This document shows positions 1 to 59,169 of a DNA stretch of 59,169 nucleotides, one piece after another (the first letter of the stretch is position 1; every line of letters begins with the position of its first letter). Under the pieces are notes generated by a model, which worked only from the letters and a program-made list of their open reading frames with translations, was not told the DNA's origin and searched no databases. A program made the position numbers and the translations under genes. The stretch is from Desulfamplus magnetovallimortis. Lineage in GTDB: Bacteria > Desulfobacterota > Desulfobacteria > Desulfobacterales > Desulfobacteraceae. The DNA is taken from NCBI RefSeq assembly GCF_900170035.1, contig NZ_LT828541.1, positions 375,267-434,435 on the forward strand, given 5' to 3'.

Positions 1-1292
1 ATCCTTTGCACCCTCTGCACATAAAGGCTCTGCATCACAAGGTTGGGAACCTTCAGTTTCAGATTCAGCTCTTCGGTCTCCCCGGCCAGGGTCAGCACAC
101 CAAAATAGTAGAGAAAAGATACTATAAACATGTTGTTTTTAAAACTTGCATCCAGCATCTCCCTTATGCCGAAACGGTCAGACAGATCTTCAACCTCAAG
201 ATAATTGTCATTCTCCATCATTGAGATAATAATTTCACGGCCCATGGGAATATCTGCAATATATTCAAGTTTTGATTCATCTGTGGCAAGGTTGGAGTCC
301 AGCATTTTTCTGGGGTAGTCACACATCTCCTGAAAATGGTCAAAAAAATAGAGGCAAAGGGTGGGGTTATAGATATATTGGTTCCATCTCGGCACAAAGC
401 AGTAGCCATTGTAGTATGTTTTCATCATCCCAAGAGCTTTTTCAACTACATCATTGCTTTCTACATCATTGGTTTCTGCATCATTGGTTTCACCGCTTTT
501 CAGGTCGCACTCTTCAGCAATATCCCCAAGTGCTGAGATAACCTCATCCTCTCTGAAACCGCAAATATCATTAAGCTCTTTTTTGAAATAGATATCTTTT
601 GCAATATTGTATCCACTGGTGATATCACTCATCACCACTGGAGAGACACCGGTTATAAATACACGATCAAAACCTGAACCGGATGTGGAGGATTTCACAG
701 CTTTAAAAAGGGTCCTGAGTATCCCTTCATCATGCACAAGGGCGTTGTATCTCTCTTTATCATTGTGGATTCCCATCATGACGGTATTTGCAAAGTTGTC
801 ATATTCATCTATCAGAAGATAGACAGGGTATGGTGTCATGCGAACTGCATTTATAAGGCTCTTGATTGAACTTAGGGCATTATTTTTATCCACCTTTACA
901 TCGGGCAAATTGTAGTCTCTGTAATAAAGAAGAAAACCCTCAATGCAACCGTTAATGTGATCAAACAGCATCTGTTTGATGTAATCGGCATCACCTGTGG
1001 TATCAACGCAGGAAAAATCCCATTTCAGGATGTAGTAGGAGTTTCTAAGGGACGTTGGCTTTTTACCTATGGCAAGGTGGCCGAACATCTCATCAAAATG
1101 ATCTTTTTGGGCCACATCATAGTAGTTCTCAAGCATGGATAGAAGAAGACTTTTGCCGAATTTTCGCGGGCGGATGAAAAGTTGGGATTTTGAATTTTCA
1201 AGTAAAGGAATTTTATCGGTTCTGTCACAGTAAAAATAATCTTCAGTTATTACTGTTTTAAAATCGGCTATACCATATGGAAATTTAGTCAT
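1..1292 (-). CDS. AAA-ATPase-like / PD-(D/E)XK nuclease family protein, 3' end beyond window
   Basis: An open frame of 430 codons starts with ATG at 1292 (MTKFPYGIADFKTVI) and stays open to the window edge. It shows the usual order of the AAA-ATPase-like plus C-terminal PD-(D/E)XK nuclease family: an N-terminal substrate-like segment, a degenerate Walker A region RPRKFGKSLLL (about residues 42-52), a Walker B stretch VYLLIDEYDNF, and a sensor segment VFITGVSPV. The nuclease domain expected at the C-terminus lies mostly outside the window. Residues around 265-280 carry a small in-frame repeat (ETNDAETNDVESNDVV). The family is multicopy in anaerobes and its role is not firmly known. The decayed second copy at 1345-2320 lies directly upstream in the same orientation. 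Confidence 0.8.
   Translation of the reverse strand, partial: MTKFPYGIADFKTVITEDYFYCDRTDKIPLLENSKSQLFIRPRKFGKSLLLSMLENYYDVAQKDHFDEMFGHLAIGKKPTSLRNSYYILKWDFSCVDTTGDADYIKQMLFDHINGCIEGFLLYYRDYNLPDVKVDKNNALSSIKSLINAVRMTPYPVYLLIDEYDNFANTVMMGIHNDKERYNALVHDEGILRTLFKAVKSSTSGSGFDRVFITGVSPVVMSDITSGYNIAKDIYFKKELNDICGFREDEVISALGDIAEECDLKSGETNDAETNDVESNDVVEKALGMMKTYYNGYCFVPRWNQYIYNPTLCLYFFDHFQEMCDYPRKMLDSNLATDESKLEYIADIPMGREIIISMMENDNYLEVEDLSDRFGIREMLDASFKNNMFIVSFLYYFGVLTLAGETEELNLKLKVPNLVMQSLYVQRVQR
448..495 (-). repeat. 12-bp in-frame tandem repeat within the AAA-ATPase-like gene
   Basis: About three to four imperfect 12-bp units (plus strand: catcattggttt) encode repeats of E-T/S-N-D in the AAA-ATPase-like protein. 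The unit length keeps the frame, as in the other coding repeats of this window. Confidence 0.6.
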
Positions 1293-1344
1293 GGTGGCTT
1301 CCTTAGGTTCATGGTTTATTATGAGTGTACCCTTTTTAGATTAT

Positions 1345-2320
1345 TCAGGTGTAGAGCATTCCCCTGACATCTTTTATTGTAATGTAGCCTGCCTGGAAAA
1401 GAAGGGCTTCGGGATGGAGGTTTTCAAGATCATACACGCTGAAGACGGATTTGGTGGCACTCATTTTTTCAATTTCAGGGAGATTCCATTTTTTGCGGCT
1501 GATAAGGTTTATCAGAAATTCAGAAATGATGGGGTTCCTGTTTCAAACCAGTAATTTGCAATATCCATATATTTAAGGGCTGTCATTAGAGAAAAGGGGT
1601 TGAACACTTTTACTTTTCGCTTTGAAAAACGATAACCATTGTAATGTTTTAGCAGTTCTTCCATTACATCAGAAATCTTGTCATCATTCTGATCTGCCAT
1701 TCGTTTTATGTGGGGCATAAATATTGTTCGACCTCACCCATTGTATAACCGAGCATCTCAGCATACAAAGAGAGCATTGTAAGGTCTGTGAGGTTGTTAA
1801 GTTCTGAAAAAATGGATACCTGGCTAAATTTTGAGACCCCTGTAATAAATACAAAGCGGGTTATATCAACAACATCGGCATCTTTTATTACTCCAAAGAA
1901 ATCTTTAAGTATATCTCTGTTGTTCTTGGCAATCCCAAGAGCTTCATTACTTTTCCCAAGGTGGTCTATAAGGGGCTTGTCATACTCATCAATGAGAAAG
2001 ACAACCGGCATTTTGGTTTTTTTGTTAAGGGCAATTGCAAGCTCCTTGAATTTACCTTTTATGAAAGATCGTTTAAGCTCAATATCATAATTAGACGCAA
2101 TTTCAATGAGGTGTTCTTCAATACTCTGCTTTAGAATATCCGGAGTTTCATGACTTATCTCATTGAAATCAAGGGTTATGACAGGATGGTGTTTCCATTC
2201 CCATTTAAAGTTTTGGGCATTAGCTTTATCTTCATTCTCTTTTATCCACAAGCCTTCAAGCATCTCTTCTCTGCCCTCAAAGATATACTTTACCGTGAAC
2301 ATACCCCTCATGATTTTCAT
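1345..2320 (-). pseudogene. Decayed AAA-ATPase-like / PD-(D/E)XK family gene
   Basis: Three consecutive pieces in different frames together resemble the middle of the same family as the gene at 1-1292. Codons from 2320 to 1706 give FEGREEMLEGLWI, VVFLIDEYDKPLIDHLG and FVFITGVSKFSQVSIFSELNNLTDLT. Then comes 1718-1512 (HYNGYRFSKRKVKVFNPFS), then a short frame ending at a TGA at 1345. At least two frameshifts are needed to join them. The N-terminal part with Walker A is missing: just upstream the sequence turns into a hairpin element (family C-like, with TTCACGGTAAAG at the junction). The C-terminal nuclease domain is also absent. It is best read as a non-functional remnant. Confidence 0.8.
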
Positions 2321-2352
2321 GGCCGGGGATGCCCCCTGAATTCGGCCATGAA
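2288..2352 (-). repeat. Chimeric family C-like hairpin element at the broken 5' end of the pseudogene
   Basis: On the minus strand this stretch contains GGCCG..CGGCC arms, a CATGAAAATCATG segment and the family C end motif TTCACGGTAAA. It runs directly into the surviving coding part of the AAA-ATPase pseudogene, so it marks the truncation point. Confidence 0.5.
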
Positions 2353-2393
2353 AGTTTATCTATGACAAGACTATATCATGATTTGATAAAATA

Positions 2394-2433
2394 TAAAAAG
2401 CCCCTTCCTTGTTTAAAGTTAGGGGCTTTAATA
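2394..2433 (-). terminator. Rho-independent terminator downstream of the C_GCAxxG gene
   Basis: The minus strand reads AAAGCCCC, a loop of about 16 bases, then GGGGCTTT followed by a T-rich run. It lies about 150 bp after the stop of the C_GCAxxG gene and would end the MauE-rhodanese-C_GCAxxG transcript. Confidence 0.65.
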
Positions 2434-2579
2434 CAACATCACAAAATCAGATTTTCAAATAATCCAATGAGATCAAATCAAAATACCATCAGATCAAAAA
2501 CTATGGAAGCCTAAAAAGATTCTGCTTTCCTTTCTCTGTTATTATCTGAGCGCTATAGGTATTATGAAGGATGCCTCAC

Positions 2580-3164
2580 TTATTTATGGAAATTGCGAAA
2601 AAAAGAGGTGAGAAGCCCTCCGATGAGGGTCTTTTTTTTAAGAGTGATACCTTGAAGGGAAGGATTTGAAAGAAGTTCAGGATGTCTTTGAAGAACAAGA
2701 AGGGCTGCCATCTCTGTGGCATTGGCAGTAATATCTGCACACTGCCTGAAATGGGCTTTTTTGTCATGTTTGACTTTTTTTGACAGAATACGGCAGCAGG
2801 TAGCACCATTTGTCTCTTTAAATGCATTGTGAAGCATAAGAGCAGATTCCCGCATCTCTTTTCTGCGGGAATATGGGTTACTATTTCCCATAATAAGACC
2901 TGCACCCATAACAGCCCCGCTCAGGGCACCACATATGCAGCCACTGTTTCCCATGGCATATCCGAACGGGGCTGCCATTGAGACAGCCTGTTCTTCTGTC
3001 AATCCGCCGCCAAGCCCTCTGTTCAGGGCAACAAGCACTGCCTCGGAACAGAGAAACTGCCGTGTTTCATAGAGGTTGGCGGCATACAGCTTAATCTCCT
3101 CTGCAATGGCACGCACATCAGAGCTTATGGCTGTTTCAGTATCTGAAAATATCATTGGCTGCAT
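2580..3164 (-). CDS. C_GCAxxG_C_C family redox protein
   Basis: The 194-residue product starting MQPMIFSDTE carries the family signature: a first Cys in FLCSEAVL, then GCICGALSG, which matches GCAxxG with one substitution (I for A is unusual), then further Cys residues in ATCCRILS and FRQCADI. Members are thought to be redox-active or metal-binding proteins and are common in anaerobes; the reaction is unknown. The longer frame upstream overlaps the rhodanese gene, so the ATG at 3164, five bases past the rhodanese stop, is preferred. It forms a tight operon with the rhodanese and the MauE/DoxX membrane protein. The C-terminus (LKKKTLIGGLLTSFFRNFHK) is basic. Confidence 0.8.
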   Translation of the reverse strand: MQPMIFSDTETAISSDVRAIAEEIKLYAANLYETRQFLCSEAVLVALNRGLGGGLTEEQAVSMAAPFGYAMGNSGCICGALSGAVMGAGLIMGNSNPYSRRKEMRESALMLHNAFKETNGATCCRILSKKVKHDKKAHFRQCADITANATEMAALLVLQRHPELLSNPSLQGITLKKKTLIGGLLTSFFRNFHK

Positions 3165-3168
3165 GATA

Positions 3169-3705
3169 TTATTCTGTCCCCTCAATTGGATAGCCTGCGC
3201 CTTTCCAAGCAAAAATGCCGCCGGTGTAACGATAAACGTTTTTATATCCCATTTTGACTGCCCAGGCGGCACCGTTGTGGCTTCTTGTGCATTTTACAAA
3301 ACCGCAGTAAACAACAATGGTTTTCTCTTTGTCATCTCCAAGAAGTTTCATGAAGTCAGCTTCTGTTTTTCCATCTGTTTCTGCTGTGTTCCATTCGTTC
3401 ATATCAGGAATGGGAAAGAGAAACTGCAAAGCGTTGGGGATGTGATTCTTTTTGTAGCTATCCTCATATGGCATGGTGTCAACAACCACAATATCTTTGC
3501 CGTCATCAATCCATTTTTTAAGCTCTTCAGTTGTCACTACATTGTAATTTCCCCGCTGAACTTCTCGTACAAGTTTTACAGCCCCTGCCTCTTTTTCAAG
3601 TTCCTTTTCAAACTTGTTGTCCAGAAAAGCGGATGCAGGAGATGAGAAAAGTATAAGCGCTGCTCCTGCAAAGATAAATGTCAAAATCATTTTAAGGTGT
3701 TTCAT
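3169..3705 (-). CDS. Exported rhodanese-like domain protein
   Basis: The ATG at 3705 (MKHLKMILTF) is chosen because GGAAACC precedes it at normal spacing and because it starts a clear signal peptide ending SSPASA at about residue 26. The mature protein holds one rhodanese domain: DIVVVDTMPYEDSYKKNHIPNA, then the active-site loop VVYCGFVKCTRSHNGA with two Cys, then GYKNVYRYTGGIFAWKGAGYPIEG. The loop is one residue longer than the classical C-x5-R loop when counted from the first Cys. It probably acts on sulfane sulfur or thiols in the periplasm. The gene lies between MauE/DoxX and C_GCAxxG genes in one transcription unit. Confidence 0.88.
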   Translation of the reverse strand: MKHLKMILTFIFAGAALILFSSPASAFLDNKFEKELEKEAGAVKLVREVQRGNYNVVTTEELKKWIDDGKDIVVVDTMPYEDSYKKNHIPNALQFLFPIPDMNEWNTAETDGKTEADFMKLLGDDKEKTIVVYCGFVKCTRSHNGAAWAVKMGYKNVYRYTGGIFAWKGAGYPIEGTE

Positions 3706-3791
3706 ATCAAGGTTTCCTTTTTTCTCTTGGTTAACGATTGAGCTGTGTTCTATTATAAATGTTTTATCAGGGAGACAGGATTCAATGTTCG

Positions 3792-4238
3792 TCAGCAATG
3801 AATGGCCATCTTGAAGCCTTTCATTTTTCGCCAGGCATATAGCCATAAAATATCCAGCAGCATGATAATGTCCCGAAAAAAAGCCTGCTTAAGCCCATGG
3901 AATGCACGGGATTCAGGATCTTCAGGCCCAAAACAGCCACAATCCACATCCAGGCCCATGTGGATACCGTACCCGAGGATTATTAAAAAAAGCAGAGTCA
4001 AACCGAAGATTATCTCAAGGCTCCCCCGAATATCAAACATAAGTCCCAAACCTGCCAGAACTTCAATGGCGGAGAGAGCAACAGCCACAAAATAGACAAT
4101 CTGTTCAGGCACAATTCCGTAGGCATCAATTAAAACCGCAAAAACTTCGGGTTCAATAAGCTTTGTTCCTCCGGCATATATAAAGATAATGCCCAGAATC
4201 CATCTGTTCCATTTATATATTTGAGCCATAATTTTCAT
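3792..4238 (-). CDS. MauE/DoxX family redox-associated membrane protein
   Basis: A small membrane protein of about 148 residues with four hydrophobic segments (WILGIIFIYAGGTKL, IVYFVAVALSAIEVLAGLG, LEIIFGLTLLFLIILGY and a last one near IIMLLDILWLYAW). The motif DCGCFGPED between segments three and four is typical of MauE/DoxX-like proteins that pair with thiol-redox partners. The start is uncertain (ATG at 4250, 4238 or 4229; none has a strong ribosome site). It is first in an operon with the exported rhodanese and the C_GCAxxG protein, so a shared job in envelope sulfur or thiol redox chemistry is a reasonable inference. Confidence 0.8.
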   Translation of the reverse strand: MKIMAQIYKWNRWILGIIFIYAGGTKLIEPEVFAVLIDAYGIVPEQIVYFVAVALSAIEVLAGLGLMFDIRGSLEIIFGLTLLFLIILGYGIHMGLDVDCGCFGPEDPESRAFHGLKQAFFRDIIMLLDILWLYAWRKMKGFKMAIHC

Positions 4239-4361
4239 AGGAATCTGCATTATCACGGATAATAACAGAGAGTCCAATTGATAATTTTGATTTGAGATCA
4301 GTGGTTCAATAGAGTTGGTCTATTTTTAATTGGGGGGTCACTACTTCTACTTTGTTATCTT

Positions 4362-4467
4362 GGCATGCTTCATTTCCCAGTTTACACTTTCCGGAGAGAA
4401 AATTCTGGGTATCGGGAATCTCTCACAAAAAAGTGTAAAGTATCTTTGGAGTCATATGAAGGATGCC
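4362..4467 (+). mobile_element. Family A MITE, copy 1
   Basis: A 106-bp element bounded by GGCATGCTTCAT and ATGAAGGATGCC, with an inner inverted repeat around TTTACACTTT / AAAGTGTAAA. It is flanked by a perfect 8-bp duplication, GTTATCTT (4354-4361 and 4468-4475). It has no coding capacity. Together with copy 5' neighbour sequence and the family B core at 4484 it fills the gap 4278-4611. Confidence 0.9.
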
Positions 4468-4483
4468 GTTATCTTCTTAAATT

Positions 4484-4573
4484 GTCTGAATCAGGATAGC
4501 CAGGATTCACAGGATAAAAGGTAATTATGTAAATCTTGTTAATCCTGAACATCCTGGGCATCCTGATTCAGAC
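4484..4573 (+). repeat. Family B core palindrome (no outer ends)
   Basis: Inverted repeat starting GTCTGAATCAGGATAGCCAG and ending CATCCTGATTCAGAC. This is the central part of family B; the outer CTCAAAATCGACACC arms seen in other copies are missing. It lies just past the stop of the RND pump gene on the minus strand. Confidence 0.85.
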
Positions 4574-4611
4574 ACCAAAAATAGGAAGCTAAGATAAGCT
4601 GACAAATAGAA

Positions 4612-7600
4612 CTACAATACGGTTTTTTCCGGATGAAAAAGCGAATATACCGCCGGAATTAAGAGTAGTGAAATCAAAGTTGAGCCCGTTAAGCCTCCCA
4701 CCACAGCCCGTGCCAGAGGTGCCTGGGCATCAGCACCTTCTCCGATACCAAGGGCCAGTGGCAGCAGACCAAAGATGGTTGTAAATGTGGTCATTAATAT
4801 GGGTCTAAGCCGTCTTCTTCCTGCCTCGGCCACTGCCTCACGGATTGTCATCAAACCCCTGCCGGCAAGCTCTCCTGCCTGATCCACAAGTAAAATGGCG
4901 TTGTTCACCACAATGCCGCCCAGCATGATACAACCGATGTAGGACTGAACATTCAGGGTGGTGTTGGTAAGATAGAGCGTGAGCAGCACGCCCACCACTG
5001 CAACCGGAACGGAAAACATAACAATCAAAGGGTTTTTAAGGGATTCATACTGACATGCAAGCACCATATAGACCAGCACCATGGCAAGGAAAAACGAAAT
5101 AGTAAGTTCTCTTGATGATTTTTGCTGCTCTTCATAGTTTCCGGCAAGGGAAAGATCATATCCCACAGGTTTTGGGATTCGATCCAGAATGGCCTGGACA
5201 TCGTCGGCCACTGACCCCGCATCCCTTCCGGATACATTGGCTTTCACCGTGATGATACGCTGTTGATCCTTTCTGTTGATTATGGACGGTCCTTCACTAT
5301 TTTTGGTGGAGACAACGCTTCTTAAGGCAATAAAATCCCCTGATGGTGTTGTGATGGTCAGATCAAGTATTTCGTCAAGGGTTCGTTTTTCCACATCTTT
5401 CAACTGGACAAAAATACGGTAGGAGTTGCCTTCCGAGCGGAACTCTCCTGTTTTTGATCCTGCCACAATTGACTTGAGTATTTCGGTAACATCTTGAACG
5501 CTTAATCCAAAACTTTCGATTTTATGTCGATCCACAATAATCTCAGCCTGGGGAACGCCTTTTTCCCAGCTTGATTCAATATCGGTGATTCCCGGCACTG
5601 CGTTAATGGCTTCTTCTGTTTTTTGTGCAAGCAGCTTCAGAATGCTTAGGTCAAATCCACGAATGTCTATGGTGATACCCTCGTCTCCTCCGAGAATCCT
5701 TTCAAGAATAAACTGGCCCTGGGGCGCCCGGGTGCGGATCTTCATTCCGGGAATGGCGCTGACAAGTTTGTTGCGAAGATCGTCTGCAATATCACTGTTG
5801 GAGCGGATTCTCTGTGTTGAAGGGGTCAACGAGAGCCGGATCTCCCCTTCTGCCCGATCACCTCCCCTTGCATAGGCTACTGCGGAAACCATTTCAGGCA
5901 CATTTTCATAAACAATTTGTTCCATCATGCGGGTCTGTTGATCTACTATATCAAGGCGTGTACCGATTTCCATCTGTCCGCTGACCCGGACTTCTCCCTC
6001 ATCGCTTGGTGGCAGAAACTCACTTCCGATGCTCGGCAGCAACATAAGACTTGATACAACCATCAACACCGTTATCCCAATGGTTATCATGCGATGATCC
6101 AAAACCCACTCAATCAGGTTGCGGTAGCCGGTATCCAGCCGGTTAAAAAAGATCTCTGCATTTCCGGTGGCTCTTCCAATCCATCCATCTCTTTGTTGCG
6201 ATATTTTTTGTGGTGTTTGTTGTGAGAAGGTTTTGTGCAGGGCTTTTTCCTGATGGGATGTGTTCCCCATAGATTCTCTATTTTGCACCTGAATGTGAAT
6301 CAGTTTTGATGCCAGCATGGGAATGAGACTCAAAGATACCAGCAGGGAACACACAAGTGAAAAGATGATCACATAGGCAAGCTCCTTAAACAGAATTCCG
6401 GAGACACCTTTCATGAAAATAACCGGCAAAAAAATAACAAGAGTTGTGATGGTGCTGGCAATAATGGCTCCACTCACCTCCTGTGTGCCTTCCACCGCTG
6501 CCACCACCGATGATTCTCCATATTCCACCTGACGTCGGTTAATGTTCTCCAGAACCACAATGGAGCTGTCAACCATCATGCCTACTCCCAGCGCCAAACC
6601 GCCCAATGTCATCAGGTTCAGGGTAAAACCGCTGAAATATACCAGCGCAAAGGTGGTGATAACCGAAATGGGGATGGCAAGGGAGATCACTATGGTACTT
6701 GTGATATTTCTTAAAAAAATCAGCAGAACAATTACGGCAAATCCACCGCCGTACAGGACAGAATTTGCCACATTGGTGATGGAACGTTCAATAAAATTAC
6801 CCTGATTGATTACCGGCGCAATATGAATCTGGGGAAAGGCTTTGTTGCTCTTTTCGATTTCAGTCACTATATTTGCCGCAACTTCAACGGTATTTGCGTC
6901 TGCCTGTTTTCTGATGGCAACGCGAATGCCCCGCTCTCCATTTATGCGCACCATCCTGGTGGGTTTTTCATATGTGTCTTTGATATGGGCAATCTGACCA
7001 AGTGTCACCGGCACGCCTTTAGGGAGAGCTATTACTGTGTCCCTAATCTGATCGAGTCGGGTGTATTGGGCAGGTGCACGCAAAGTGATGTCATATCTGC
7101 CGCTTTCAATGCTGCCCGCCGGAAGGTCAATATTGGAATTCCGAATTGATTGTAGAATCTGGGAGATGGATATTTTCATAGCTTTGAGACGTTCATGGTC
7201 AAGTTCAACCCTCACCTCACGGTTAAACCCGCCCCATAAATCCACCTGGGCCACACCATTTAATCGGGCAAAGCGATAGCGGATCTGATTCTCGATAAGT
7301 TGCGTCAACTCCACCGGGTCGAGGTTGCTGGAAATACCGAGCAGCACCACAGGAAAGCTGTTGACATCAAATTTTCCGATACGGGGGCGCACAATATCAT
7401 CGGGCAGCTCATTAATTTCGTCCTGTATTTTTGATTGAAGATCCAGTGCAGCCGTATCAATATCAATACCCCATGAAAAACTCACCGTAATCCTGCTGCT
7501 GCCTTCCGTGGACTCTGATGTCATTTGCTCCACTCCTGGAACTGTGGCAACAATCTCCTCCAGTATCCGTGTGATGAGCTGTTCCATCACAACAGGGCTT

Positions 7601-7761
7601 GCCCCTTCGTATTCCGTTCTGATGGATACGGTTGGAAATTCAATTTCAGGCAGTAAATCAATTCTGAGGCGAGTGAGGGAAACAACACCAAGAAGGATGG
7701 CAATTAGGGTTATCATGGTTGTAAAAATCGGTCGTTTAACACTGAACTGGGAGAGAGTCAC
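4612..7761 (-). CDS. RND (HAE1-type) multidrug efflux permease
   Basis: The 1049-residue product has the length and layout of AcrB-type resistance-nodulation-division permeases: the N-terminal helix after [17 protein letters not shown], a large periplasmic loop ([15 protein letters not shown]...), a block of helices from about residue 335, a second loop, and a second helix block ending near [14 protein letters not shown]. The fourth helix reads [17 protein letters not shown] and keeps one acidic proton-relay residue of the DD pair found in AcrB. It exports lipophilic compounds by proton antiport with the adaptor at 8854-10149. Adaptor and pump are normally adjacent; here they are split by a Uma2 gene and three repeat elements. 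Confidence 0.93.
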
Positions 7762-7790
7762 GTGAATGTCACCTTATGATAAAATTATTG

Positions 7791-7856
7791 TAAACGGTCA
7801 TGGCCGGCATTCAGCCACCCCCGAATATGGAAATTTGTATCTATTTCCACGGTAAA
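7791..7856 (+). repeat. Family C two-hairpin element
   Basis: Begins TAAACGGTCATGGCC and ends TATTTCCACGGTAAA. Hairpin 1 is TGGC..GCCA, followed by CCCCCGAATAT; hairpin 2 is GGAAAT..ATTTCC. A near-identical copy lies in reverse at about 52149-52213. Confidence 0.8.
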
Positions 7857-7880
7857 ATCCCCAAAATCAATTCACTGCTC

Positions 7881-7975
7881 AGTGCTTCTTCAAGTTTAAA
7901 CTGTCGGGTGATTTTACAGGCAATGCAAAGCTAAGAGGCATTCTCTACCCGACAATCAAACCTTGAAAGAACACT
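7881..7975 (+). repeat. Family E inverted-repeat element, copy 1
   Basis: About 95 bp with inverted ends AGTGCTTCTTCAAG and CTTGAAAGAACACT and inner GTCGGGT / ACCCGAC arms. A second copy is at 45528-45626 and a partial one near 30326-30350. Beyond it, at about 7985-8003, the minus strand contains GATGGTTCCAGAACTATTAT, close to the 3' end of the adaptor gene. Confidence 0.7.
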
Positions 7976-8032
7976 CAGGAATAATAGTTCTGGAACCATC
8001 TCCTTCATTCAACTGGGGTGACGCAGGTATGG

Positions 8033-8619
8033 TTATCTTTCAAATTCGACCCGGTAATAGATGTCTGAAAGCCGCAACTCACAATGGATGGATGCTATGT
8101 TGAGTTTTTCTTCCATGCCCTCGTATGAGGACAAGCTCCATGTTCCGTCATCTCTCCGAACATATTTTTCAACCTGGCAATGGTACTGGGATACAAGGAT
8201 ATATTCCTGAAGTGAAGTGATACGACGATAATGGGTGAATTTTTGCCCTCTGTCATAGGCCTCGGTGGAGGACGAAAGAATCTCGATGATAACCACGGGA
8301 TTCAGGAGAGTGTCAAAATGGTGATCCTCCAGTTCAATGTCTCCACAGATCGCCACGATGTCAGGGTAGGTATAAATGCTGCTTTCTTGAATCTTGACCC
8401 GCATATCACTTGAAAAAACATCACACGGTGACTGATTGGCTTTGAATTTATTATTCAATTCCGTGGTAATGTTGCTGCTAATACGATTGTGGTTTACCCT
8501 GGCGCCCACCATGGCAAACATCTCACCGTCAAAATATTCATGTTTGATTTCCGATGTCCTCTCGAACTCCAGATACTCTTCTGGGGTTATCGGTTTTTTT
8601 TTTGTGGTTGAGCACTCAT
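8033..8619 (-). pseudogene. Uma2 family (DUF820) protein with a frameshift in a poly-A tract
   Basis: The open frame from 8521 lacks the normal N-terminus. An ATG at 8619 lies seven bases after a strong ribosome site (GGAGGTGG) and begins MSAQPQKK. After an A10 run (8594-8603, plus strand T10) the frame hits TAA within two codons. If one A is added, it reads on as PITPEEYLEFERTSEIKHEY then FDGEMFAM, the typical Uma2 start, joined to the 162-residue body (YPDIVAICGDIELEDHH, NPVVIIEILSSSTEAYDRG, PD-(D/E)XK-like fold). So the gene is full length apart from one base. Sequencing error, real mutation, or slippage are all possible. It interrupts the efflux operon. Confidence 0.8.
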
Positions 8620-8642
8620 TTTATACCACCTCCATGTGATTA

Positions 8643-8816
8643 CTCAAAGCCGACACCTATGATCTTTTGAGCCTTGTCAACATTGTCTGAATCAGGATGT
8701 CCAAGATTAACAAGATAAGGCAGGATTATTTATCCTGAGCATCCTTTTCATCCTGGTTATCCTGATTCAGACAAATTCAATAACTGCTCAAAAAGCAATA
8801 AGGTGTCGATTTTGAG
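8643..8816 (+). mobile_element. Family B MITE-like element with 7-bp target duplication
   Basis: A 174-bp element starting CTCAAAGCCGACACC and ending GGTGTCGATTTTGAG, with the core GTCTGAATCAGGAT..ATCCTGATTCAGAC inside. The flanks GTGATTA (8636-8642 and 8817-8823) are an exact 7-bp repeat, which is good evidence for insertion by transposition. It sits just upstream of the Uma2 ribosome site and just downstream of the adaptor gene. Confidence 0.85.
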
Positions 8817-8853
8817 GTGATTACGCATAAGTGTTGGATTTGAGGTATTACTC

Positions 8854-10149
8854 TTACTCCACAATGACAATTCTGGAACCATCTTTTAAAAGTTGCTGGC
8901 CAAGAATAACAACCTTACCTTTCGGTTTCACTCCTGCCAACTCAGGATTTTCACTGCTTTCCATCTCTTTTGTCATATCGGCTCTGTCTGTTCCTAATGT
9001 TTTATTGGCTCCCGATGTTTTCTCTAAATCATCTGTTTTCACCTGAACATAATTGCCCTCTTTGATGCCCACATTAACCCTTACCCACTGCACGGTCTCC
9101 TCTTTCTCATCTATTACAAAAACACCGGTTTGATCGTCCCTTTTGCTCAGTGCCTGCTCAGGAATAACTGTTGCATTTTCAAGATGATCCAGCACCACTG
9201 TTGTCCGGATGAAAATGCCGGGTTTGAGCATCTGCTCCAGGTTGTCGATGGTGATCTCTACCCGTGCCTGCCTTGTCTCCTGTTTGAATACCGGTGCAAT
9301 GCGGGAGATTGTGCCTTCAAAGGTTCTATCTGGGAAGGCATCGGTTACAAGCTCCACTGTCTGGCCGGGGTTCAATTTTGAATACTCTTTTTCTGTGACA
9401 AAAAAGAGGCCAGTTATGGGATGAAGTTTTACAATTGACATCAACGGGGTATTGGCTGAAACAGTATTCCCTTCATCCACAAACCTTTCCGCCACCACAC
9501 GGGATTGATCTCCATCGTGCCATTCCGCCTTGATTGTTGTATAGCTGTGTCGGATATTGGCTGTTTCAAGTATTGCTTCAGCTCTCATAACCTGTGCCCT
9601 TGCCACTTCAAAGCGTGTCTCTTTTTCCAGTTGGCTGCTTTTTGCAATATCCAGTTGTGCTTCAGATGTTATCCCCTTTGTATTCAAGGTCTCTGTGCGC
9701 TTGAGTTCACGGTTTGCAATAATCAGTGCGTTATGGGCTTCCTCAAGATTGGCTCTGGCAACAGCCAGATCCGCTTTTGCAAGCGCCACTTCCTGAATAT
9801 ACTCTTCATTGTCAAGCTCCGCAACAACCTGCCCCCGTCGTACTGTGTCAGAAATATCCACATGCAATCGTGCCACTCGACCGCTTATTTTGGGTGCCAC
9901 AAGAAATTGAGACTCTGCTTCCAGAGTACCGCTGAATGAACGCGTAAGGGAGATGGCGCTTTTTCTGATTTGTGCAACTGCCACAGGTACGGCTATCGTT
10001 TCTTTGTCGGGTAAAGTGGCCTGAAGAGAGGTTTTTTCTTTATTGATAACAATCAGTAAAAGTATGATACTTGCAATAACTGCTGTGATAAGAAGTGTCG
10101 CTGTTGAACGGTGGCCTTTTAGTCCCATGATGGTGTTATCCTTATCCAT
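8854..10149 (-). CDS. RND efflux periplasmic adaptor (membrane fusion protein)
   Basis: The 431-residue product has one N-terminal membrane anchor (TATLLITAVIASIILLLIVI), a lipoyl-like half (FLVAPKISGRVARLHVDISD, VVAELDNEEYIQEV), a coiled-coil hairpin (about residues 120-190, rich in A/E/L/R), the second lipoyl half, and beta-barrel segments (FVTEKEYSKLNPGQTVELVTD). This is the HlyD/AcrA-type adaptor that links an RND pump to an outer-membrane channel. ATG at 10149 has no clear ribosome site; the in-frame ATG at 10128 follows AAGGA and may be the true start. Its pump is the gene at 4612-7761; no TolC-like channel gene is seen nearby. Confidence 0.9.
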   Translation of the reverse strand: MDKDNTIMGLKGHRSTATLLITAVIASIILLLIVINKEKTSLQATLPDKETIAVPVAVAQIRKSAISLTRSFSGTLEAESQFLVAPKISGRVARLHVDISDTVRRGQVVAELDNEEYIQEVALAKADLAVARANLEEAHNALIIANRELKRTETLNTKGITSEAQLDIAKSSQLEKETRFEVARAQVMRAEAILETANIRHSYTTIKAEWHDGDQSRVVAERFVDEGNTVSANTPLMSIVKLHPITGLFFVTEKEYSKLNPGQTVELVTDAFPDRTFEGTISRIAPVFKQETRQARVEITIDNLEQMLKPGIFIRTTVVLDHLENATVIPEQALSKRDDQTGVFVIDEKEETVQWVRVNVGIKEGNYVQVKTDDLEKTSGANKTLGTDRADMTKEMESSENPELAGVKPKGKVVILGQQLLKDGSRIVIVE

Positions 10150-10264
10150 TCAATACGAGTAATAAAAAGTTGCTTTCCCTTTAAAAAAAACCCTCATTAT
10201 TTTCATGGTTGGAGATATCTCATGTGTAGTCTCCATAAAAGTTTAGCGTGAAAAAACATTTATT

Positions 10265-10522
10265 TTACAGGGCATTCCTGTTTTTAGCCTTTTCAATAAG
10301 ATCAACAAGGGTTAATATTTTGGGGGTAGGTTTTTTAAGGATATCTTCCTGCTCATCCTTTGAGTAATGTCTGTCCATATATTCCTGGACAGGGAGTTTG
10401 TCAAACCAGCAGTCAAGTATTTTAAAACATGGCCGGCTCTCCTGTACCTGTCTGCAATATGAAAAAGGTACATCATGACCAAGCATTCTGCAATATCCGG
10501 TGTGTTTATCAAATTGTTCCAT
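10265..10522 (-). CDS. Small conserved-looking cysteine protein of unknown function
   Basis: An 85-residue protein with four spaced Cys (GYCRMLG, FSYCRQ, RPCFKI, ILDCWFD), spacing compatible with binding a metal or an Fe-S cluster. The second half (YMDRHYSKDEQEDILKKP) is charged and helical. No membrane or export signal. It lies downstream of TrpB2 on the same strand, separated by a terminator-like hairpin and a family A element, so it probably has its own promoter. The function is not recognised. Confidence 0.6.
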   Translation of the reverse strand: MEQFDKHTGYCRMLGHDVPFSYCRQVQESRPCFKILDCWFDKLPVQEYMDRHYSKDEQEDILKKPTPKILTLVDLIEKAKNRNAL

Positions 10523-10551
10523 CTTTTATTTTTCCTTGCTCCTGAAATAGC

Positions 10552-10585
10552 TTGCCCCTTAATTCCTTAACGGAACAAGGGGCAA
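10552..10585 (-). terminator. Terminator-like hairpin
   Basis: Perfect 9-bp stem TTGCCCCTT / AAGGGGCAA around a 16-base loop. On the minus strand it is followed by GCTATTTCAGG, a weak T tract. It lies between TrpB2 and the small Cys protein gene. Confidence 0.45.
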
Positions 10586-10614
10586 AAGATTTCAGGCATT
10601 TTTTACGGTTTTTT

Positions 10615-10720
10615 CGCATCTTTCATTTGACTATTTACACTTTCCTGAACACAATGCCCATTTTTCTTGGAGACTGTTCCGGAAAGTGTAAAGTACTTTT
10701 TGCATGATATGAAGGATGCC
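10615..10720 (+). mobile_element. Family A MITE, copy 2
   Basis: 106 bp, left end CGCATCTTTCAT (one end base changed), right end ATGAAGGATGCC. It is flanked by the 8-bp repeat GGTTTTTT (10607-10614 and 10721-10728). It lies downstream of the TrpB2 gene. Confidence 0.85.
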
Positions 10721-10788
10721 GGTTTTTTGTATTAATGACCGCTTAGATATGAGGTCTGCCAATGAAGAGAGTAAATCGTTTTGAGATT

Positions 10789-12162
10789 TTAGAGCTTTGG
10801 CACAGGATTTCCCTTGATGCTTCTTTCAAGGGTTGCATCAAGCTCCTGCTGGGAAAGCTCTGCATTTGTAAGCTCTCCTGCCATATATTTGGTGTAGCCG
10901 TTAAGATCCATGAGTCCGTGGCCGCTTAAGTTAAAGATAATAACTTTCTCTTTGCCCTCTTCTTTTGCCTCAAGGGCTTTTCTTATGGTGGCTGCAATTG
11001 CGTGGCTTGTTTCTGGAGCCACAATCATCCCTTCTGTTTTGGCAAAAATCATTGCTGCTTCATAACATTCAAGCTGTTTAAGGGACATAGGAGCCATCAA
11101 TCCCTGTGCAACAGCATGGGATACCAGAGGAGCCATTCCATGGTAACGAAGTCCTCCGGCATGTATTGGGGCCGGAATAAAGTCATGTCCCAGTGAGTGC
11201 ATGGCAAGCATTGGGGTCATTTTGGCAACATCGCCATGATCATAGGCATAGGGACCTCGTGTCAATGTTGGGCAGGATGCAGGCTCTACAGGAATAATTT
11301 CAATGTCTGCTCCGTTTATCTTGTCCAGAGTAAACGGGAATGCAAGTCCTGCAAAATTGCTGCCTCCACCGGCACAGCCAATGACAGTATCAACTTTTTT
11401 GATACCTGCCTTTTCAAGCTGTTTTTTTGCCTCAAGTCCGATTATTGTCTGGTGGAGCATAACATGGTTGAGAACACTTCCTAATGCGTATCTGGTTTCG
11501 CCTTTTTCATCAGTAACTGCTGCCTCAACAGCTTCACTTATGGCAATGCCAAGGCTACCCGGAGTATCCGGAGATTTTGAGAGGATCTCGCGGCCTGCGG
11601 CAGTTTCAGGGGATGGACTTGCAATGCATTTCCCTCCCCAGGTCTCCATCATTGCTTTTCTGAAAGGCTTCTGGTCAAAGCTTATGCGTACCATAAATAC
11701 TTTGCACTCAAGCCCAAGCAGGGAACAGGCATATGAAAGAGCACTTCCCCATTGTCCTGCACCTGTCTCCGTTGTCAGCTTTTTGATACCAAATTCTTTG
11801 TTGTACCAGGCTTGGGCAACTGCAGTATTTGGCTTATGACTGCCGGCAGGGGATACGCTTTCATCTTTAAAAAATATTTTTGCAGGTGTTTGGAGGTATT
11901 TCTCAAGATAGACAGCCCTTCTGAGGGGAGATGGCCGCCATCTGTAAAGCAGATCCAGTATTCCTTCCGGAATATCAATCCAGCGCTCCTGACTTACCTC
12001 TTGTTCAATGAGGTTCATGGGGAAAACAGGAGCAAGCATTTCAGGGCTTACTGGATTACCATCCGGTCCCAGGGGTGGATTTGGTGTTCCGGGAAGGTCT
12101 GCCGCAATATTGTACCATTGTTTCGGGATCTCGTCTTCATTCAAAAATATCTTAACCGCCAT
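10789..12162 (-). CDS. TrpB2-type pyridoxal-phosphate enzyme (tryptophan synthase beta-like)
   Basis: ATG at 12162 ([20 protein letters not shown]) follows AAGGAG at good spacing, giving 457 residues, the size of the TrpB2 class rather than the shorter TrpB1. The PLP lysine is in the segment [18 protein letters not shown]; the phosphate loop is in [16 protein letters not shown]; the C-terminus has [12 protein letters not shown]. It would join indole and serine to make tryptophan. TrpB2 proteins often act without TrpA, and no trpA or other trp genes are seen here. Hairpin and family A repeats follow the gene. Confidence 0.92.
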
Positions 12163-12370
12163 GGTGATTCCATCTCCTTCTCTTGTGATCAAAAAATGTG
12201 GCATTTCTCAATGCCACAAAAAATTTGGAGTTGTATTTCAATAGTGTAACTCAAATTGCTCTATACTTTTTGTGTTTCTTTTGATAGAAGCAAAGTCTCA
12301 GTTTTTATTTTTTTTGTCAAGGTGATTTTACCTGCCTAACAAGTTTATGCCAAACAAAGGAGAAAAACAG

Positions 12371-13423
12371 ATGAAACAATCAGAATGGTCAATTATGGGG
12401 CAATATGGGCTTTTTTCTGCTGCTTCAAAAAGAGTGGTTTTTAATTCAAAAAAAGTGATATTTAAAATGATGTTGCTTATTGCACTGGTAATCTTTCCAT
12501 TGATGGGAAGCAACAATCTTGCTAAAGCCTATGACCTGCCTTCGGTGAACCTTGGATTTACAAGTTTTCTGGATGGCGGGCCGCCTGCCGGCCCTGGCTT
12601 TTATTTTGCCCAATATCTTCAGTACTGGCAGTCGGACACGCTTACAGATACAAACGGAGGATCTGCTCTTCCGGATTTTGCAAATGAAGAGCTTACAGCC
12701 TGGATAAGCCTTTCACAGTTTCTCTATCAGTCAGACAAGGAGATTTTCCTTGGCGGGAAATGGGGTCTTGATGTCATTGTCCCTGTTGTTGGTCTTGATA
12801 TGTCGTATGGTACAGATAATTCGGCATTTCCCCAGGATAATGGCAACGGTGTTGGTGATATTCTGGTTGGCCCCTATCTGCAATGGGATCCTGTCATGGG
12901 TGCAAAGGGGCCAATTTTCATGCATAGGATTGAGGTTCAGATGATCTTTCCCACAGGAGCATATGATGAAAACAAAGAGATAAACGCGGGAAGTAACACA
13001 TTTTCCATTAATCCTTACTGGGCAGGAACACTTTTTCTGACTCCAAGGCTTACTGTTACAACCCGTCTTCACTATCTATGGAATGCTGAAAATGATGAGC
13101 CCAACCGTGGTTTTGCAACTCTTGGTGCTGAAGATACCCAGGCAGGAGAGGCTGTTCATGCAAACTTTGCAATGGCATTTGAGATTATCCCAAAACAGTT
13201 AAGGCTGGGCATAAACGGCTATTATCTTAAGCAAATTTCCGATACCCAGATGAATGGTGAGGATGTTCCTGACAGAAGAGAGAAAGTTCTTGGAATAGGA
13301 CCTGGCATGGTTTACCATTTTTCACAGAACGATCATCTTTTTTTCAACGCCTATTTTGAGTCATCAGCAGAAAACCGGCCTGAAGGTGAGAGAATCAACG
13401 TAAGATGGGTTCACCATTTTTAA
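12371..13423 (+). CDS. Outer-membrane SphA/phenol-degradation-type transporter protein
   Basis: The start at 12371 (MKQSEWSIMGQYG) follows AGGAG. A hydrophobic stretch KMMLLIALVIFPLMG ending NNLAKA suggests a signal peptide with an unusually long N-region. The mature part begins YDLPSVNLGFTSFLDGGPP and consists of alternating beta strands ending in an aromatic residue (INVRWVHHF), typical of an outer-membrane beta-barrel. It resembles the SphA / MetA-pathway phenol-degradation porin family, in which function is usually inferred as uptake of hydrophobic compounds. A terminator follows at 13471, so it is probably monocistronic. It is divergent from TrpB2. Confidence 0.75.
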   Translation: MKQSEWSIMGQYGLFSAASKRVVFNSKKVIFKMMLLIALVIFPLMGSNNLAKAYDLPSVNLGFTSFLDGGPPAGPGFYFAQYLQYWQSDTLTDTNGGSALPDFANEELTAWISLSQFLYQSDKEIFLGGKWGLDVIVPVVGLDMSYGTDNSAFPQDNGNGVGDILVGPYLQWDPVMGAKGPIFMHRIEVQMIFPTGAYDENKEINAGSNTFSINPYWAGTLFLTPRLTVTTRLHYLWNAENDEPNRGFATLGAEDTQAGEAVHANFAMAFEIIPKQLRLGINGYYLKQISDTQMNGEDVPDRREKVLGIGPGMVYHFSQNDHLFFNAYFESSAENRPEGERINVRWVHHF

Positions 13424-13470
13424 TTGGTTTACAATTTTCAGGGGATGCTTATTTATATGAGGTTTTACCA

Positions 13471-13498
13471 GGGCAGAACATTCTTGTTCTGCCCTTTT
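13471..13498 (+). terminator. Rho-independent terminator of the outer-membrane protein gene
   Basis: Perfect stem GGGCAGAACA..TGTTCTGCCC with a short loop followed by TTTTG, 47 bases after the stop codon. Confidence 0.85.
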
Positions 13499-13565
13499 GC
13501 TCTGTCCGGTTTTAAAGCCTGACAGAACACTGTCCGGAATTCAAGGAATTGGAGCTGAATATAAT

Positions 13566-16500
13566 ATGAAAGAAGGTATCCCCACAGCCAGCCTGCAAGA
13601 AGCAAAAAGTCTTAAGGATGCAAAAAGTCTGCAAGAGATAAAAAGCCTGAAGGAAGCAAAAAAACTGCAAGATGCAAAAAGCCTGCAAGATGCAAAAAGT
13701 CTGCAAGATGCAAAAAGTCTTAAAGACGCAAAAAGCCTGCAAGAGATAAAAAGCCTTAAGGAGGCAAACAACCTCAAAGAACCTGTGAAAAAGACTACAA
13801 GCGAGTTAAATACCATACTTGTAAAAGGTGCCCGTGAGCATAACCTAAAAAATATTGATGTGGAGCTTCCAAAAAAGAAGCTCATAGTATTTACAGGCGT
13901 TTCAGGTTCCGGCAAATCAAGCCTTGCCTTTGATACCATTTTTGCTGAAGGTCAGCGCCGATATGTAGAATCACTTTCCTCCTATGCCCGTCAGTTCATA
14001 GGGCAGATGGTAAAACCCCGCTATGACACAATCCGTGGCCTCTCTCCCACCATCTCAATTGAACAGAAGGCAGCAAGTAAAAATCCCCGATCAACTGTCG
14101 GCACCATAACTGAAATCTACGACTATCTGCGGGTACTCTTTGCCCGTGCAGGTGAGCAGTTTTGTGTCAAATGCGGTAAAAAGGTGGGAAGGGGTGATGC
14201 CCAGAGTATGGTTTCACAAATTCTCTCTTTGCCTGAATCTTCAAAAATCCTGATACTTGCACCGGTTGTTGAGAATCGAAAAGGGGAGCACAGAGAACTT
14301 TTTGAAAAATTGAAAAAAGATGGTTTTGCAAGGGTTCGTATTGATGGTGTAGTGCAGAATCTTGAAGATGTACAGTCCCTTGCAAAAAACAAGAAACATC
14401 AGATTGAGGTGGTTGTTGACCGGCTTGTAATAAAAAACAGTGATTCTGAGTTTAACAGGCGCCTGACTGACTCTGTTGAGAGTGCTTTAAAAATCGGGAA
14501 CAGCCAGCTCATTGTGCATATAATGGGAAGGGAAGATATAAAGATGAGTGAGGCCAGATCCTGCTGCGGTATTGCATATCCTGAGCTTGAGCCAACCCTT
14601 TTTTCATTTAACTCCCCCATTGGAATGTGTCCCGAATGCAATGGAATCGGAACCTTGCTTTTCATGGCACCAGAAAAAATTGTGCCGGATGAATCCCTTA
14701 CAATCCGTGAAGGTGCTGTGTTGCCCTGGAAAAATTATTTTGGTTCCGGCAGCGGTTTTAATGGAAACAGTATGCAGAATTCATGGGGACTGGGGCAGCT
14801 TCTGGCTATGGAAGAGCAGTGGGGTATAAGCCTTGATACACCCTGGAACAAAATGCCTACGGAGCACAGGGGTATTATCTTAAATGGTGCAGGTAAAAGA
14901 AAACTTGTTGTAAATTGGAACTCAGCAAAAATAAAAGGCGAAGTGGAGCGGGAGCATGAAGGGATTGTGCATACACTGATGCGAAGATACCGATCCACCC
15001 AGTCTGAAAGCCAGAAAAAATATTACTCAGCCTTCATGAGTGAACAGACCTGCCCTGTATGCAGGGGAAAACGCCTTAAAACAGAGGTTCTCAATGTTCT
15101 GATTAAGGAGAAATCCATCATTGACATAACAGAGATGAGCATACTTGAGGCCCATGATTTTATATCTTCTCTTGACCTTGACGGAAACCGTAAACTTATA
15201 GCAGGGGAGCTTTTGAAAGAGATATCCAGCCGCCTTGGATTTCTTGTGAATGTAGGTCTTGATTATCTCTCCCTTGACCGCAAGGGACCAACCCTTTCAG
15301 GTGGCGAATCCCAGCGCATACGGCTTGCATCACAGGTGGGATCTGAGTTGACAGGGGTACTTTATATCCTTGATGAACCATCCATAGGGCTTCATCAGAG
15401 GGATAACAGAAAGCTTCTTGATACCCTTTGCCATTTAAGGGATATAGGCAATACCCTGATCGTTGTTGAACATGACGAAGAGACCATGAACCTTGCCGAC
15501 TGGATCGTTGATATAGGCCCTGGTGCCGGTCATCTTGGAGGCCAGATCACAGCCCAGGGAACCCCTGCTGAAATAAGGGACAACCCTGCATCATTAACCG
15601 GAAGCTACCTTAATGGCTCCCGGAAAATTGAACTCCCTGAAGAGCGAAAAACACCTGAACAGTCCGGCAATCAGTGGATTATTATTGAAAAGGCTTCTGA
15701 AAACAATCTTGGGAATATTGATGTTAAAATTCCTCTGGGCCTTCTTGTTGGTATTACAGGTGTGTCAGGTGCGGGCAAATCAACACTTGTAAACCAGATA
15801 CTCTATCCTGCTGTGGCAAGACATCTTCACGGCTCCACAATGGAGGTGGGAAGACACAGGGCAATAAAGGGAATGGAGTTTATAAATAAAATTATCAATA
15901 TTGACCAGAAACCCATTGGCCGAACCCCAAGAAGTAATCCTGCCACATATACAAAGGTTTTTGATCCCATCAGGGAGCTTTTTGCAGAGCTTCCTGAATC
16001 AAAGGTATATGGATACAAAAAAGGAAGGTACTCTTTTAATGTAAAGGGGGGCAGATGTGAAGCTTGCAGCGGTGATGGTTATATAAAGGTTGAGATGCAT
16101 TTTCTGGCTGATGTCTTTGTCCCCTGCGAGGTGTGTCGCGGAAGGCGCTTTAACGAGGCAACCCTTAAGATAAAATACAAAGATCACTCCATAGCAGATG
16201 TACTTGATCTTTCTGTTATGCAGGCACGGGACCTTTTTCTGCATCATCCAAGGATTGTGAACATTCTTGATACCCTCATGGATGTGGGGCTTTCCTACAT
16301 AAAGCTTGGACAAGCTGCCACAACCCTTTCAGGAGGAGAGGCCCAGCGTATAAAGCTTGCAAGGGAACTTGCCAAAAGGGATACAGGTCAGACACTTTAT
16401 ATTCTGGACGAACCCACCACAGGGCTTCACTTTCAGGATATCCAGATGCTTTTGAATGTTCTTAAACGCTTGTCTGAAAATGGTAATACTGTTATTGTAA

Positions 16501-16664
16501 TTGAGCATAATCTCGATGTAATCAAAACAGTTGACTGGGTTATTGACCTTGGTCCTGACGGTGGCAGCAGGGGCGGAAAAATTGTAGCAGAGGGAAGCCC
16601 TGAAAATGTTGCAGCCTCAGGGGCTGGTTATACAGGTCATTATCTGGCCAGGGTGCTTATGTGA
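13566..16664 (+). CDS. uvrA: Excinuclease ABC subunit UvrA with a repeat-rich N-terminal extension
   Basis: From the ATG at 13566 (GGAG 11 bases upstream) the protein is about 1032 residues; UvrA is usually near 940. All core parts are present: Walker A FTGVSGSGKSSL, zinc-finger Cys pairs (CVKCGKK; CPECNGIG), ABC signature LSGGESQRIRLA, Walker B YILDEPSIGLH, second Walker A ITGVSGAGKSTL, zinc finger CEACSGDGY..CEVCRGRR, second signature LSGGEAQRIKLA and YILDEPTTGLH. It recognises DNA damage in nucleotide excision repair. The odd part is residues 9-74, made of about eleven six-residue units (SLQDAK-like) ahead of the usual start near NTILVKGAREHNLKNI. The longer frame from 13497 lacks a ribosome site. 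Confidence 0.95.
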   Translation: MKEGIPTASLQEAKSLKDAKSLQEIKSLKEAKKLQDAKSLQDAKSLQDAKSLKDAKSLQEIKSLKEANNLKEPVKKTTSELNTILVKGAREHNLKNIDVELPKKKLIVFTGVSGSGKSSLAFDTIFAEGQRRYVESLSSYARQFIGQMVKPRYDTIRGLSPTISIEQKAASKNPRSTVGTITEIYDYLRVLFARAGEQFCVKCGKKVGRGDAQSMVSQILSLPESSKILILAPVVENRKGEHRELFEKLKKDGFARVRIDGVVQNLEDVQSLAKNKKHQIEVVVDRLVIKNSDSEFNRRLTDSVESALKIGNSQLIVHIMGREDIKMSEARSCCGIAYPELEPTLFSFNSPIGMCPECNGIGTLLFMAPEKIVPDESLTIREGAVLPWKNYFGSGSGFNGNSMQNSWGLGQLLAMEEQWGISLDTPWNKMPTEHRGIILNGAGKRKLVVNWNSAKIKGEVEREHEGIVHTLMRRYRSTQSESQKKYYSAFMSEQTCPVCRGKRLKTEVLNVLIKEKSIIDITEMSILEAHDFISSLDLDGNRKLIAGELLKEISSRLGFLVNVGLDYLSLDRKGPTLSGGESQRIRLASQVGSELTGVLYILDEPSIGLHQRDNRKLLDTLCHLRDIGNTLIVVEHDEETMNLADWIVDIGPGAGHLGGQITAQGTPAEIRDNPASLTGSYLNGSRKIELPEERKTPEQSGNQWIIIEKASENNLGNIDVKIPLGLLVGITGVSGAGKSTLVNQILYPAVARHLHGSTMEVGRHRAIKGMEFINKIINIDQKPIGRTPRSNPATYTKVFDPIRELFAELPESKVYGYKKGRYSFNVKGGRCEACSGDGYIKVEMHFLADVFVPCEVCRGRRFNEATLKIKYKDHSIADVLDLSVMQARDLFLHHPRIVNILDTLMDVGLSYIKLGQAATTLSGGEAQRIKLARELAKRDTGQTLYILDEPTTGLHFQDIQMLLNVLKRLSENGNTVIVIEHNLDVIKTVDWVIDLGPDGGSRGGKIVAEGSPENVAASGAGYTGHYLARVLM
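13590..13787 (+). repeat. 18-bp in-frame minisatellite in uvrA
   Basis: About eleven units of 18 bp (type agcctgcaagatgcaaaa) encode S-L-Q/K-D/E-A/I-K repeats. Some units are identical at DNA level, which points to recent slippage or unequal recombination. The predicted peptide is a charged amphipathic helix. Confidence 0.9.
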
Positions 16665-16668
16665 TAAC

Positions 16669-16843
16669 CTCAAAATCGACATCTTATTGCTTTTTCAGGA
16701 GATATTGCATTTGTCTGAATCAGGATAACCAGGATGGATGGGATGTTCAGGATATACAATCTGGCCTTATCTTTGTTAATTTTGGGAATCCTGATTAAGA
16801 CAGTATTGACAAAGCCCAAAAGATCATAGGTGTCGTCTTTGAG
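16669..16843 (+). repeat. Family B element
   Basis: Starts CTCAAAATCGACATC and ends GGTGTCGTCTTTGAG with the core palindrome between. It begins six bases after the uvrA stop codon. No clear target duplication is left. Confidence 0.8.
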
Positions 16844-16863
16844 AATTGACTGTTTTTAGAAAA

Positions 16864-16930
16864 TAAACCTTCATGGCCGGCATCCGGCCACCCCCGATCA
16901 TGAAAATGATATGGGTATTTTCACGGTAAA
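16864..16930 (+). repeat. Family C two-hairpin element
   Basis: Starts TAAACCTTCATGG, ends TATTTTCACGGTAAA. Hairpin 1 is a perfect TGGCCGG..CCGGCCA with loop CAT; hairpin 2 is TGAAAAT..ATTTTCA. It lies 30 bases ahead of the MoaE-like start codon. Confidence 0.8.
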
Positions 16931-16960
16931 AAACACCAAAAGACCTTGAAGGAGTAAATC

Positions 16961-17320
16961 GTGAGTATTGATACAATGATAAGACAAATTAAGTCCCATC
17001 CCGATTATCCAAAAGTGGGAATGGTTCTCTATCACAATGGCGTGGTCAGACAAACCACAAGAGAAGGGGCAGAGGTAACCGGCCTTTCCGTAAAGGTGAA
17101 CCATGATAAGCTCAATGAAATAATTGCTGAACAGAAAGCAAAACCAGGTATTGTAGAGGTTCTTGTCGAGATTCATGAAAACATGCCCCTTAATGTTGGA
17201 GATGATGTCATGTATATTGCAGTGGCAGGTGATATAAGAGAAAATGTGATTGAGACATTGAGCCAGACACTTAACCGTGTAAAATCTGAAGCCACATCAA
17301 AGGAGCAGTTCATGAAATAA
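16961..17320 (+). CDS. MoaE-like molybdopterin synthase large-subunit family protein
   Basis: A 119-residue protein starting with GTG at 16961 after AAGGAG. It has the MoaE-like order: KVGMVLYHNGVVRQTTREG near the N-terminus (compare GAVR..N motif), then VEVLVEIHENMPLNVGDDVMYIAVAGDIRENVIETL. The C-terminal motif of canonical MoaE with its catalytic lysine and WKxE is reduced to VKSEATSKEQFMK, and the protein is about 25-30 residues shorter than E. coli MoaE. It therefore may be a divergent molybdopterin synthase subunit or a relative with another role. It is followed by moaC, which supports molybdenum cofactor synthesis. Confidence 0.65.
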   Translation: MSIDTMIRQIKSHPDYPKVGMVLYHNGVVRQTTREGAEVTGLSVKVNHDKLNEIIAEQKAKPGIVEVLVEIHENMPLNVGDDVMYIAVAGDIRENVIETLSQTLNRVKSEATSKEQFMK

Positions 17321-17410
17321 ACCTTCATGGTCGAGTTCAAGGAACACCCACATGGTTCATAAAAAGTGCAGGCATACAAATGAAAGATACAACAGGAGAA
17401 TGATAAGGAT

Positions 17411-17908
17411 ATGAATGATTTTACACATCTTGATGAAGAGGGAAGAGTCAGGATGGTTGATGTGGGCGGAAAAGAGAACACAGAGCGGACAGCAGTGGCT
17501 GGCGGCAATATACGAATGACCCCCTCCACACTGAAACAGATAACTGACAACAGCGTTAAAAAGGGAAATGTCCTTGAGACAGCAAGAATTGCCGGAATAA
17601 TGGCAGCCAAAAAAACATCAGAGCTGATTCCCATGTGCCATCCTCTTAATATCACCCATGCCGGCGTGGATTTTTATCCTGACCATGTCAGCAGCACAAT
17701 TGCCATTGAAGCAAAGGTCTCCCTTTCAGGTCAGACAGGTGTGGAGATGGAGGCTCTGACAGCAGTTTCTGTTGCGGCTTTGACTATATATGACATGTGC
17801 AAATCCTATGACAAGGCAATGATCATTTCCGATATCCACCTGAAAAAGAAATCAGGGGGAAAAAGCGGTGAGTTCACAGCGCCTCGCTATCTTGACGGGA
17901 AACATTAG
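17411..17908 (+). CDS. moaC: Cyclic pyranopterin monophosphate synthase MoaC
   Basis: The 165-residue product matches MoaC over its whole length: MVDVGGKENTERTAVAGG at the start, the central PMCHPLNITHAGVDF with the conserved CHP, then GQTGVEMEALTAVSVAALTIYDMCKS and the KKSGGKSGEF tail. It converts the radical intermediate made by MoaA into cyclic pyranopterin monophosphate, the first step of molybdenum cofactor synthesis. AGGAGAATGATAAGG precedes the ATG. It lies 90 bp after the MoaE-like gene and abuts mltA with no gap, so the three may be cotranscribed. MoaA is not in the window. Confidence 0.95.
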   Translation: MNDFTHLDEEGRVRMVDVGGKENTERTAVAGGNIRMTPSTLKQITDNSVKKGNVLETARIAGIMAAKKTSELIPMCHPLNITHAGVDFYPDHVSSTIAIEAKVSLSGQTGVEMEALTAVSVAALTIYDMCKSYDKAMIISDIHLKKKSGGKSGEFTAPRYLDGKH

Positions 17909-19165
17909 ATGAATCCACTAAAAAAGTCTTTTATTATAAAATGGTTTTGCTTTTTTGTCCCTGCCTTGTTTCTGTTTGTTTGCAGTTGCAGCGAACCATT
18001 GAAAAAAACGGATATTCATAAATATTATCCTCTTTCAAGGCTTTCCATGGAAGATTATCCCGCTTTTACGGATGATCACGGAACAAAATCACTTGAAAAA
18101 GCTCTCAGGCAGAGCATTTCTTACTATGGAAAAATTTCGCCGGAGACAAAGTTTGAATTTGGCGATGATATCTATGATGCAGTTCATATTCGTCAATCCC
18201 TTGAACATTTTCTTGATTTTATAATGATTGAGCCTTCAGAGGAGCAGCTTCAAGCGTTCCTAAAAAAGCATTATGTTGTTTATACCACAGTAAGAGAACT
18301 ATCAGATAAAGATGATAAGTCTGATTTTTCTGTAATGTTCACAGGATATTATGAACCCTCTATTGAGGGAAGCCTCATAAAGGATGATATCTATTGTTAT
18401 CCTATATACTCAAGACCGAGTGACCTTATTACTGTTAATCTCGGGCGTTTCTCATCAAAATACAAGGGAGACTCATCTTTGTCAGGTAGGGTCAATAACC
18501 GGAATGAGCTTGTCCCTTACTATACCAGGGCAGAGATTAACTCTAGGGCAGAGTTTGAGAAGGTTGCCAAGCCTGTTGTGTGGCTTAAAAGTAGAATAGA
18601 TCGTTTTTTTCTGGAGATACAGGGTTCAGGCAGGGTGATTCTCAGAGAGGGAGGCGTTATGAGGGTTCAGTATAACTCAAAAAACGGTCAGCCTTACAGA
18701 GCCATTGGCAAATATCTTGCTGACAAGGGAGAGATTCAAAAAGAGAAGATGTCAATGCAGGCAATCCGCAGGTGGCTGGAAATGCACCCTGATAGAATAG
18801 ATGATGTACTGCATTACAACCCAAGTTTTGTCTTTTTTCATGAGGGAAAGGGCGGTCCTTACGGATGCCTTGGAGTTGAGGTTACTCCCATGCGGTCAAT
18901 TGCAACTGATGTCTCCATATTTCCAAAAGGGGCACTCTGTTTTATTGAAACAACCATCCCTACGGAAGAAGAAAGCGTGACAGAAAATGTTCTTGAGTGG
19001 AAAGAGTATGCCGGTTTTGTGTTAAATCAGGATACCGGTGGTGCGATAAAAGGGGCGGGCAGGGCAGATCTTTTCTGTGGAAATGGTGCATATGCTGAAA
19101 AGGTTGCAGGGCATATGAAACAGATGGGCAGGCTCTATTTTCTGGTATTGAAGAAAGCAGAATAA
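17909..19165 (+). CDS. mltA: Membrane-bound lytic murein transglycosylase A (MltA) lipoprotein
   Basis: The 418-residue product starts directly after the moaC stop. The N-terminus (SFIIKWFCFFVPALFLFVCSCSE) is a lipoprotein signal with the lipid-carrying Cys in the VCSCS stretch. The body has the MltA domain (VMFTGYYEPSIEGS, KWLKSRIDRFFLEIQGSGRV-like segment, YNSKNGQPYRAIGKYL) and the C-terminal 3D-type motif FVLNQDTGGAIKGAGRADLFCG with the conserved Asp residues. It cleaves peptidoglycan glycan strands at the outer membrane, forming 1,6-anhydro ends. The link with moaC is likely only cotranscription. Its stop codon TAA is also the first three bases of a family C array. Confidence 0.92.
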   Translation: MNPLKKSFIIKWFCFFVPALFLFVCSCSEPLKKTDIHKYYPLSRLSMEDYPAFTDDHGTKSLEKALRQSISYYGKISPETKFEFGDDIYDAVHIRQSLEHFLDFIMIEPSEEQLQAFLKKHYVVYTTVRELSDKDDKSDFSVMFTGYYEPSIEGSLIKDDIYCYPIYSRPSDLITVNLGRFSSKYKGDSSLSGRVNNRNELVPYYTRAEINSRAEFEKVAKPVVWLKSRIDRFFLEIQGSGRVILREGGVMRVQYNSKNGQPYRAIGKYLADKGEIQKEKMSMQAIRRWLEMHPDRIDDVLHYNPSFVFFHEGKGGPYGCLGVEVTPMRSIATDVSIFPKGALCFIETTIPTEEESVTENVLEWKEYAGFVLNQDTGGAIKGAGRADLFCGNGAYAEKVAGHMKQMGRLYFLVLKKAE

Positions 19166-19359
19166 ACGGGTATGATTGCGTATCAATCGTCCCCCAAGTG
19201 TAAAAATAATAGTCATTTTCACGGTAAACAGGCATGATTGATTACGTATCAATCACCCCCAAATATAAAAATGATAGTCATTTTCACGGTAAACGGGCAT
19301 GATTGATTACGTATCAATCACCCCCAAATATAAAAATGATAGTCATTTTCACGGTAAAA
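19163..19359 (+). repeat. Family C elements, three tandem units
   Basis: Three units of about 65 bp starting at the mltA stop codon. Units two and three are nearly identical. Each contains a palindrome TGATTGAT..ATCAATCA, then CCCCCAAATATA, then AAAATGA..TCATTTT, and ends CACGGTAAA. There are no spacers between units, so this is not a CRISPR. Confidence 0.9.
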
Positions 19360-19365
19360 AAGCAG

Positions 19366-19405
19366 TCTCGACAAGGCTCAAGAGTTTATAGGTGTCGATT
19401 TTGAG
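19366..19405 (+). repeat. Family B right-end fragment
   Basis: Matches the last 40 bases of family B (GACAAGGCTCAAGAG then GGTGTCGATTTTGAG) without the core or left end. Confidence 0.65.
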
Positions 19406-19422
19406 GTTATCTGAGAGTCTTC

Positions 19423-20067
19423 CTAATCATAACTGTCAAGTTTCATCATGGCTATTTCTCTTTTGATAAGCTCCTGTTCTTTTTTATACAGCATCTCTTC
19501 TTTTTGGGCAAGAGCATCTTCCCTCTTCTTTAAATCTTTTTCCAACTTCAGAAGAGTTGTATATCTGGAATCAATGGCCTGTTTCTCCTTGACCACCTGG
19601 AGATGAGTGAGGTTGAGCCGTTCCATCTTTTTTTGTTTAAATCCAGAAGTGATAATGTGGACGATATATTCATCATCAAGATTTGTGAGTATGGACATAT
19701 CAATTCCAAGGCAGATCCCTTCTTTTACAGCAACAACAGAAGCTGTTCTGGGAATACCATCAAGAACACTCATCTCCCCGAATATTTCTCCAGGGACATT
19801 AAGTGTGGCAATTACGGTATCAGCAATAACTATGTTGTAGCTGCCTGTAACAATCCAGAATGACCATGAATCAAAGTCTCCCTCTCTTATGACAGTCTCT
19901 TCAGGTTCAAACCTGATAAGCTTTGCAATTCGTGCTTCATAGGATGTCTCCTTTCCACGGAGAAGGGTTTTGAGCTCTTCATGGGAAAGGTTTCGCAGGA
20001 TTTCAAATCTTGACAGCAGTTCAATGGTGGAGTCATTGATCAGATTTTTTTTAAGACCTTTTGCCAT
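19423..20067 (-). CDS. Cyclic nucleotide-binding domain protein with C-terminal coiled coil
   Basis: The ATG at 20067 (MAKGLKKNLINDSTIELL) follows AAGGAAC, giving 214 residues. Residues about 20-140 form a Crp-type cyclic nucleotide-binding domain with FEPEETVIREGDFDSWSFWIVTGSYNIV and the phosphate-binding cassette FGEMSVLDGIPRTASV. The remaining part is a long charged helix (LKLEKDLKKREDALAQKEEMLYKKEQELIKREIAMMK), probably a coiled coil for self-association. No helix-turn-helix follows, so it is not a Crp-type transcription factor; it may sense cAMP, cGMP or c-di-GMP or be a scaffold. It is the only gene in this stretch on the minus strand. Confidence 0.85.
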   Translation of the reverse strand: MAKGLKKNLINDSTIELLSRFEILRNLSHEELKTLLRGKETSYEARIAKLIRFEPEETVIREGDFDSWSFWIVTGSYNIVIADTVIATLNVPGEIFGEMSVLDGIPRTASVVAVKEGICLGIDMSILTNLDDEYIVHIITSGFKQKKMERLNLTHLQVVKEKQAIDSRYTTLLKLEKDLKKREDALAQKEEMLYKKEQELIKREIAMMKLDSYD

Positions 20068-20085
20068 ATATTGTTCCTTATTGTA

Positions 20086-20492
20086 CTCAAAATCGACCGT
20101 TATAACGTACATGGCGGATTACCGCCACAATCGAAAGATTGAAAGTCTTTATAAAAACAGCCACTTGTGGAGACTTTTATATAACGTACATGGCTGATGA
20201 TAGCCACAATCGAAAAGATGAAAGTCGTTTTAAAAACAGGCTGTTACCGAGACTTTCATATAACGGCCATGGCATACATATTTGCCACAACGAAGCATGA
20301 AAGTCCTTTAGAGCCTTAAAATACGGGGACTTTCTTATAAAAAACTCTTGAGCCTTGTCAATACAGTCTGAATCAGGATAACCAGGATAAAAAGGATGTT
20401 CAGGATAGATAATCCTGCCTTTCCTGTTAATCCTGGGCATTCTAATTAAGACATATTCAGCAAGCAAAAAAGCAAAAGATATCGATTTTGAG
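20086..20492 (+). repeat. Family B element split by a family F array
   Basis: CTCAAAATCGAC at 20086 is the left end of family B, and ATCGATTTTGAG ends at 20492. Between the left end and the family B interior (CTTGAGCCTTGTCAATAC, then the core palindrome at about 20369) lie the three family F units. The simplest reading is that family F entered an existing family B copy. Confidence 0.7.
20103..20340 (+). repeat. Family F two-hairpin elements, three tandem units
   Basis: Three units of about 79 bp each starting TAACG. Hairpin 1 differs in each but always pairs: TGGCGG..CCGCCA, TGGCT..AGCCA, TGGCA..TGCCA. Then CACAAYCGAA and hairpin 2: AAAGTCT..AGACTTT, TGAAAGTC..GACTTTCA, GAAAGTCC..GGACTTTC. 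Confidence 0.85.
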
Positions 20493-21028
20493 TGTTGTAT
20501 GAAATTCCGGTATCTTTCATTAGCTCTCCTTTTAATCATAGCACAGATGTTAATCGTGGCAAACGATATGAGTTAAAAAGGTGAATTTGAATTGTGTTGA
20601 TTTTATGAAGCATGATAATGATTTGTTGAATGTGGTAGCATTATGAATTGAATTCATTATAAAAAAGTGAGATTCTATCCTTGTAAACTTTTTTATTGTT
20701 GACATATTTCATTTAATTGTAGTTCACTATACGTTCATTTTTTATAGATATGAACGAGGGGTGATGAAATCTGTTTGTTAAATTTTCGACATTTTTCACA
20801 TCATCCCAAAAGCACTTTACATTTTTTAGATTGAGATTCCCTGAAAATGGGCATGGTCTTCCGGGAAATTTAAACCAGCCAATTTAAGGATGCCAAATCT
20901 TCTACTGCAATTATTAATCGCGATTTTGGCTTTTTAGACTTTTTACGAGATCATCAATTTTAATTCATCACATAAACGATGGAAAGCAGGAAGTTTAAAC
21001 TCACGAGAATTAACGAAAGGGTATCACT
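20493..21028. other. Intergenic leader region ahead of the carboxyltransferase gene, with a degenerate family A copy
   Basis: No gene is apparent. It is AT-rich up to about 20790 and contains a TTGACA at about 20699, but no -10 box at usual spacing. From about 20790 to 20894 the sequence matches a reversed, decayed family A element (CATCATCCCAAAAG near the left; AAGGATGCC at the right). The transcript start of the 21029 gene should lie in this region. A ribosome site (CGAAAGGG) precedes the ATG. Confidence 0.55.
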
Positions 21029-22582
21029 ATGGGCGTCATAGCAGACAAAATCAAGGATTTAAAGGAAAGAGAATCAAGAATCCTTGGAATGGGGGGCGAA
21101 AAAGCCCTTGAAAAGAGACGGGAAAAAGGCACTCTCAATGCCAGAGAGAGATTGAATCTTCTCTTTGATCCAGGCAGTTTCAGGGAGATTGACATGTTTG
21201 TCACCCATCGGTGCGTGAATTTCGGGATGGAGACAAAAGAGATTCCCGCAGATGGTGTGGTCACAGGACACGGGAAAGTTGATGGCCGGATTGTATTTGC
21301 CTATTCCCAGGATTTTACATCCAGGGCCGGAAGCCTTGGTGAAATGCAGGCCAAAAAGATCTGCAAAATAATGGATATGGCCATGAAAGCTGGTGCGCCT
21401 GTGGTTGGGCTTAATGATTCCGGTGGTGCAAGAATCCAGGAGGGTGTAGATGCCCTGTCAGGTTACGGAGAGATTTTTTTCAGGAATGCATCAGCTTCAG
21501 GTGTCATTCCCCAGATAACAGCCATAATGGGACCCACAGCAGGCGGTGCTGTATATTCTCCTGCCATGACAGACTGGATTTTCATGGTCAAAGATACAAG
21601 TTACATGTTTATTACCGGTCCACAGGTTATCAAGTCTGTCACAGGTGAAGAGATCTCCTTTGAAGAGCTTGGCGGTGCCATGACCCACAATGAGAAAAGC
21701 GGTGTTGCTCATTTTGCCTGCGAATCTGATCAGGATGCCCTTGAACAGATCAGGATTCTCTTGTCATATCTGCCTTCCAACAACATGGAGGATCCTCCCA
21801 TTGTCGAGACAGGAGATGATCCCCACCGTATGGATAGCGCTCTTGATCTTGTTATTCCTGATCATCCTAACCAGTCCTATGATGTAAAGGAGATTATCAC
21901 ATCCATTGTTGATAATGGTGAGTTCTTTGAACCGCATCAGTATTTTGCAAAAAATATTTTAATCTGCTTTGCAAGGATGAATGGAAGGCCCATTGGTATT
22001 ATTGCCAACCAGCCTGCACATCTGGCAGGATGCCTTGATATAAATGCCTCGGACAAGGCTACACGTTTTATCCGTTTTTGTGATGCATTCAATATCCCCA
22101 TGCTCACAATAGCTGATGTGCCGGGATATCTTCCAGGAAGTGATCAGGAGTGGGGTGGAATTATCCGTCATGGTGCAAAACTTCTGTGGTGCTATTCCGA
22201 AGCCACTGTGCCAAAGCTTCTTCTTATCACCCGCAAGGATTACGGTGGGTCATACCTTGCCATGTGCTCCAAGCATCTTGGTGCTGATATGGCCTTTGCA
22301 TGGCCAAGTGCCCAGATTGCAGTTATGGGTGCAGAAGGTGCTGCCAATGTTATCCATGCAAGGGAGATAAAAAATTCCGAAGATCCGGCAGAGACAAGAA
22401 AACAGAAAATTTCTGAGTATGAAGAGCTTTTTTCCAACCCATACTGTGCTGCAAGCAGGGGATATGTGGATGCTGTTATACGCCCTGCCGAGACCCGCTC
22501 GCGACTTTGTGACGCACTTGATGCCCTTTGCACAAAACGGGAGATGCGTCCTGCCAAAAAACATGGTAATATTCCTGTATAA
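21029..22582 (+). CDS. mmdA: Acyl-CoA carboxyltransferase, methylmalonyl-CoA type (12S/MmdA-like)
   Basis: The 517-residue product matches the carboxyltransferase subunit shared by propionyl-CoA carboxylase beta, MmdA and the transcarboxylase 12S subunit. It has the two crotonase-like halves with oxyanion motifs: VVGLNDSGGARIQEGVDALSG, GPTAGGAVYSPAM, FITGPQVIKSVTGEE, and in the second half IANQPAHLAGCLDINASDKATRFIRF, LTIADVPGYLPGSDQEWGG, MGAEGAANVI. It moves a carboxyl group between methylmalonyl-CoA and biotin. With the downstream 5S/biotin-carrier fusion and no membrane pump gene, the set fits a methylmalonyl-CoA:pyruvate transcarboxylase of the propionate pathway; propionyl-CoA carboxylase is the alternative. 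The TAA stop begins a family F element. Confidence 0.9.
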   Translation: MGVIADKIKDLKERESRILGMGGEKALEKRREKGTLNARERLNLLFDPGSFREIDMFVTHRCVNFGMETKEIPADGVVTGHGKVDGRIVFAYSQDFTSRAGSLGEMQAKKICKIMDMAMKAGAPVVGLNDSGGARIQEGVDALSGYGEIFFRNASASGVIPQITAIMGPTAGGAVYSPAMTDWIFMVKDTSYMFITGPQVIKSVTGEEISFEELGGAMTHNEKSGVAHFACESDQDALEQIRILLSYLPSNNMEDPPIVETGDDPHRMDSALDLVIPDHPNQSYDVKEIITSIVDNGEFFEPHQYFAKNILICFARMNGRPIGIIANQPAHLAGCLDINASDKATRFIRFCDAFNIPMLTIADVPGYLPGSDQEWGGIIRHGAKLLWCYSEATVPKLLLITRKDYGGSYLAMCSKHLGADMAFAWPSAQIAVMGAEGAANVIHAREIKNSEDPAETRKQKISEYEELFSNPYCAASRGYVDAVIRPAETRSRLCDALDALCTKREMRPAKKHGNIPV

Positions 22583-22659
22583 CATACATGGCAGACACAT
22601 CTGCCACAACGAAGCTTGAAAGTCCTGAGAATCCTTGAATAACTGGGACTTTCTTATAA
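22580..22659 (+). repeat. Family F two-hairpin element
   Basis: Starts with the mmdA TAA stop. Hairpin 1 is perfect (TGGCAGA..TCTGCCA); hairpin 2 is GAAAGTCC..GGGACTTTC. It ends just before the leader of the next small gene. Confidence 0.85.
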
Positions 22660-22685
22660 ATCCCTGTAAACAGCGAGAGGCTGAC

Positions 22686-22913
22686 ATGACGATTGATTCA
22701 AAAAAAATGGCTGCTATTTCATCGGCAGTCTTTACCTACATTAAAACCTGTGAAGAGGCGGCATACTTTGCTTCAGGAGCCGGAGCAGGCAAGGCAAAGG
22801 TGATTGAACCACCTGTTACAGGTACTGGAAACTATCCTAATATGTGGGGAAGCATGGGCAGAAGTGACATTATGCAGATGCGCACAATGATGCAGATGAG
22901 GACTTTCAGGTAA
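22686..22913 (+). CDS. Small protein between the two carboxyltransferase subunit genes
   Basis: From the ATG at 22686 (GAGAGG upstream) a 75-residue protein is predicted: MTIDSKKMAAISSAVFTYIK, then TCEEAAYFASGAGAGKAKVI, then a tail rich in Gly, Met and Arg (NMWGSMGRSDIMQMRTMMQ). The Ala/Ser-rich helix at the start could be membrane-associated or a docking helix, a little like the small OadG/MmdD-type subunits, but it lacks a strong transmembrane span. Its place between the 12S and 5S genes suggests a small accessory subunit of the complex. Function not established. Confidence 0.65.
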   Translation: MTIDSKKMAAISSAVFTYIKTCEEAAYFASGAGAGKAKVIEPPVTGTGNYPNMWGSMGRSDIMQMRTMMQMRTFR

Positions 22914-22990
22914 ACCCTCATTATAGCGATGGTATTATAATGATGGATGAAAGTCTTTATATATCAATATGTTATGGAGACTTTTTAATG
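22911..22990 (+). repeat. Family F-like two-hairpin element
   Basis: Starts at the stop codon of the small gene (TAAACCC). Hairpin 1 is CATTATA..TATAATG, wholly different in sequence from other copies yet fully paired; hairpin 2 is AAAGTCT..AGACTTT. After it, 22991-23142 shows nothing but the ribosome site (AGGAG) of the next gene. Confidence 0.7.
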
Positions 22991-23142
22991 AGCACTCATG
23001 GCAGAGCTTAGGCCAACTGATCATGAAAACAGAATCTGTTTTCACTTCAGAGAGACAACTGATCAGAGAGACAACTGATGAACAATCATGAACATTTAAC
23101 AGGCACTATGCCTGGCAGCATATAATTTTTAGGAGAACGTAA

Positions 23143-25197
23143 ATGAGTGAGCACGGCAAAATAAACATGTGTGAGATAAATTGTGAAAAAGAGCGGCCAA
23201 AGGCTGCCAATCCACTTAAAATTGAGGATCTTTCACTGCGGGACGGACATCAATCTCTTTTTGCCACCAGAGGCAGAACCGAGGATATGATTCCTGTTGC
23301 CGAGCGTATGGATCAGGTTGGATTCTGGGCAGTTGAGATGTGGGGCGGAGCAACTTTCGATACCATGCATCGCTATCTTAACGAAGATCCATGGGAGCGC
23401 ATCCGAACCCTTAAAAGGTACTTCAAAAAGACACCTTTTTCCATGCTGCTTCGGGGACAGAATCTTGTGGGATATCGTAACTATGCCGACGACGTTGCAA
23501 AGCTTTTTGTAAAACGTGCATCAGACAATGGCATGGATATTTTCAGGACATTTGACGCACTTAATGATTACAGAAATTTTGAAGCTGTGGTTCCGGTAAT
23601 AAAAGAGTGTGGCAAACATTTTCAGGGAAGTATTTGCTACTCACTTACTGAACCAAGGATGGGCGGTACCGTATATACTCTTGAATATTATATAAAAAAG
23701 GCAAAAGAGCTTGAGTCAATGGGTGCTGACAGTATATGCATAAAGGATATGGCCGGACTTATGGCTCCATATGATGCATACAATCTAATCAAGGCTTTAA
23801 AGGAGAGTGTGGCTCCCCCAATTCATCTGCACAGCCATTTTACTTCAGGCATGGCTCCTATGACACACCTTAAGGCTGTAGAGGCAGGAGTGGATATCCT
23901 TGATACATGTCTCTCTCCATATGCATACAGAACCTCACATCCTGCTTTGGAGCCCCTTGTCATGACTCTTGTTGGTACTGACAGGGATACAGGCTTTGAC
24001 ATTGAGCTTCTGGCATCCATCAACGAAACTCTAGAGCAGGAGATCATGCCCAAGTATCGTCACCTTCTTGATGATACCAAAATGTCTGTTATTGACATCA
24101 ATGTTCTACTTCACCAGACCCCGGGAGGTATGCTCTCCAATCTTGTGAATCAGCTTCGGGAAATGGATGCACTTGATCGTCTTGGAGACGTTTACAAAGA
24201 GCTTCCAAGGGTAAGAAAAGAGCTTGGTCAGGTGCCTCTTGTGACACCAACAAGCCAGATAGTTGGTACCCAGACAGTGAACAATGTTCTTTTTGACACC
24301 GAAGGTGAAAGATACAAAATGGTCACAGCACAGGTAAAGGATCTCTGCTACGGCCTTTATGGCAAAACCGCCATTCCCATTGATCCTGAAGTTCAGAAAC
24401 AGGCACTCAAGGGTTATGATCGCGGAAGTGATCCAATAACCTGCCGTCCGGCAGAAGTGTTAAAGCCTGAACTTGAGGCAGCAAAGGAAAAAATAGGTGA
24501 TCTCGCGGTTGATGAAGATGATCTTATCCTTTACACACTTTTCCCTGTTACAGGAAAGAAATACCTCCAGATCAAGTATGGTAAGGAGCCTGTTCCTGCT
24601 TCCATGAAAGCAATTACAATGGAAGATGTTGCCAAAGAGGCAGAGATGCTGAAAAAAGCAAGAGCTGGAGAGCTTGTTGAAAAATGCTCCTGCAAGGGTG
24701 ACATCCCTGAGAAGACAGAAGCCCTTCGTACCTTTAATGTCTTTGTTGATGGTGAGTACTTTGAGGTGGGAGTTGATGAGGTGGGTGGCGCACCTGTAAT
24801 TGCATATGCACAACCTGCACCGGCGGTTGCAGCTCCTGCTCCACAGCCGGCAGCTTCTCCTGCACCTGCTGGAGCTGTTCCGCCACCTGTGCAGGCAGCC
24901 GCAGCTCCGCCACCGCCACCCAAGCCTGCTTCAAAACCAGCACCCAAAAAAGCAGCACCAGCGCCGGCTGCTGCATCAGGTTCTGGTGCCCAGGTAAAGT
25001 CTCCAATGCCGGGCATGATTATAAAATATCTAAAAAATGTGGGTGATGCTGTTAAAAAAGGGGAGACAGTTGTAATTCTTGAAGCCATGAAGATGGAGAA
25101 TGCACTGCCTGCACCGGCTGACGGTTCCATAACAGCAATAAATTATGGTTCTGGAGACTCTGTACCAAAGGATGCCATCCTTGCAGTGGTTGAATAG
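23143..25197 (+). CDS. oadA: Carboxyltransferase 5S-type subunit fused to a biotin carrier domain (OadA/PycB family)
   Basis: The 684-residue product has an HMGL-like TIM barrel (IEDLSLRDGHQSLFATRGRT; carboxylated Lys in SICIKDMAGLM; metal-binding HLHSHFTSG), a conserved carboxylase domain to about residue 480, then an Ala/Pro linker (about 545-610) and a biotinyl domain ending the protein. The biotin site is EAMKMEN, with the modified Lys at about residue 650. It carries carboxyl groups between biotin and pyruvate/oxaloacetate. Fusing the 5S and 1.3S parts of transcarboxylase into one chain resembles OadA, but OadB/OadG pump genes are not present, so a soluble transcarboxylase with the 21029 gene is the better fit. 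AGGAG precedes the ATG. Confidence 0.9.
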   Translation: MSEHGKINMCEINCEKERPKAANPLKIEDLSLRDGHQSLFATRGRTEDMIPVAERMDQVGFWAVEMWGGATFDTMHRYLNEDPWERIRTLKRYFKKTPFSMLLRGQNLVGYRNYADDVAKLFVKRASDNGMDIFRTFDALNDYRNFEAVVPVIKECGKHFQGSICYSLTEPRMGGTVYTLEYYIKKAKELESMGADSICIKDMAGLMAPYDAYNLIKALKESVAPPIHLHSHFTSGMAPMTHLKAVEAGVDILDTCLSPYAYRTSHPALEPLVMTLVGTDRDTGFDIELLASINETLEQEIMPKYRHLLDDTKMSVIDINVLLHQTPGGMLSNLVNQLREMDALDRLGDVYKELPRVRKELGQVPLVTPTSQIVGTQTVNNVLFDTEGERYKMVTAQVKDLCYGLYGKTAIPIDPEVQKQALKGYDRGSDPITCRPAEVLKPELEAAKEKIGDLAVDEDDLILYTLFPVTGKKYLQIKYGKEPVPASMKAITMEDVAKEAEMLKKARAGELVEKCSCKGDIPEKTEALRTFNVFVDGEYFEVGVDEVGGAPVIAYAQPAPAVAAPAPQPAASPAPAGAVPPPVQAAAAPPPPPKPASKPAPKKAAPAPAAASGSGAQVKSPMPGMIIKYLKNVGDAVKKGETVVILEAMKMENALPAPADGSITAINYGSGDSVPKDAILAVVE

Positions 25198-25219
25198 ATA
25201 TCAACACTATCAATGGTTG

Positions 25220-25433
25220 TATAGTATTCCAGATAATTAATTCTTCCGTTGTAAATGTTAGGAGTATGGCACGCAGTGACCGGGGGTGATTCTATTTGGG
25301 GCCACTTCCGTAGGGGTGCCCCTTGTGGGTACCCAAGGGCAACCACAAGGGATTGCCCCTACATATTACATGGCCGACGTTAGAACCAAGCCCCAGTGAC
25401 CTTACAAGAAAGATATTTATCTGGAAATCTATA
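25220..25433 (+). mobile_element. Family D inverted-repeat element carrying a second palindrome
   Basis: Ends TATAGTATTCCAGATAATTA and TTATCTGGAAATCTATA are inverted repeats shared with copies at 42825 and 51234. Inside, 25310-25362 is another inverted repeat (GTAGGGG..CCCCTTGTGG against CCACAAGGG..CCCCTAC). No coding capacity. It fills most of the gap after the 5S-type gene. Confidence 0.7.
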
Positions 25434-25480
25434 ATTTGAAAAATATGATACGACTTTTGAAAAGTTAAAACGGTTAATAT

Positions 25481-25529
25481 AAATCCCCAAAGCTCCCTGC
25501 CATAAACGGGTGGTTTTTGGGGATTTTTT
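25481..25529 (+). terminator. Rho-independent terminator, possibly an attenuator for the next gene
   Basis: Strong stem AAATCCCCAAA..TTTGGGGATTT followed by T6. It is nearly 290 bases after the upstream stop but only 17 bases before the ATG at 25547, and it is immediately followed by that gene's ribosome site. It could end readthrough or regulate entry into the DUF6125-like/coaE operon. Confidence 0.7.
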
Positions 25530-25546
25530 ATGAACAGGGGATAACA

Positions 25547-26302
25547 ATGGAAAATAACAATATTAAAGATCAGATTGAACAGGCAGATAATGATCTTCTG
25601 GTTAAAATGGTGATGGATGCCTTTCACAGGACCATTGTTCATTACGGACAGTGGTTTGCCGAGGTTCAGCATCAGCTTGGCATGGAAAAGGCAATGGAAA
25701 TTGAGAATATGGTCTGGGATTCAAGTTATCTTAATCAGGTGACACGCCTCTCCAAAACCCTTGGCTTTGATCTTGAAGATGGTATTCCTGCTGTATTGAA
25801 AAAATTGACTAAAGAAGAGTTATTGTCCCTAATTGAAAAACTTGGTGTAAACTGGCTTGCAAATGACGGGATCTGGTTTCAGGCTGTGGAAAACAGATAT
25901 AACATGAATGATGCCAAACGCTGTAATGATACATGCTGGGGAAGATTTTCTCCTTTTGAGGCTTTCAGGATCAAAAAATTGCTCTGTTTGCCGGACAATG
26001 GCGGAATTCCGGCACTTAAAAAAGCCCTGGCATTCAGGATGTATGCTGCCATAAATAAGCAATCCATTGAGGATGTAAATGAAAACTGTATTATTTTCAG
26101 GATGAACGAGTGCAGGGTACAATCGGCCAGAAAACGAAGGGGTCTTGACGATTATCCCTGTAAATCCGGAGGAATGGTTGAGTACCCCACGTTTGCTGCA
26201 ACCATTGACTCCAGGATAACCACCCGATGCATTGGGTGTCCCCCTGATGAACACCCTGATGAATGGTACTGTGCATGGGAATTTACACTTCATGAAAGCT
26301 GA
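25547..26302 (+). CDS. DUF6125-like cytosolic protein of unknown function
   Basis: The start at 25547 (MENNNIKDQIEQADNDLL) follows GGGG. The 251-residue product has no export signal. The first half is helical (LVKMVMDAFHRTIVHYGQWFAEVQHQLG, MEKAMEIENMVWDSS). The second half has conserved-looking Cys and Trp motifs: NDTCWGRFSPFEAFRIK, RMNECRVQSARKRRGLDDYPCKSGG, TRCIGCPPDEHPDEWYCAWEF. The Cys pattern may bind a metal. It resembles the DUF6125 family, known mainly from anaerobic Desulfobacterota and related groups; no function is assigned. It overlaps coaE by 11 bp, so the two are translationally linked. Confidence 0.65.
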   Translation: MENNNIKDQIEQADNDLLVKMVMDAFHRTIVHYGQWFAEVQHQLGMEKAMEIENMVWDSSYLNQVTRLSKTLGFDLEDGIPAVLKKLTKEELLSLIEKLGVNWLANDGIWFQAVENRYNMNDAKRCNDTCWGRFSPFEAFRIKKLLCLPDNGGIPALKKALAFRMYAAINKQSIEDVNENCIIFRMNECRVQSARKRRGLDDYPCKSGGMVEYPTFAATIDSRITTRCIGCPPDEHPDEWYCAWEFTLHES

Positions 26303-27131
26303 TTTTAACACTTTGCAAAATGAATATGAAAGCAGCCGTCGTATTTTTGATATCAATGGCGGAATCGTTGATATAAGTCGTCGTATCCGTATGTACGGCA
26401 GGCCGTGTCATGTTGGTCTTACCGGTGGAGTTGCAAGCGGAAAAACCACAGTTGCAGATATGTTTCATGACCTGGGAGCGCACCTTGTTGACTTTGATAT
26501 TCTGGCAAGAGAGGTGGTACTCCCGGGTACAAAAGGACTTGCAGATGTTGTAAATGCATTTGGCAAATCAATCTTGCAGCCATGTGGAACTCTTGACCGT
26601 AAGGCTCTTTCAAAAATTGTCTTCCGGAATCCTGAAAAACGCAAAACTCTTGAAGCTATACTGCATCCAGCAATTTTTGAGCTTTTTGTCCATAAAGTGG
26701 ACGCAATTGTCCATAAAGTGGACGCAATTGTCCATAAAGTGGATGCAATTGTCCATAAAGTGGATGCAATTGTCCATAAAGTACCTGCAATTGACCATAA
26801 GGAGCCTTCGGCCTTTGTTTTTGCTGTTATTCCGCTTTTGATCGAAATGAATTTACAGCATATGTTTGATAAAATCATAGTTGTGCATGTCTCTTCCGAG
26901 ATACAGCTTCAACGCCTTATGCTCAGGGATAATATTGATGATAAAGAAGCATTGACCATAATGGCATCTCAGCTTCCCATTGATGAAAAATTAAAATATG
27001 CTGATTTTTCGGTTGATAATTCAGGCGGGCTTGAAAATAGCCGTCTGCAGGTAAAAAATATCTGGAAAGAACTTTCCTCTTCAAAATTCATGGCTGTTCA
27101 GGCACAACATGTTGTGTCTAAACAGCCATGA
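26292..27131 (+). CDS. coaE: Dephospho-CoA kinase with internal heptapeptide repeats
   Basis: The ATG at 26292 overlaps the preceding gene; an N-terminal extension of about 33 residues precedes the kinase start RPCHVGLTGGVASGKTTVADMF (Walker A GGVASGKTT). CoaE features follow: GAHLVDFDILAREVVLPGTKG, LDRKALSKIVF, LHPAIFELF, VFAVIPLLIEMNLQHMFDKIIVV. It phosphorylates the ribose 3'-OH of dephospho-CoA, the last CoA step. Between HPAIFE and VIPLLIE, residues about 133-170 are five VDAIVHK heptads, lengthening the protein to about 279 residues versus about 205 usual. The last residues and TGA stop lie inside a family C element. PanB for the same pathway is at 40267. Confidence 0.88.
   Translation: MKADFNTLQNEYESSRRIFDINGGIVDISRRIRMYGRPCHVGLTGGVASGKTTVADMFHDLGAHLVDFDILAREVVLPGTKGLADVVNAFGKSILQPCGTLDRKALSKIVFRNPEKRKTLEAILHPAIFELFVHKVDAIVHKVDAIVHKVDAIVHKVDAIVHKVPAIDHKEPSAFVFAVIPLLIEMNLQHMFDKIIVVHVSSEIQLQRLMLRDNIDDKEALTIMASQLPIDEKLKYADFSVDNSGGLENSRLQVKNIWKELSSSKFMAVQAQHVVSKQP
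26688..26792 (+). repeat. 21-bp in-frame minisatellite in coaE
   Basis: Five units of 21 bp (type gtccataaagtggacgcaat plus t), the first two identical and later ones with one to few changes, encode VHKVDAI heptads. A degenerate sixth unit follows. Confidence 0.92.
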
Positions 27132-27183
27132 TTGCGTATCAATCACCCACAAATATAAAAACGATATTCATTTTCATGGTAAA
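27119..27183 (+). repeat. Family C element overlapping the coaE 3' end
   Basis: Starts TAAACAGCCATGATTG and ends TTTTCATGGTAAA. Hairpin 1 is TGATTG..CAATCA. The element supplies the last codons and the TGA stop of coaE and ends about 10 bases before the ribosome site (AAGGAG) of the Nudix gene. Confidence 0.8.
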
Positions 27184-27209
27184 GAGTCAGAAGGAGATGG
27201 AAAAGATAA

Positions 27210-27830
27210 ATGAAATCCAACATGACCATTATTGATAAGAAAAAAGTAACAGATTTCAATCACCTTAATCTTTTTAAGGTTAAATACCTTGACCGAAAAG
27301 GCACAGACAAATCATGGATATATGCATCACGCTCAGGCAAAGATTTAATAGAATCAGAATCAGGCAAAGATTCAATACAATCAGAAAACAGAGATCGTTC
27401 ACTGCCTGATGCCGTGGTTGTTGTACCTTTTCATGTCAACAAGGAGAAACTTGTTCTTATCAGGGAGTTCAGGGTGCCCCTTGGGGATTACCAGTATGGA
27501 TTTCCGGCAGGGCTTATGGATAAGGGGGAGACCATTGAAGATACAGCTTCAAGGGAACTTAGGGAAGAGACAGGGCTTGATCTTTTACGTGTTGTCAGGA
27601 TAAGCCCGCCAATATACTCCTCGTCCGGCATGACTGATGAGTCAGTTTCCCTTGTATTTTCATTTTGCATGGGAACGCCTTCTGTAAAATGGAACGAGGA
27701 TTCTGAAGATATCGAAGTTATTATGGTTTCTCAAAAGGAGGCACAAAAGCTTGTTAACGCTCCTGATCTTAAATTTGACGTAAAATCATGGATAGTTCTG
27801 TCAAATTTTGCGCAAACAGGGCTTTTGTAG
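27210..27830 (+). CDS. Nudix hydrolase, ADP-ribose pyrophosphatase-like
   Basis: The 206-residue product contains a full Nudix box, GETIEDTASRELREETGLDL, with the metal-binding REEXE-type acidic residues, preceded by LIREFRVPLGDYQYGFPAGLMD, an arrangement typical of ADP-ribose/ADP-sugar pyrophosphatases. After the box comes SPPIYSSSGMTDESVSLVF. Substrate cannot be set from sequence alone. Residues about 45-65 carry a short SGKDxIxSE duplication, another in-frame repeat absent from most relatives. The ribosome site AAGGAG lies right after a family C element. Confidence 0.85.
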   Translation: MKSNMTIIDKKKVTDFNHLNLFKVKYLDRKGTDKSWIYASRSGKDLIESESGKDSIQSENRDRSLPDAVVVVPFHVNKEKLVLIREFRVPLGDYQYGFPAGLMDKGETIEDTASRELREETGLDLLRVVRISPPIYSSSGMTDESVSLVFSFCMGTPSVKWNEDSEDIEVIMVSQKEAQKLVNAPDLKFDVKSWIVLSNFAQTGLL

Positions 27831-27866
27831 ATTTAAACACCCATGAGTTCAGATGCCTAATAACTA

Positions 27867-28041
27867 CTCAAAAACGACACAAATGAGCTTTTGAAGCTTG
27901 TCAATACTGTCTGAATCAGGATACCCAGGATAATCAGGATTTACAGGATAAAAATCTTGAGAATCCTGTAAATCCTGGTTATCCTGATTCAGATAAATAG
28001 AATAAATGTTCAAAATACAATAAAATGTCAATTTTAAAAAA
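27867..28041 (+). mobile_element. Family B MITE-like element with 7-bp target duplication
   Basis: Starts CTCAAAAACGACACA with the core palindrome (GTCTGAATCAGGATACC..GGTTATCCTGATTCAG) inside and a decayed right end. Flanked by ATAACTA (27860-27866 and 28042-28048). The right-hand duplication includes the stop codon of the minus-strand gene at 28046. Confidence 0.8.
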
Positions 28042-28045
28042 ATAA

Positions 28046-29809
28046 CTAAAGCTCTAACGAACGCAGTAAATTTGAGTCTTGAAAAACAGCTTTTACCTCA
28101 CTTCTGAACGCTGAAAAACGACTGTATTTTGTGCTGTAATACTCTTTTGCAAGTGCCTGGGCTTTTGGTTTCTGATCCAACAGAATAAAACATTCCGACA
28201 GCGCTCCCAGAACTGATGCTGCTCTCTCATAGGCATTGCGGTGTTTATTGGAGACGATGTGATCAATCCGATCCTGCCCGATTGTTGTTGCCCATTCCCA
28301 CATGTCGGCTTTATCTGCTTCATTTATTTGACATTGCTTTAAGCCCTTCAGAATCTCGTCGGACATGGATATACCGTTATTCTTTTTGTTGCGGTGCCTA
28401 AGATACGTACCAGATCCGTCAGCATAATGTTTTAAAAGCGTGTTGATTCTTGTTGCCTTATCTGATCTACCGCAAATAATATAAAGCACAGCACCAAAGA
28501 CAAGTCCTGCATTTCCGGAAGACCACCCCACTTGACGATCTTTTTTCACGCTGTCATAGGCAGTGGTGATATCGCCTGAAACCAAAAGAAATTTTGCATA
28601 GATATTATTATCTGATCGGAAATTTGGGTTATCTGCTTTTTTTATGACATCCTTAAGATTTGCAAGCTCTTTCTCTCGGATTTTTTGCTTGTTTATCTCA
28701 TCAACAAAATTAAGAAAATTTGTCTCACTGACAACTGAGATTAATTTTTCACGTTTCCCTGTAAGAATCAGGGATGAGTTTTCCAATTTCTCCCCGCAGA
28801 GAATCAGATAGTCGGCAGCTTGTTCCCGCAAGGAAGTGTTGGGCAGAACACTGAGAGATTCAAGTGCTGCCTGTGATGCGGCTTGCCATTGCTCTTCTTT
28901 GACAAGCAGTTGAGTCCAGTAAAGAAATCCAATAGGTTGTGCTGCACCCCATTTTTTTGCCAGAGCAGCCACACCCTTCGTGCCGTTTAAAAACGCCGAA
29001 ACCTCAAGAGAAAGAGTGGCTGCTCTTCGGGATGTGTGCTTTTCCAGAGCAGTCAACCATTGTTTCAAAAAATCATCCTTCTCTTTCAGCTCCTCGGTTC
29101 CAGCATCCATGATATCCTGAAGCATGGGGAATTTTTCTTTTTCAATATTTAACGTTTCTTCGCTGATGGGCGCATATAGCTCTATGGCTTCCATAAACTC
29201 ATTGATTCGCTCTTCCTTTTTTGCAGTATCATAAACGCAGCGACAATATCTTGCTCTGGACTCTCTTATATCAAATGAGCTTGTCATTTGAGACATATTA
29301 TATTCCAGCTCACTAATATCTTCTAATAAATTAAATAATCTTGCATAGATATCACGGGCTAATACGAGCTCCCCATCCAGAAAAAGGTCTTCTGCCTGTT
29401 CAAAATAATAAATCACCTCCTTGCAGTCTTCTTCAGTAACGTAATCCGGCTCTTCTTCGTCGTCGTATTCATCTCGGTAGTATCCATAGCTATTATGACT
29501 CTCCTCATAGTCAATGTCATCCCAGTAGGAGCCGTCCTCGATACTCTCAATGCGTTCTTGTATTTTTTCATGCAGTCCTTCTATCTCACCAAAAATATCC
29601 TCTTTAATGGCCTCTGCTTCATCGGGTGAGATCTCTATTTCAACAGGGGAAATGGAATAGAGTTTGTCCAGAAACGTTTGACGACCATTCACGGGGACAT
29701 CTTTTGCAAAATTAAGGATTGTGGTCATCAGCTCTTCCCTGGATAATTTAGAACAATGTGTTTCTATGGCTTGGATATAGGGTTTTAATGCTAATTTATT
29801 TTCTGTCAT
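28046..29809 (-). CDS. Large helical protein of unknown function
   Basis: A 587-residue protein with no recognised domain. The N-terminal 130 residues are acidic and include a very acidic patch (residues about 90-120, SYGYYRDEYDDEEEPDY). The rest is a series of helical pairs (WQAASQAALESLSVLP, AADYLILCGEKLENSSLILTG, AKFLLVSGDITTAYDSVKK) resembling a TPR/alpha-solenoid scaffold. The C-terminal RNAYERAASVLGALSECFILLDQKPKAQALAKEYY looks like tandem helices found in SWIM zinc-finger-associated proteins, but this is only an impression. Directly upstream lies a truncated frame (29816-29943) whose stop is seven bases before this ATG, so it was probably the second gene of an operon whose first gene is now destroyed. 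Confidence 0.7.
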   Translation of the reverse strand: MTENKLALKPYIQAIETHCSKLSREELMTTILNFAKDVPVNGRQTFLDKLYSISPVEIEISPDEAEAIKEDIFGEIEGLHEKIQERIESIEDGSYWDDIDYEESHNSYGYYRDEYDDEEEPDYVTEEDCKEVIYYFEQAEDLFLDGELVLARDIYARLFNLLEDISELEYNMSQMTSSFDIRESRARYCRCVYDTAKKEERINEFMEAIELYAPISEETLNIEKEKFPMLQDIMDAGTEELKEKDDFLKQWLTALEKHTSRRAATLSLEVSAFLNGTKGVAALAKKWGAAQPIGFLYWTQLLVKEEQWQAASQAALESLSVLPNTSLREQAADYLILCGEKLENSSLILTGKREKLISVVSETNFLNFVDEINKQKIREKELANLKDVIKKADNPNFRSDNNIYAKFLLVSGDITTAYDSVKKDRQVGWSSGNAGLVFGAVLYIICGRSDKATRINTLLKHYADGSGTYLRHRNKKNNGISMSDEILKGLKQCQINEADKADMWEWATTIGQDRIDHIVSNKHRNAYERAASVLGALSECFILLDQKPKAQALAKEYYSTKYSRFSAFRSEVKAVFQDSNLLRSLEL

Positions 29810-29815
29810 TTTAAG

Positions 29816-29943
29816 TTAATTCCTTCTATAGATTGTTTTACACCTAACCATTTTGCCTTTAACAGCAATGGCATTTTTTACAATGTACTCCTCTGCTACT
29901 CCAGCTTCTAAGAGTTTTGCAGCATATTGTCGATCGTTAATAA
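29816..29943 (-). pseudogene. 3' remnant of a gene cut by a family B element
   Basis: Minus-strand codons give FINDRQYAAKLLEAGVAEEY followed by IVKNAIAVKGKMVRCKTIYR and a stop at 29816-29818, just before the start of the 587-residue gene. The frame is coding-like but has no start, because it meets family B sequence at about 29944. Identity of the lost gene is unknown. Confidence 0.5.
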
Positions 29944-29946
29944 AAT

Positions 29947-30101
29947 GATACCTATGATCTTTTGAAGCGTATCAATAGTGTCTGAATCAGGATGCCCAGG
30001 ATAACCAGGATTTACAGGATAAAAATCTTGAACATTCTGTAAATCCTGGTTATCCTGATTCAGACAAATTCAATAAATGCCAAAAAGGTGTCGCTTTTGA
30101 G
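29947..30101 (+). repeat. Family B element with a degraded left end
   Basis: The core palindrome and right end GGTGTCGCTTTTGAG are clear; the left end keeps only GATACCTATGATCTTTTGA. It cuts off the gene remnant at 29816-29943. Confidence 0.75.
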
Positions 30102-30169
30102 TAAATTGATTCGGCTCTCCCTTTTTTAAAACTTTCATCAGGGAATAACCCCACCAAAACGTCATGAGA

Positions 30170-30248
30170 GTAGAGACAAGGCAAGCCTTGTTTCTACTGC
30201 CACCCTCCACCGAATATGAAAATCTGTATCTATTTCCACGCTGAACCC
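30170..30248 (+). repeat. Palindrome plus partial family C element
   Basis: GTAGAGACAAGGC..GCCTTGTTTCTAC is a near-perfect 28-base palindrome, followed by CCACCCTCCACCGAATATGA and a hairpin-2-like GAAAAT..ATTTCC. From 30249 to 30435 the sequence is AT-rich with a fragment of family E (AAGGTTTCATTGTCGGGTA) and no gene. Confidence 0.55.
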
Positions 30249-30435
30249 TTTATTTTAGTGCAACTATCACACTAAAGGCAATTTTATATTATTCTCTTGC
30301 CTGAAATATGGAAAAATAGTGTTATTTAAAGGTTTCATTGTCGGGTAGCAAACACCTTTAAGCTTGCAATTATATATTGCAAAGTGCAATTTTTTTATAG
30401 TATTGTTCAATTAAACAATATTCATGGAGGTTACT

Positions 30436-30527
30436 GTCTGAGTCAGGATAACCAGGATAAAAAAGATTTTCAGGATAGTTGCTTAATCCTGCCTTATCCT
30501 GTTAATCCTGGCTATCCTGATTCAGAC
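30436..30527 (+). repeat. Family B core palindrome (no outer ends)
   Basis: Starts GTCTGAGTCAGGATAACCAG and ends CTATCCTGATTCAGAC. It lies about 90 bases ahead of hsdM. Confidence 0.8.
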
Positions 30528-30617
30528 AGACTCACACAATTTAACATTGACGGAAATTAGAACCACCCCCGATTTGCAGTTTCATCAAAAAAATATAACA
30601 GATAACAGGCTTCTATA

Positions 30618-32918
30618 ATGTCACAAACAACAAACAACCTTGCCGCATACATCTGGTCACTTGCTGACCTTCTTCGTGGAGATTTCAGACAGAGCCAATA
30701 CGGACGGGTGATATTACCCTTTACACTTCTTCGACGACTTGAGGGCGTGCTGGAAGATAGCAAGCCTGCCGTGCTGGCAGCATATGAAAACATCAGAAAG
30801 ATGAACCTGCCGGAAGAGGCACAGGAGAAGCTGCTCCTCAGGGAGACCAACGGCTTGTCATTCTTCAATATATCATTGATGGATCTTGGCAAGCTTGGTG
30901 AAGCCGGCATCAAGGAAAACCTTGAGTCTTACATCCAGGGGTACTCAAAAAGCGCCAGGGAGGTCTTCGAGTACTTCAGGTTCAGTGAGTATATCGGTCA
31001 GCTTGCTGACAATAATCTTCTCTATAAAATTGTGCAAAAAGTACGAGCCACAGATCTTTCTCCAAAGGCAATATCAAACTATGAGATGGGGCTTGTGTTC
31101 GAGGAGCTGATCAGGCGCTTTGCTGAAAGTTCCAATGATACTGCCGGTGAGCATTTCACACCCCGGGATATTGTGCGTCTTACAACCTCTCTGGTGTTCA
31201 TGGAAGATGATGAGGCTCTGCAAAAGCCTGGCATTATAAGGACAATCTATGATCCCACAGCAGGTACAGGCGGCTTTCTCTCCTCCGGCATGGAATATGT
31301 GACAGAGATGAATCCCCAGGCTGTCATGCGGGCATATGGTCAGGAGCTGAATCCTGAAAGCTATGCCATCTGTAAAGCCGATATGATGATCAAGGGTCAG
31401 GAGATCAACAATATCAAGTTCGGCAATACCCTCTCAAATGACCAGCTCCATGCTGACAGGTTTGACTACATGCTCTCCAATCCCCCATTTGGCGTGGACT
31501 GGAAGAAGATCGAGAAGGAGATAAAGGATGAACATAACCTTAAGGGTTTTGATGGGCGGTTTGGCCCGAGTCTGCCTCGGGTTTCTGATGGTTCCCTTCT
31601 TTTTCTGATGCATCTTGTCAGCAAGATGCGGGATGCCTCAGATGGTGGCGGACGTATCGGTATCATCCTCAACGGCTCTCCGCTATTTACTGGTGGTGCA
31701 GGTTCCGGAGAATCAGAGATACGCCGCTACATCCTGGAAGCTGATCTGCTGGAAGCCATAGTGGCCCTGCCCACAGACATGTTCTACAACACCGGCATTG
31801 CCACCTACGTCTGGATTCTCTCAAACAAAAAAGCAGCTCCAAGAAAAGGCAAAGTTCAGCTCATTAACGGGATACACCTCTTTCACAAGATGCGCAAATC
31901 TCTTGGCTCTAAACGAAAGGAGATGGGAGATGAGGATATCCGCCTGATTACACGCACTTATGGCGACTTTGAGGTTATTGACAGCATGGAACTTGATAAA
32001 CCGGCAGATGCAAAGAGCAGTCGAGGTCGTCAATCTGAAAACGGTAACGGTGATGCTCCCAAAACCTTCAGCAGCAAGATTTTTAAAAGCCATGAGTTCG
32101 GCTACAGGCGGATCACCATCGAACGGCCTTTGCGGATGTCATATCAGTTCAGTGATGAGAGAATCGAAGAGCTGCGATATGCCTCAAAGCCCCTCAATGC
32201 CCCGATGAAGTGGCTCCATGAGGAGTATGGGAAGCATTGGAGTGACAATAAGTATGGTGATATAAAAGAGTATGAGAAAGATATCCGCATCCATATCAAG
32301 AAGGAGTTCAGTGGCCTAAAGGAGAAGCAGATCAAGGAGCTTCTGAACCGAAAAAACTGGCTTCAGCAAAAGGAAATACTGGAAAAGGCCAGACTCCAGC
32401 AACAGAAGATCGGCATTGACCAGCATGATGATATGAACGGCTATGATGCTGCCGTAAAAGCAACCGGCATAAAGCTTGATGCCAGGGTAAAAAAGCAGAT
32501 CACAGCAGCGGTGAGCTGGAAGAATCCTGATGCCGAGAAGATGATCAAGAAGGTGCATAAAAAGGGGACTGCCAATCCGATATACGGACTCTTCAATATG
32601 GGTGGCAAGGTTATTGAGTACCAGCCTGACGGTGATATTCGTGATCATGAAAATGTGCCGCTGGATCCATCACGCTCCGTCAATGAGGTGAATGAGGAGT
32701 ATTTCATCAAAGAGGTTCAACCCCATGTGCCTGAAGCATGGATTGACAGCAGCAAGAAGGATGGCCAGGATGGTGAAATCGGTATTGTCGGGTATGAAAT
32801 TCCTTTCAACCGCCATTTCTATGTGTATAAGCCACCTCGGGATCTTGCCGAGATTGATGCCGACCTTGATAAGGTGAGTGGTGAGATCATGCAGCTTCTG
32901 CGGGAGGTGCATTCGTGA
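30618..32918 (+). CDS. hsdM: Type I restriction-modification DNA methyltransferase subunit
   Basis: The 766-residue product has the HsdM N-terminal helical domain (residues about 8-130), then the N6-adenine methyltransferase domain with the SAM motif [10 protein letters not shown] at about residue 212 and the catalytic SNPPFG at about residue 287. The C-terminal part (from about 480) is longer than in E. coli HsdM, typical of the large HsdM class with an extra coiled-coil tail. It methylates adenine in the sequence chosen by HsdS. Both hsdM and hsdS look intact, while hsdR is broken, so the pair may now act as a stand-alone methylase. Confidence 0.93.
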
Positions 32919-32921
32919 TGG
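32896..32921 (+). repeat. Left direct repeat flanking the toxin-antitoxin insertion
   Basis: TTCTGCGGGAGGTGCATTCG then TGATGG, at the hsdM stop. It matches 23 of 26 bases at 33714-33739, at the hsdS start. Confidence 0.8.
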
Positions 32922-33031
32922 GAACATGTGTCTTTTAGAACCAAGACTTTTGAGTTCAGCCTTTTCTACATTTTATGATACTTGACCAGCTTGACTTGTT
33001 CACATATATGTATACTTTAAATGCACTGCTT

Positions 33032-33376
33032 ATGAAATCAATTTTATTTTACAAAACTAGCTCTGGAAAATGTCCAGTAGAAGAATATCTTGATACGTTA
33101 ACTGATCAGCAAGTTGTTAAAATTACGTGGGTTTTAAAACTGATAAGAGAACGTCAAAATATTTCAAATCTGTATTTTAAAAAACTCGTCAATACGGATG
33201 ACATTTGGGAGGTACGGGTCAGTTCAGGCAAAAATAATTTTCGTCTTTTAGGATTTATGGACGGCAATGAACTCGTTATTTTAACAAATTCTTTTCAAAA
33301 GAAAACTCAAAAAACTCCCAAAAAAGAAATCAGATTAGCTGAAAATAGAAAAGAGGACTATTTGAGTCGGAGGTAA
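33032..33376 (+). CDS. RelE/HigB-type (phage Gp49-like) toxin
   Basis: From the ATG at 33032 a 114-residue protein starts MKSILFYKTSSGKCPVEEYL and follows the Gp49-like toxin pattern: LDTLTDQQVVKITWVLKLI, then YFKKLVNTDDIWEVRVSSGK, NNFRLLGFMDGNELVILTNSFQKKTQKTPKKEI. The segment LTNSFQKK.Q.TP is a hallmark of this family of mRNA-cutting, ribosome-dependent toxins. The antitoxin gene begins four bases after its stop codon. It is lower in G+C than hsdM/hsdS, suggesting separate origin. Confidence 0.85.
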   Translation: MKSILFYKTSSGKCPVEEYLDTLTDQQVVKITWVLKLIRERQNISNLYFKKLVNTDDIWEVRVSSGKNNFRLLGFMDGNELVILTNSFQKKTQKTPKKEIRLAENRKEDYLSRR

Positions 33377-33379
33377 ATT

Positions 33380-33655
33380 ATGGACGATCTGGATAAATAC
33401 ATTGAAAAAAGGAAAAAAAGCAGCCCTCAATTTGCACAAAATTTTGATGAAGGATATCAGCAATTTAAAATTGGAATTCTGCTCAAACAGGCTCGCTTAG
33501 ATGCTGGTCTTACTCAGGAAGAAGTTGCTGTCAGGTTAAACACAAGAAAATCGGCTATCTCAAGAATTGAAAATCATGCTGATGATATCCGTCTTTCTAC
33601 GCTTGTTAATTATGCGCAGGCTATAGGCAAAAGCCTTAAACTTGAAGTTGCCTAA
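33380..33655 (+). CDS. XRE-family helix-turn-helix antitoxin
   Basis: A 91-residue protein with an XRE-type helix-turn-helix in its second half: [56 protein letters not shown]. The first 30 residues ([31 protein letters not shown]) form the helical toxin-contact part seen in HigA-type antitoxins. The toxin-first gene order is typical of higBA. It should neutralise the toxin at 33032 and repress the pair. The module sits between hsdM and hsdS. Confidence 0.88.
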
Positions 33656-33713
33656 TAAATGTCAAAACCTCATAGAATTATTTTTTCAAACAGGGATGGC
33701 ATGAATATGGAAT

Positions 33714-33739
33714 TTCTGCGGGAGGTACAGGCGTGATGG
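33714..33739 (+). repeat. Right direct repeat flanking the toxin-antitoxin insertion
   Basis: TTCTGCGGGAGGTACAGGCG then TGATGG, matching the hsdM end. It carries the ribosome site (GGGAGG) and start of hsdS. Confidence 0.8.
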
Positions 33740-35079
33740 AAGGGAGGTATCAGAGATATCCAGAGTATAAGGATTCGGGGGTGAAATGGTTTGGTAAAAT
33801 CCCAATAGGTTGGCTTCCTTCTCGATTGAAGTATATCGCAAATATAAACATGGGCCAGTCACCTTCTTCAGATGACTGCAACAAAGATGGTAAAGGGAGG
33901 CCATTTCTTCAAGGAAATGCTGAGTTTGGTGTAGAATACCCGGAACCCCAGAATTACTGTGATGTGTCGAAGAAAGTAGCTAAAGTTGGAGATCTTCTCT
34001 TTTCAGTACGTGCTCCAGTAGGAGCGTTGAATATTGCTGATCAAGCTTATGGTATCGCTAGAGGACTATGCTCAATAGCTGTTTCTAATGAAATTTATCG
34101 TAGATATTTGTGGTGGCTTATTCCTACATTGAGAAAAGAGCTTGATACAGTATCAACTGGTAGCACCTTTGAAGCAGTAAGCGCTGAACAGATTAGGAAT
34201 GTCATATGCTACTACCCTATTTTGGCTGACCAGCACCAAATCGCCAACTTCCTCGACCACGAAACCGCCAAAATCGACACCCTGATCGAAAAGCAGCAGC
34301 AGCTAATCTCCCTCCTCAAGGAAAAGCGTCAGGCAGTGATCAGCCATGCCGTGACCAAAGGGTTGAATCCCGATGCCCCGATGAAGGACTCCGGGCTTGA
34401 GTGGTTAGGGGAGGTGCCGGAGCATTGGGAGGTGAAATGTCTAAGACATATCGGCATATGTCAAAACGGGATTAATATTGGGGCGGAGTTCTTTGGTACA
34501 GGTTATCCTTTTGTTTCTTATAGTGATGTGTATAACAACAGAGTCTTACCGGAGAGTGTTAGCGGCTTAGTGCAGTCTAAGGACGCTGACTGGAACGCTT
34601 ATTCAGTGAGGAGTGGAGATGTTTTTTTTACAAGAACATCTGAAACTATTGACGAAATAGGATTCGCATCAACATGTAAAAAAACTATCAATAAAGCAAC
34701 GTTTGCTGGATTCCTGATACGGTTTAGACCCAATAGGGGAGAAATAGTTGATAAATTCTCAACCCATTATTTCGGGAACTCATTACTGCGGGCTTTCTTC
34801 ATCAAAGAAATGAACTTGGTAACAAGAGCTTCTTTAAGCCAAGATCTACTGAAAAAACTACCTGTATTACTGCCACCGAGAGAGGAACAGATAGCTATAG
34901 CAGAGTATCTCGACGACAGGGTCAGGGTATATGCGGGGCTTATTACTAAATCACATCTAATGGTAGAACTACTTCAAGAACGCCGCACCGCCCTAATCTC
35001 CTCTGCCGTAACCGGCAAAATCGACGTCCGCAACTGGCAACCTCCCACCGATTCCATAACCGACAAGGATATCCAATGA
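33736..35079 (+). CDS. hsdS: Type I restriction-modification specificity subunit
   Basis: The product of about 447 residues has two target-recognition domains, each preceded by the same type of motif (YPEYKDSGVKWFGKIPIGW; MKDSGLEWLGEVPEHWEV). They are followed by the conserved helical spacers ANFLDHETAKIDTLIEKQQQ and EYLDDRVRVYAGLITKSHLM and the end ERRTALISSAVTGKIDVRNW. This two-domain layout sets a bipartite DNA target. ATG at 33736 (or GTG at 33733) follows GGGAGG. The stop overlaps the hsdR start by four bases. The TRDs look intact. Confidence 0.93.
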   Translation: MEGRYQRYPEYKDSGVKWFGKIPIGWLPSRLKYIANINMGQSPSSDDCNKDGKGRPFLQGNAEFGVEYPEPQNYCDVSKKVAKVGDLLFSVRAPVGALNIADQAYGIARGLCSIAVSNEIYRRYLWWLIPTLRKELDTVSTGSTFEAVSAEQIRNVICYYPILADQHQIANFLDHETAKIDTLIEKQQQLISLLKEKRQAVISHAVTKGLNPDAPMKDSGLEWLGEVPEHWEVKCLRHIGICQNGINIGAEFFGTGYPFVSYSDVYNNRVLPESVSGLVQSKDADWNAYSVRSGDVFFTRTSETIDEIGFASTCKKTINKATFAGFLIRFRPNRGEIVDKFSTHYFGNSLLRAFFIKEMNLVTRASLSQDLLKKLPVLLPPREEQIAIAEYLDDRVRVYAGLITKSHLMVELLQERRTALISSAVTGKIDVRNWQPPTDSITDKDIQ

Positions 35080-37094
35080 ATCCCCACGGTGATACCACCA
35101 AAGAATCCATCTTCCAGAATGACATAATCCGCCAGCTCTTGAATAACGGCTGGCTTCTTGGTAAGTCAGAGAATTACAATCGTGAGCTGGCGCTCTATTC
35201 CGATGATCTGCTTGCCTTTGTCAAAGAGACCCAGGACAACCAGTGGCAGAAATATTGCAAGATATACCCCAATAATCCGGAAAAGAAACTGCTGGAAAAG
35301 GTTGCTGCCCAGCTTGGTAAAGCAGATCCCAATGCAGCGGATTCCAGGATGCGCACCTTTGGGACTCTGGGAGTGCTGCGCCATGAGATCAGGGATCGCG
35401 GGATAAGATTCAGTCTCTGCCAGTTCAGACCCGAGCATGAACTTAATCCGGATACTCTAAAGCGATATCAGAAGAACAGACTGCGGGTAGTGCCGGAGCT
35501 TGTTTACAGCCCCTGGGCAACCGAGGAACACCTTGCTGTTACCGGCAGCAAATCAAAGGCATGGCGGATTGATCTGGTACTCTTTGTTAACGGTATCCCT
35601 GTTGTGACCATGGAATTGAAGTCGGAGTTCAAACAGGCTGTTGAAAATGCCATCAAACAGTACAAGACCACCCGCTTTCCGGTCGATCCCGAGACAAGGA
35701 AACCTGAACCCCTCTTGACATTCAAGCGTGGCGCCCTGGTTCATTTTGCAGTAAGCCAGTACGAAGTGTTTATGACCACAAGGCTTCAGGGAGCTGAAAC
35801 CTTCTTCCTGCCTTTTAATGAAGGAACCAAAGATGGTGGTGCCGGAAATGACATTCCTGAAAATATCAACAGCTATGCCACAGAATATCTGTGGAATGAG
35901 GTGCTTCTGCCCGATAACCTGCTGACTATCCCAACTACAAGGTTGCCTATAATCTGGCCATGAAGATCGGGGCAGCAGATCAAGAGGTGGAGAGGAAAAA
36001 GGCCAGGGTGAAATTGAACCAGTGGTTTCGGCTGCATGATTATAACATCGCACAGAAGGTACAGGTGATTATTGAGCATTTTCGGGATAATGTCATGGGA
36101 CTTCTTGGTGGACAGGCAAAGGCTATGGTGGTTACAAGTTCAAGAAAAGAGGCTGTACGCTACAAGCTGGGATTTGAGACATACATTGCCGACAAGGGCT
36201 ACAGAGACATATACGCACTGGTGGCCTTTTCAGGTGAGGTGGAATTTACTGAAAATGATCCAAATGTTGGCAACCTGCTGGGGGAAAAGTTTACAGAGAC
36301 CAGCTCAAACATGAATCCCAAACTTAAGGGCAGAGATATCCGAAAAGCCTTTGATACAGATGAATACCAGGTGATGATTGTTGCCAACAAGTTTCAGACC
36401 GGCTTTGACCAGCCCAAGCTCTGTGCCATGTATGTTGACAAGAAACTTGGTGGAGTGGAGTGTGTACAGACTCTGTCTCGGCTGAATCGAACCTATGCCG
36501 GCAAGGAGACCACAGGTACATTTATTGGCATCCTTCATTTGAACCCAAAAATACTTTACACTTTTTTGTGAGAAATTCCTGCCACACAGAGTTTTCTCTC
36601 CGGAAAGTGTAAACTGGGAAATGAAGCATGCCCATTTATTCTTGATTTCTTCAACGATCCTGATGATATTCTCAATGCCTTTAAGCCTTATTACCAGACA
36701 GCCGAGCTTGCGGATGTCTCTAATCCTGACATGATATTTGATCTTTTTGACAAGCTGCGGGGAAGTGGTATTTTCCTCTGGCAGGAGGTGGAAGAGTTCT
36801 GTGATACCTATTTTACCAAAAGTAAAAGCAATGCAGCCATATACTGTCAGGGACAAGGTTCTGGAGAATAAAGTTGTGATGACCCAGATTGCCAATAACT
36901 CGCCGGAGCAGGCAATGATAGGGGATTTTCCAAAAGCCGTTGATGATGCCATCTTTAGCAGCCATGAAGCTCATAAGGAGCAGATGATGCAACTGCTGTC
37001 TGACCCCAAAAAGGCTGAAGAGTTTGCAAGGGTGGTTTTTGATATGTTGCAAGATGCAGAAGTGATTCAGACAAATGGCCGAAACTATAACTAA
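35076..37094 (+). pseudogene. hsdR: Type I restriction endonuclease hsdR, broken by deletion, MITE and frameshift
   Basis: The first frame (35076-35963) gives the HsdR N-terminal nuclease part (TMELKSEFKQAVENAIKQYK, FKRGALVHFAVSQYEVFMTT) up to about residue 280, then runs into nonsense. From 35924 another frame continues DYPNYKVAYNLAMKIGAADQ, motif IV-like AMVVTSSRKEAVRYKLGF, and motifs V-VI FQTGFDQPKLCAMYVDKKLGG, QTLSRLNRTYAGKET. The motor's Walker A and DEAD-box region, some 350-400 residues, is missing at the 35913-35924 junction. A family A element splits TFI from LDFFNDPDDILNAFKPYY. A third frame from about 36832 carries the C-terminus (ENKVVMTQIANNSPEQAM). It cannot make a working endonuclease. 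Confidence 0.92.
36537..36632 (-). mobile_element. Family A MITE, copy 3, inserted in hsdR
   Basis: 96 bp with ends GGCATCCTTCAT and ATGAAGCATGCC, in reverse orientation to copy 1. It is flanked by the 8-bp repeat CATTTATT (36529-36536 and 36633-36640). Removing the element and one repeat rejoins ...ACATTTATT-CTTGATTTC, reading TGTFILDFFNDP in the frame of the HsdR helicase part. Confidence 0.95.
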
Positions 37095-37188
37095 CCCTTA
37101 GATTCTTATTTCTGATTTTCGTGTTCTTTTGGCAAGAGAATCAGAAAACCTCTTTGGCTCTGGCTTGTCCAGGTTAGGAAACACATAT

Positions 37189-39036
37189 ATGTTTACAAAT
37201 TTTATCTATTTTCTCATTGCACTGATTCTCTACTCCACAAGTGCCTTTTCAGGTGTTTCAGAGCATATGCCTGCATCTCCATTCAAGACATTTTTATGGG
37301 CAGTTGCACTTATGTTCATATTTGCGGGAATTTGCAGAACCTCTTTTCAGCGCCTGCTTAAAAAGGCAAGTGTATCAATGGCAGCCGACATCGTTATTGA
37401 TCACAATCTTGAAAAATCCCTTTCCCGCCTCTCAATTCTTGCGCTTTGTCTGTTTGCCTTTGATCTCTACATTCTAAGGCTTAACATGCTGCTGGATGAT
37501 GTGTGGATTTTCAGGATTTTTCCAACCCTTGAAGCAATTATATTTATCTCTCTTTTTCTTTTCTATCTTGTGATTGTCTGGAATTATGCATGGAGTATTC
37601 AGAAACGATTTTTTTCAGATCATGTTTCCAAAAAAGAATATATTATTTCCAATATATCCTTTGCACTGCCTGCCTTGCTGCCCTGGTTTCTTCTCTCTTT
37701 AACTGCTGATATAATTGAACTTGTTCCATTTGAACAACCTAAAGGTTTTCTTGCAACTCCCCAGGGTGAGATCTGTTATCTCCTCATTTTTCTTGTTGCA
37801 GTGGCCTGTTTGGGACCTCTTCTTATCCAGAAAATATGGGGATGCAAACCCCTTGAACAAGGACCTGCAAGAGCGCGCATGGAAGCCCTTTGCAGAAGAG
37901 CTGGTCTTGCATATGCAGATATCCTCAAATGGGAGCTTTTCGGCGGAACAATGATAACTGCCGGAGTGATGGGACTCTGGGGCAGATTTCGATATATCCT
38001 TGTGACACCTGCACTGTTAAAATCCCTTGAGCCTGAGGAGATTGATGCAGTTATTGTCCATGAGATTGGCCATATTCAACAGAAGCATATTCATTTTTAT
38101 CTTCTCTTTTTTGCAGGATACATAGCTTGTATATATGCTCTTTTCGATCCCATGATTCTTATCTATTACTCTGAACCTCTTATCAAACTCATTGCTTTTT
38201 CCGGCATGGATCATGAGACCGGTGTTACCATTATGTTGAGCTTTATTCTTATCACCCTTTTTCTCCTCTATTTCCGGTATGTTTTTGGATTTTACATGAG
38301 AAATTTTGAGCGGCAGGCAGACATTCATGTTTACCGCTACCTGCCTGATGCAACTGCCATGATCAGAACCTTTTATAAAATTGCCGGATTCAGTAAAAGT
38401 GCATGGGACAAACCCAACTGGCATCATTTCAGTATCAGGGAGAGGGTAAATTTCCTTAACCAGTGTGAGCGTGACCCTCAAACAATTGAAAATCACCACA
38501 AAAAAGTTAAATGGATGGTACAAGGGTATATTGCGCTTATTGTCATGGTCTGTTTTGCAGGGTATCATTTTAATTTTGGCAATGGCAGGGAGCATCTTGA
38601 TAGGATGATTGCAGAGAGGATTCTTGCAGAGCAGCTTGAACGGGCACCTGACAACATTGAGGTGCTTTTGCTTGCCGGAGATTACTACTATGATGCAGGT
38701 CTTTTTGAGCGCTCCATTGAGTACTATGGAAGGAGTATTCAGCAAGATCCATTTAACAGCCACGCCCTTAACAACCTGGCATGGCTTTATGCCACCTGTC
38801 CTGATTCTGCATATCAAGATCATAAAAAAGCTTTGCAGCTTGCCACCCGTGCATTGAAGCAGGATCTCTCTCCACATGTTCTTGATACCTATGCTGAAGC
38901 CTGTTTTCTAAATGGGCTTTTCAAAGAGGCTGTGGATGCATCAAGGGAGGCGTTAAAGAGGGCTGAAGATCGGCATGAATACTACAAGAAACAGGTTGAG
39001 AGATTTGAGAGGCAAATGGGGGCAAAGGGGATATAA
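37189..39036 (+). CDS. M48-family membrane metalloprotease with C-terminal TPRs
   Basis: The ATG at 37189 (MFTNFIYFLIALILYST) follows TTAGGAAAC, giving 615 residues; an upstream TTG start is less likely. Several membrane helices come first, then the protease domain with the zinc motif VIVHEIGHIQQKHIHFY and a further helix pair, then YMRNFERQADIHVYRYLPDAT with the third ligand Glu. The C-terminal 140 residues hold TPR-like helices (RILAEQLERAPDNIEVLLLAGDYYYDAGLFERSIEYYGRSIQQDP, HALNNLAWLYATCPD). It probably degrades membrane or misfolded proteins, HtpX-like, with TPRs for partner binding. It is a stand-alone gene after the broken hsdR. Confidence 0.9.
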   Translation: MFTNFIYFLIALILYSTSAFSGVSEHMPASPFKTFLWAVALMFIFAGICRTSFQRLLKKASVSMAADIVIDHNLEKSLSRLSILALCLFAFDLYILRLNMLLDDVWIFRIFPTLEAIIFISLFLFYLVIVWNYAWSIQKRFFSDHVSKKEYIISNISFALPALLPWFLLSLTADIIELVPFEQPKGFLATPQGEICYLLIFLVAVACLGPLLIQKIWGCKPLEQGPARARMEALCRRAGLAYADILKWELFGGTMITAGVMGLWGRFRYILVTPALLKSLEPEEIDAVIVHEIGHIQQKHIHFYLLFFAGYIACIYALFDPMILIYYSEPLIKLIAFSGMDHETGVTIMLSFILITLFLLYFRYVFGFYMRNFERQADIHVYRYLPDATAMIRTFYKIAGFSKSAWDKPNWHHFSIRERVNFLNQCERDPQTIENHHKKVKWMVQGYIALIVMVCFAGYHFNFGNGREHLDRMIAERILAEQLERAPDNIEVLLLAGDYYYDAGLFERSIEYYGRSIQQDPFNSHALNNLAWLYATCPDSAYQDHKKALQLATRALKQDLSPHVLDTYAEACFLNGLFKEAVDASREALKRAEDRHEYYKKQVERFERQMGAKGI

Positions 39037-39037
39037 A

Positions 39038-39204
39038 CTCAAAGTCGACACCTATGATCTTGTAAGCTTTGTCAATACTGTCTGAATCAGGATACCCAAG
39101 ATTAACAAAGATAAGGCAGGATTATCTATCCTGAACATCCTATTCATCCTGATTCAGACAAATGCAATCACTGCTAAAAAAAGCAATAAAATGTCGATTT
39201 TGAG
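39038..39204 (+). repeat. Family B element
   Basis: Starts CTCAAAGTCGACACC two bases after the M48 stop codon and ends AATGTCGATTTTGAG. ATATAA flanks both sides with one extra base at each junction, a probable 6-7 bp target duplication. Confidence 0.8.
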
Positions 39205-39221
39205 AATATAACGTAGATTTA

Positions 39222-40130
39222 TTAATTCTTTGTTGAGTTGTCTGATGTGTATTTATTAAATATTGTTTTCATACTGGTTATAACTTTCGGGTCAAGGTTC
39301 CCCTGTTTTTTTGCAAGTTCAAGTGCAGAAAGCCCAAGCACGCTGTAAAGCATTGAAAAGTCATGGGATAGATCATCAATTTTCTTGAGGTGGTTCTCCA
39401 CAATACCAACATCTCCACGGGCAACAGGTCCTGTTAGTGCAGAAGAACTTCCTCTGTTTTTGATATTGCTAAGCGTGCCATGTATGAGTGGTTCAAGTAT
39501 CTCATATGCCTTTTTTTCTTCAAGTCCAACTTCATGCAAAAGTTGAAGTGCAAAATGTTCCAGGGTTACAAGATAATTGGATGCCACAACTGCTGCTGCA
39601 TGGTAGAGAGTCTTGGCTTTGGTGGGAATAGAAAAGGGCTTTGCACCAAGTTCCTCTATCATTTTATGGCCTGACTTAACTGCTTGTTCATCCCCTTCAA
39701 GGGAGATATTAACGCCCTTGAAGGGAGAGGGTTGACCATGTTTATAAGGGGCAAAACTCTGGAGAGGATGAATGGAGCCTGTTATTGCGCCTTGTGCCGC
39801 TGCTTTTTGAAGGATTGCAGAGGATATGGCACCGCTGCAGTGGTAAAAAATTTTACCATCAAGTCTTTTTTGACACAGGCCATCAGCAAGTTCCGAGCAG
39901 ACTGTTTCAATGAGGTTATCCGGGGTTGTAATAAATATTATATCTCCTGCCATGACAGCATCACATGGATCGTTAAAAACAGTTCCCTGGCCAGATGCCG
40001 TTGCTGTTTTTTTTGCTGATTCAGATGTTCTGCTTGCAAGTCCGGCAATCTTGTAACCTGCCAAACCGAGATAAACGGCAAGAGCTGTTCCCACCCTTCC
40101 ACAACCAATTATTGATATTTTGGGTTTCAT
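39222..40130 (-). CDS. Rossmann-like DUF2520 dehydrogenase, candidate ketopantoate reductase
   Basis: The 302-residue product starts KISIIGCGRVGTALAVYLGLAGY, a GxGxxG NAD(P)-binding fold, with ASRTSESA after the second strand. The second half is the DUF2520 helical domain: GSIHPLQSFAPYKHG, TKAKTLYHAAAVVASNYLVTLEHF, PLIHGTLSNIKNRGSSSALTGPVARGDVGIVENHL. The layout parallels ketopantoate reductase PanE and related beta-hydroxyacid dehydrogenases. It follows panB on the same strand with only a family C element between, and no panE is seen, so it may supply the NADPH reduction of ketopantoate. The start has a weak ribosome site. Confidence 0.82.
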   Translation of the reverse strand: MKPKISIIGCGRVGTALAVYLGLAGYKIAGLASRTSESAKKTATASGQGTVFNDPCDAVMAGDIIFITTPDNLIETVCSELADGLCQKRLDGKIFYHCSGAISSAILQKAAAQGAITGSIHPLQSFAPYKHGQPSPFKGVNISLEGDEQAVKSGHKMIEELGAKPFSIPTKAKTLYHAAAVVASNYLVTLEHFALQLLHEVGLEEKKAYEILEPLIHGTLSNIKNRGSSSALTGPVARGDVGIVENHLKKIDDLSHDFSMLYSVLGLSALELAKKQGNLDPKVITSMKTIFNKYTSDNSTKN

Positions 40131-40206
40131 TTTTTGCTACCATTTTTGTTCAGTTTGCTCTTTGGGCATCATGTTTTGTTGACAGATTTCCCCTCCAGCC
40201 TGTTTT

Positions 40207-40269
40207 TACCGTGAAAATGACTATCATTTTTATATTTGGGGGTGATTGATATGCAATCATGCCCGTTTA
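40207..40269 (-). repeat. Family C element between panB and the DUF2520 gene
   Basis: On the minus strand it begins with the panB stop (TAAACGGGCATGATTG) and ends TTTTCACGGTAAA. Hairpins TGCATATCA-type TGATTG..CAATCA and AAAATGA..TCATTTT as in the other copies. Confidence 0.8.
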
Positions 40270-41055
40270 CTTGTATTCATATTCAGGAGATGGAAATGTC
40301 CCGTTTTTCACATCATCAACATACTGTTTCAGGCCATTTATGGCAATCTCGTTTATATCAGCATATTTTTTGACAAATTTGGGTAATGTTCTGTTGTTAA
40401 TCCCAAGCATGTCATGGAGTACAAGGATTTGTCCGTCACATTCGGCACCAGCACCTATGCCTATGGTGGGAATGTGAAGTCTCTGTGTGATTTTGGAAGC
40501 AATTGAAGATGGAATTCCCTCCAGAACCACTGAAAACGCACCTGCTTCCTGTACTTTGATGGCATCTGCCATAAGTCTCTCCTCATCCCGCTGAACCCTG
40601 AATCCACCCATCTGATGAACAGACTGTGGTGTCAATCCAATGTGAGCCTGAACCGGAATTCCAGCGGATGTCATGGCATGAATCATATCAGAGACAGCGG
40701 CACCACCTTCAAGCTTCACAGCCGAGGCTCCAGCCTCTTTCATGAATCGTCCTGCATTATTCAGGGCCTGCTCAAGTGATGATTGATAGGACATAAACGG
40801 CATATCACCCACTACCATTGCACGGGATGTACCCCGAACAACCATTGATGTGTGGTAAATCATCTCATCCATGGTGACGGGCAGGGTTGTCTCTCTGCCC
40901 TGAACCACCATGCCCAGGGAATCTCCAACAAGTATTATATCAATACCCGATGAATCGACCATGCCGGCAAAGGGATAGTCATAGGCTGTCAGTGCAGTTA
41001 TTTTCTTTTTTTCCTGCTTCATCTTTAAAAGATATGATGTTGTTACTTTACTCAT
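40267..41055 (-). CDS. panB: 3-methyl-2-oxobutanoate hydroxymethyltransferase
   Basis: The 262-residue product is a complete Pan[38 protein letters not shown] with the metal-binding Asp residues, [43 protein letters not shown], and the catalytic Glu in [37 protein letters not shown]. It adds a one-carbon unit to 2-oxoisovalerate to make ketopantoate, the first committed step to pantothenate and CoA. The DUF2520 gene downstream may perform the next step. CoaE, later in the pathway, is at 26292. No PanC is seen. Confidence 0.95.
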
Positions 41056-41121
41056 GATTATACCCTGTGCCCCCTTTTTTTTTATATATTTTGATCATAC
41101 AAGAACCAAAGGCTCTCTTTT

Positions 41122-41289
41122 TTATGCTTTAACATCTCTTGGTATGATCTTCAACCCAAATTGTGGAACCCCGTATAATTCACCTTTGCGCTCTGCTTGC
41201 ATCTTCTGTTCAGTGCAGATGCGGATGTCGTTTCTGAATTTGACAGTATTTAGACGAAAATCAGATTGAGAAGCCTTTATTATTGACAA
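41122..41289 (-). CDS. Possible small gene or gene remnant upstream of panB
   Basis: A 55-codon minus-strand frame from a TTG at 41289 reads IIKASQSDFRLNTVKFRNDI then RICTEQKMQAERKGELYGVP and QFGLKIIPRDVKA before a stop. The composition looks coding and it lies in panB orientation, but there is no ATG and only GAAGAG as ribosome site. It could be the end of a lost gene. The rest of 41056-41423 is AT-rich; a TTGAC at about 41320 may belong to the hisS promoter. Confidence 0.3.
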   Translation of the reverse strand: MSIIKASQSDFRLNTVKFRNDIRICTEQKMQAERKGELYGVPQFGLKIIPRDVKA

Positions 41290-41423
41290 CTCTTCAGTAA
41301 TTTAATCAGAAATTTAGTTATTGACTACAGTATGGTTAGACAGGTATAAATAAAGTTTATTTTTAAAGAATCAGGAATATGGTCAAGGTTGCTGGCCGTT
41401 AAGTTAGGAGAAAAAGATAAGAG

Positions 41424-42683
41424 ATGATACAAACCATCCGAGGTTTCAGAGATATATTACCCAAAGATACTGCTCTTTGGCAACACATTGAAAAAACAGC
41501 CTCAGAGCTGTTTGAAAATTTTGGGTTTCAGGAAATACGTATTCCCATAATGGAGAAGACAGAGCTTTTTGCACGCAGCATTGGTGAGGCAACAGATATA
41601 GTTGAAAAGGAGATGTACACATTTCCGGACAGAAAAGGGGATAAACTGACCCTTAGGCCAGAAGCCACAGCATCGGTTGTCCGTTCCTATATACAGCATA
41701 AGATGCATACATCTGACCCTGTGCAGAAGCTTTATACAATAGGCCCTATGTTTAGAAGAGAGCGCCCCCAGAAGGGAAGATACCGTCAGTTTTATCAGAT
41801 TAATGCCGAGGTGTTCGGTATTGCAGCTCCTTACATTGATGCACAGCTTATACTTATTCTCAATGAACTTTTCAGGCGCCTTGGTCTTTCTGACCTTAAA
41901 GCGCATGTTAATTCACTTGGATGTCCTGCTTGCAGGCCGGATTTTCAGAAAGCACTGCTTGAGTTTCTATCTGATAAAAAAGATGAACTTTGTGAAAACT
42001 GCATAAGGAGAATGGATAAAAATCCCCTTAGAACCCTTGACTGCAAGGTGCCTAAATGCAGGGAGGCTTTAAAAGATGCACCTTCGACCCTTGGACATCT
42101 TTGCAGTGAGTGTGAAGAACATTTTGGAACTGTACAGAGGGCATTGAAACAGCAGAATGTTGAATTTGTTGTGGATAAAACCCTTGTAAGAGGGCTGGAT
42201 TATTACTCCAGAACAACCTTTGAAATTTTGACAACTGCGTTGGGAGCACAGAGTGCCGTGGCCGGCGGAGGTCGGTATGATGCACTGATTAAAGAACTTG
42301 ACGGCCCTGAAATGCCTGGAATAGGATTTGCCATAGGTTTAGACAGGCTTGCAGAAATTGTTGAGCAGCTTGAAAAAAAATATACAGCAATGCCTCCTGA
42401 TCTATTTATTATTCCTCTTGGAGATAGGGCAACCGAGTATGGATATCTGTGGTCATCTGCCTTGAGTATTGCAGGTGTAAAAACTGAGATGGACTTCAGT
42501 GGCAGGAGCCTGAAAAGCCTTATGAAAAGAGCTGATAAGCTCAATGCAGGTCATGTGCTTATTGCCGGTGACAAGGAAATTGATGAAAATGCCCTTGTTT
42601 TAAGAGACATGGCAACCAGGGAACAGCATGACATTTCAATGGATAACCCTGTAGAACAGATTGTTGCAATACTTAGAAAATAA
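41424..42683 (+). CDS. hisS: Histidyl-tRNA synthetase
   Basis: The 419-residue product matches class II HisRS: MIQTIRGFRDILPKD start, motif 1 FQEIRIPIMEKTELFARS, motif 2 KLYTIGPMFRRERPQKGRYRQFYQI, the histidine-specific ALVRGLDYYSRTTFEI (here TLVRGLDYYSRT), motif 3 GIGFAIGLDRLAEIVE, and the C-terminal anticodon domain. It loads histidine on tRNA-His. TTAGGAG precedes the ATG. Its TAA stop is part of the 8-bp target duplication (TAAAATAC) of a family A element. aspS follows in the same direction, a common hisS-aspS arrangement. Confidence 0.97.
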   Translation: MIQTIRGFRDILPKDTALWQHIEKTASELFENFGFQEIRIPIMEKTELFARSIGEATDIVEKEMYTFPDRKGDKLTLRPEATASVVRSYIQHKMHTSDPVQKLYTIGPMFRRERPQKGRYRQFYQINAEVFGIAAPYIDAQLILILNELFRRLGLSDLKAHVNSLGCPACRPDFQKALLEFLSDKKDELCENCIRRMDKNPLRTLDCKVPKCREALKDAPSTLGHLCSECEEHFGTVQRALKQQNVEFVVDKTLVRGLDYYSRTTFEILTTALGAQSAVAGGGRYDALIKELDGPEMPGIGFAIGLDRLAEIVEQLEKKYTAMPPDLFIIPLGDRATEYGYLWSSALSIAGVKTEMDFSGRSLKSLMKRADKLNAGHVLIAGDKEIDENALVLRDMATREQHDISMDNPVEQIVAILRK

Positions 42684-42688
42684 AATAC

Positions 42689-42793
42689 GGCATGCTTCAT
42701 TTACCGGTTTACACTTTCTGGGACACATGTCCATTTATCGGGAAGTTCCATCAAAAAAGTGTAAACTACTTTTGGGATGATATGAAGGATGCC
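42689..42793 (+). mobile_element. Family A MITE, copy 4
   Basis: 105 bp with ends GGCATGCTTCAT and ATGAAGGATGCC; flanks TAAAATAC (42681-42688 and 42794-42801), a perfect 8-bp duplication that includes the hisS stop codon. It separates hisS from aspS. Confidence 0.95.
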
Positions 42794-42824
42794 TAAAATA
42801 CTTACCCGAAATTTTTATAATGAC

Positions 42825-42917
42825 TATAGACTTCCAGAAAAATAGTCTTTTTATAGGGGCACGGTGTGCCGGACTCCTGCCATTCACATTGACAATTTAT
42901 TAATCTGGAATGCTATA
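42825..42917 (+). repeat. Family D inverted-repeat element, short copy
   Basis: 93 bp with ends TATAGACTTCCAGAAAAATA and TTAATCTGGAATGCTATA, matching the ends of copies at 25220 and 51234. The aspS ribosome site (TGTGAGG) lies about 15 bases downstream. Confidence 0.65.
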
Positions 42918-42948
42918 AAAATACCTTAATAATTGTGAGGAACTATAA

Positions 42949-44739
42949 GTGACAGACCAACTTGGAGATATGAGAAGAACCCACACATGTGGAGAGTTGA
43001 ATACAAAAGATGCCGGAAAAGAGACTGTGCTCATGGGATGGGTTCAACGCCGACGGGATCATGGAGGGGTTATTTTTATTGATCTCAGGGACAGATACGG
43101 TATTACCCAGATTGTATTTAATCCGGAGTTTAATGAAGGTTCCCATGAAAAAGCCCAGGTGCTCAGAAGCGAGTTTGTGATAGGTGTAAAAGGAGAGGTC
43201 AAAGCCCGCCCTGATGATATGGCCAATGAAAAAATGGAGACAGGTGCAATTGAAGTTTTTATCAATGAACTGAAAATTTTCAGCCATGCAAAGACACCTG
43301 TGTTTCAGATTGAGGATAGGGTGGAGGCTTCGGAAAGCATACGTCTTCAGTATCGTCATCTTGATCTGAGGCGCCCCCAGCTTCAGAAAAATATAATTGC
43401 CCGTCACACTGCATCACAGGCTGTAAGAAACTATCTTGACAACAAGGGCTTCCTTGATATCGAAACTCCCTTTTTGACAAAGAGCACACCCGAAGGTGCA
43501 AGGGATTATCTTGTTCCAAGCAGGGTTAATCAGGGATGTTTCTATGCCTTGCCACAATCCCCCCAGCTTTTCAAACAGATGCTTATGATCAGCGGATTTG
43601 AAAGATATTACCAGATTGTAAGATGTTTCAGGGACGAGGATTTAAGGGCAGACCGCCAGCCGGAATTTACACAGATCGACATGGAGCTCTCATTTGTAGG
43701 TGAAGATGATATAATGGAGATCACCGAGGGGCTTATAAAGGAGGTCTTTAAAAAGGTTCGTAACCTCGATATCAAGACCCCCTTTGAAAGAATAACATAT
43801 CAGGAATCCATGGATCGTTTTGGTCTTGACAGACCTGATATGCGTTTTGGCCTTGAGCTGTGTGATATCTCTGATATTGTAAAGGATGCCGGTTTCAAGG
43901 TATTTGCAAGTGTTGTTAAAAAGGGCGGACTTGTCAAGGCAATCAATGCAAAGGGATGTGCTCACTTTACCCGCAAGGAGATTGATGATCTTACAGCGTT
44001 TGCAGCCATTTACAAGGCAAGGGGCCTTGCCTGGATAAAGGTTAAGGAAGATGGCCAGTGGCAGTCTCCCATTGCAAAGTTTTTCACAGAAGATGAAAAG
44101 GCTGCAATGAAAGAGCGCCTTGATATGGAAATCGGCGATATAGTATTTTTTGTTGCGGATGACATCAAGATAACAAATGAAGCGCTTGGGCAACTGCGAA
44201 ATGAACTTGCAAGACGCCTTGAACTTATTGACAGCAATACTTACAGGTTTGTATGGGTCACCCACTTTCCACTACTTGAGTATGATGAAACTGAAAAACG
44301 ATACCAGGCACTTCACCATCCATTTACAGCTCCCCTTGAAGAGGATCTGGATAAACTGGAGTCAGACCCTCTAAGCGTCCGTTCCAGGGCATATGACATG
44401 GTTCTCAATGGTACCGAGATAGGTGGCGGCAGTATCCGTATCCACTCCACAGAGCTTCAGGAGAGGATTTTGAATCTTCTTGGTATTGGAAAAGAAGATG
44501 CCCAGGAAAAGTTTGGATTTCTCCTCAATGCCCTTTCATCAGGCACACCTCCCCACGGAGGTCTTGCTTTTGGATTTGACCGCCTTGTAATGCTTCTCTG
44601 TCAGGAAGATTCAATACGTGATGTTATTGCATTCCCAAAAACACAGAAAGCAACATGTCTTCTTACAGATGCTCCATCTCCTGCTGCTGTTTCCCAGTTA
44701 CAGGAGCTGGCCATAAAGGTCTCCAAAATTGATGAATAA
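42949..44739 (+). CDS. aspS: Aspartyl-tRNA synthetase (bacterial type)
   Basis: The 596-residue product starts with GTG at 42949 after GAGG. It has the OB-fold anticodon domain ([42 protein letters not shown]), class II motif 2 [23 protein letters not shown], the bacterial GAD insertion domain (about 280-410), and motif 3 [14 protein letters not shown]. It loads aspartate; whether it is discriminating or also charges tRNA-Asn cannot be told. It is the second gene of the hisS-aspS pair, now split by two mobile elements. Its TAA stop starts a family C array. Confidence 0.97.
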
Positions 44740-44932
44740 ACAGACATGATTGATTACATATCAATCACCCCCAAATATAAAAATGATAGTCATTTTCACG
44801 GTAAACGGTCATGGGTGTCATCCAGCCACCCCCGAATATGAAAATATGTATCCATTTTCACGGTAAACAGGCATGATTGATTACGTATCAATCGCCCCCA
44901 AATATAAAAATGATAGTCATTTTCACGGTAAA
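44737..44932 (+). repeat. Family C elements, three tandem units
   Basis: Starts at the aspS stop codon (TAAACAGACATGATTG). Units one and three have TGATTGAT..ATCAATC-type hairpins; the middle unit is of the other subtype (CATGGGTGTCATCCAGCCACC and TGAAAAT..ATTTTCA). The last unit ends a few bases before the xpt ribosome site. Confidence 0.88.
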
Positions 44933-44948
44933 ATAGGGATGAGGGTTT

Positions 44949-45530
44949 ATGGAGGCTCTTAGAAAAGCAATAAAAGAGAATGCTCGATATCTGGGTAATG
45001 GCATAATAAAAGCTGATGCCTTCATAAACCATCAGTTGCTGCCGGAACTTACAACTGAAATTGGTCACCATTTTGCAGAAGCAATGAAAAAAGCCGGCAT
45101 CAGCAAAATTACACGAATTGTTACTGCCGAAGTCAGTGGCATTGCCCCTGCCCTTGCAACTGCACAGGCACTGAATGTGCCAATGGTTTTTGCCAGAAAA
45201 AAGAGGCCTTCTTTTATGACAGGGCAACTCTATTCTGCAGAGGCAAAAAGCAGAACCAAGTCTGAAGATGTATCTTTGCACATATCATCCATCTATCTTC
45301 ATCCTGATGACAGGGTTATGATTATTGATGATTTTCTGGCAACAGCATCCACCCTGATGGCACTTGTCTCTATTGTTAAACAGAGTGGTGCCACCCTTGA
45401 GGGGGTTGGATGTGTGATTGAAAAAGTTTTTGAAAATGGACGAACATCTCTTGAAGAACTTGGTATTCCTGTTATAGCCCTGGCCAGGATTGACCTGATT
45501 GATGACGGAAGAGACTTCCAAGTTTTGTAG
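44949..45530 (+). CDS. xpt: Xanthine phosphoribosyltransferase
   Basis: The 193-residue product aligns by eye with Bacillus Xpt: MEALRKAIKENARYLGNGIIKADAFINHQLLP, ITRIVTAEVSGIAPALATA, FARKKRPSFMTGQLYSA, the PRPP-binding loop VMIIDDFLATASTLMALVSIV, and VGCVIEKVFENGR. It salvages xanthine to XMP using PRPP. GATGAGGG precedes the ATG. Its stop TAG overlaps the first bases of a family E element. The HD gene follows in the same direction. Confidence 0.9.
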   Translation: MEALRKAIKENARYLGNGIIKADAFINHQLLPELTTEIGHHFAEAMKKAGISKITRIVTAEVSGIAPALATAQALNVPMVFARKKRPSFMTGQLYSAEAKSRTKSEDVSLHISSIYLHPDDRVMIIDDFLATASTLMALVSIVKQSGATLEGVGCVIEKVFENGRTSLEELGIPVIALARIDLIDDGRDFQVL

Positions 45531-45626
45531 TGCTTCTTCAAGTTTAAATCGTCGGGTGATTTTTTCAGACATTTCAAATCTTCAAAGCGTTTTATACCCG
45601 TCAATCAAACCTTGCAAGAACAGTAG
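45528..45626 (+). repeat. Family E inverted-repeat element, copy 2
   Basis: Starts at the xpt stop (TAGTGCTTCTTCAAG), has GTCGGGT / ACCCGTC inner arms and a CAAACCTTGCAAGAAC right end. It matches 7881-7975. Confidence 0.7.
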
Positions 45627-45662
45627 TTTTCTTTAAAAAAACCGTTGCCCGCGGAGCATTGT

Positions 45663-46463
45663 ATGAATTCGGATATCTACCTGAAATTGAGGGAGGAGGC
45701 CAGAAAGATTATTGCCGATCTTCCAGAGCCTGAGTTCAACAGGGTGTTTTCAAAAGAGATCACCTGTTCAAGAGAGATGCTCCATTCTGACCCGCTTTTG
45801 ATAAAGATTAAAAAAGAGCTTAATATTTTTATTGAAGATGATTTTGGCCATGGTATGCGTCATTCAGACCTTGTTTGTGTGGATGCAGGCGCTATTATTC
45901 AGGTGGAGATGGGTTGTAAACTGGATGATTATGCTTTTTCAGGATCAGGTGATATCTATAAACAGATACTGCTAGTGCAGACAGCCGGGCTGCTGCATGA
46001 TGTCAAAAGAAAGGAGAAACAGCACGCCAGAAAAGGTGCCGGATTTGCAAAAACATTTCTTTCTGAAGGTGGATATCCCCTGACTGCAAAGGAAATTGAT
46101 ACAATATCCTTTGCAATAAAAGAACATGAAGCATTCCAGAAAACAACAGACAGAATGCAGTCTGTTAAAAGAGAGCCAACCCTTATATCCAATGCACTTT
46201 ATGATGCCGATAAATTCAGATGGGGGCCGGACAACTTTACTCATACTGTATGGGATATGGTTATCTTTTTGAATGCACCTCTCCATGAATTTGTAAGAAG
46301 GTATCCAGATGGTATGGCAGCACTGGAAAGAATTAAGGGAACCTTCAGAACAGAAACCGGAAAATCCTATGGCTCAAATTTTATTGAAATCGGCATTGAA
46401 GCCGGCAGCAGGCTCTTTGAAATAATCAAAAAGCAGTTTCCAGAAGCGTTTTCTCCTTTATGA
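45663..46463 (+). CDS. HD-domain phosphohydrolase
   Basis: ATG at 45663 follows GCGGAGC, giving 266 residues. The HD signature is visible as FGHGMRHSDLVCVDAGAI (first His), LVQTAGLLHDVKRKEKQHARKGAGFA (HD pair), IKEHEAFQKT and LYDADKFRWGPDNF (last Asp). This is a metal-dependent phosphohydrolase fold; the substrate may be a nucleotide, fitting its place after xpt, but this is inference. No membrane or sensor domains. Confidence 0.8.
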   Translation: MNSDIYLKLREEARKIIADLPEPEFNRVFSKEITCSREMLHSDPLLIKIKKELNIFIEDDFGHGMRHSDLVCVDAGAIIQVEMGCKLDDYAFSGSGDIYKQILLVQTAGLLHDVKRKEKQHARKGAGFAKTFLSEGGYPLTAKEIDTISFAIKEHEAFQKTTDRMQSVKREPTLISNALYDADKFRWGPDNFTHTVWDMVIFLNAPLHEFVRRYPDGMAALERIKGTFRTETGKSYGSNFIEIGIEAGSRLFEIIKKQFPEAFSPL

Positions 46464-46472
46464 ATGACAATT

Positions 46473-46763
46473 CTATTTCTTACTCTCCTGTGGTTTAAAT
46501 CCTCTGTTCTTTTTAACGCACAATATTGGAGTATTGAACACAAGAGCAGAGAGATCTTGATCTCTTTGAACTTCAAGCTGAAGTGCTTTTGTATCAATTT
46601 CAAAATATTTTGAGATCACCTCAACAATATCGTTCTGAAGGCTTGTCAGTGTGGTGTCATTTATCTCCAGTTTGTCATATACAAGGGCAAACTGCAGCCT
46701 TTTTTTTGCAGTTTCCTTTGGGGACTGTTTACCGGAAAATTTTCTCATTAATCCGTGAAGCAT
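46473..46763 (-). CDS. minE: Cell-division topological specificity factor MinE
   Basis: A 96-residue protein with the MinD-binding start (LMRKFSGKQSPKETAKKRLQFALVYDKLEINDTTL, matching the MinE pattern A-x-x-RL-x-x-hhhhHDR, here with YDK in place of HDR) and a C-terminal dimerisation half (LQNDIVEVISKYFEIDTKALQLEVQRDQD). It drives MinCD oscillation. Slight overlap in spacing with minD (10 bases) shows an operon minC-minD-minE on the minus strand. Confidence 0.92.
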   Translation of the reverse strand: MLHGLMRKFSGKQSPKETAKKRLQFALVYDKLEINDTTLTSLQNDIVEVISKYFEIDTKALQLEVQRDQDLSALVFNTPILCVKKNRGFKPQESKK

Positions 46764-46773
46764 GGATATATCC

Positions 46774-47574
46774 TTATCTGTTCAAACCCAGTTTCTGGGA
46801 AATTTTGTCCCATACCCCTGTTCTGGCAGTGGGTACCTTTATGGGGATATCGACCTCACCATTGAGTCTCTTTGCAATCCGTCTGAATGCCTGCCCTGCA
46901 AGTGACTGATTGTGCATTACCAGGGGCATACCTGTATTTGTGGAGACAACCACCTGATTATCCATGGGAACAAGACCCAGAAGGTCTATGGATAGCACAT
47001 CAATGACATCTTCGTGGCTCAACATGTCACCCCTGGCAACCATCTCAGGTACGATCCTGTTTACAATCAGTTTGGGAGTGATGGAGCGGGAGTAGAGCAG
47101 GCCAATTACCCTGTCTGCATCTCTTATGGAAGATACGTCAGGTGTACATATGACAATGGCCTCGTCTGCTGCCACAACTGAATTTTCAAAACCTTTTTCA
47201 ATGCCTGCCGGTGAGTCCATGAGGATATAGTCGAACTCACTTTTAAGCATTTTTGCAACCCTTTGTACACCAATTGCAGTCAGCACGTCTTTATTGTCGC
47301 TCTGGGAGGCAGGAACCAGAAAGAGATTCTCGATTCTCCTGTCCCGAATCAGTGCCTGGGCAAGGTTGCAGCGCTTGTTGACAACATCCACAATGTTGAA
47401 AACAATACGGTTTTCAAGACCTAACACCACATCAAGATTTCTGAGACCAATATCCATATCAATTACAGCCACCCGGTTTCCTTCAAGGGCAAGAGCTGCA
47501 CCGATGGAAGCTGTAGCAGTTGTTTTTCCTACGCCCCCTTTACCAGATGTTACAACTATTATTTTTCCTTCCAA
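46774..47574 (-). CDS. minD: Septum-site determining ATPase MinD
   Basis: The 266-residue product has the deviant Walker A GKIIVVTSGKGGVGKTTAT, switch I NRVAVIDMDIGLRNLDVVLG, switch II YILMDSPAGIEKGFENSVV, and IVNRIVPEMVARGDMLS. The C-terminus (KVPTARTGVWDKISQKLGLNR) can form the membrane-targeting amphipathic helix. It recruits MinC to the membrane to block FtsZ rings away from midcell. Confidence 0.97.
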   Translation of the reverse strand: MEGKIIVVTSGKGGVGKTTATASIGAALALEGNRVAVIDMDIGLRNLDVVLGLENRIVFNIVDVVNKRCNLAQALIRDRRIENLFLVPASQSDNKDVLTAIGVQRVAKMLKSEFDYILMDSPAGIEKGFENSVVAADEAIVICTPDVSSIRDADRVIGLLYSRSITPKLIVNRIVPEMVARGDMLSHEDVIDVLSIDLLGLVPMDNQVVVSTNTGMPLVMHNQSLAGQAFRRIAKRLNGEVDIPIKVPTARTGVWDKISQKLGLNR

Positions 47575-47736
47575 TGAACACCTCTATATAATAATGTCAA
47601 TTCATAAATATGTGTCAGTATAGCCCAAAATTAGTTAGCCCAAGGATTGATCTTCCGAACTTTTTGGAATGAACATTCATTAACTACTCAAAGTCGATAA
47701 GTTTTCGTTCCTTAACGAGACCAGCAACATTGCACA
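47575..47736. other. minC-minD spacer with a family B end fragment
   Basis: 162 bases between minC and minD. It has ACTCAAAGTCGATA at about 47686-47699, a possible left-end scrap of family B. No gene seen. The unusually wide spacing in a min operon may reflect an old element insertion. Confidence 0.4.
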
Positions 47737-48465
47737 TCACAAGGCTGTTGGCCATGGTATTTTTCCAAAGGGCTGATCCTGCATATAATCCTGTAGTATG
47801 ACTTTGTTCTTATGGATGGATGCATAAACTATTTTTCCTGCCAGTGAAGGATCAGCACCGTCACCTGGAATTCCAGCTATGTGAACCAGTGTCGGTTTGA
47901 AATCAATTGCAATGATAAAAGCATCTTCATTGTCCGGGTATCCTGCATTAACCTGTCCCTGAAGGGAGCCTAAAACAATTATGTTGCCGGAGGATGTAAG
48001 TTCCGCCCCGGGATTAACATTCCCGACTATGATAAGGTGTCTGCGTGTCTCTATTTTCTGACCGGAACGAATTCTTCCTGTCAGAATAAGTGCGTCTGTT
48101 CTGTGGGTAATCCATCCTTTACCCAGATCAACCTGCCTGCTGTTTTCAACACTTTGGGATCTTTTTTCAGGTGGTGTGGTTACAATACCTACATCAAACC
48201 GTTTTTTAAGAAAATCCCTTAAATTATTTACAAGCTCATCACACCCTTCAGCTCCACCTACGTCAATAATAACCTTTGCATTTATTGCAAGATGTTGAAG
48301 ACGCTCAAAAAGCTCGGATATTTTTTCATGTATAACGTCTTCAGGGGTGGAAGGATCAACGGTTACCCAGAAGCTGTCTCCCACGCCTTTTAGTTTAACC
48401 GGAGGTATTTCCGTTGTCATTGGAGTTCCATTTTTTTTTCCGCCAAACAGTTTATTCCACATCAT
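47737..48465 (-). CDS. minC: Septum-site determining protein MinC
   Basis: The 242-residue product has the N-terminal MinC domain (VKLKGVGDSFWVTVDPSTPEDVIHEKISELFERLQHL) and the C-terminal beta-helix (IRSGQKIETRRHLIIVGNVNPGAELTSSGNIIVLGSLQGQVNAGYPDNEDAFIIAIDFKPTLVHIAG), with the RSGQ motif that binds MinD. It inhibits FtsZ polymerisation. It is the first gene of minCDE. MM at the start leaves two possible ATGs. Confidence 0.94.
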   Translation of the reverse strand: MMWNKLFGGKKNGTPMTTEIPPVKLKGVGDSFWVTVDPSTPEDVIHEKISELFERLQHLAINAKVIIDVGGAEGCDELVNNLRDFLKKRFDVGIVTTPPEKRSQSVENSRQVDLGKGWITHRTDALILTGRIRSGQKIETRRHLIIVGNVNPGAELTSSGNIIVLGSLQGQVNAGYPDNEDAFIIAIDFKPTLVHIAGIPGDGADPSLAGKIVYASIHKNKVILQDYMQDQPFGKIPWPTAL

Positions 48466-48517
48466 CTATCCATGTATAAAAAGAGCATCATGCAGTGTCA
48501 AGTAAGAATAATGCGTG

Positions 48518-50512
48518 TCAAGTAAGAATTTTAAGATTTTGCCTGCACAACCATGCAAAATCCTCTGGATAATGGCCGTTTATCCAGCGCAATTGTGCCT
48601 CACTGAAAGCCCCTGGGGAGTGGGGAATTTTGGGCAGAAAAGAGTATAAAATACGTTGATCTTTTTCCCGTGAGTCAAATCTGCCTGCATACTCAATGGT
48701 TGTTACCATACGTGCTCCCATTTTTTCAAGAAGCTGCACAGCCATGAGAATTGCCCTGTCAATTGCGTATCTCATTGATGTGTCAGCTTCAAGAATGTTG
48801 CCGCACGGAATCACAGGCATTAATTGAAGCTCCCATTGAGATGTCTGGGCTTTGGGGACAAAAAGGATAACCTTCTCGTCTTCATGGATTGCAAGTTCAG
48901 AAGGCAAAGAGCTTTTTCCGTCAGTTCTCTGATTTGATCTGATAGCTTTAAGATAGCATTCAAAAAAGTTTTTGCCATTTATTTCTCTGAATCTGCGTAC
49001 AAAGTCTGAGACCAGGTCACCGCAGGAGTAGGAAGGAAACAGCGTCTCTTGGTGATTATGATCTCTTTTATGCAAATTCATTTTTTGCACATTTGAAGGA
49101 ACCATTGCGTATTGCTGATGGATCTGCTGATGGGATGCATGCAGTCTGTAACCTGACTGTGCATAACCAAATCCAAAATTCCATCCCCAAAGGGAGGAGT
49201 TAAAGGTTAACTCTTTTTTTCTCAACTCCTTTTTCTCTTCAGGGTGAATACCATATTCAGGGGACTCACCAAATCTGTTATTCTCATGGGTATCACTCTG
49301 TATATTTTTTTCAAGCTGCACCAATATTTTACAGCGAAGGTTTTCGAGAGCTTCCTGTGAGATTTGTTTGTATCTGCCTTGAATATCACTTGCAGAAAGT
49401 GCGTCCTGGATATTCAACTCCTCTGCCAGGCGTATATATGTCCTCTGGTAATATAGATGACGCATACCTGATATATCTTCTGAAGTTAAATCGTTTGTTC
49501 TATATCTTATGGCATCGTCAGCCATGTTGGCAGCAAAGTGTCCCCAGGGTATATAGCTGTTGCGTCTCAGATATTCAAATACATGACTTTTTTCTTCTTT
49601 TTTTTGCCACTCTCCTGTTATTTCACTGTTTCCCTGAATGCCAGGAACAAGTACCATTGCACGTTTGTAGCTATCCGGCAGGTATGGATTGTTGGCTATG
49701 ATTTCAAAAAGGTCATGGTCAGTGATGTCTAACTGGCAGTGACCGTTTTTATCTTTTTTAAAGCATAACCCAACAGGTTCCGGCCGTTCTCTGTTTAATG
49801 GGTTTTGATTTTTACCATAAAAAACCTTCTGGGTCTCTTCATGATCTGATATTTCATGATCTGATATGTCCCGAGTGGTTGATGAATATCCATCTATAGA
49901 TGAATATCCATATATAAAAGTGCAACAGGTCTCTGCAATTGCAATAAGATCATCAGGATCTGTTGAACTTTCAGCAAGGGCAAGAAGAAGCGGTCTTGGC
50001 AACAGCTCTATAAACTGACGTGTTATCTCTTTTATCTCTTTCTGAGATTTATCAGAAGTAGAACCTGACGTTTTGTTGCAATTTTGATTCTTCCATTTTG
50101 TTATAACATCCTGCATGGATACCAAAGGTCTTGGGGGCAGGCATATTTTTTCCGGCCTTAGAGCCACTGAATCTGCCCATCTGGAATTTATGTAGGTTGT
50201 TCCTCTGAATGGAAACTGGTTGGGAATTTCATAGATAACATCCGCACCCTGCTCTTCAACTTTTTTATCTGGAAAATTAATATGATTTTTAATTTCTGTA
50301 CCATCTGGCAGGGTTCCAAGGGTATCAATAAAATCATTTTTCCTTAAAATTTCAACATTGAATGATGGCCTGTGGATACCAACAATAAAATCCCCGTTGG
50401 GTGACACGCATGTTTTGCATTGAAAAAAATTTTCATGATTTTCATGGTCGGGGGTGACCGATTCAGGGATGGCCGTAAAATCAAATGGTGGTTTAGATCT
50501 ATCCTTTTGCAT
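48518..50512 (-). CDS. Large protein of unknown function beside a cupin
   Basis: A 664-residue protein with no recognised domain. N-terminal residues include Cys and His (ENFFQCKTCVSPNGDFIVGI). The middle has two tandem duplications (YGYSSIDGYSS, SDHEISDHEE). The C-terminal third looks like an enzyme fold: SCGDLVSDFVRRFREINGKNFFECYL, VILFVPKAQTSQWELQLMPV, MRYAIDRAILMAVQLLEKMGARMVTTIEYAGRF. The VPKAQTSQWELQLMP stretch recalls HIT/GalT-like nucleotidyltransferases, but only weakly, and there is no clear HxHxH. The ATG lies three bases past the cupin stop, so the two are cotranscribed. Confidence 0.7.
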   Translation of the reverse strand: MQKDRSKPPFDFTAIPESVTPDHENHENFFQCKTCVSPNGDFIVGIHRPSFNVEILRKNDFIDTLGTLPDGTEIKNHINFPDKKVEEQGADVIYEIPNQFPFRGTTYINSRWADSVALRPEKICLPPRPLVSMQDVITKWKNQNCNKTSGSTSDKSQKEIKEITRQFIELLPRPLLLALAESSTDPDDLIAIAETCCTFIYGYSSIDGYSSTTRDISDHEISDHEETQKVFYGKNQNPLNRERPEPVGLCFKKDKNGHCQLDITDHDLFEIIANNPYLPDSYKRAMVLVPGIQGNSEITGEWQKKEEKSHVFEYLRRNSYIPWGHFAANMADDAIRYRTNDLTSEDISGMRHLYYQRTYIRLAEELNIQDALSASDIQGRYKQISQEALENLRCKILVQLEKNIQSDTHENNRFGESPEYGIHPEEKKELRKKELTFNSSLWGWNFGFGYAQSGYRLHASHQQIHQQYAMVPSNVQKMNLHKRDHNHQETLFPSYSCGDLVSDFVRRFREINGKNFFECYLKAIRSNQRTDGKSSLPSELAIHEDEKVILFVPKAQTSQWELQLMPVIPCGNILEADTSMRYAIDRAILMAVQLLEKMGARMVTTIEYAGRFDSREKDQRILYSFLPKIPHSPGAFSEAQLRWINGHYPEDFAWLCRQNLKILT

Positions 50513-50514
50513 TT

Positions 50515-50865
50515 TTAAAGCTCCGGAGCACCAGAAGGGACAAGACAGATAAATACAAATGGTTCATTACCCTGATTTCTAATCTGATGAATCTCATCCC
50601 CCTTAATAAAAACAGCATCTCCTGCCGAAACAGTATGCCACTCATTTTGGGAGAAGACCTCGCCTTTTCCTGAATGGATAAAAATTTCATGTTCCCATTC
50701 ATGGGAGTGTTGCGGTGTGTAGCCATTGGGAGCAAGTTCAAAAAGCCTCATGCAAAAATGTGGGGCACCATCATTTTTCCCAATAACAACACGACCCGAA
50801 ACACCTTTTGCAAGGTCGTTATCTATTTTTACAGGGGCAATTTTATTGCAGGTAATTATTTTCAT
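50515..50865 (-). CDS. Single-domain cupin protein
   Basis: The 116-residue product has both cupin motifs: MRLFELAPNGYTPQHSHEWEHEIFIHSGKGEVF (His-His-Glu metal ligands) and WHTVSAGDAVFIKGDEIHQIRNQ (last His). It should bind one metal. The function could be a small-molecule dioxygenase, isomerase or ligand sensor; sequence does not say. It begins an operon with the 664-residue protein. Confidence 0.85.
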   Translation of the reverse strand: MKIITCNKIAPVKIDNDLAKGVSGRVVIGKNDGAPHFCMRLFELAPNGYTPQHSHEWEHEIFIHSGKGEVFSQNEWHTVSAGDAVFIKGDEIHQIRNQGNEPFVFICLVPSGAPEL

Positions 50866-50889
50866 ACAGATCCTTTACCTTGGAAATAG

Positions 50890-51047
50890 GGCATCTTTCA
50901 TTTATCGGTTTACACTTTTCTGAACCATGATTTTCATGATTAAGGGATTTTCTTGATTATTCATCATGTTAATCCTTAAATCCTTTAATCATGGTTCAAA
51001 ATTTTCCGAAAAGTGTAAACTACTTTTGAGCTGATATGAAGGATGCC
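50890..51047 (+). mobile_element. Family A MITE, copy 5, with an internal palindrome
   Basis: 158 bp; ends GGCATCTTTCAT and ATGAAGGATGCC; flanked by GGAAATAG (50882-50889 and 51048-51055). It is longer than other copies because of an inner palindrome (TGAACCATGATT..AATCATGGTTCA), perhaps the full-length form. Confidence 0.95.
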
Positions 51048-51073
51048 GGAAATAGATATAAATCTTATAAGTT

Positions 51074-51348
51074 CTCAAAATCGACATCTTATTGCTTTTT
51101 TTCCATTTACTGAATTTGTCTGAATCAGGATAACCAGGATGGATAGGATGCTCAGGATATACAATCCTGCCTTATCTTTGTTAATTTTGGGTATCCTGTG
51201 ATTCAGACAGTATTGATAAGGCTCAAGAGGCTATATAGCTTTCCAGAAAAATATTTTTTTTGTCAAAAAAATTAGTCCAGATAACAGATAGTTAGATTTT
51301 TCCATTATCAATTTAATTATCTGGAATACTATATCTGTCGATTTTGAG
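51074..51348 (+). repeat. Family B element interrupted by a family D element
   Basis: Left end CTCAAAATCGACATCTTATT at 51074, core palindrome at about 51117-51208, right end CTGTCGATTTTGAG at 51348. A family D copy lies inside near the right end. Confidence 0.8.
51234..51333 (+). mobile_element. Family D element nested in family B
   Basis: 100 bp with ends TATAGCTTTCCAGAAAAATA and TTATCTGGAATACTATA, set between the family B interior (CTCAAGAGG) and its end (CTGTCGATTTTGAG). Insertion at a TATA/TA-type target is likely. Confidence 0.75.
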
Positions 51349-51356
51349 TAAGTAGG

Positions 51357-51791
51357 TCAGTTAAGGTCATCTTTGTCAGTATGGTTGTCTCTCCTTGAAC
51401 CTATACGAACTACCGGAACTCCTTCCTTTTTCAGAACAGCATCCTCTTCAGCAGTGGTTGTGCCCCTTATGTTTCTTGCATCTGATGCACCATAATGAAT
51501 TTTCAGAGCTTCCTTTGCAAAGTTGGAGCCTACATTTTCAAAATTATTTTCAACAAAAGTTGTTATTTTGTCGGCAATTGCCGCCATTAAATCCTGCGGA
51601 GCATTGCCGTCAAATGATGCACTGGAAGATGTTTTTACAGCAACCGGAGAAAGTTTACGGGCAACAGCATATGTTTCACACATGGGACAGGTTAACAATC
51701 CCTGGTTCTGCTGCTGTTCAAAATCTTCACTGTCATCAAACCACCCTTCAAAAGAGTGTCCATTGACACATTCCAGATCAAAAACGATCAT
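51357..51791 (-). CDS. DUF1178 family protein
   Basis: A 144-residue protein starting MIVFDLECVNGHSFEGWFDDSEDFEQQQNQG with the first CxxGH-type ligands and then LLTCPMCETYAVARKLSPVAV, giving four zinc ligands as in DUF1178. The C-terminus has FVENNFENVGSNFAKEALKIHYG and GTTTAEEDAVLKKEGVPVVRI, also typical. The family is widespread in proteobacteria; its role is unknown. Downstream is a family B element. The 51792-51960 region upstream is AT-rich and should hold its promoter. Confidence 0.9.
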   Translation of the reverse strand: MIVFDLECVNGHSFEGWFDDSEDFEQQQNQGLLTCPMCETYAVARKLSPVAVKTSSSASFDGNAPQDLMAAIADKITTFVENNFENVGSNFAKEALKIHYGASDARNIRGTTTAEEDAVLKKEGVPVVRIGSRRDNHTDKDDLN

Positions 51792-52004
51792 ATTTCTTTT
51801 GCTATACTCCCTTTGTTATTCTCCCGATTGTCACAATATTTGTTTGCAGAGCCTTCATGGATGTTCATTAAGCAGCATCGGACACATTAATACAATAAAA
51901 AGTATTTTGCAAATAAATCCCTCAAGAGTCTAAACTTCTCATTTTTTAAGAGCGCATAATCTGAAAATAACTGACCAACAAACTAAATATGCAGCGGTCA
52001 ATTT

Positions 52005-52133
52005 GTCTGAATCAGGATAACCAGGATAAACAAGATGTTCAGGATAGATAATCCTGCCTTATCCTGTTAATCTTGGAAACCTGATTCAGACAGTATTGAC
52101 AAGGCTCAAGATATTATAGATGTCGATTTTGAG
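52005..52133 (+). repeat. Family B element lacking a clear left end
   Basis: Starts with the core GTCTGAATCAGGATAACCAG and ends GATGTCGATTTTGAG. The left arm is not recognisable in 51961-52004. Confidence 0.75.
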
Positions 52134-52148
52134 TAATTCAGTACTCTT

Positions 52149-52274
52149 TTACCGTGGAAATAGATACAAATTTCCATATTCGGGGGTGGCTGAATGCCGG
52201 CCATGACCGTTTACCGTGAAAATGACTATCATTTTTATATTTGGGGGTGATTGATACGCAATCATGCCCGTTTA
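52149..52274 (-). repeat. Family C elements, two tandem units of different subtypes
   Basis: On the minus strand it starts at the stop codon of the kinase gene (TAAACGGGCATGATTG) with the TGATTG..CAATCA subtype, then the TGGCCGG subtype with GGAAAT..ATTTCC, ending CACGGTAAA. The second unit is nearly the same as the one at 7791. Confidence 0.85.
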
Positions 52275-54128
52275 CTTCAAAACATCCCGAATAACCGTTG
52301 CAATATCAGATAGGGTCAAGGGCTTCATCACATAACCGTCAACTCCGAATCTTTCGGATGTTTTTTTATCAGCAGGGCCGTGACCTGTGGCAATGATAAC
52401 CGGAATATCTGGCCTTATCTCCTTGATCTTTTCCGAAAATTTAAGTCCGTCTAAAATGGGCATGCTCATATCGGTAATGACAAGATCAAACTTATCCGGG
52501 GCTTTTTGAAATATAACAAGTGCCTCCAACGGGTTTAAACATGATTCAACTGTATAACCGAGACGTTTTAGCATCATTCCAAGCACTGTTACAATTGCAA
52601 TGTCGTCATCAACAAAAAGGATACGCTCAGTACCTTCGGGAATTTTCTCATTTTTTTGCATTTTTACTGGAACTTTCTCCGTCAGCTCAGGGAAAAACAA
52701 TGTGAATCTACTGCCTTGCCCAGGTTCGCTTTTAACCACAACAGTACCACCAAAGGATTTTACAATTCCGTGTACAACTGAAAGTCCAATACCTGCCCCA
52801 CTACCAAAATCTTTTGTGGTGAAATAGGGTTCAAAAATCCGGTCAATAATATCAGGTTTAATGCCTGAACCAGTATCCATAACTGTTATTTTGACATAAT
52901 TGCCGAGAACCAGGATAGATGAGGATACAGGCTCTGAATCCTCTGACAGAGATACAGTGTCAACCGAGACAGTCACCACACCTCTTTCCCTTTTTCTCTC
53001 GATTGCCTCGTAGGCATTGGTGCAAAGGTTTATTATCACCTGCTGGATATGAAGTTCCTCTGCAAGGATAAATATATCATCCGTAGCGATATTCGCCACA
53101 ACTTCAACTGTGTCGGGAAGAATTGCCTGTATTGATCGAACTGCCTCCCTGGCAGGTGGATTTACTGCAATCCGTTTAAGTTTAGGGGGATTTTTCTGGC
53201 TGAACTTCAGAAGTTGTTTTACAATATTTGCTGCCCTGAAGGCTGCTTTTTTTATCTCTTGAATGCATGCATGCATGGGATTGGATTCTGGAATATCATC
53301 AAGAGCAAGTTCGGCATTTCCAACCACTATAAAAAGAATGTTATTAAAATCATGGGCAATGCCACCTGTAAGATTTCTCACTGTTTCCATTTTTTTTGTA
53401 CGGTGGAGTTCAGCCTGGAGTTGCTCTTTTTCCCTCTCAATGGCCTTTTGAGCGGAGATGTCGATTATAATGCAGCGGTATTGAACCGTGCTGGCTGATT
53501 CTTCCGTGCTTCTGGATTCCTCTATGCTTCTGGAAGCTTCTCGGTTTCTGGAGGCTTCTCGGGTTTTGGATGCTTCCGGTATTCCTGATTTCTCAGAAAA
53601 TTGTGATTTCTCCGGTATTCTGGATTCCTCCGGAACAATTGTGCTTTCCACATGCACCTCAAACAGGGTTCCATCCTTTTTCTGCATTTGCAATTCGCAA
53701 ACCTGTTTTGAACTTGTGTTGAAAAGCTGCCGCATATGAAGAGTAAAGATATCACTGTATTCAAAGGGGATATGGGCGAAGATGTATCTGTTTATCAGAG
53801 AATCCCTTTCCATTGAGAGCATGTCTGCAAAAGTGAGGTTGGCATTGAGAATGAGTCCATTGTGATTAAGTGTGATATAACCTGCCGGAGCAAAATCATA
53901 AAGCTCTGCATAGCTTTTTTTAACGGCCATAAGCTCCTGCTGTGATCGTTTCAGCTCCTCAATTTGCATCTCCAGTTCAACCTGAAAAACTTGAAGTTCA
54001 TGGAGGGAGGCATCAGGAGAATGTTCAGTGCCCTGCTCTATTTTAATATAATCTCCGTTCTTTATAGCATCTTCAGCTTTGCTGCGAATTATCCGGAGTT
54101 GTTCCTTCGACGAGCTATTTTGTCCCAT
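52272..54128 (-). CDS. PAS-histidine kinase-receiver hybrid
   Basis: From ATG 54128 (MGQNSSSKEQLRI) the product is 618 residues. Order: helical start, PAS domain (YAELYDFAPAGYITLNHNGLILNANLTFADML), a low-complexity stretch (PEESRIPEKSQFSEKSG.., repeats of EASR/EESR), H-box GGIAHDFNNILFIVVGNAE, N-box INLCTNAYEAIERK, G boxes DTGSGIKPD and GSGAGIGLSVVHGIV, and a receiver domain (ILFVDDDIAIV, phospho-Asp in LVITDMSMPILDG). It is a cytosolic two-component hybrid. Gene order with the CheB-CheR fusion directly upstream (74 bases) suggests a common signalling pathway. The start lies by a GGAA repeat tract. Confidence 0.9.
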   Translation of the reverse strand: MGQNSSSKEQLRIIRSKAEDAIKNGDYIKIEQGTEHSPDASLHELQVFQVELEMQIEELKRSQQELMAVKKSYAELYDFAPAGYITLNHNGLILNANLTFADMLSMERDSLINRYIFAHIPFEYSDIFTLHMRQLFNTSSKQVCELQMQKKDGTLFEVHVESTIVPEESRIPEKSQFSEKSGIPEASKTREASRNREASRSIEESRSTEESASTVQYRCIIIDISAQKAIEREKEQLQAELHRTKKMETVRNLTGGIAHDFNNILFIVVGNAELALDDIPESNPMHACIQEIKKAAFRAANIVKQLLKFSQKNPPKLKRIAVNPPAREAVRSIQAILPDTVEVVANIATDDIFILAEELHIQQVIINLCTNAYEAIERKRERGVVTVSVDTVSLSEDSEPVSSSILVLGNYVKITVMDTGSGIKPDIIDRIFEPYFTTKDFGSGAGIGLSVVHGIVKSFGGTVVVKSEPGQGSRFTLFFPELTEKVPVKMQKNEKIPEGTERILFVDDDIAIVTVLGMMLKRLGYTVESCLNPLEALVIFQKAPDKFDLVITDMSMPILDGLKFSEKIKEIRPDIPVIIATGHGPADKKTSERFGVDGYVMKPLTLSDIATVIRDVLK

Positions 54129-54131
54129 ATG

Positions 54132-54159
54132 TTCCTTCCTTCCTTCCTTCCTTCCTTCC
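54132..54159 (-). repeat. Tetranucleotide tract (GGAA)7 at the kinase translation start
   Basis: Seven GGAA units on the minus strand end four bases before the kinase ATG and supply its only ribosome site. An upstream ATG at 54163 (ATGGGGAAGG) is 35 bases before the kinase ATG; gain of one unit would put it in frame. Tracts of this kind change length by slippage. Confidence 0.85.
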
Positions 54160-54201
54160 CCATATCTATATCCCCTTTTTGCAGGTGACAAATCTCGGCC
54201 A

Positions 54202-56955
54202 TTATTGTTTATGCTGTTTTTTTTGAATTTCTTTTAACATTCTTTTTTGCTCATTGATATCAAAAAAGGTCAAAACCGCCCCCTCGATCCTGTTGTCAGT
54301 TGTTCTGTAGGGCATGATACGCATTTTAAACCATTGGTCATTTATAGTTTTAACCTCTACCTCTTTTGGAATAAGTTTGTCCAGCACATCTTTCACATCT
54401 TGAATCATTCTGTCATATTTCAGGTTGTTGACCACATGTTTCAATGGCCTGCCAATATCTGTGGGGATAAAATTGACAAGTTTTACAGCCTCCTGTGTAT
54501 AACGTTTCAGCCGGATCCCGTTATCCACAAATATGGTGGCAATCTCTGTGCTGTTGAGCAGGTTTCGCATGTCATCCTGTGCTGATGAAAGCTCATCCAC
54601 CTTGGATTGAAGTTCAGAGTTAACTGTCTGCAACTCCTCATTTAGGGACTGGAGTTCCTCCTTTGAGGATTCAAGCTCTTCATTGGTGGATTGAAGCTCT
54701 TCATTGGCGGACTGCATCTCCTCGTTGATGGATTTAAGCTCCTCGTTGGAAGATTCAAGCTCCTCTAAGGTTGTCTGGTGACCTTCCCTGCTTCTCTGAA
54801 TTTCACGCTCAAGTTCCAGAATACGTTTTTTGTAATTTGCTTCTGTTTTTATATCAAGTTTCTCACTGCTCTCTTCTTCCTCCTGATGGCCAATCCCCTC
54901 CTCTATGGGTATCAGGGGAACTTCCTCAAATATCACCAGAAGATAACCAGACAACTCATCTGGCTGAGACAGAGGTCTGACATGGAGATTAATGATCTGG
55001 AACTCTCCATTGGTTTTCACTTGAATACCCTTGCGGGTAATGTTTTGATTTGATTTTACAGCCTGACGTATGGCTGACGAAAGTTCAATGCCAAGACCCT
55101 CCCTCGGGATCTCCAGTATATTGGTGGATGGCCGTCCACTCACCTGTTCCAGAAATTTTCCTGTCCGACCCTGCACATGCAGCATTCGTCCATCTCTGTC
55201 AATAAGAATGGTGGTGGGCGCAATCTCATCAAGGATGATTCTCCTGGTCAGGTGTGCGATGTCAAGGTTACGGCCCGCAGGCATTGGCAAGACCCTTTCA
55301 CGGCCAGAACCTTTTAGTACGCCAACATTTCCGGTGGGGAACTCCACCGCAGGTCGAATTTCCCTGGGAAGTTCCTTTTTTCTGAAAATTTTCCATTTAG
55401 GATTAACAATTTCAAAAAAGTTTGCATGCTGGCCAATGGTTTCAGATGAGCCCAGCAAAAGTACGCCCCCTGGAGACAGTGTATAGTGAAACAGGGGCAG
55501 CAGTTTTTTCTGGGCCTCGCCATCAAGGTAAATCAAAAGGTTCCGGCAGCAGAGCAGATTCAGTCGGGAAAAAGGGGGATCTCTCAGAAGATCCTGGATG
55601 GAGAAGATCACACAATCCCTAATCTCCTTGCGAATGCGGAAAAACTCTCCTTCCCTGATGAAAAAACGTTTCAGTCGATCCTTTGAAACATCTGCTGCAA
55701 TGTTGACTGTATAAATTCCCTCGCGTGCCTTTTCTATGGCATACTGATCAATATCTGTCCCAAACAACTGCAGATTGATCCTTTTAGGAATAGCATCTAT
55801 GCACTCCCGAAGTACCATGGCAATGGAGTATGCCTCTTCTCCGGTTGAGCAGCCCGGAATCCATATCCGAAAGACACTATCCTCTTCCATCCCTTCAAGC
55901 ATACTGTTAAACACACTGTTTTTAAGGATATCAAAGGATTCTTTGTCCCTGAAAAAACTGGTGACTCCGATGAGCAGCTCTCTGAAAAGCGAATCGGTCT
56001 CTTCAGGGTTCTCCCGCATTAACTGGATATAGGCATCATGGCTTTCAATCTGATTCAGATGCATTCTACGGTTTATACGCCTAAGTATGGTGCTCTTTTT
56101 ATATGAAGAGAAGTCATGACCCACATTTGACCTGAGCAGAGCATATATTTTTTTCAGCCAGTGATGATCTCTTTTGTAATACTCCTCATAATCCCTGGCT
56201 AAAGGCTCTTTGTCATTTTCATGATTCTGTATTGTCTCACAATCATTTTTTCTGCTTAACACTGTTTCGCTGTCATGCTCCGGACTGGATATTGCTTTGT
56301 CCTTATCCTGATCAGAACAAATATCCTGTCGGCATCTGAAATAGTGTACAATCTTTTCTGGCATTTCATTGGGAGGCAGCACAAGGTCAATAATCCCTGT
56401 CTTTATGGCGCTTCCGGGCATTCCGTTATATTTTGCTGTCTCTTCGGATTGAACAACTGTAAGCCCCTCTCTGAGCTTGATCTCCTTTATCCCGAGAGTT
56501 CCGTCACTTCCGGTTCCGGAGAGGATAACTCCTGCACAACATTCTTTTTTATCTTCAGCAAGAGATCTGAAAAAAAAATCAATGGGCAAAGAAGGGGTAC
56601 CTCCATTTATATCAAACAACTGTATAGTATCTTTAAACAGGGAAATCTCCATTCCGGGAGGCGTGATATAGATATGATCATGCCGCAGCGTTTCTCCATC
56701 CTTTGCAATTGTTACAGGGATTTGGGTTTTCCGTTGCAGAAGCTCATCAACAATAGAGGGCTGGCCGGCAGCCATATGGATGTGGACAATAAATGAAAGG
56801 CCGGATTTTTCCGGAACAGAGGAAAAAAACTCAGTGATGGCTTCAAGGCCACCTGCCGAGGCTCCTATTCCAATTACGGGAAAGGTTAAATTACCATTTT
56901 GTTTGCCGGAAGAGTTTGTATTCATCTTTCCGGAAGAGGTTGTGTTGGGTTCCAT
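54202..56955 (-). CDS. CheB-CheR-PAS fusion (chemotaxis-type methylesterase/methyltransferase)
   Basis: The 917-residue product joins a CheB methylesterase domain (GIGASAGGLEAITEFFSSVP with the active Ser; ILSGTGSDGTLGIKEI with Asp) without a receiver, a CheR methyltransferase domain (VTSFFRDKESFDILK, GCSTGEEAYSIAMVLRE, LFGTDIDQYAIEKAREGIY, NLLIYLDGEAQ), a linker PAS-like segment, a long Q/E/N/S coiled coil (residues about 725-800: NEELQSTNEELESSKEELQS) and a final PAS domain (IATIFVDNGIRLKRYTQEAVKLVN). Such fusions are usually not in chemotaxis arrays but act with hybrid kinases. The receiver-kinase gene follows downstream in the same operon. A family A element lies just upstream. Confidence 0.93.
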   Translation of the reverse strand: MEPNTTSSGKMNTNSSGKQNGNLTFPVIGIGASAGGLEAITEFFSSVPEKSGLSFIVHIHMAAGQPSIVDELLQRKTQIPVTIAKDGETLRHDHIYITPPGMEISLFKDTIQLFDINGGTPSLPIDFFFRSLAEDKKECCAGVILSGTGSDGTLGIKEIKLREGLTVVQSEETAKYNGMPGSAIKTGIIDLVLPPNEMPEKIVHYFRCRQDICSDQDKDKAISSPEHDSETVLSRKNDCETIQNHENDKEPLARDYEEYYKRDHHWLKKIYALLRSNVGHDFSSYKKSTILRRINRRMHLNQIESHDAYIQLMRENPEETDSLFRELLIGVTSFFRDKESFDILKNSVFNSMLEGMEEDSVFRIWIPGCSTGEEAYSIAMVLRECIDAIPKRINLQLFGTDIDQYAIEKAREGIYTVNIAADVSKDRLKRFFIREGEFFRIRKEIRDCVIFSIQDLLRDPPFSRLNLLCCRNLLIYLDGEAQKKLLPLFHYTLSPGGVLLLGSSETIGQHANFFEIVNPKWKIFRKKELPREIRPAVEFPTGNVGVLKGSGRERVLPMPAGRNLDIAHLTRRIILDEIAPTTILIDRDGRMLHVQGRTGKFLEQVSGRPSTNILEIPREGLGIELSSAIRQAVKSNQNITRKGIQVKTNGEFQIINLHVRPLSQPDELSGYLLVIFEEVPLIPIEEGIGHQEEEESSEKLDIKTEANYKKRILELEREIQRSREGHQTTLEELESSNEELKSINEEMQSANEELQSTNEELESSKEELQSLNEELQTVNSELQSKVDELSSAQDDMRNLLNSTEIATIFVDNGIRLKRYTQEAVKLVNFIPTDIGRPLKHVVNNLKYDRMIQDVKDVLDKLIPKEVEVKTINDQWFKMRIMPYRTTDNRIEGAVLTFFDINEQKRMLKEIQKKQHKQ

Positions 56956-57007
56956 TTTTTCTCCGGAATTCAGTAAAGTTTCATGGTGAAAATTTTGTCA
57001 TTTTTTT

Positions 57008-57112
57008 GGCATCCTTCATTTACCGGTTTACACTTTCTGGGATACATGCCCATTTATCGGGAATTTCCATTAAAAAAGTGTAAACTACTTTTGGGATGAT
57101 ATGAAGGATGTC
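57008..57112 (+). mobile_element. Family A MITE, copy 6, forming the 3' end of the radical SAM gene
   Basis: 105 bp, ends GGCATCCTTCAT and ATGAAGGATGTC, flanked by ATTTTTTT (57000-57007 and 57113-57120). The last codons and stop (MTSFISSQK and TAG) of the minus-strand radical SAM gene lie inside the element. Without it the gene would have ended MTKFSP. Confidence 0.92.
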
Positions 57113-58542
57113 ATTTTTTTTAATTGTAATATTTTATCCATTTCACTTTCATCTTTCAGGCAGGGCATAAGTGCATTGTTTGTAAAGAGAGGGTCTTTTT
57201 CAAGGTCAAATCTTGAGTTGCGCACAGCTTCCTTCCACATGGGTGTGTGGGGTATTGGAGTGTAATATGCAAGTACAGGTGTTATCCCTGACTGCTTTAC
57301 AAGTTTTATGGAGCTTTCAACATCATCAAGGTCTTGCCCGGGAAGGGCACAAAGAAGATATGCACCTGTCTGTTCTTCTGTAAAGCCTGCTTTCTTAAGC
57401 ATTCTTACAGCATTGTGAAACTCCTCTTTCCTGACCTTTTTGTCCGCCCTTGCAGAAGGTGAAAAGTCTGTTGTCTCAAGTCCAAGCCTGATTGTCTTAA
57501 AGCCGGTTCTGTACATCATCTCTGTAACTTCCCTTGTTATCTGCCGGATATGAAGGGCATTTGGTGTATGAAATGAAAGGTCGGAAGAGAAAGAGGAGCA
57601 AAGAATTTTTTCCAGAAGGGGAAGAATATACTTTTCAGGTTGAATAAGAAGTGCATCATCATAAAAGGCAAAAATTTTTACTCCATAGTTAAGGTGCCAG
57701 TGTGCAATTTCCTGAAAAACCTTTTCAGAAGAGCGTCGTCGGAGAGATTTTTCCAGAAAGGATGATGCACAGTAGTCACAGGAAAACGGGCAGCCTCTTG
57801 ATGTGAGAATCGGGGCATATGTGAGTCTGGATACAAGATCCAGAGCAGGAAAGGGAAGATTTTCAAGATCTGTAGGCTGTTGAAATCGGTGGTTTGATTC
57901 TTTTTCAGGTGTTATGCAATATCCTGTATATTCCTTTACAATATCCTGAATGACCTCCTCTCCTGTGCCTGTGACAACCTGATCTGCAAGTGAGTGTTTT
58001 TCTGCGTGTTCTCTACAAAGGGATGCATAGATGCCGCCTAATACCACAGGAGTATCTGGAAAAACCTTTTTGACAACAGATATTGTTTCGCTCACCCCTG
58101 ATGCCCAGTAGGTCATCATGGATGTTACAAGAATAAGATCCGGCGGATTTGCTTTCTTTAAATCAACCAGATCTTTGTAAAACCATTCAGGTTCAATTCC
58201 ATATCTGAAAAAACGTTTTCCTGTGGATTGCAGGTCAGGAAGTGTTTGGGATGGTGGTTTTACACTCTTTTTTCTGAATGGCCCCCTTCCATCACCAAGT
58301 AATTTAACCTTACCCTTCCTGAGAGCTTCGGGATGGAATCTGTCAAGGCAATCCAGAAACGTAACACTTACCCCGCTTTCACGAATAATGGCTGCAAGCT
58401 GAAGCAGTCCCAGTGGTTTTGCCCAAAAGTCAAATGCAGCAAAATCGTGAATCCAGGGATTTACACAAAGAATATGGGGCTTGTTACTGTTTTTTATTTT
58501 ATGCAAGGTATTTGTGGCCAGATGTTGACTTGGAGTGGCCAT
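57085..58542 (-). CDS. B12-binding radical SAM protein
   Basis: The 485-residue product has a cobalamin-binding-type N-domain (HILCVNPWIHDFAAFDFWAKPLGLLQLAAIIRESG, then LVTSMMTYWASGVSETISVVKKVFPDTPVVLGGIYASL, GTGEEVIQDI) and a radical SAM core with the cluster motif ILTSRGCPFSCDYCASSF (CxxxCxxC), FYDDALLIQP and GLETTDFSPS. Members methylate or rearrange unactivated carbons, or make C-S bonds; the substrate is unknown. It lies two bases after the AhbB-like gene, so they share an operon. The last nine residues come from an inserted family A element. Confidence 0.9.
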   Translation of the reverse strand: MATPSQHLATNTLHKIKNSNKPHILCVNPWIHDFAAFDFWAKPLGLLQLAAIIRESGVSVTFLDCLDRFHPEALRKGKVKLLGDGRGPFRKKSVKPPSQTLPDLQSTGKRFFRYGIEPEWFYKDLVDLKKANPPDLILVTSMMTYWASGVSETISVVKKVFPDTPVVLGGIYASLCREHAEKHSLADQVVTGTGEEVIQDIVKEYTGYCITPEKESNHRFQQPTDLENLPFPALDLVSRLTYAPILTSRGCPFSCDYCASSFLEKSLRRRSSEKVFQEIAHWHLNYGVKIFAFYDDALLIQPEKYILPLLEKILCSSFSSDLSFHTPNALHIRQITREVTEMMYRTGFKTIRLGLETTDFSPSARADKKVRKEEFHNAVRMLKKAGFTEEQTGAYLLCALPGQDLDDVESSIKLVKQSGITPVLAYYTPIPHTPMWKEAVRNSRFDLEKDPLFTNNALMPCLKDESEMDKILQLKKMTSFISSQK

Positions 58543-58544
58543 TT

Positions 58545-59012
58545 TCAGGTAAAGTACTTCATTGATGTTTTTTTAAGCTCTTTTTCACTGAAAAGAAGTG
58601 TATAGTCATCAACTGCAACCCTTTGTGCAATAGTTGCAGCAATGGCGCGGCAGGTTGCCTTATCTCCGGCATGCACCATTGTATATACATTGTATGGCCA
58701 TGTCGGGGCAGGGTTGCGGCGGTAACAGTGGGTTACCTCCTGAAAAGATGCCATTATCCTGCCCACCTCCTGAACCCTATCTTCTTCAACTTTCCAGGCC
58801 ACCATTGCATTGGCCTTAAAGCCTGATTTCTGATGTTTCAGGGTTGCTCCAAATCGTCTTATGATGCCGCTTTCATTTAGCTCCTCAACAATCATGAGAT
58901 ATTTATCTTCAGATATCCCGATTGATTCTGCAAGCTCCAGAAAGGGGCGTTGTGTAACAGGGATGTTGCCCTGTAGAGATGCAACAACTTTTTTTTCAAG
59001 TTCTGTCAGCAT
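58545..59012 (-). CDS. AhbB-like (siroheme decarboxylase subunit / Lrp-fold) protein
   Basis: The 155-residue product has an Lrp/AsnC-type fold: MLTELEKKVVASLQGNIPVTQRPFLELAESIGISEDKYL (helix-turn-helix), IIRRFGATLKHQKSGFKANAMVAWKV, VTHCYRRNPAPTWPYNVYTMVHA, ending with a ferredoxin-like strand. These are the features of AhbA/AhbB and NirDGHL siroheme decarboxylases, which act in the alternative heme or heme d1 pathway of sulfate reducers; the YRR segment is part of the substrate site in that family. Only one subunit is in view, so partner AhbA may be elsewhere. The ATG at 59012 has no strong ribosome site. Confidence 0.85.
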   Translation of the reverse strand: MLTELEKKVVASLQGNIPVTQRPFLELAESIGISEDKYLMIVEELNESGIIRRFGATLKHQKSGFKANAMVAWKVEEDRVQEVGRIMASFQEVTHCYRRNPAPTWPYNVYTMVHAGDKATCRAIAATIAQRVAVDDYTLLFSEKELKKTSMKYFT

Positions 59013-59089
59013 ATATTTTTTGTCGTCTGTTTAAAAATTTGGTAAGAAACTCAAGATTCATTACTGAAAAATTCAAGATTTATTACTGA

Positions 59090-59169
59090 CTCAAAATCGA
59101 CACCTTATTGCTTTTTGAGCAGTTATTGAATTTGTCTGAATCAGGATAACCAGGATGAAAAGGATGCTC
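59090..59169 (+). repeat. Family B element, running off the window
   Basis: Left end CTCAAAATCGACACCTTATT, then the core GTCTGAATCAGGATAACCAG up to the window edge. Confidence 0.85.

Follow-up and report, generated by a model that had tools for sequence, protein, structure and literature searches.

Many small hairpin repeats in bacterial genomes spread by unexplained means. Among the better described systems, IS200/IS605 insertion sequences such as IS608 and ISDra2 carry a hairpin near each end that is read as a single strand, and they insert on the 3' side of a short, fixed sequence, which is kept at the left flank (PMC5934647, PMC6006769). In repeats of the REP type the hairpin foot carries a tetranucleotide, GT[AG]G or CGTC (PMC6006769 and PMC3733652), and the CGTC repeats are also without a known transposase in the accessible sections of PMC3733652. 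Bacterial MITEs such as RUP and Correia are described, in an excerpt of PMC2229807, as non-autonomous and mostly ending in a TA motif, and in pneumococcus a BOX copy provides a gene's stop codon in 36 cases (PMC3049150, in part).

Here we describe two families of elements, C and F, from Desulfamplus magnetovallimortis, with copies in the window, the whole stretch of 59,169 nucleotides that was analyzed. Taking the evidence together, the best overall explanation, which we consider likely, is that both families consist of tiny mobile DNA elements that are non-autonomous. Judging from the open-licence literature searched, they look undescribed.

Form and Abundance of C and F

The C and F elements, about 65 and about 80 nt long respectively, are related, each with two hairpins, and two-hairpin elements overall range from 57 to 95 nt. 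An exact C pattern gave 343 matches in the whole genome and an exact F pattern gave 170, with 0 for either pattern reversed, so the copies exceed chance and the two families proposed in an earlier note on this DNA are real. In 1.63 Mb, about a quarter of the genome, each family is present at about 110 full copies per Mb. A profile search returned 222 matches, of which 187 were full, and partial matches were left out of the counts; 5 of the 130 arrays lay within called genes (from a simple caller made for the analysis) and were left out, giving 125 arrays counted.

Up to 8 identical copies occur among the 153 complete C elements. The start TAAAC and the finish CGGTAAA are nearly invariant at array ends, with mostly unrelated flanks (76 arrays), and in C tandems the terminal TAAA is common to both copies at 52 of 57 junctions. 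Hairpin 1 of C has CA ahead of it and TG as its opening in 137 of 153 copies; hairpin 2 has (T/C)A ahead and T(A/G) as its opening in 107 of 132 distinct copies. The C hairpins are direct, with feet that are alike in most copies (preceded by A, opening with T-G or T-A and closing with CA), and the feet of the F hairpins are looser. Between hairpin 2 and TAAA there are only 3 nt. On reading, terminal inverted repeats are absent from both families, the TAAAC and CGGTAAA ends not being inverted.

Copies in the Window

Copies in the window were read directly in positions 16700-24000 or found by profile search. Single C elements lie at 2289..2358 (minus strand; long hairpin 1; profile and CM matches), at 7791..7856 (plus; profile and CM matches; 8 identical copies in 1.63 Mb, itself included) and at 16864..16930 (plus; reading and profile), the last ending 31 nt ahead of a MoaE-like gene. 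Three C elements with a common TAAA occupy 19163..19358 (plus; reading and profile), the first TAA being the mltA stop, and three tandem F elements occupy 20103..20340 (plus; reading and profile). An F element at 22580..22659 (plus; reading and profile) begins on the TAA stop of an mmdA-type carboxyltransferase gene. The hybrid-looking copy at 22911..22986 (plus; reading, with a partial F profile match at 22940-22986) has a C-like head (TAAAC) and an F-like second hairpin, and it starts on the stop of a small gene ending at 22913 that has no Pfam match. The coaE frame enters the C element at 27119..27183 (plus; reading and profile) and stops at the element's TGA (27129-27131). Three further locations rest on profile and Pfam matches: a C element at 40205..40269 (minus; start 40269) with the panB stop as its TAA, a run of three C elements from two subfamilies at 44737..44932 (plus) whose first TAA is the aspS stop, and two C elements of two subfamilies at 52148..52274 (minus; start 52274) whose first TAA is the stop of a histidine kinase gene; a common TAAA joins the copies in each of the latter two arrays.

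The earlier note had assigned the TAA stops of these six genes and the coaE stop to the elements, and all were confirmed, the starts on the six TAA stops being exact. It had also held that several copies end a few bases ahead of the next ribosome site (xpt, Nudix, MoaE-like); the next called genes begin 27 nt after the element end at 27183 and 17 nt after that at 44932, besides the 31 nt after 16930. Pfam matches fit the names of the neighbouring genes other than the Nudix gene and the unmatched small gene, with aspS a class II D/K/N synthetase with a GAD domain and xpt a phosphoribosyltransferase only. The hairpin arms that had been quoted are present, with one misplacement: the arms at 19163 are TGATTG/CAATCG, and the pair TGATTGAT/ATCAATCA put there is really found at 19225, 19290 and 44737.

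Empty Sites and Occurrence

Five C arrays lie inside repeats of which other copies, free of an insertion, have matching flanks around one TAAA. At these sites and at that of one F array, TAAA (C) or TAA (F) borders the filled site on both sides and occurs a single time in the empty one. The C sites, all in G000, are C1:38597 (1 empty copy, an adjacent tandem unit), C1:98205 (19 empty copies), C3:111752 (21), C2:182348 (19) and C2:308710 (6); the F site, C3:178281 in the same genome, has 15 empty copies with TAA once. A C junction was accepted with <=1 mismatch and no gap, and among the 33 arrays with a spanning match 24 showed no clean junction and a further 4 had only self-matches. The F search of 45 arrays passed 17; of these, 13 were self-matches and two depend on a single copy each. 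The F candidate at C2:6786 departs from its 56 empty relatives by a single base within the target, and no F junction passed with TATAA as the common part. C is absent from seven orthologous gene ends in sister genomes (mltA in four, panB in two and aspS in one), and a sister MAG has its own subfamily: the nER1bin2 records contain seven copies identical to one another, each with a TGATTGACATGTATCAATCA hairpin. We conclude that C and F very probably arose by mobile insertion.

Other Desulfobacterales also carry relatives, one of them with an 8.03 Mb genome on a single contig, and candidate single copies occur in one Magnetococcales-titled record and in two records of another deltaproteobacterium. 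A search of plasmids and phages at the DNA level gave nothing; one viral-contig pattern match had no such hairpins on reading and was taken as chance.

Stem Covariation and a Possible Route of Transposition

An alignment of 130 distinct rows, which had been fitted to the structure, contained 178 double-changed cells against a shuffled mean of 53.7, with 0 of 500 shuffles as high and slid controls of 7 to 51 cells. Double changes fell in 8 of 13 pairs, a figure equalled or exceeded by 53 of 500 shuffles. Without alignment, 67.6% of the inner pairs of hairpin 1 were Watson-Crick (47 distinct arm pairs) against <=56.4% in 2000 shuffles. Hairpin 2, the arms of which were possibly misplaced by the pattern, gave 64.2% against a shuffled mean of 59.3% and maximum of 66.7%. 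C hairpin 1 covaries strongly and hairpin 2 weakly, and the compensatory stem changes noted previously are accordingly clear for the first hairpin, those of the second being not clearly above shuffles in the alignment-free test.

We propose that a transposase provided in trans would recognize the hairpins, probably when these are folded in single-stranded DNA, and would join the element beside TAA(A), much as IS200/IS605 elements are joined; the stems would covary because the enzyme reads shape. That the hairpins are kept for mobility and not for an RNA function seems to us fairly probable, and for HUH/Y1-type single-strand transposition as the route our confidence is tentative, somewhat short of even. 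Of 125 C arrays, 83 have TAAAC on the strand richer in C (p = 2e-4, the fraction for empty TAAA sites being 0.496), as do 77 of the 117 outside the window. The lagging-strand template is the G-rich strand, and the direction of the C bias is the reverse of that expected if the TAAAC strand is read in a simple IS608-like way. F has no such bias (66 of 120, p = 0.32), and a GC-skew test in the single-contig genome (G248), with 20 samples, was too noisy.

Searches for the enzyme covered 24 transposase loci (18 of 25 Y1 and 6 of 12 Y2 places in the genus), where there was no C match at E <= 0.1 and one marginal partial F match (E 0.018). Sister genomes that lack C in number (G003, G004 and G007) have Y1 genes, and G002, a 63% complete genome carrying C, yielded none. 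A Y1 (PF01797) or Y2 (PF04986) partner was rejected, its presence not following C in the genus, where most genomes are incomplete. Five candidate composite spans with C ends in the 1.63 Mb sample, three of them containing genes, were also rejected, four of the proteins looking by sequence like ordinary host proteins; this sample held no composite with a recognizable transposase. The 27 genes between two elements resemble host genes over their first 90 residues, and the complete IS200-like element in L031 has, by reading, ends unlike those of C.

Another enzyme, a tyrosine recombinase or an unrecognized nuclease, might instead act on double strands with TAA(A) as the crossover, the hairpins then being protein-binding sites only. 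The invariant TAA(A) at both ends suits a crossover as well as a target, and the absence of terminal inverted repeats, the failure to see a Y1 partner in the transposase loci and sister genomes searched, and the unbiased strand of F are all compatible with such an enzyme. We nevertheless regard it as possible but rather unlikely, since the C strand bias relative to GC skew and the pairing kept in stems of differing sequence fit a folded single strand better.

Stop Codons and Transcribed RNA

Outside the window, 10 of 117 arrays begin exactly on a stop codon, about 2.9-fold over the 3.1% given by target supply (p = 0.004), which bears out the enrichment that the earlier note had put forward for checking. 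Over all arrays the figure is 14 of 125, against an expected 3.1% from TAAA supply or 3.4% from a flanking-base preference, the flank model having left out 21 of 111 heads; neither was accepted as the whole cause. The TAA(A) target accounts for part, not all, of the stop-codon starts. If the elements are mobile, stop codons would be struck because TAA(A) is the target, and the additional excess might arise because insertion there keeps the protein whole. The starts above the target prediction may leave room for a positional function, and an incidental effect of the elements on transcripts is possible.

The earlier note had read the copies as selected, transcribed RNA structures that set mRNA ends, stability or coupling, with a functional stop-codon position. 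Stem covariation and the excess of stop starts speak for such structures. Of seven window copies folded as RNA, five have z-scores between -2.0 and -4.1, which also speaks for them, but the other 2 (-0.35 and -0.57) fold no better than shuffles; distant copies are mixed, with z -4.5 for L053 (with a shifted hairpin 1 register), -1.9 for L057 and -0.4 for the copy from G178. RNA wobble is not evident in the stem mismatches, where G-T is not in excess over A-C (60 against 97 cells, or 58 against 43 without one column with A-C in 54 rows). Rfam gave 0 matches above the gathering score in the whole window, and a relaxed search of 16800-23100 gave one sub-threshold match. With stop starts removed, 44 arrays have the same orientation as codirectional flanking genes and 32 the opposite (p = 0.21), and 11 arrays lie in 39.1 kb between convergent genes and 27 in 65.0 kb between divergent ones. 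This unbiased orientation and the lack of enrichment at convergent 3' ends argue against a transcript-end role as the cause of the elements, as do the clean empty sites, and the seven orthologous gene ends without C also tell against RNA selection. We therefore consider selected RNA structures improbable; the earlier interpretation is partly supported, the elements themselves being mobile insertions.

Ordinary REP elements moved by a REP-associated tyrosine transposase (RAYT) would likewise be small, palindromic, intergenic and present in hundreds of copies, and RAYT-like Y1 genes or remnants are present in the genome. This origin is very unlikely, as the C and F hairpins are two and direct, the GT[AG]G or CGTC tag is absent from the hairpin foot, and the four Y1 loci of this genome have no C match; more widely, a Y1 gene flanked by the repeats was not found at the 18 Y1 loci (C at E <= 0.1, the marginal partial F match apart). 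Least probable, and hardly credible, is that the elements are old debris scattered through segmental duplication and unequal crossing-over: head-to-tail arrays and partial copies do occur, but the flanks are mostly unrelated, junctions are precise in unrelated hosts, subfamilies are mixed in the arrays at 44737-44932 and 52148-52274, and the empty sites speak against debris as the main route.

Comparison with Known Systems

Stem covariation and stop-codon position, usually read as signs of a functional RNA, can come from transposition. In C and F the empty site, termini, target and conserved shape are all readable, so that the identity of the moving enzyme becomes directly testable.

Like IS200/IS605 elements, C and F have a hairpin near each end and no terminal inverted repeats, and they sit at a fixed short flank sequence without a variable target duplication (five C arrays and one F array). 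They differ in having no internal transposase gene within a total of 65 to 80 nt, in the 3 nt from hairpin 2 to the end with no demonstrated guide sequence, and, compared with the TTAC and TCAA ends of IS608, in having TAA(A) at both ends. With the REP/REPIN sequences of RAYT systems, as far as the sections available describe these, they share tiny size, mostly intergenic position and many copies, but they have two direct hairpins, no GTAG/CGTC tag and a terminal TAA(A) held in common in arrays. Like pneumococcal BOX, RUP and SPRITE, which the accessible part of PMC3049150 reports as thought to be parasitic, they are small interspersed structured repeats; in folded BOX and RUP, unlike C and F, the terminal inverted repeats pair with each other, and arrays sharing TAA(A) are not described in that part. 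Unlike bacterial MITEs, they lack terminal inverted repeats and have an end sequence fixed as TAA(A). It is conceivable, though we hold it as a doubtful suggestion, that C and F form a minimal transposable class of their own, with direct hairpins on a common foot, TAA(A) as both target and terminus, an unrecognized transposase and a real preference for stop codons, in several families of Desulfobacterales and possibly beyond.

Layout, empty sites and orthologous positions

Families C and F share one order of parts (TAA(A)C, CATGG, hairpin 1, spacer, hairpin 2, TAA(A)), which takes the form TAAAC-N3-CA[TG..CA]-CCCC..-(T/C)A[T(G/A)AAAAT..ATTTTCA]-CGG-TAAA in C and TAAC-N3-CATGGC..GCCAC-AA.CGAA..ATGAAAGTC..GACTTTC-N-TATAA(A) in F. 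A 1.63-Mb sample (five blocks including the window, about a quarter of the 6.68-Mb, 108-contig genome) held 187 full copies of C, grouped into 130 arrays (91 of a single copy, 39 of two to four); for F there were 175 copies, forming 122 arrays. Genome-wide, the exact C pattern gave 343 matches and the strict F pattern 170, against 0 for either reversed pattern, and a covariance model (CM) found at least 150 C matches (best 150 of 6657 candidates, all 150 matching).

To look for empty sites, both flanks of each intergenic array were joined by one TAAA and queried against the same 1.63 Mb. A spanning match was obtained for 33 C arrays, with a clean junction in 9, 4 of them self-matches; five C arrays sit within repeats also present empty, in 1, 19, 21, 19 and 6 copies. 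Three of these five hosts are MITE-like repeats, at two or three positions, and the insertion events are therefore few but distinct. Among the 45 F arrays for which a spanning match existed, taking TAA as the shared part let 17 pass (13 self-matches), and taking TATAA none. One of the 17 is clean and has 15 empty copies; another has 56 relatives and departs from them at a single base inside the target. Within C arrays, copies are linked through a common TAAA at 52 of 57 junctions, and arrays combine subfamilies, as at window 44737-44932.

A larger, MITE-like inverted-end repeat (GGCATCCTTCATAT..AAAAGTAGTTTACACTTTT), which carries C insertions in copies elsewhere in the genome, occurs in the window at 4356-4474, 10609-10727, 42683-42800, 50884-51054 and 57002-57119. 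Abundant repeats around GTCTGAATCAGGATAACCAGGAT lie at 16709-16800, 20362-20453, 27905-28004, 30432-30537 and 52001-52092, and an F element elsewhere in the genome (C2:6786) lies within a repeat of this kind, with 123 spanning matches. The window also holds 18-bp unit repeats (13590-13798) within a long ORF (13497-16664), and a 21-bp tandem repeat (26665-26800) in the coaE reading frame, whose end also lies in a C element.

No C was present at the orthologous gene ends compared, those of mltA (four genomes), panB (two) and aspS (one), in a set where C is numerous only in G001 and G002. The window's F copy at mmdA was absent from all eight genomes compared; by eye, G008 has a degenerate F-looking sequence at the mmdA stop codon and, where the following gene stops, a clearer one, neither matched by the F profile. 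G002 carries a C element between its moaC and mltA orthologues (L119:5969-6033), where the window has none. After the mmdA-type gene, window 22689-22910 encodes a 74-aa protein with no Pfam match, and a similar small ORF was seen by eye at the same place in six of eight sister genomes.

Stop codons and RNA function

The earlier note held that the elements often start at stop codons. Exact starts on the upstream gene's stop were found for 14 of 125 intergenic C arrays and 8 of 120 F arrays in the sample. C occupies 6.5% of stop-codon TAAA (14 used, 203 empty) versus 1.2 to 2.6% in other non-coding classes (p = 5e-5; p = 0.018 against TAAA within 60 nt downstream). Because the window had suggested the idea, we repeated the test without it, and the enrichment persisted (10 of 117, p = 0.004). 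A flank-preference model shifted the expected stop starts only from 3.1% to 3.4%; from the choice of target alone, about 4 of 125 would be expected, so the remaining starts need another cause, and we infer that insertions sparing the whole protein are tolerated.

The elements had also been read as transcribed intergenic RNA structures. Five of seven window copies folded better than shuffled sequences as RNA and two did not; as single-stranded DNA, both strands outperformed shuffles in all three copies tested. Placement argues against RNA function as its cause. Once stop starts were excluded, 44 arrays had the same orientation as their codirectional neighbours and 32 the opposite one (p = 0.21). 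The density of elements between convergent genes (11 in 39.1 kb) did not exceed that between divergent genes (27 in 65.0 kb) or between codirectional genes (87 in 171.3 kb).

Stem pairing

Of 157 CM matches from the genome and related loci, the best 150 (130 distinct rows) served to assess covariation; 90.3% of their cells were paired. Double-change cells numbered 178 versus 53.7 in shuffles, with slid controls far lower; 8 of 13 pairs had a double change, a count matched by 53 of 500 shuffles. The pairs with the strongest covariation were columns 13-66 (GC 59, AU 53), 14-65 (CG 53, UA 52), 15-64 (UA 75, CG 25) and, within hairpin 2, 85-125 (AU 94, GC 23); pair 84-126 is A-C in 54 rows and G-C in 64. 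The alignment is biased toward structure and contains few subfamilies, so an alignment-free test matters; it supported pairing in hairpin 1 and not clearly in hairpin 2. The proposed compensatory changes are clear for the first stem and weak for the second. By reading, both arms persist in distant copies with a different base sequence: TGATC..GATCA with TGAAAAT..ATTTTCA (G178), TGGCAG..CTGCCA (G272) and TGAAAA..TTTTCA (G293).

Distribution in other genomes

Among the matches listed, the named records whose elements come closest were mostly Desulfamplus MAGs. By DNA query, C was found in 5 of 21 genomes, each belonging to the genus (own, G001, G002, G006, G008). Of 389 genomes of the class, 8 matched the exact pattern (own, G001, G002, G008, G178, G293, G272 and G030, where the first hairpin is poor). 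Among 395 genomes of the phylum, a draw without other genomes of the genus, only the own genome matched the strict F pattern; with the F profile, relatives were found in G001 and G008 loci and in others. With at most 150 candidates scored per genome, CM matches numbered 87 in G248 (8.03 Mb, single contig), 23 in G178, 22 in G293, 3 each in G272 and G387, and 1 in G030, and in the sister genomes G003, G004 and G007, 2, 1 and 0. Those of G248 are mostly about 95 nt, and their hairpin 2 contains part of the hairpin 1 arm in inverted form (e.g. L241:321-415); its profile gave 18 matches in 400 kb, about 8 judged real and the others different repeats. One copy in a record titled Magnetococcales (L053) matched the CM at E 9e-5 and folds with the second hairpin as expected and the first in a shifted register; because the scan spanned 257 billion bases, this pattern match may be due to chance.

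Strand bias and comparison with IS200/IS605

In 83 of 125 C arrays, TAAAC lies on whichever strand is locally C-rich, where empty TAAA sites give a fraction of 0.496 (p = 2e-4). Outside the window the count is 77 of 117, and by block it is 27/37, 21/37, 13/18, 14/21 and 8/12; the same measure gave 66 of 120 for F. If the G-rich strand is the lagging template, the active C strand would be the complement, with TTTA at both ends, a lead and no proof.

The genome has RAYT-like Y1 genes at G000:C8:1894, G000:C10:41917 and G000:C10:51602; two such loci (L032, L034) carry GGGGTCGGGCC-type sequence ahead of the gene and GGCCCGACCCC behind, and the third gene has an internal stop. A marginal partial F match (L031:1256-1299, E 0.018) lies about 200 bp ahead of the genome's complete IS200-type transposase.

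In IS200/IS605 transposition, hairpins are bound by the enzyme, and insertion takes place on the 3' side of a tetranucleotide that is kept at the left flank (PMC5934647, PMC6006769). No autonomous relative was present in the sequence read, and we therefore class C and F as working like this group and not as a member. The resemblance to IS200/IS605 transposition lies in a hairpin at each end, the lack of inverted repeats, and a terminal tetranucleotide that is fixed and has the insertion beside it.
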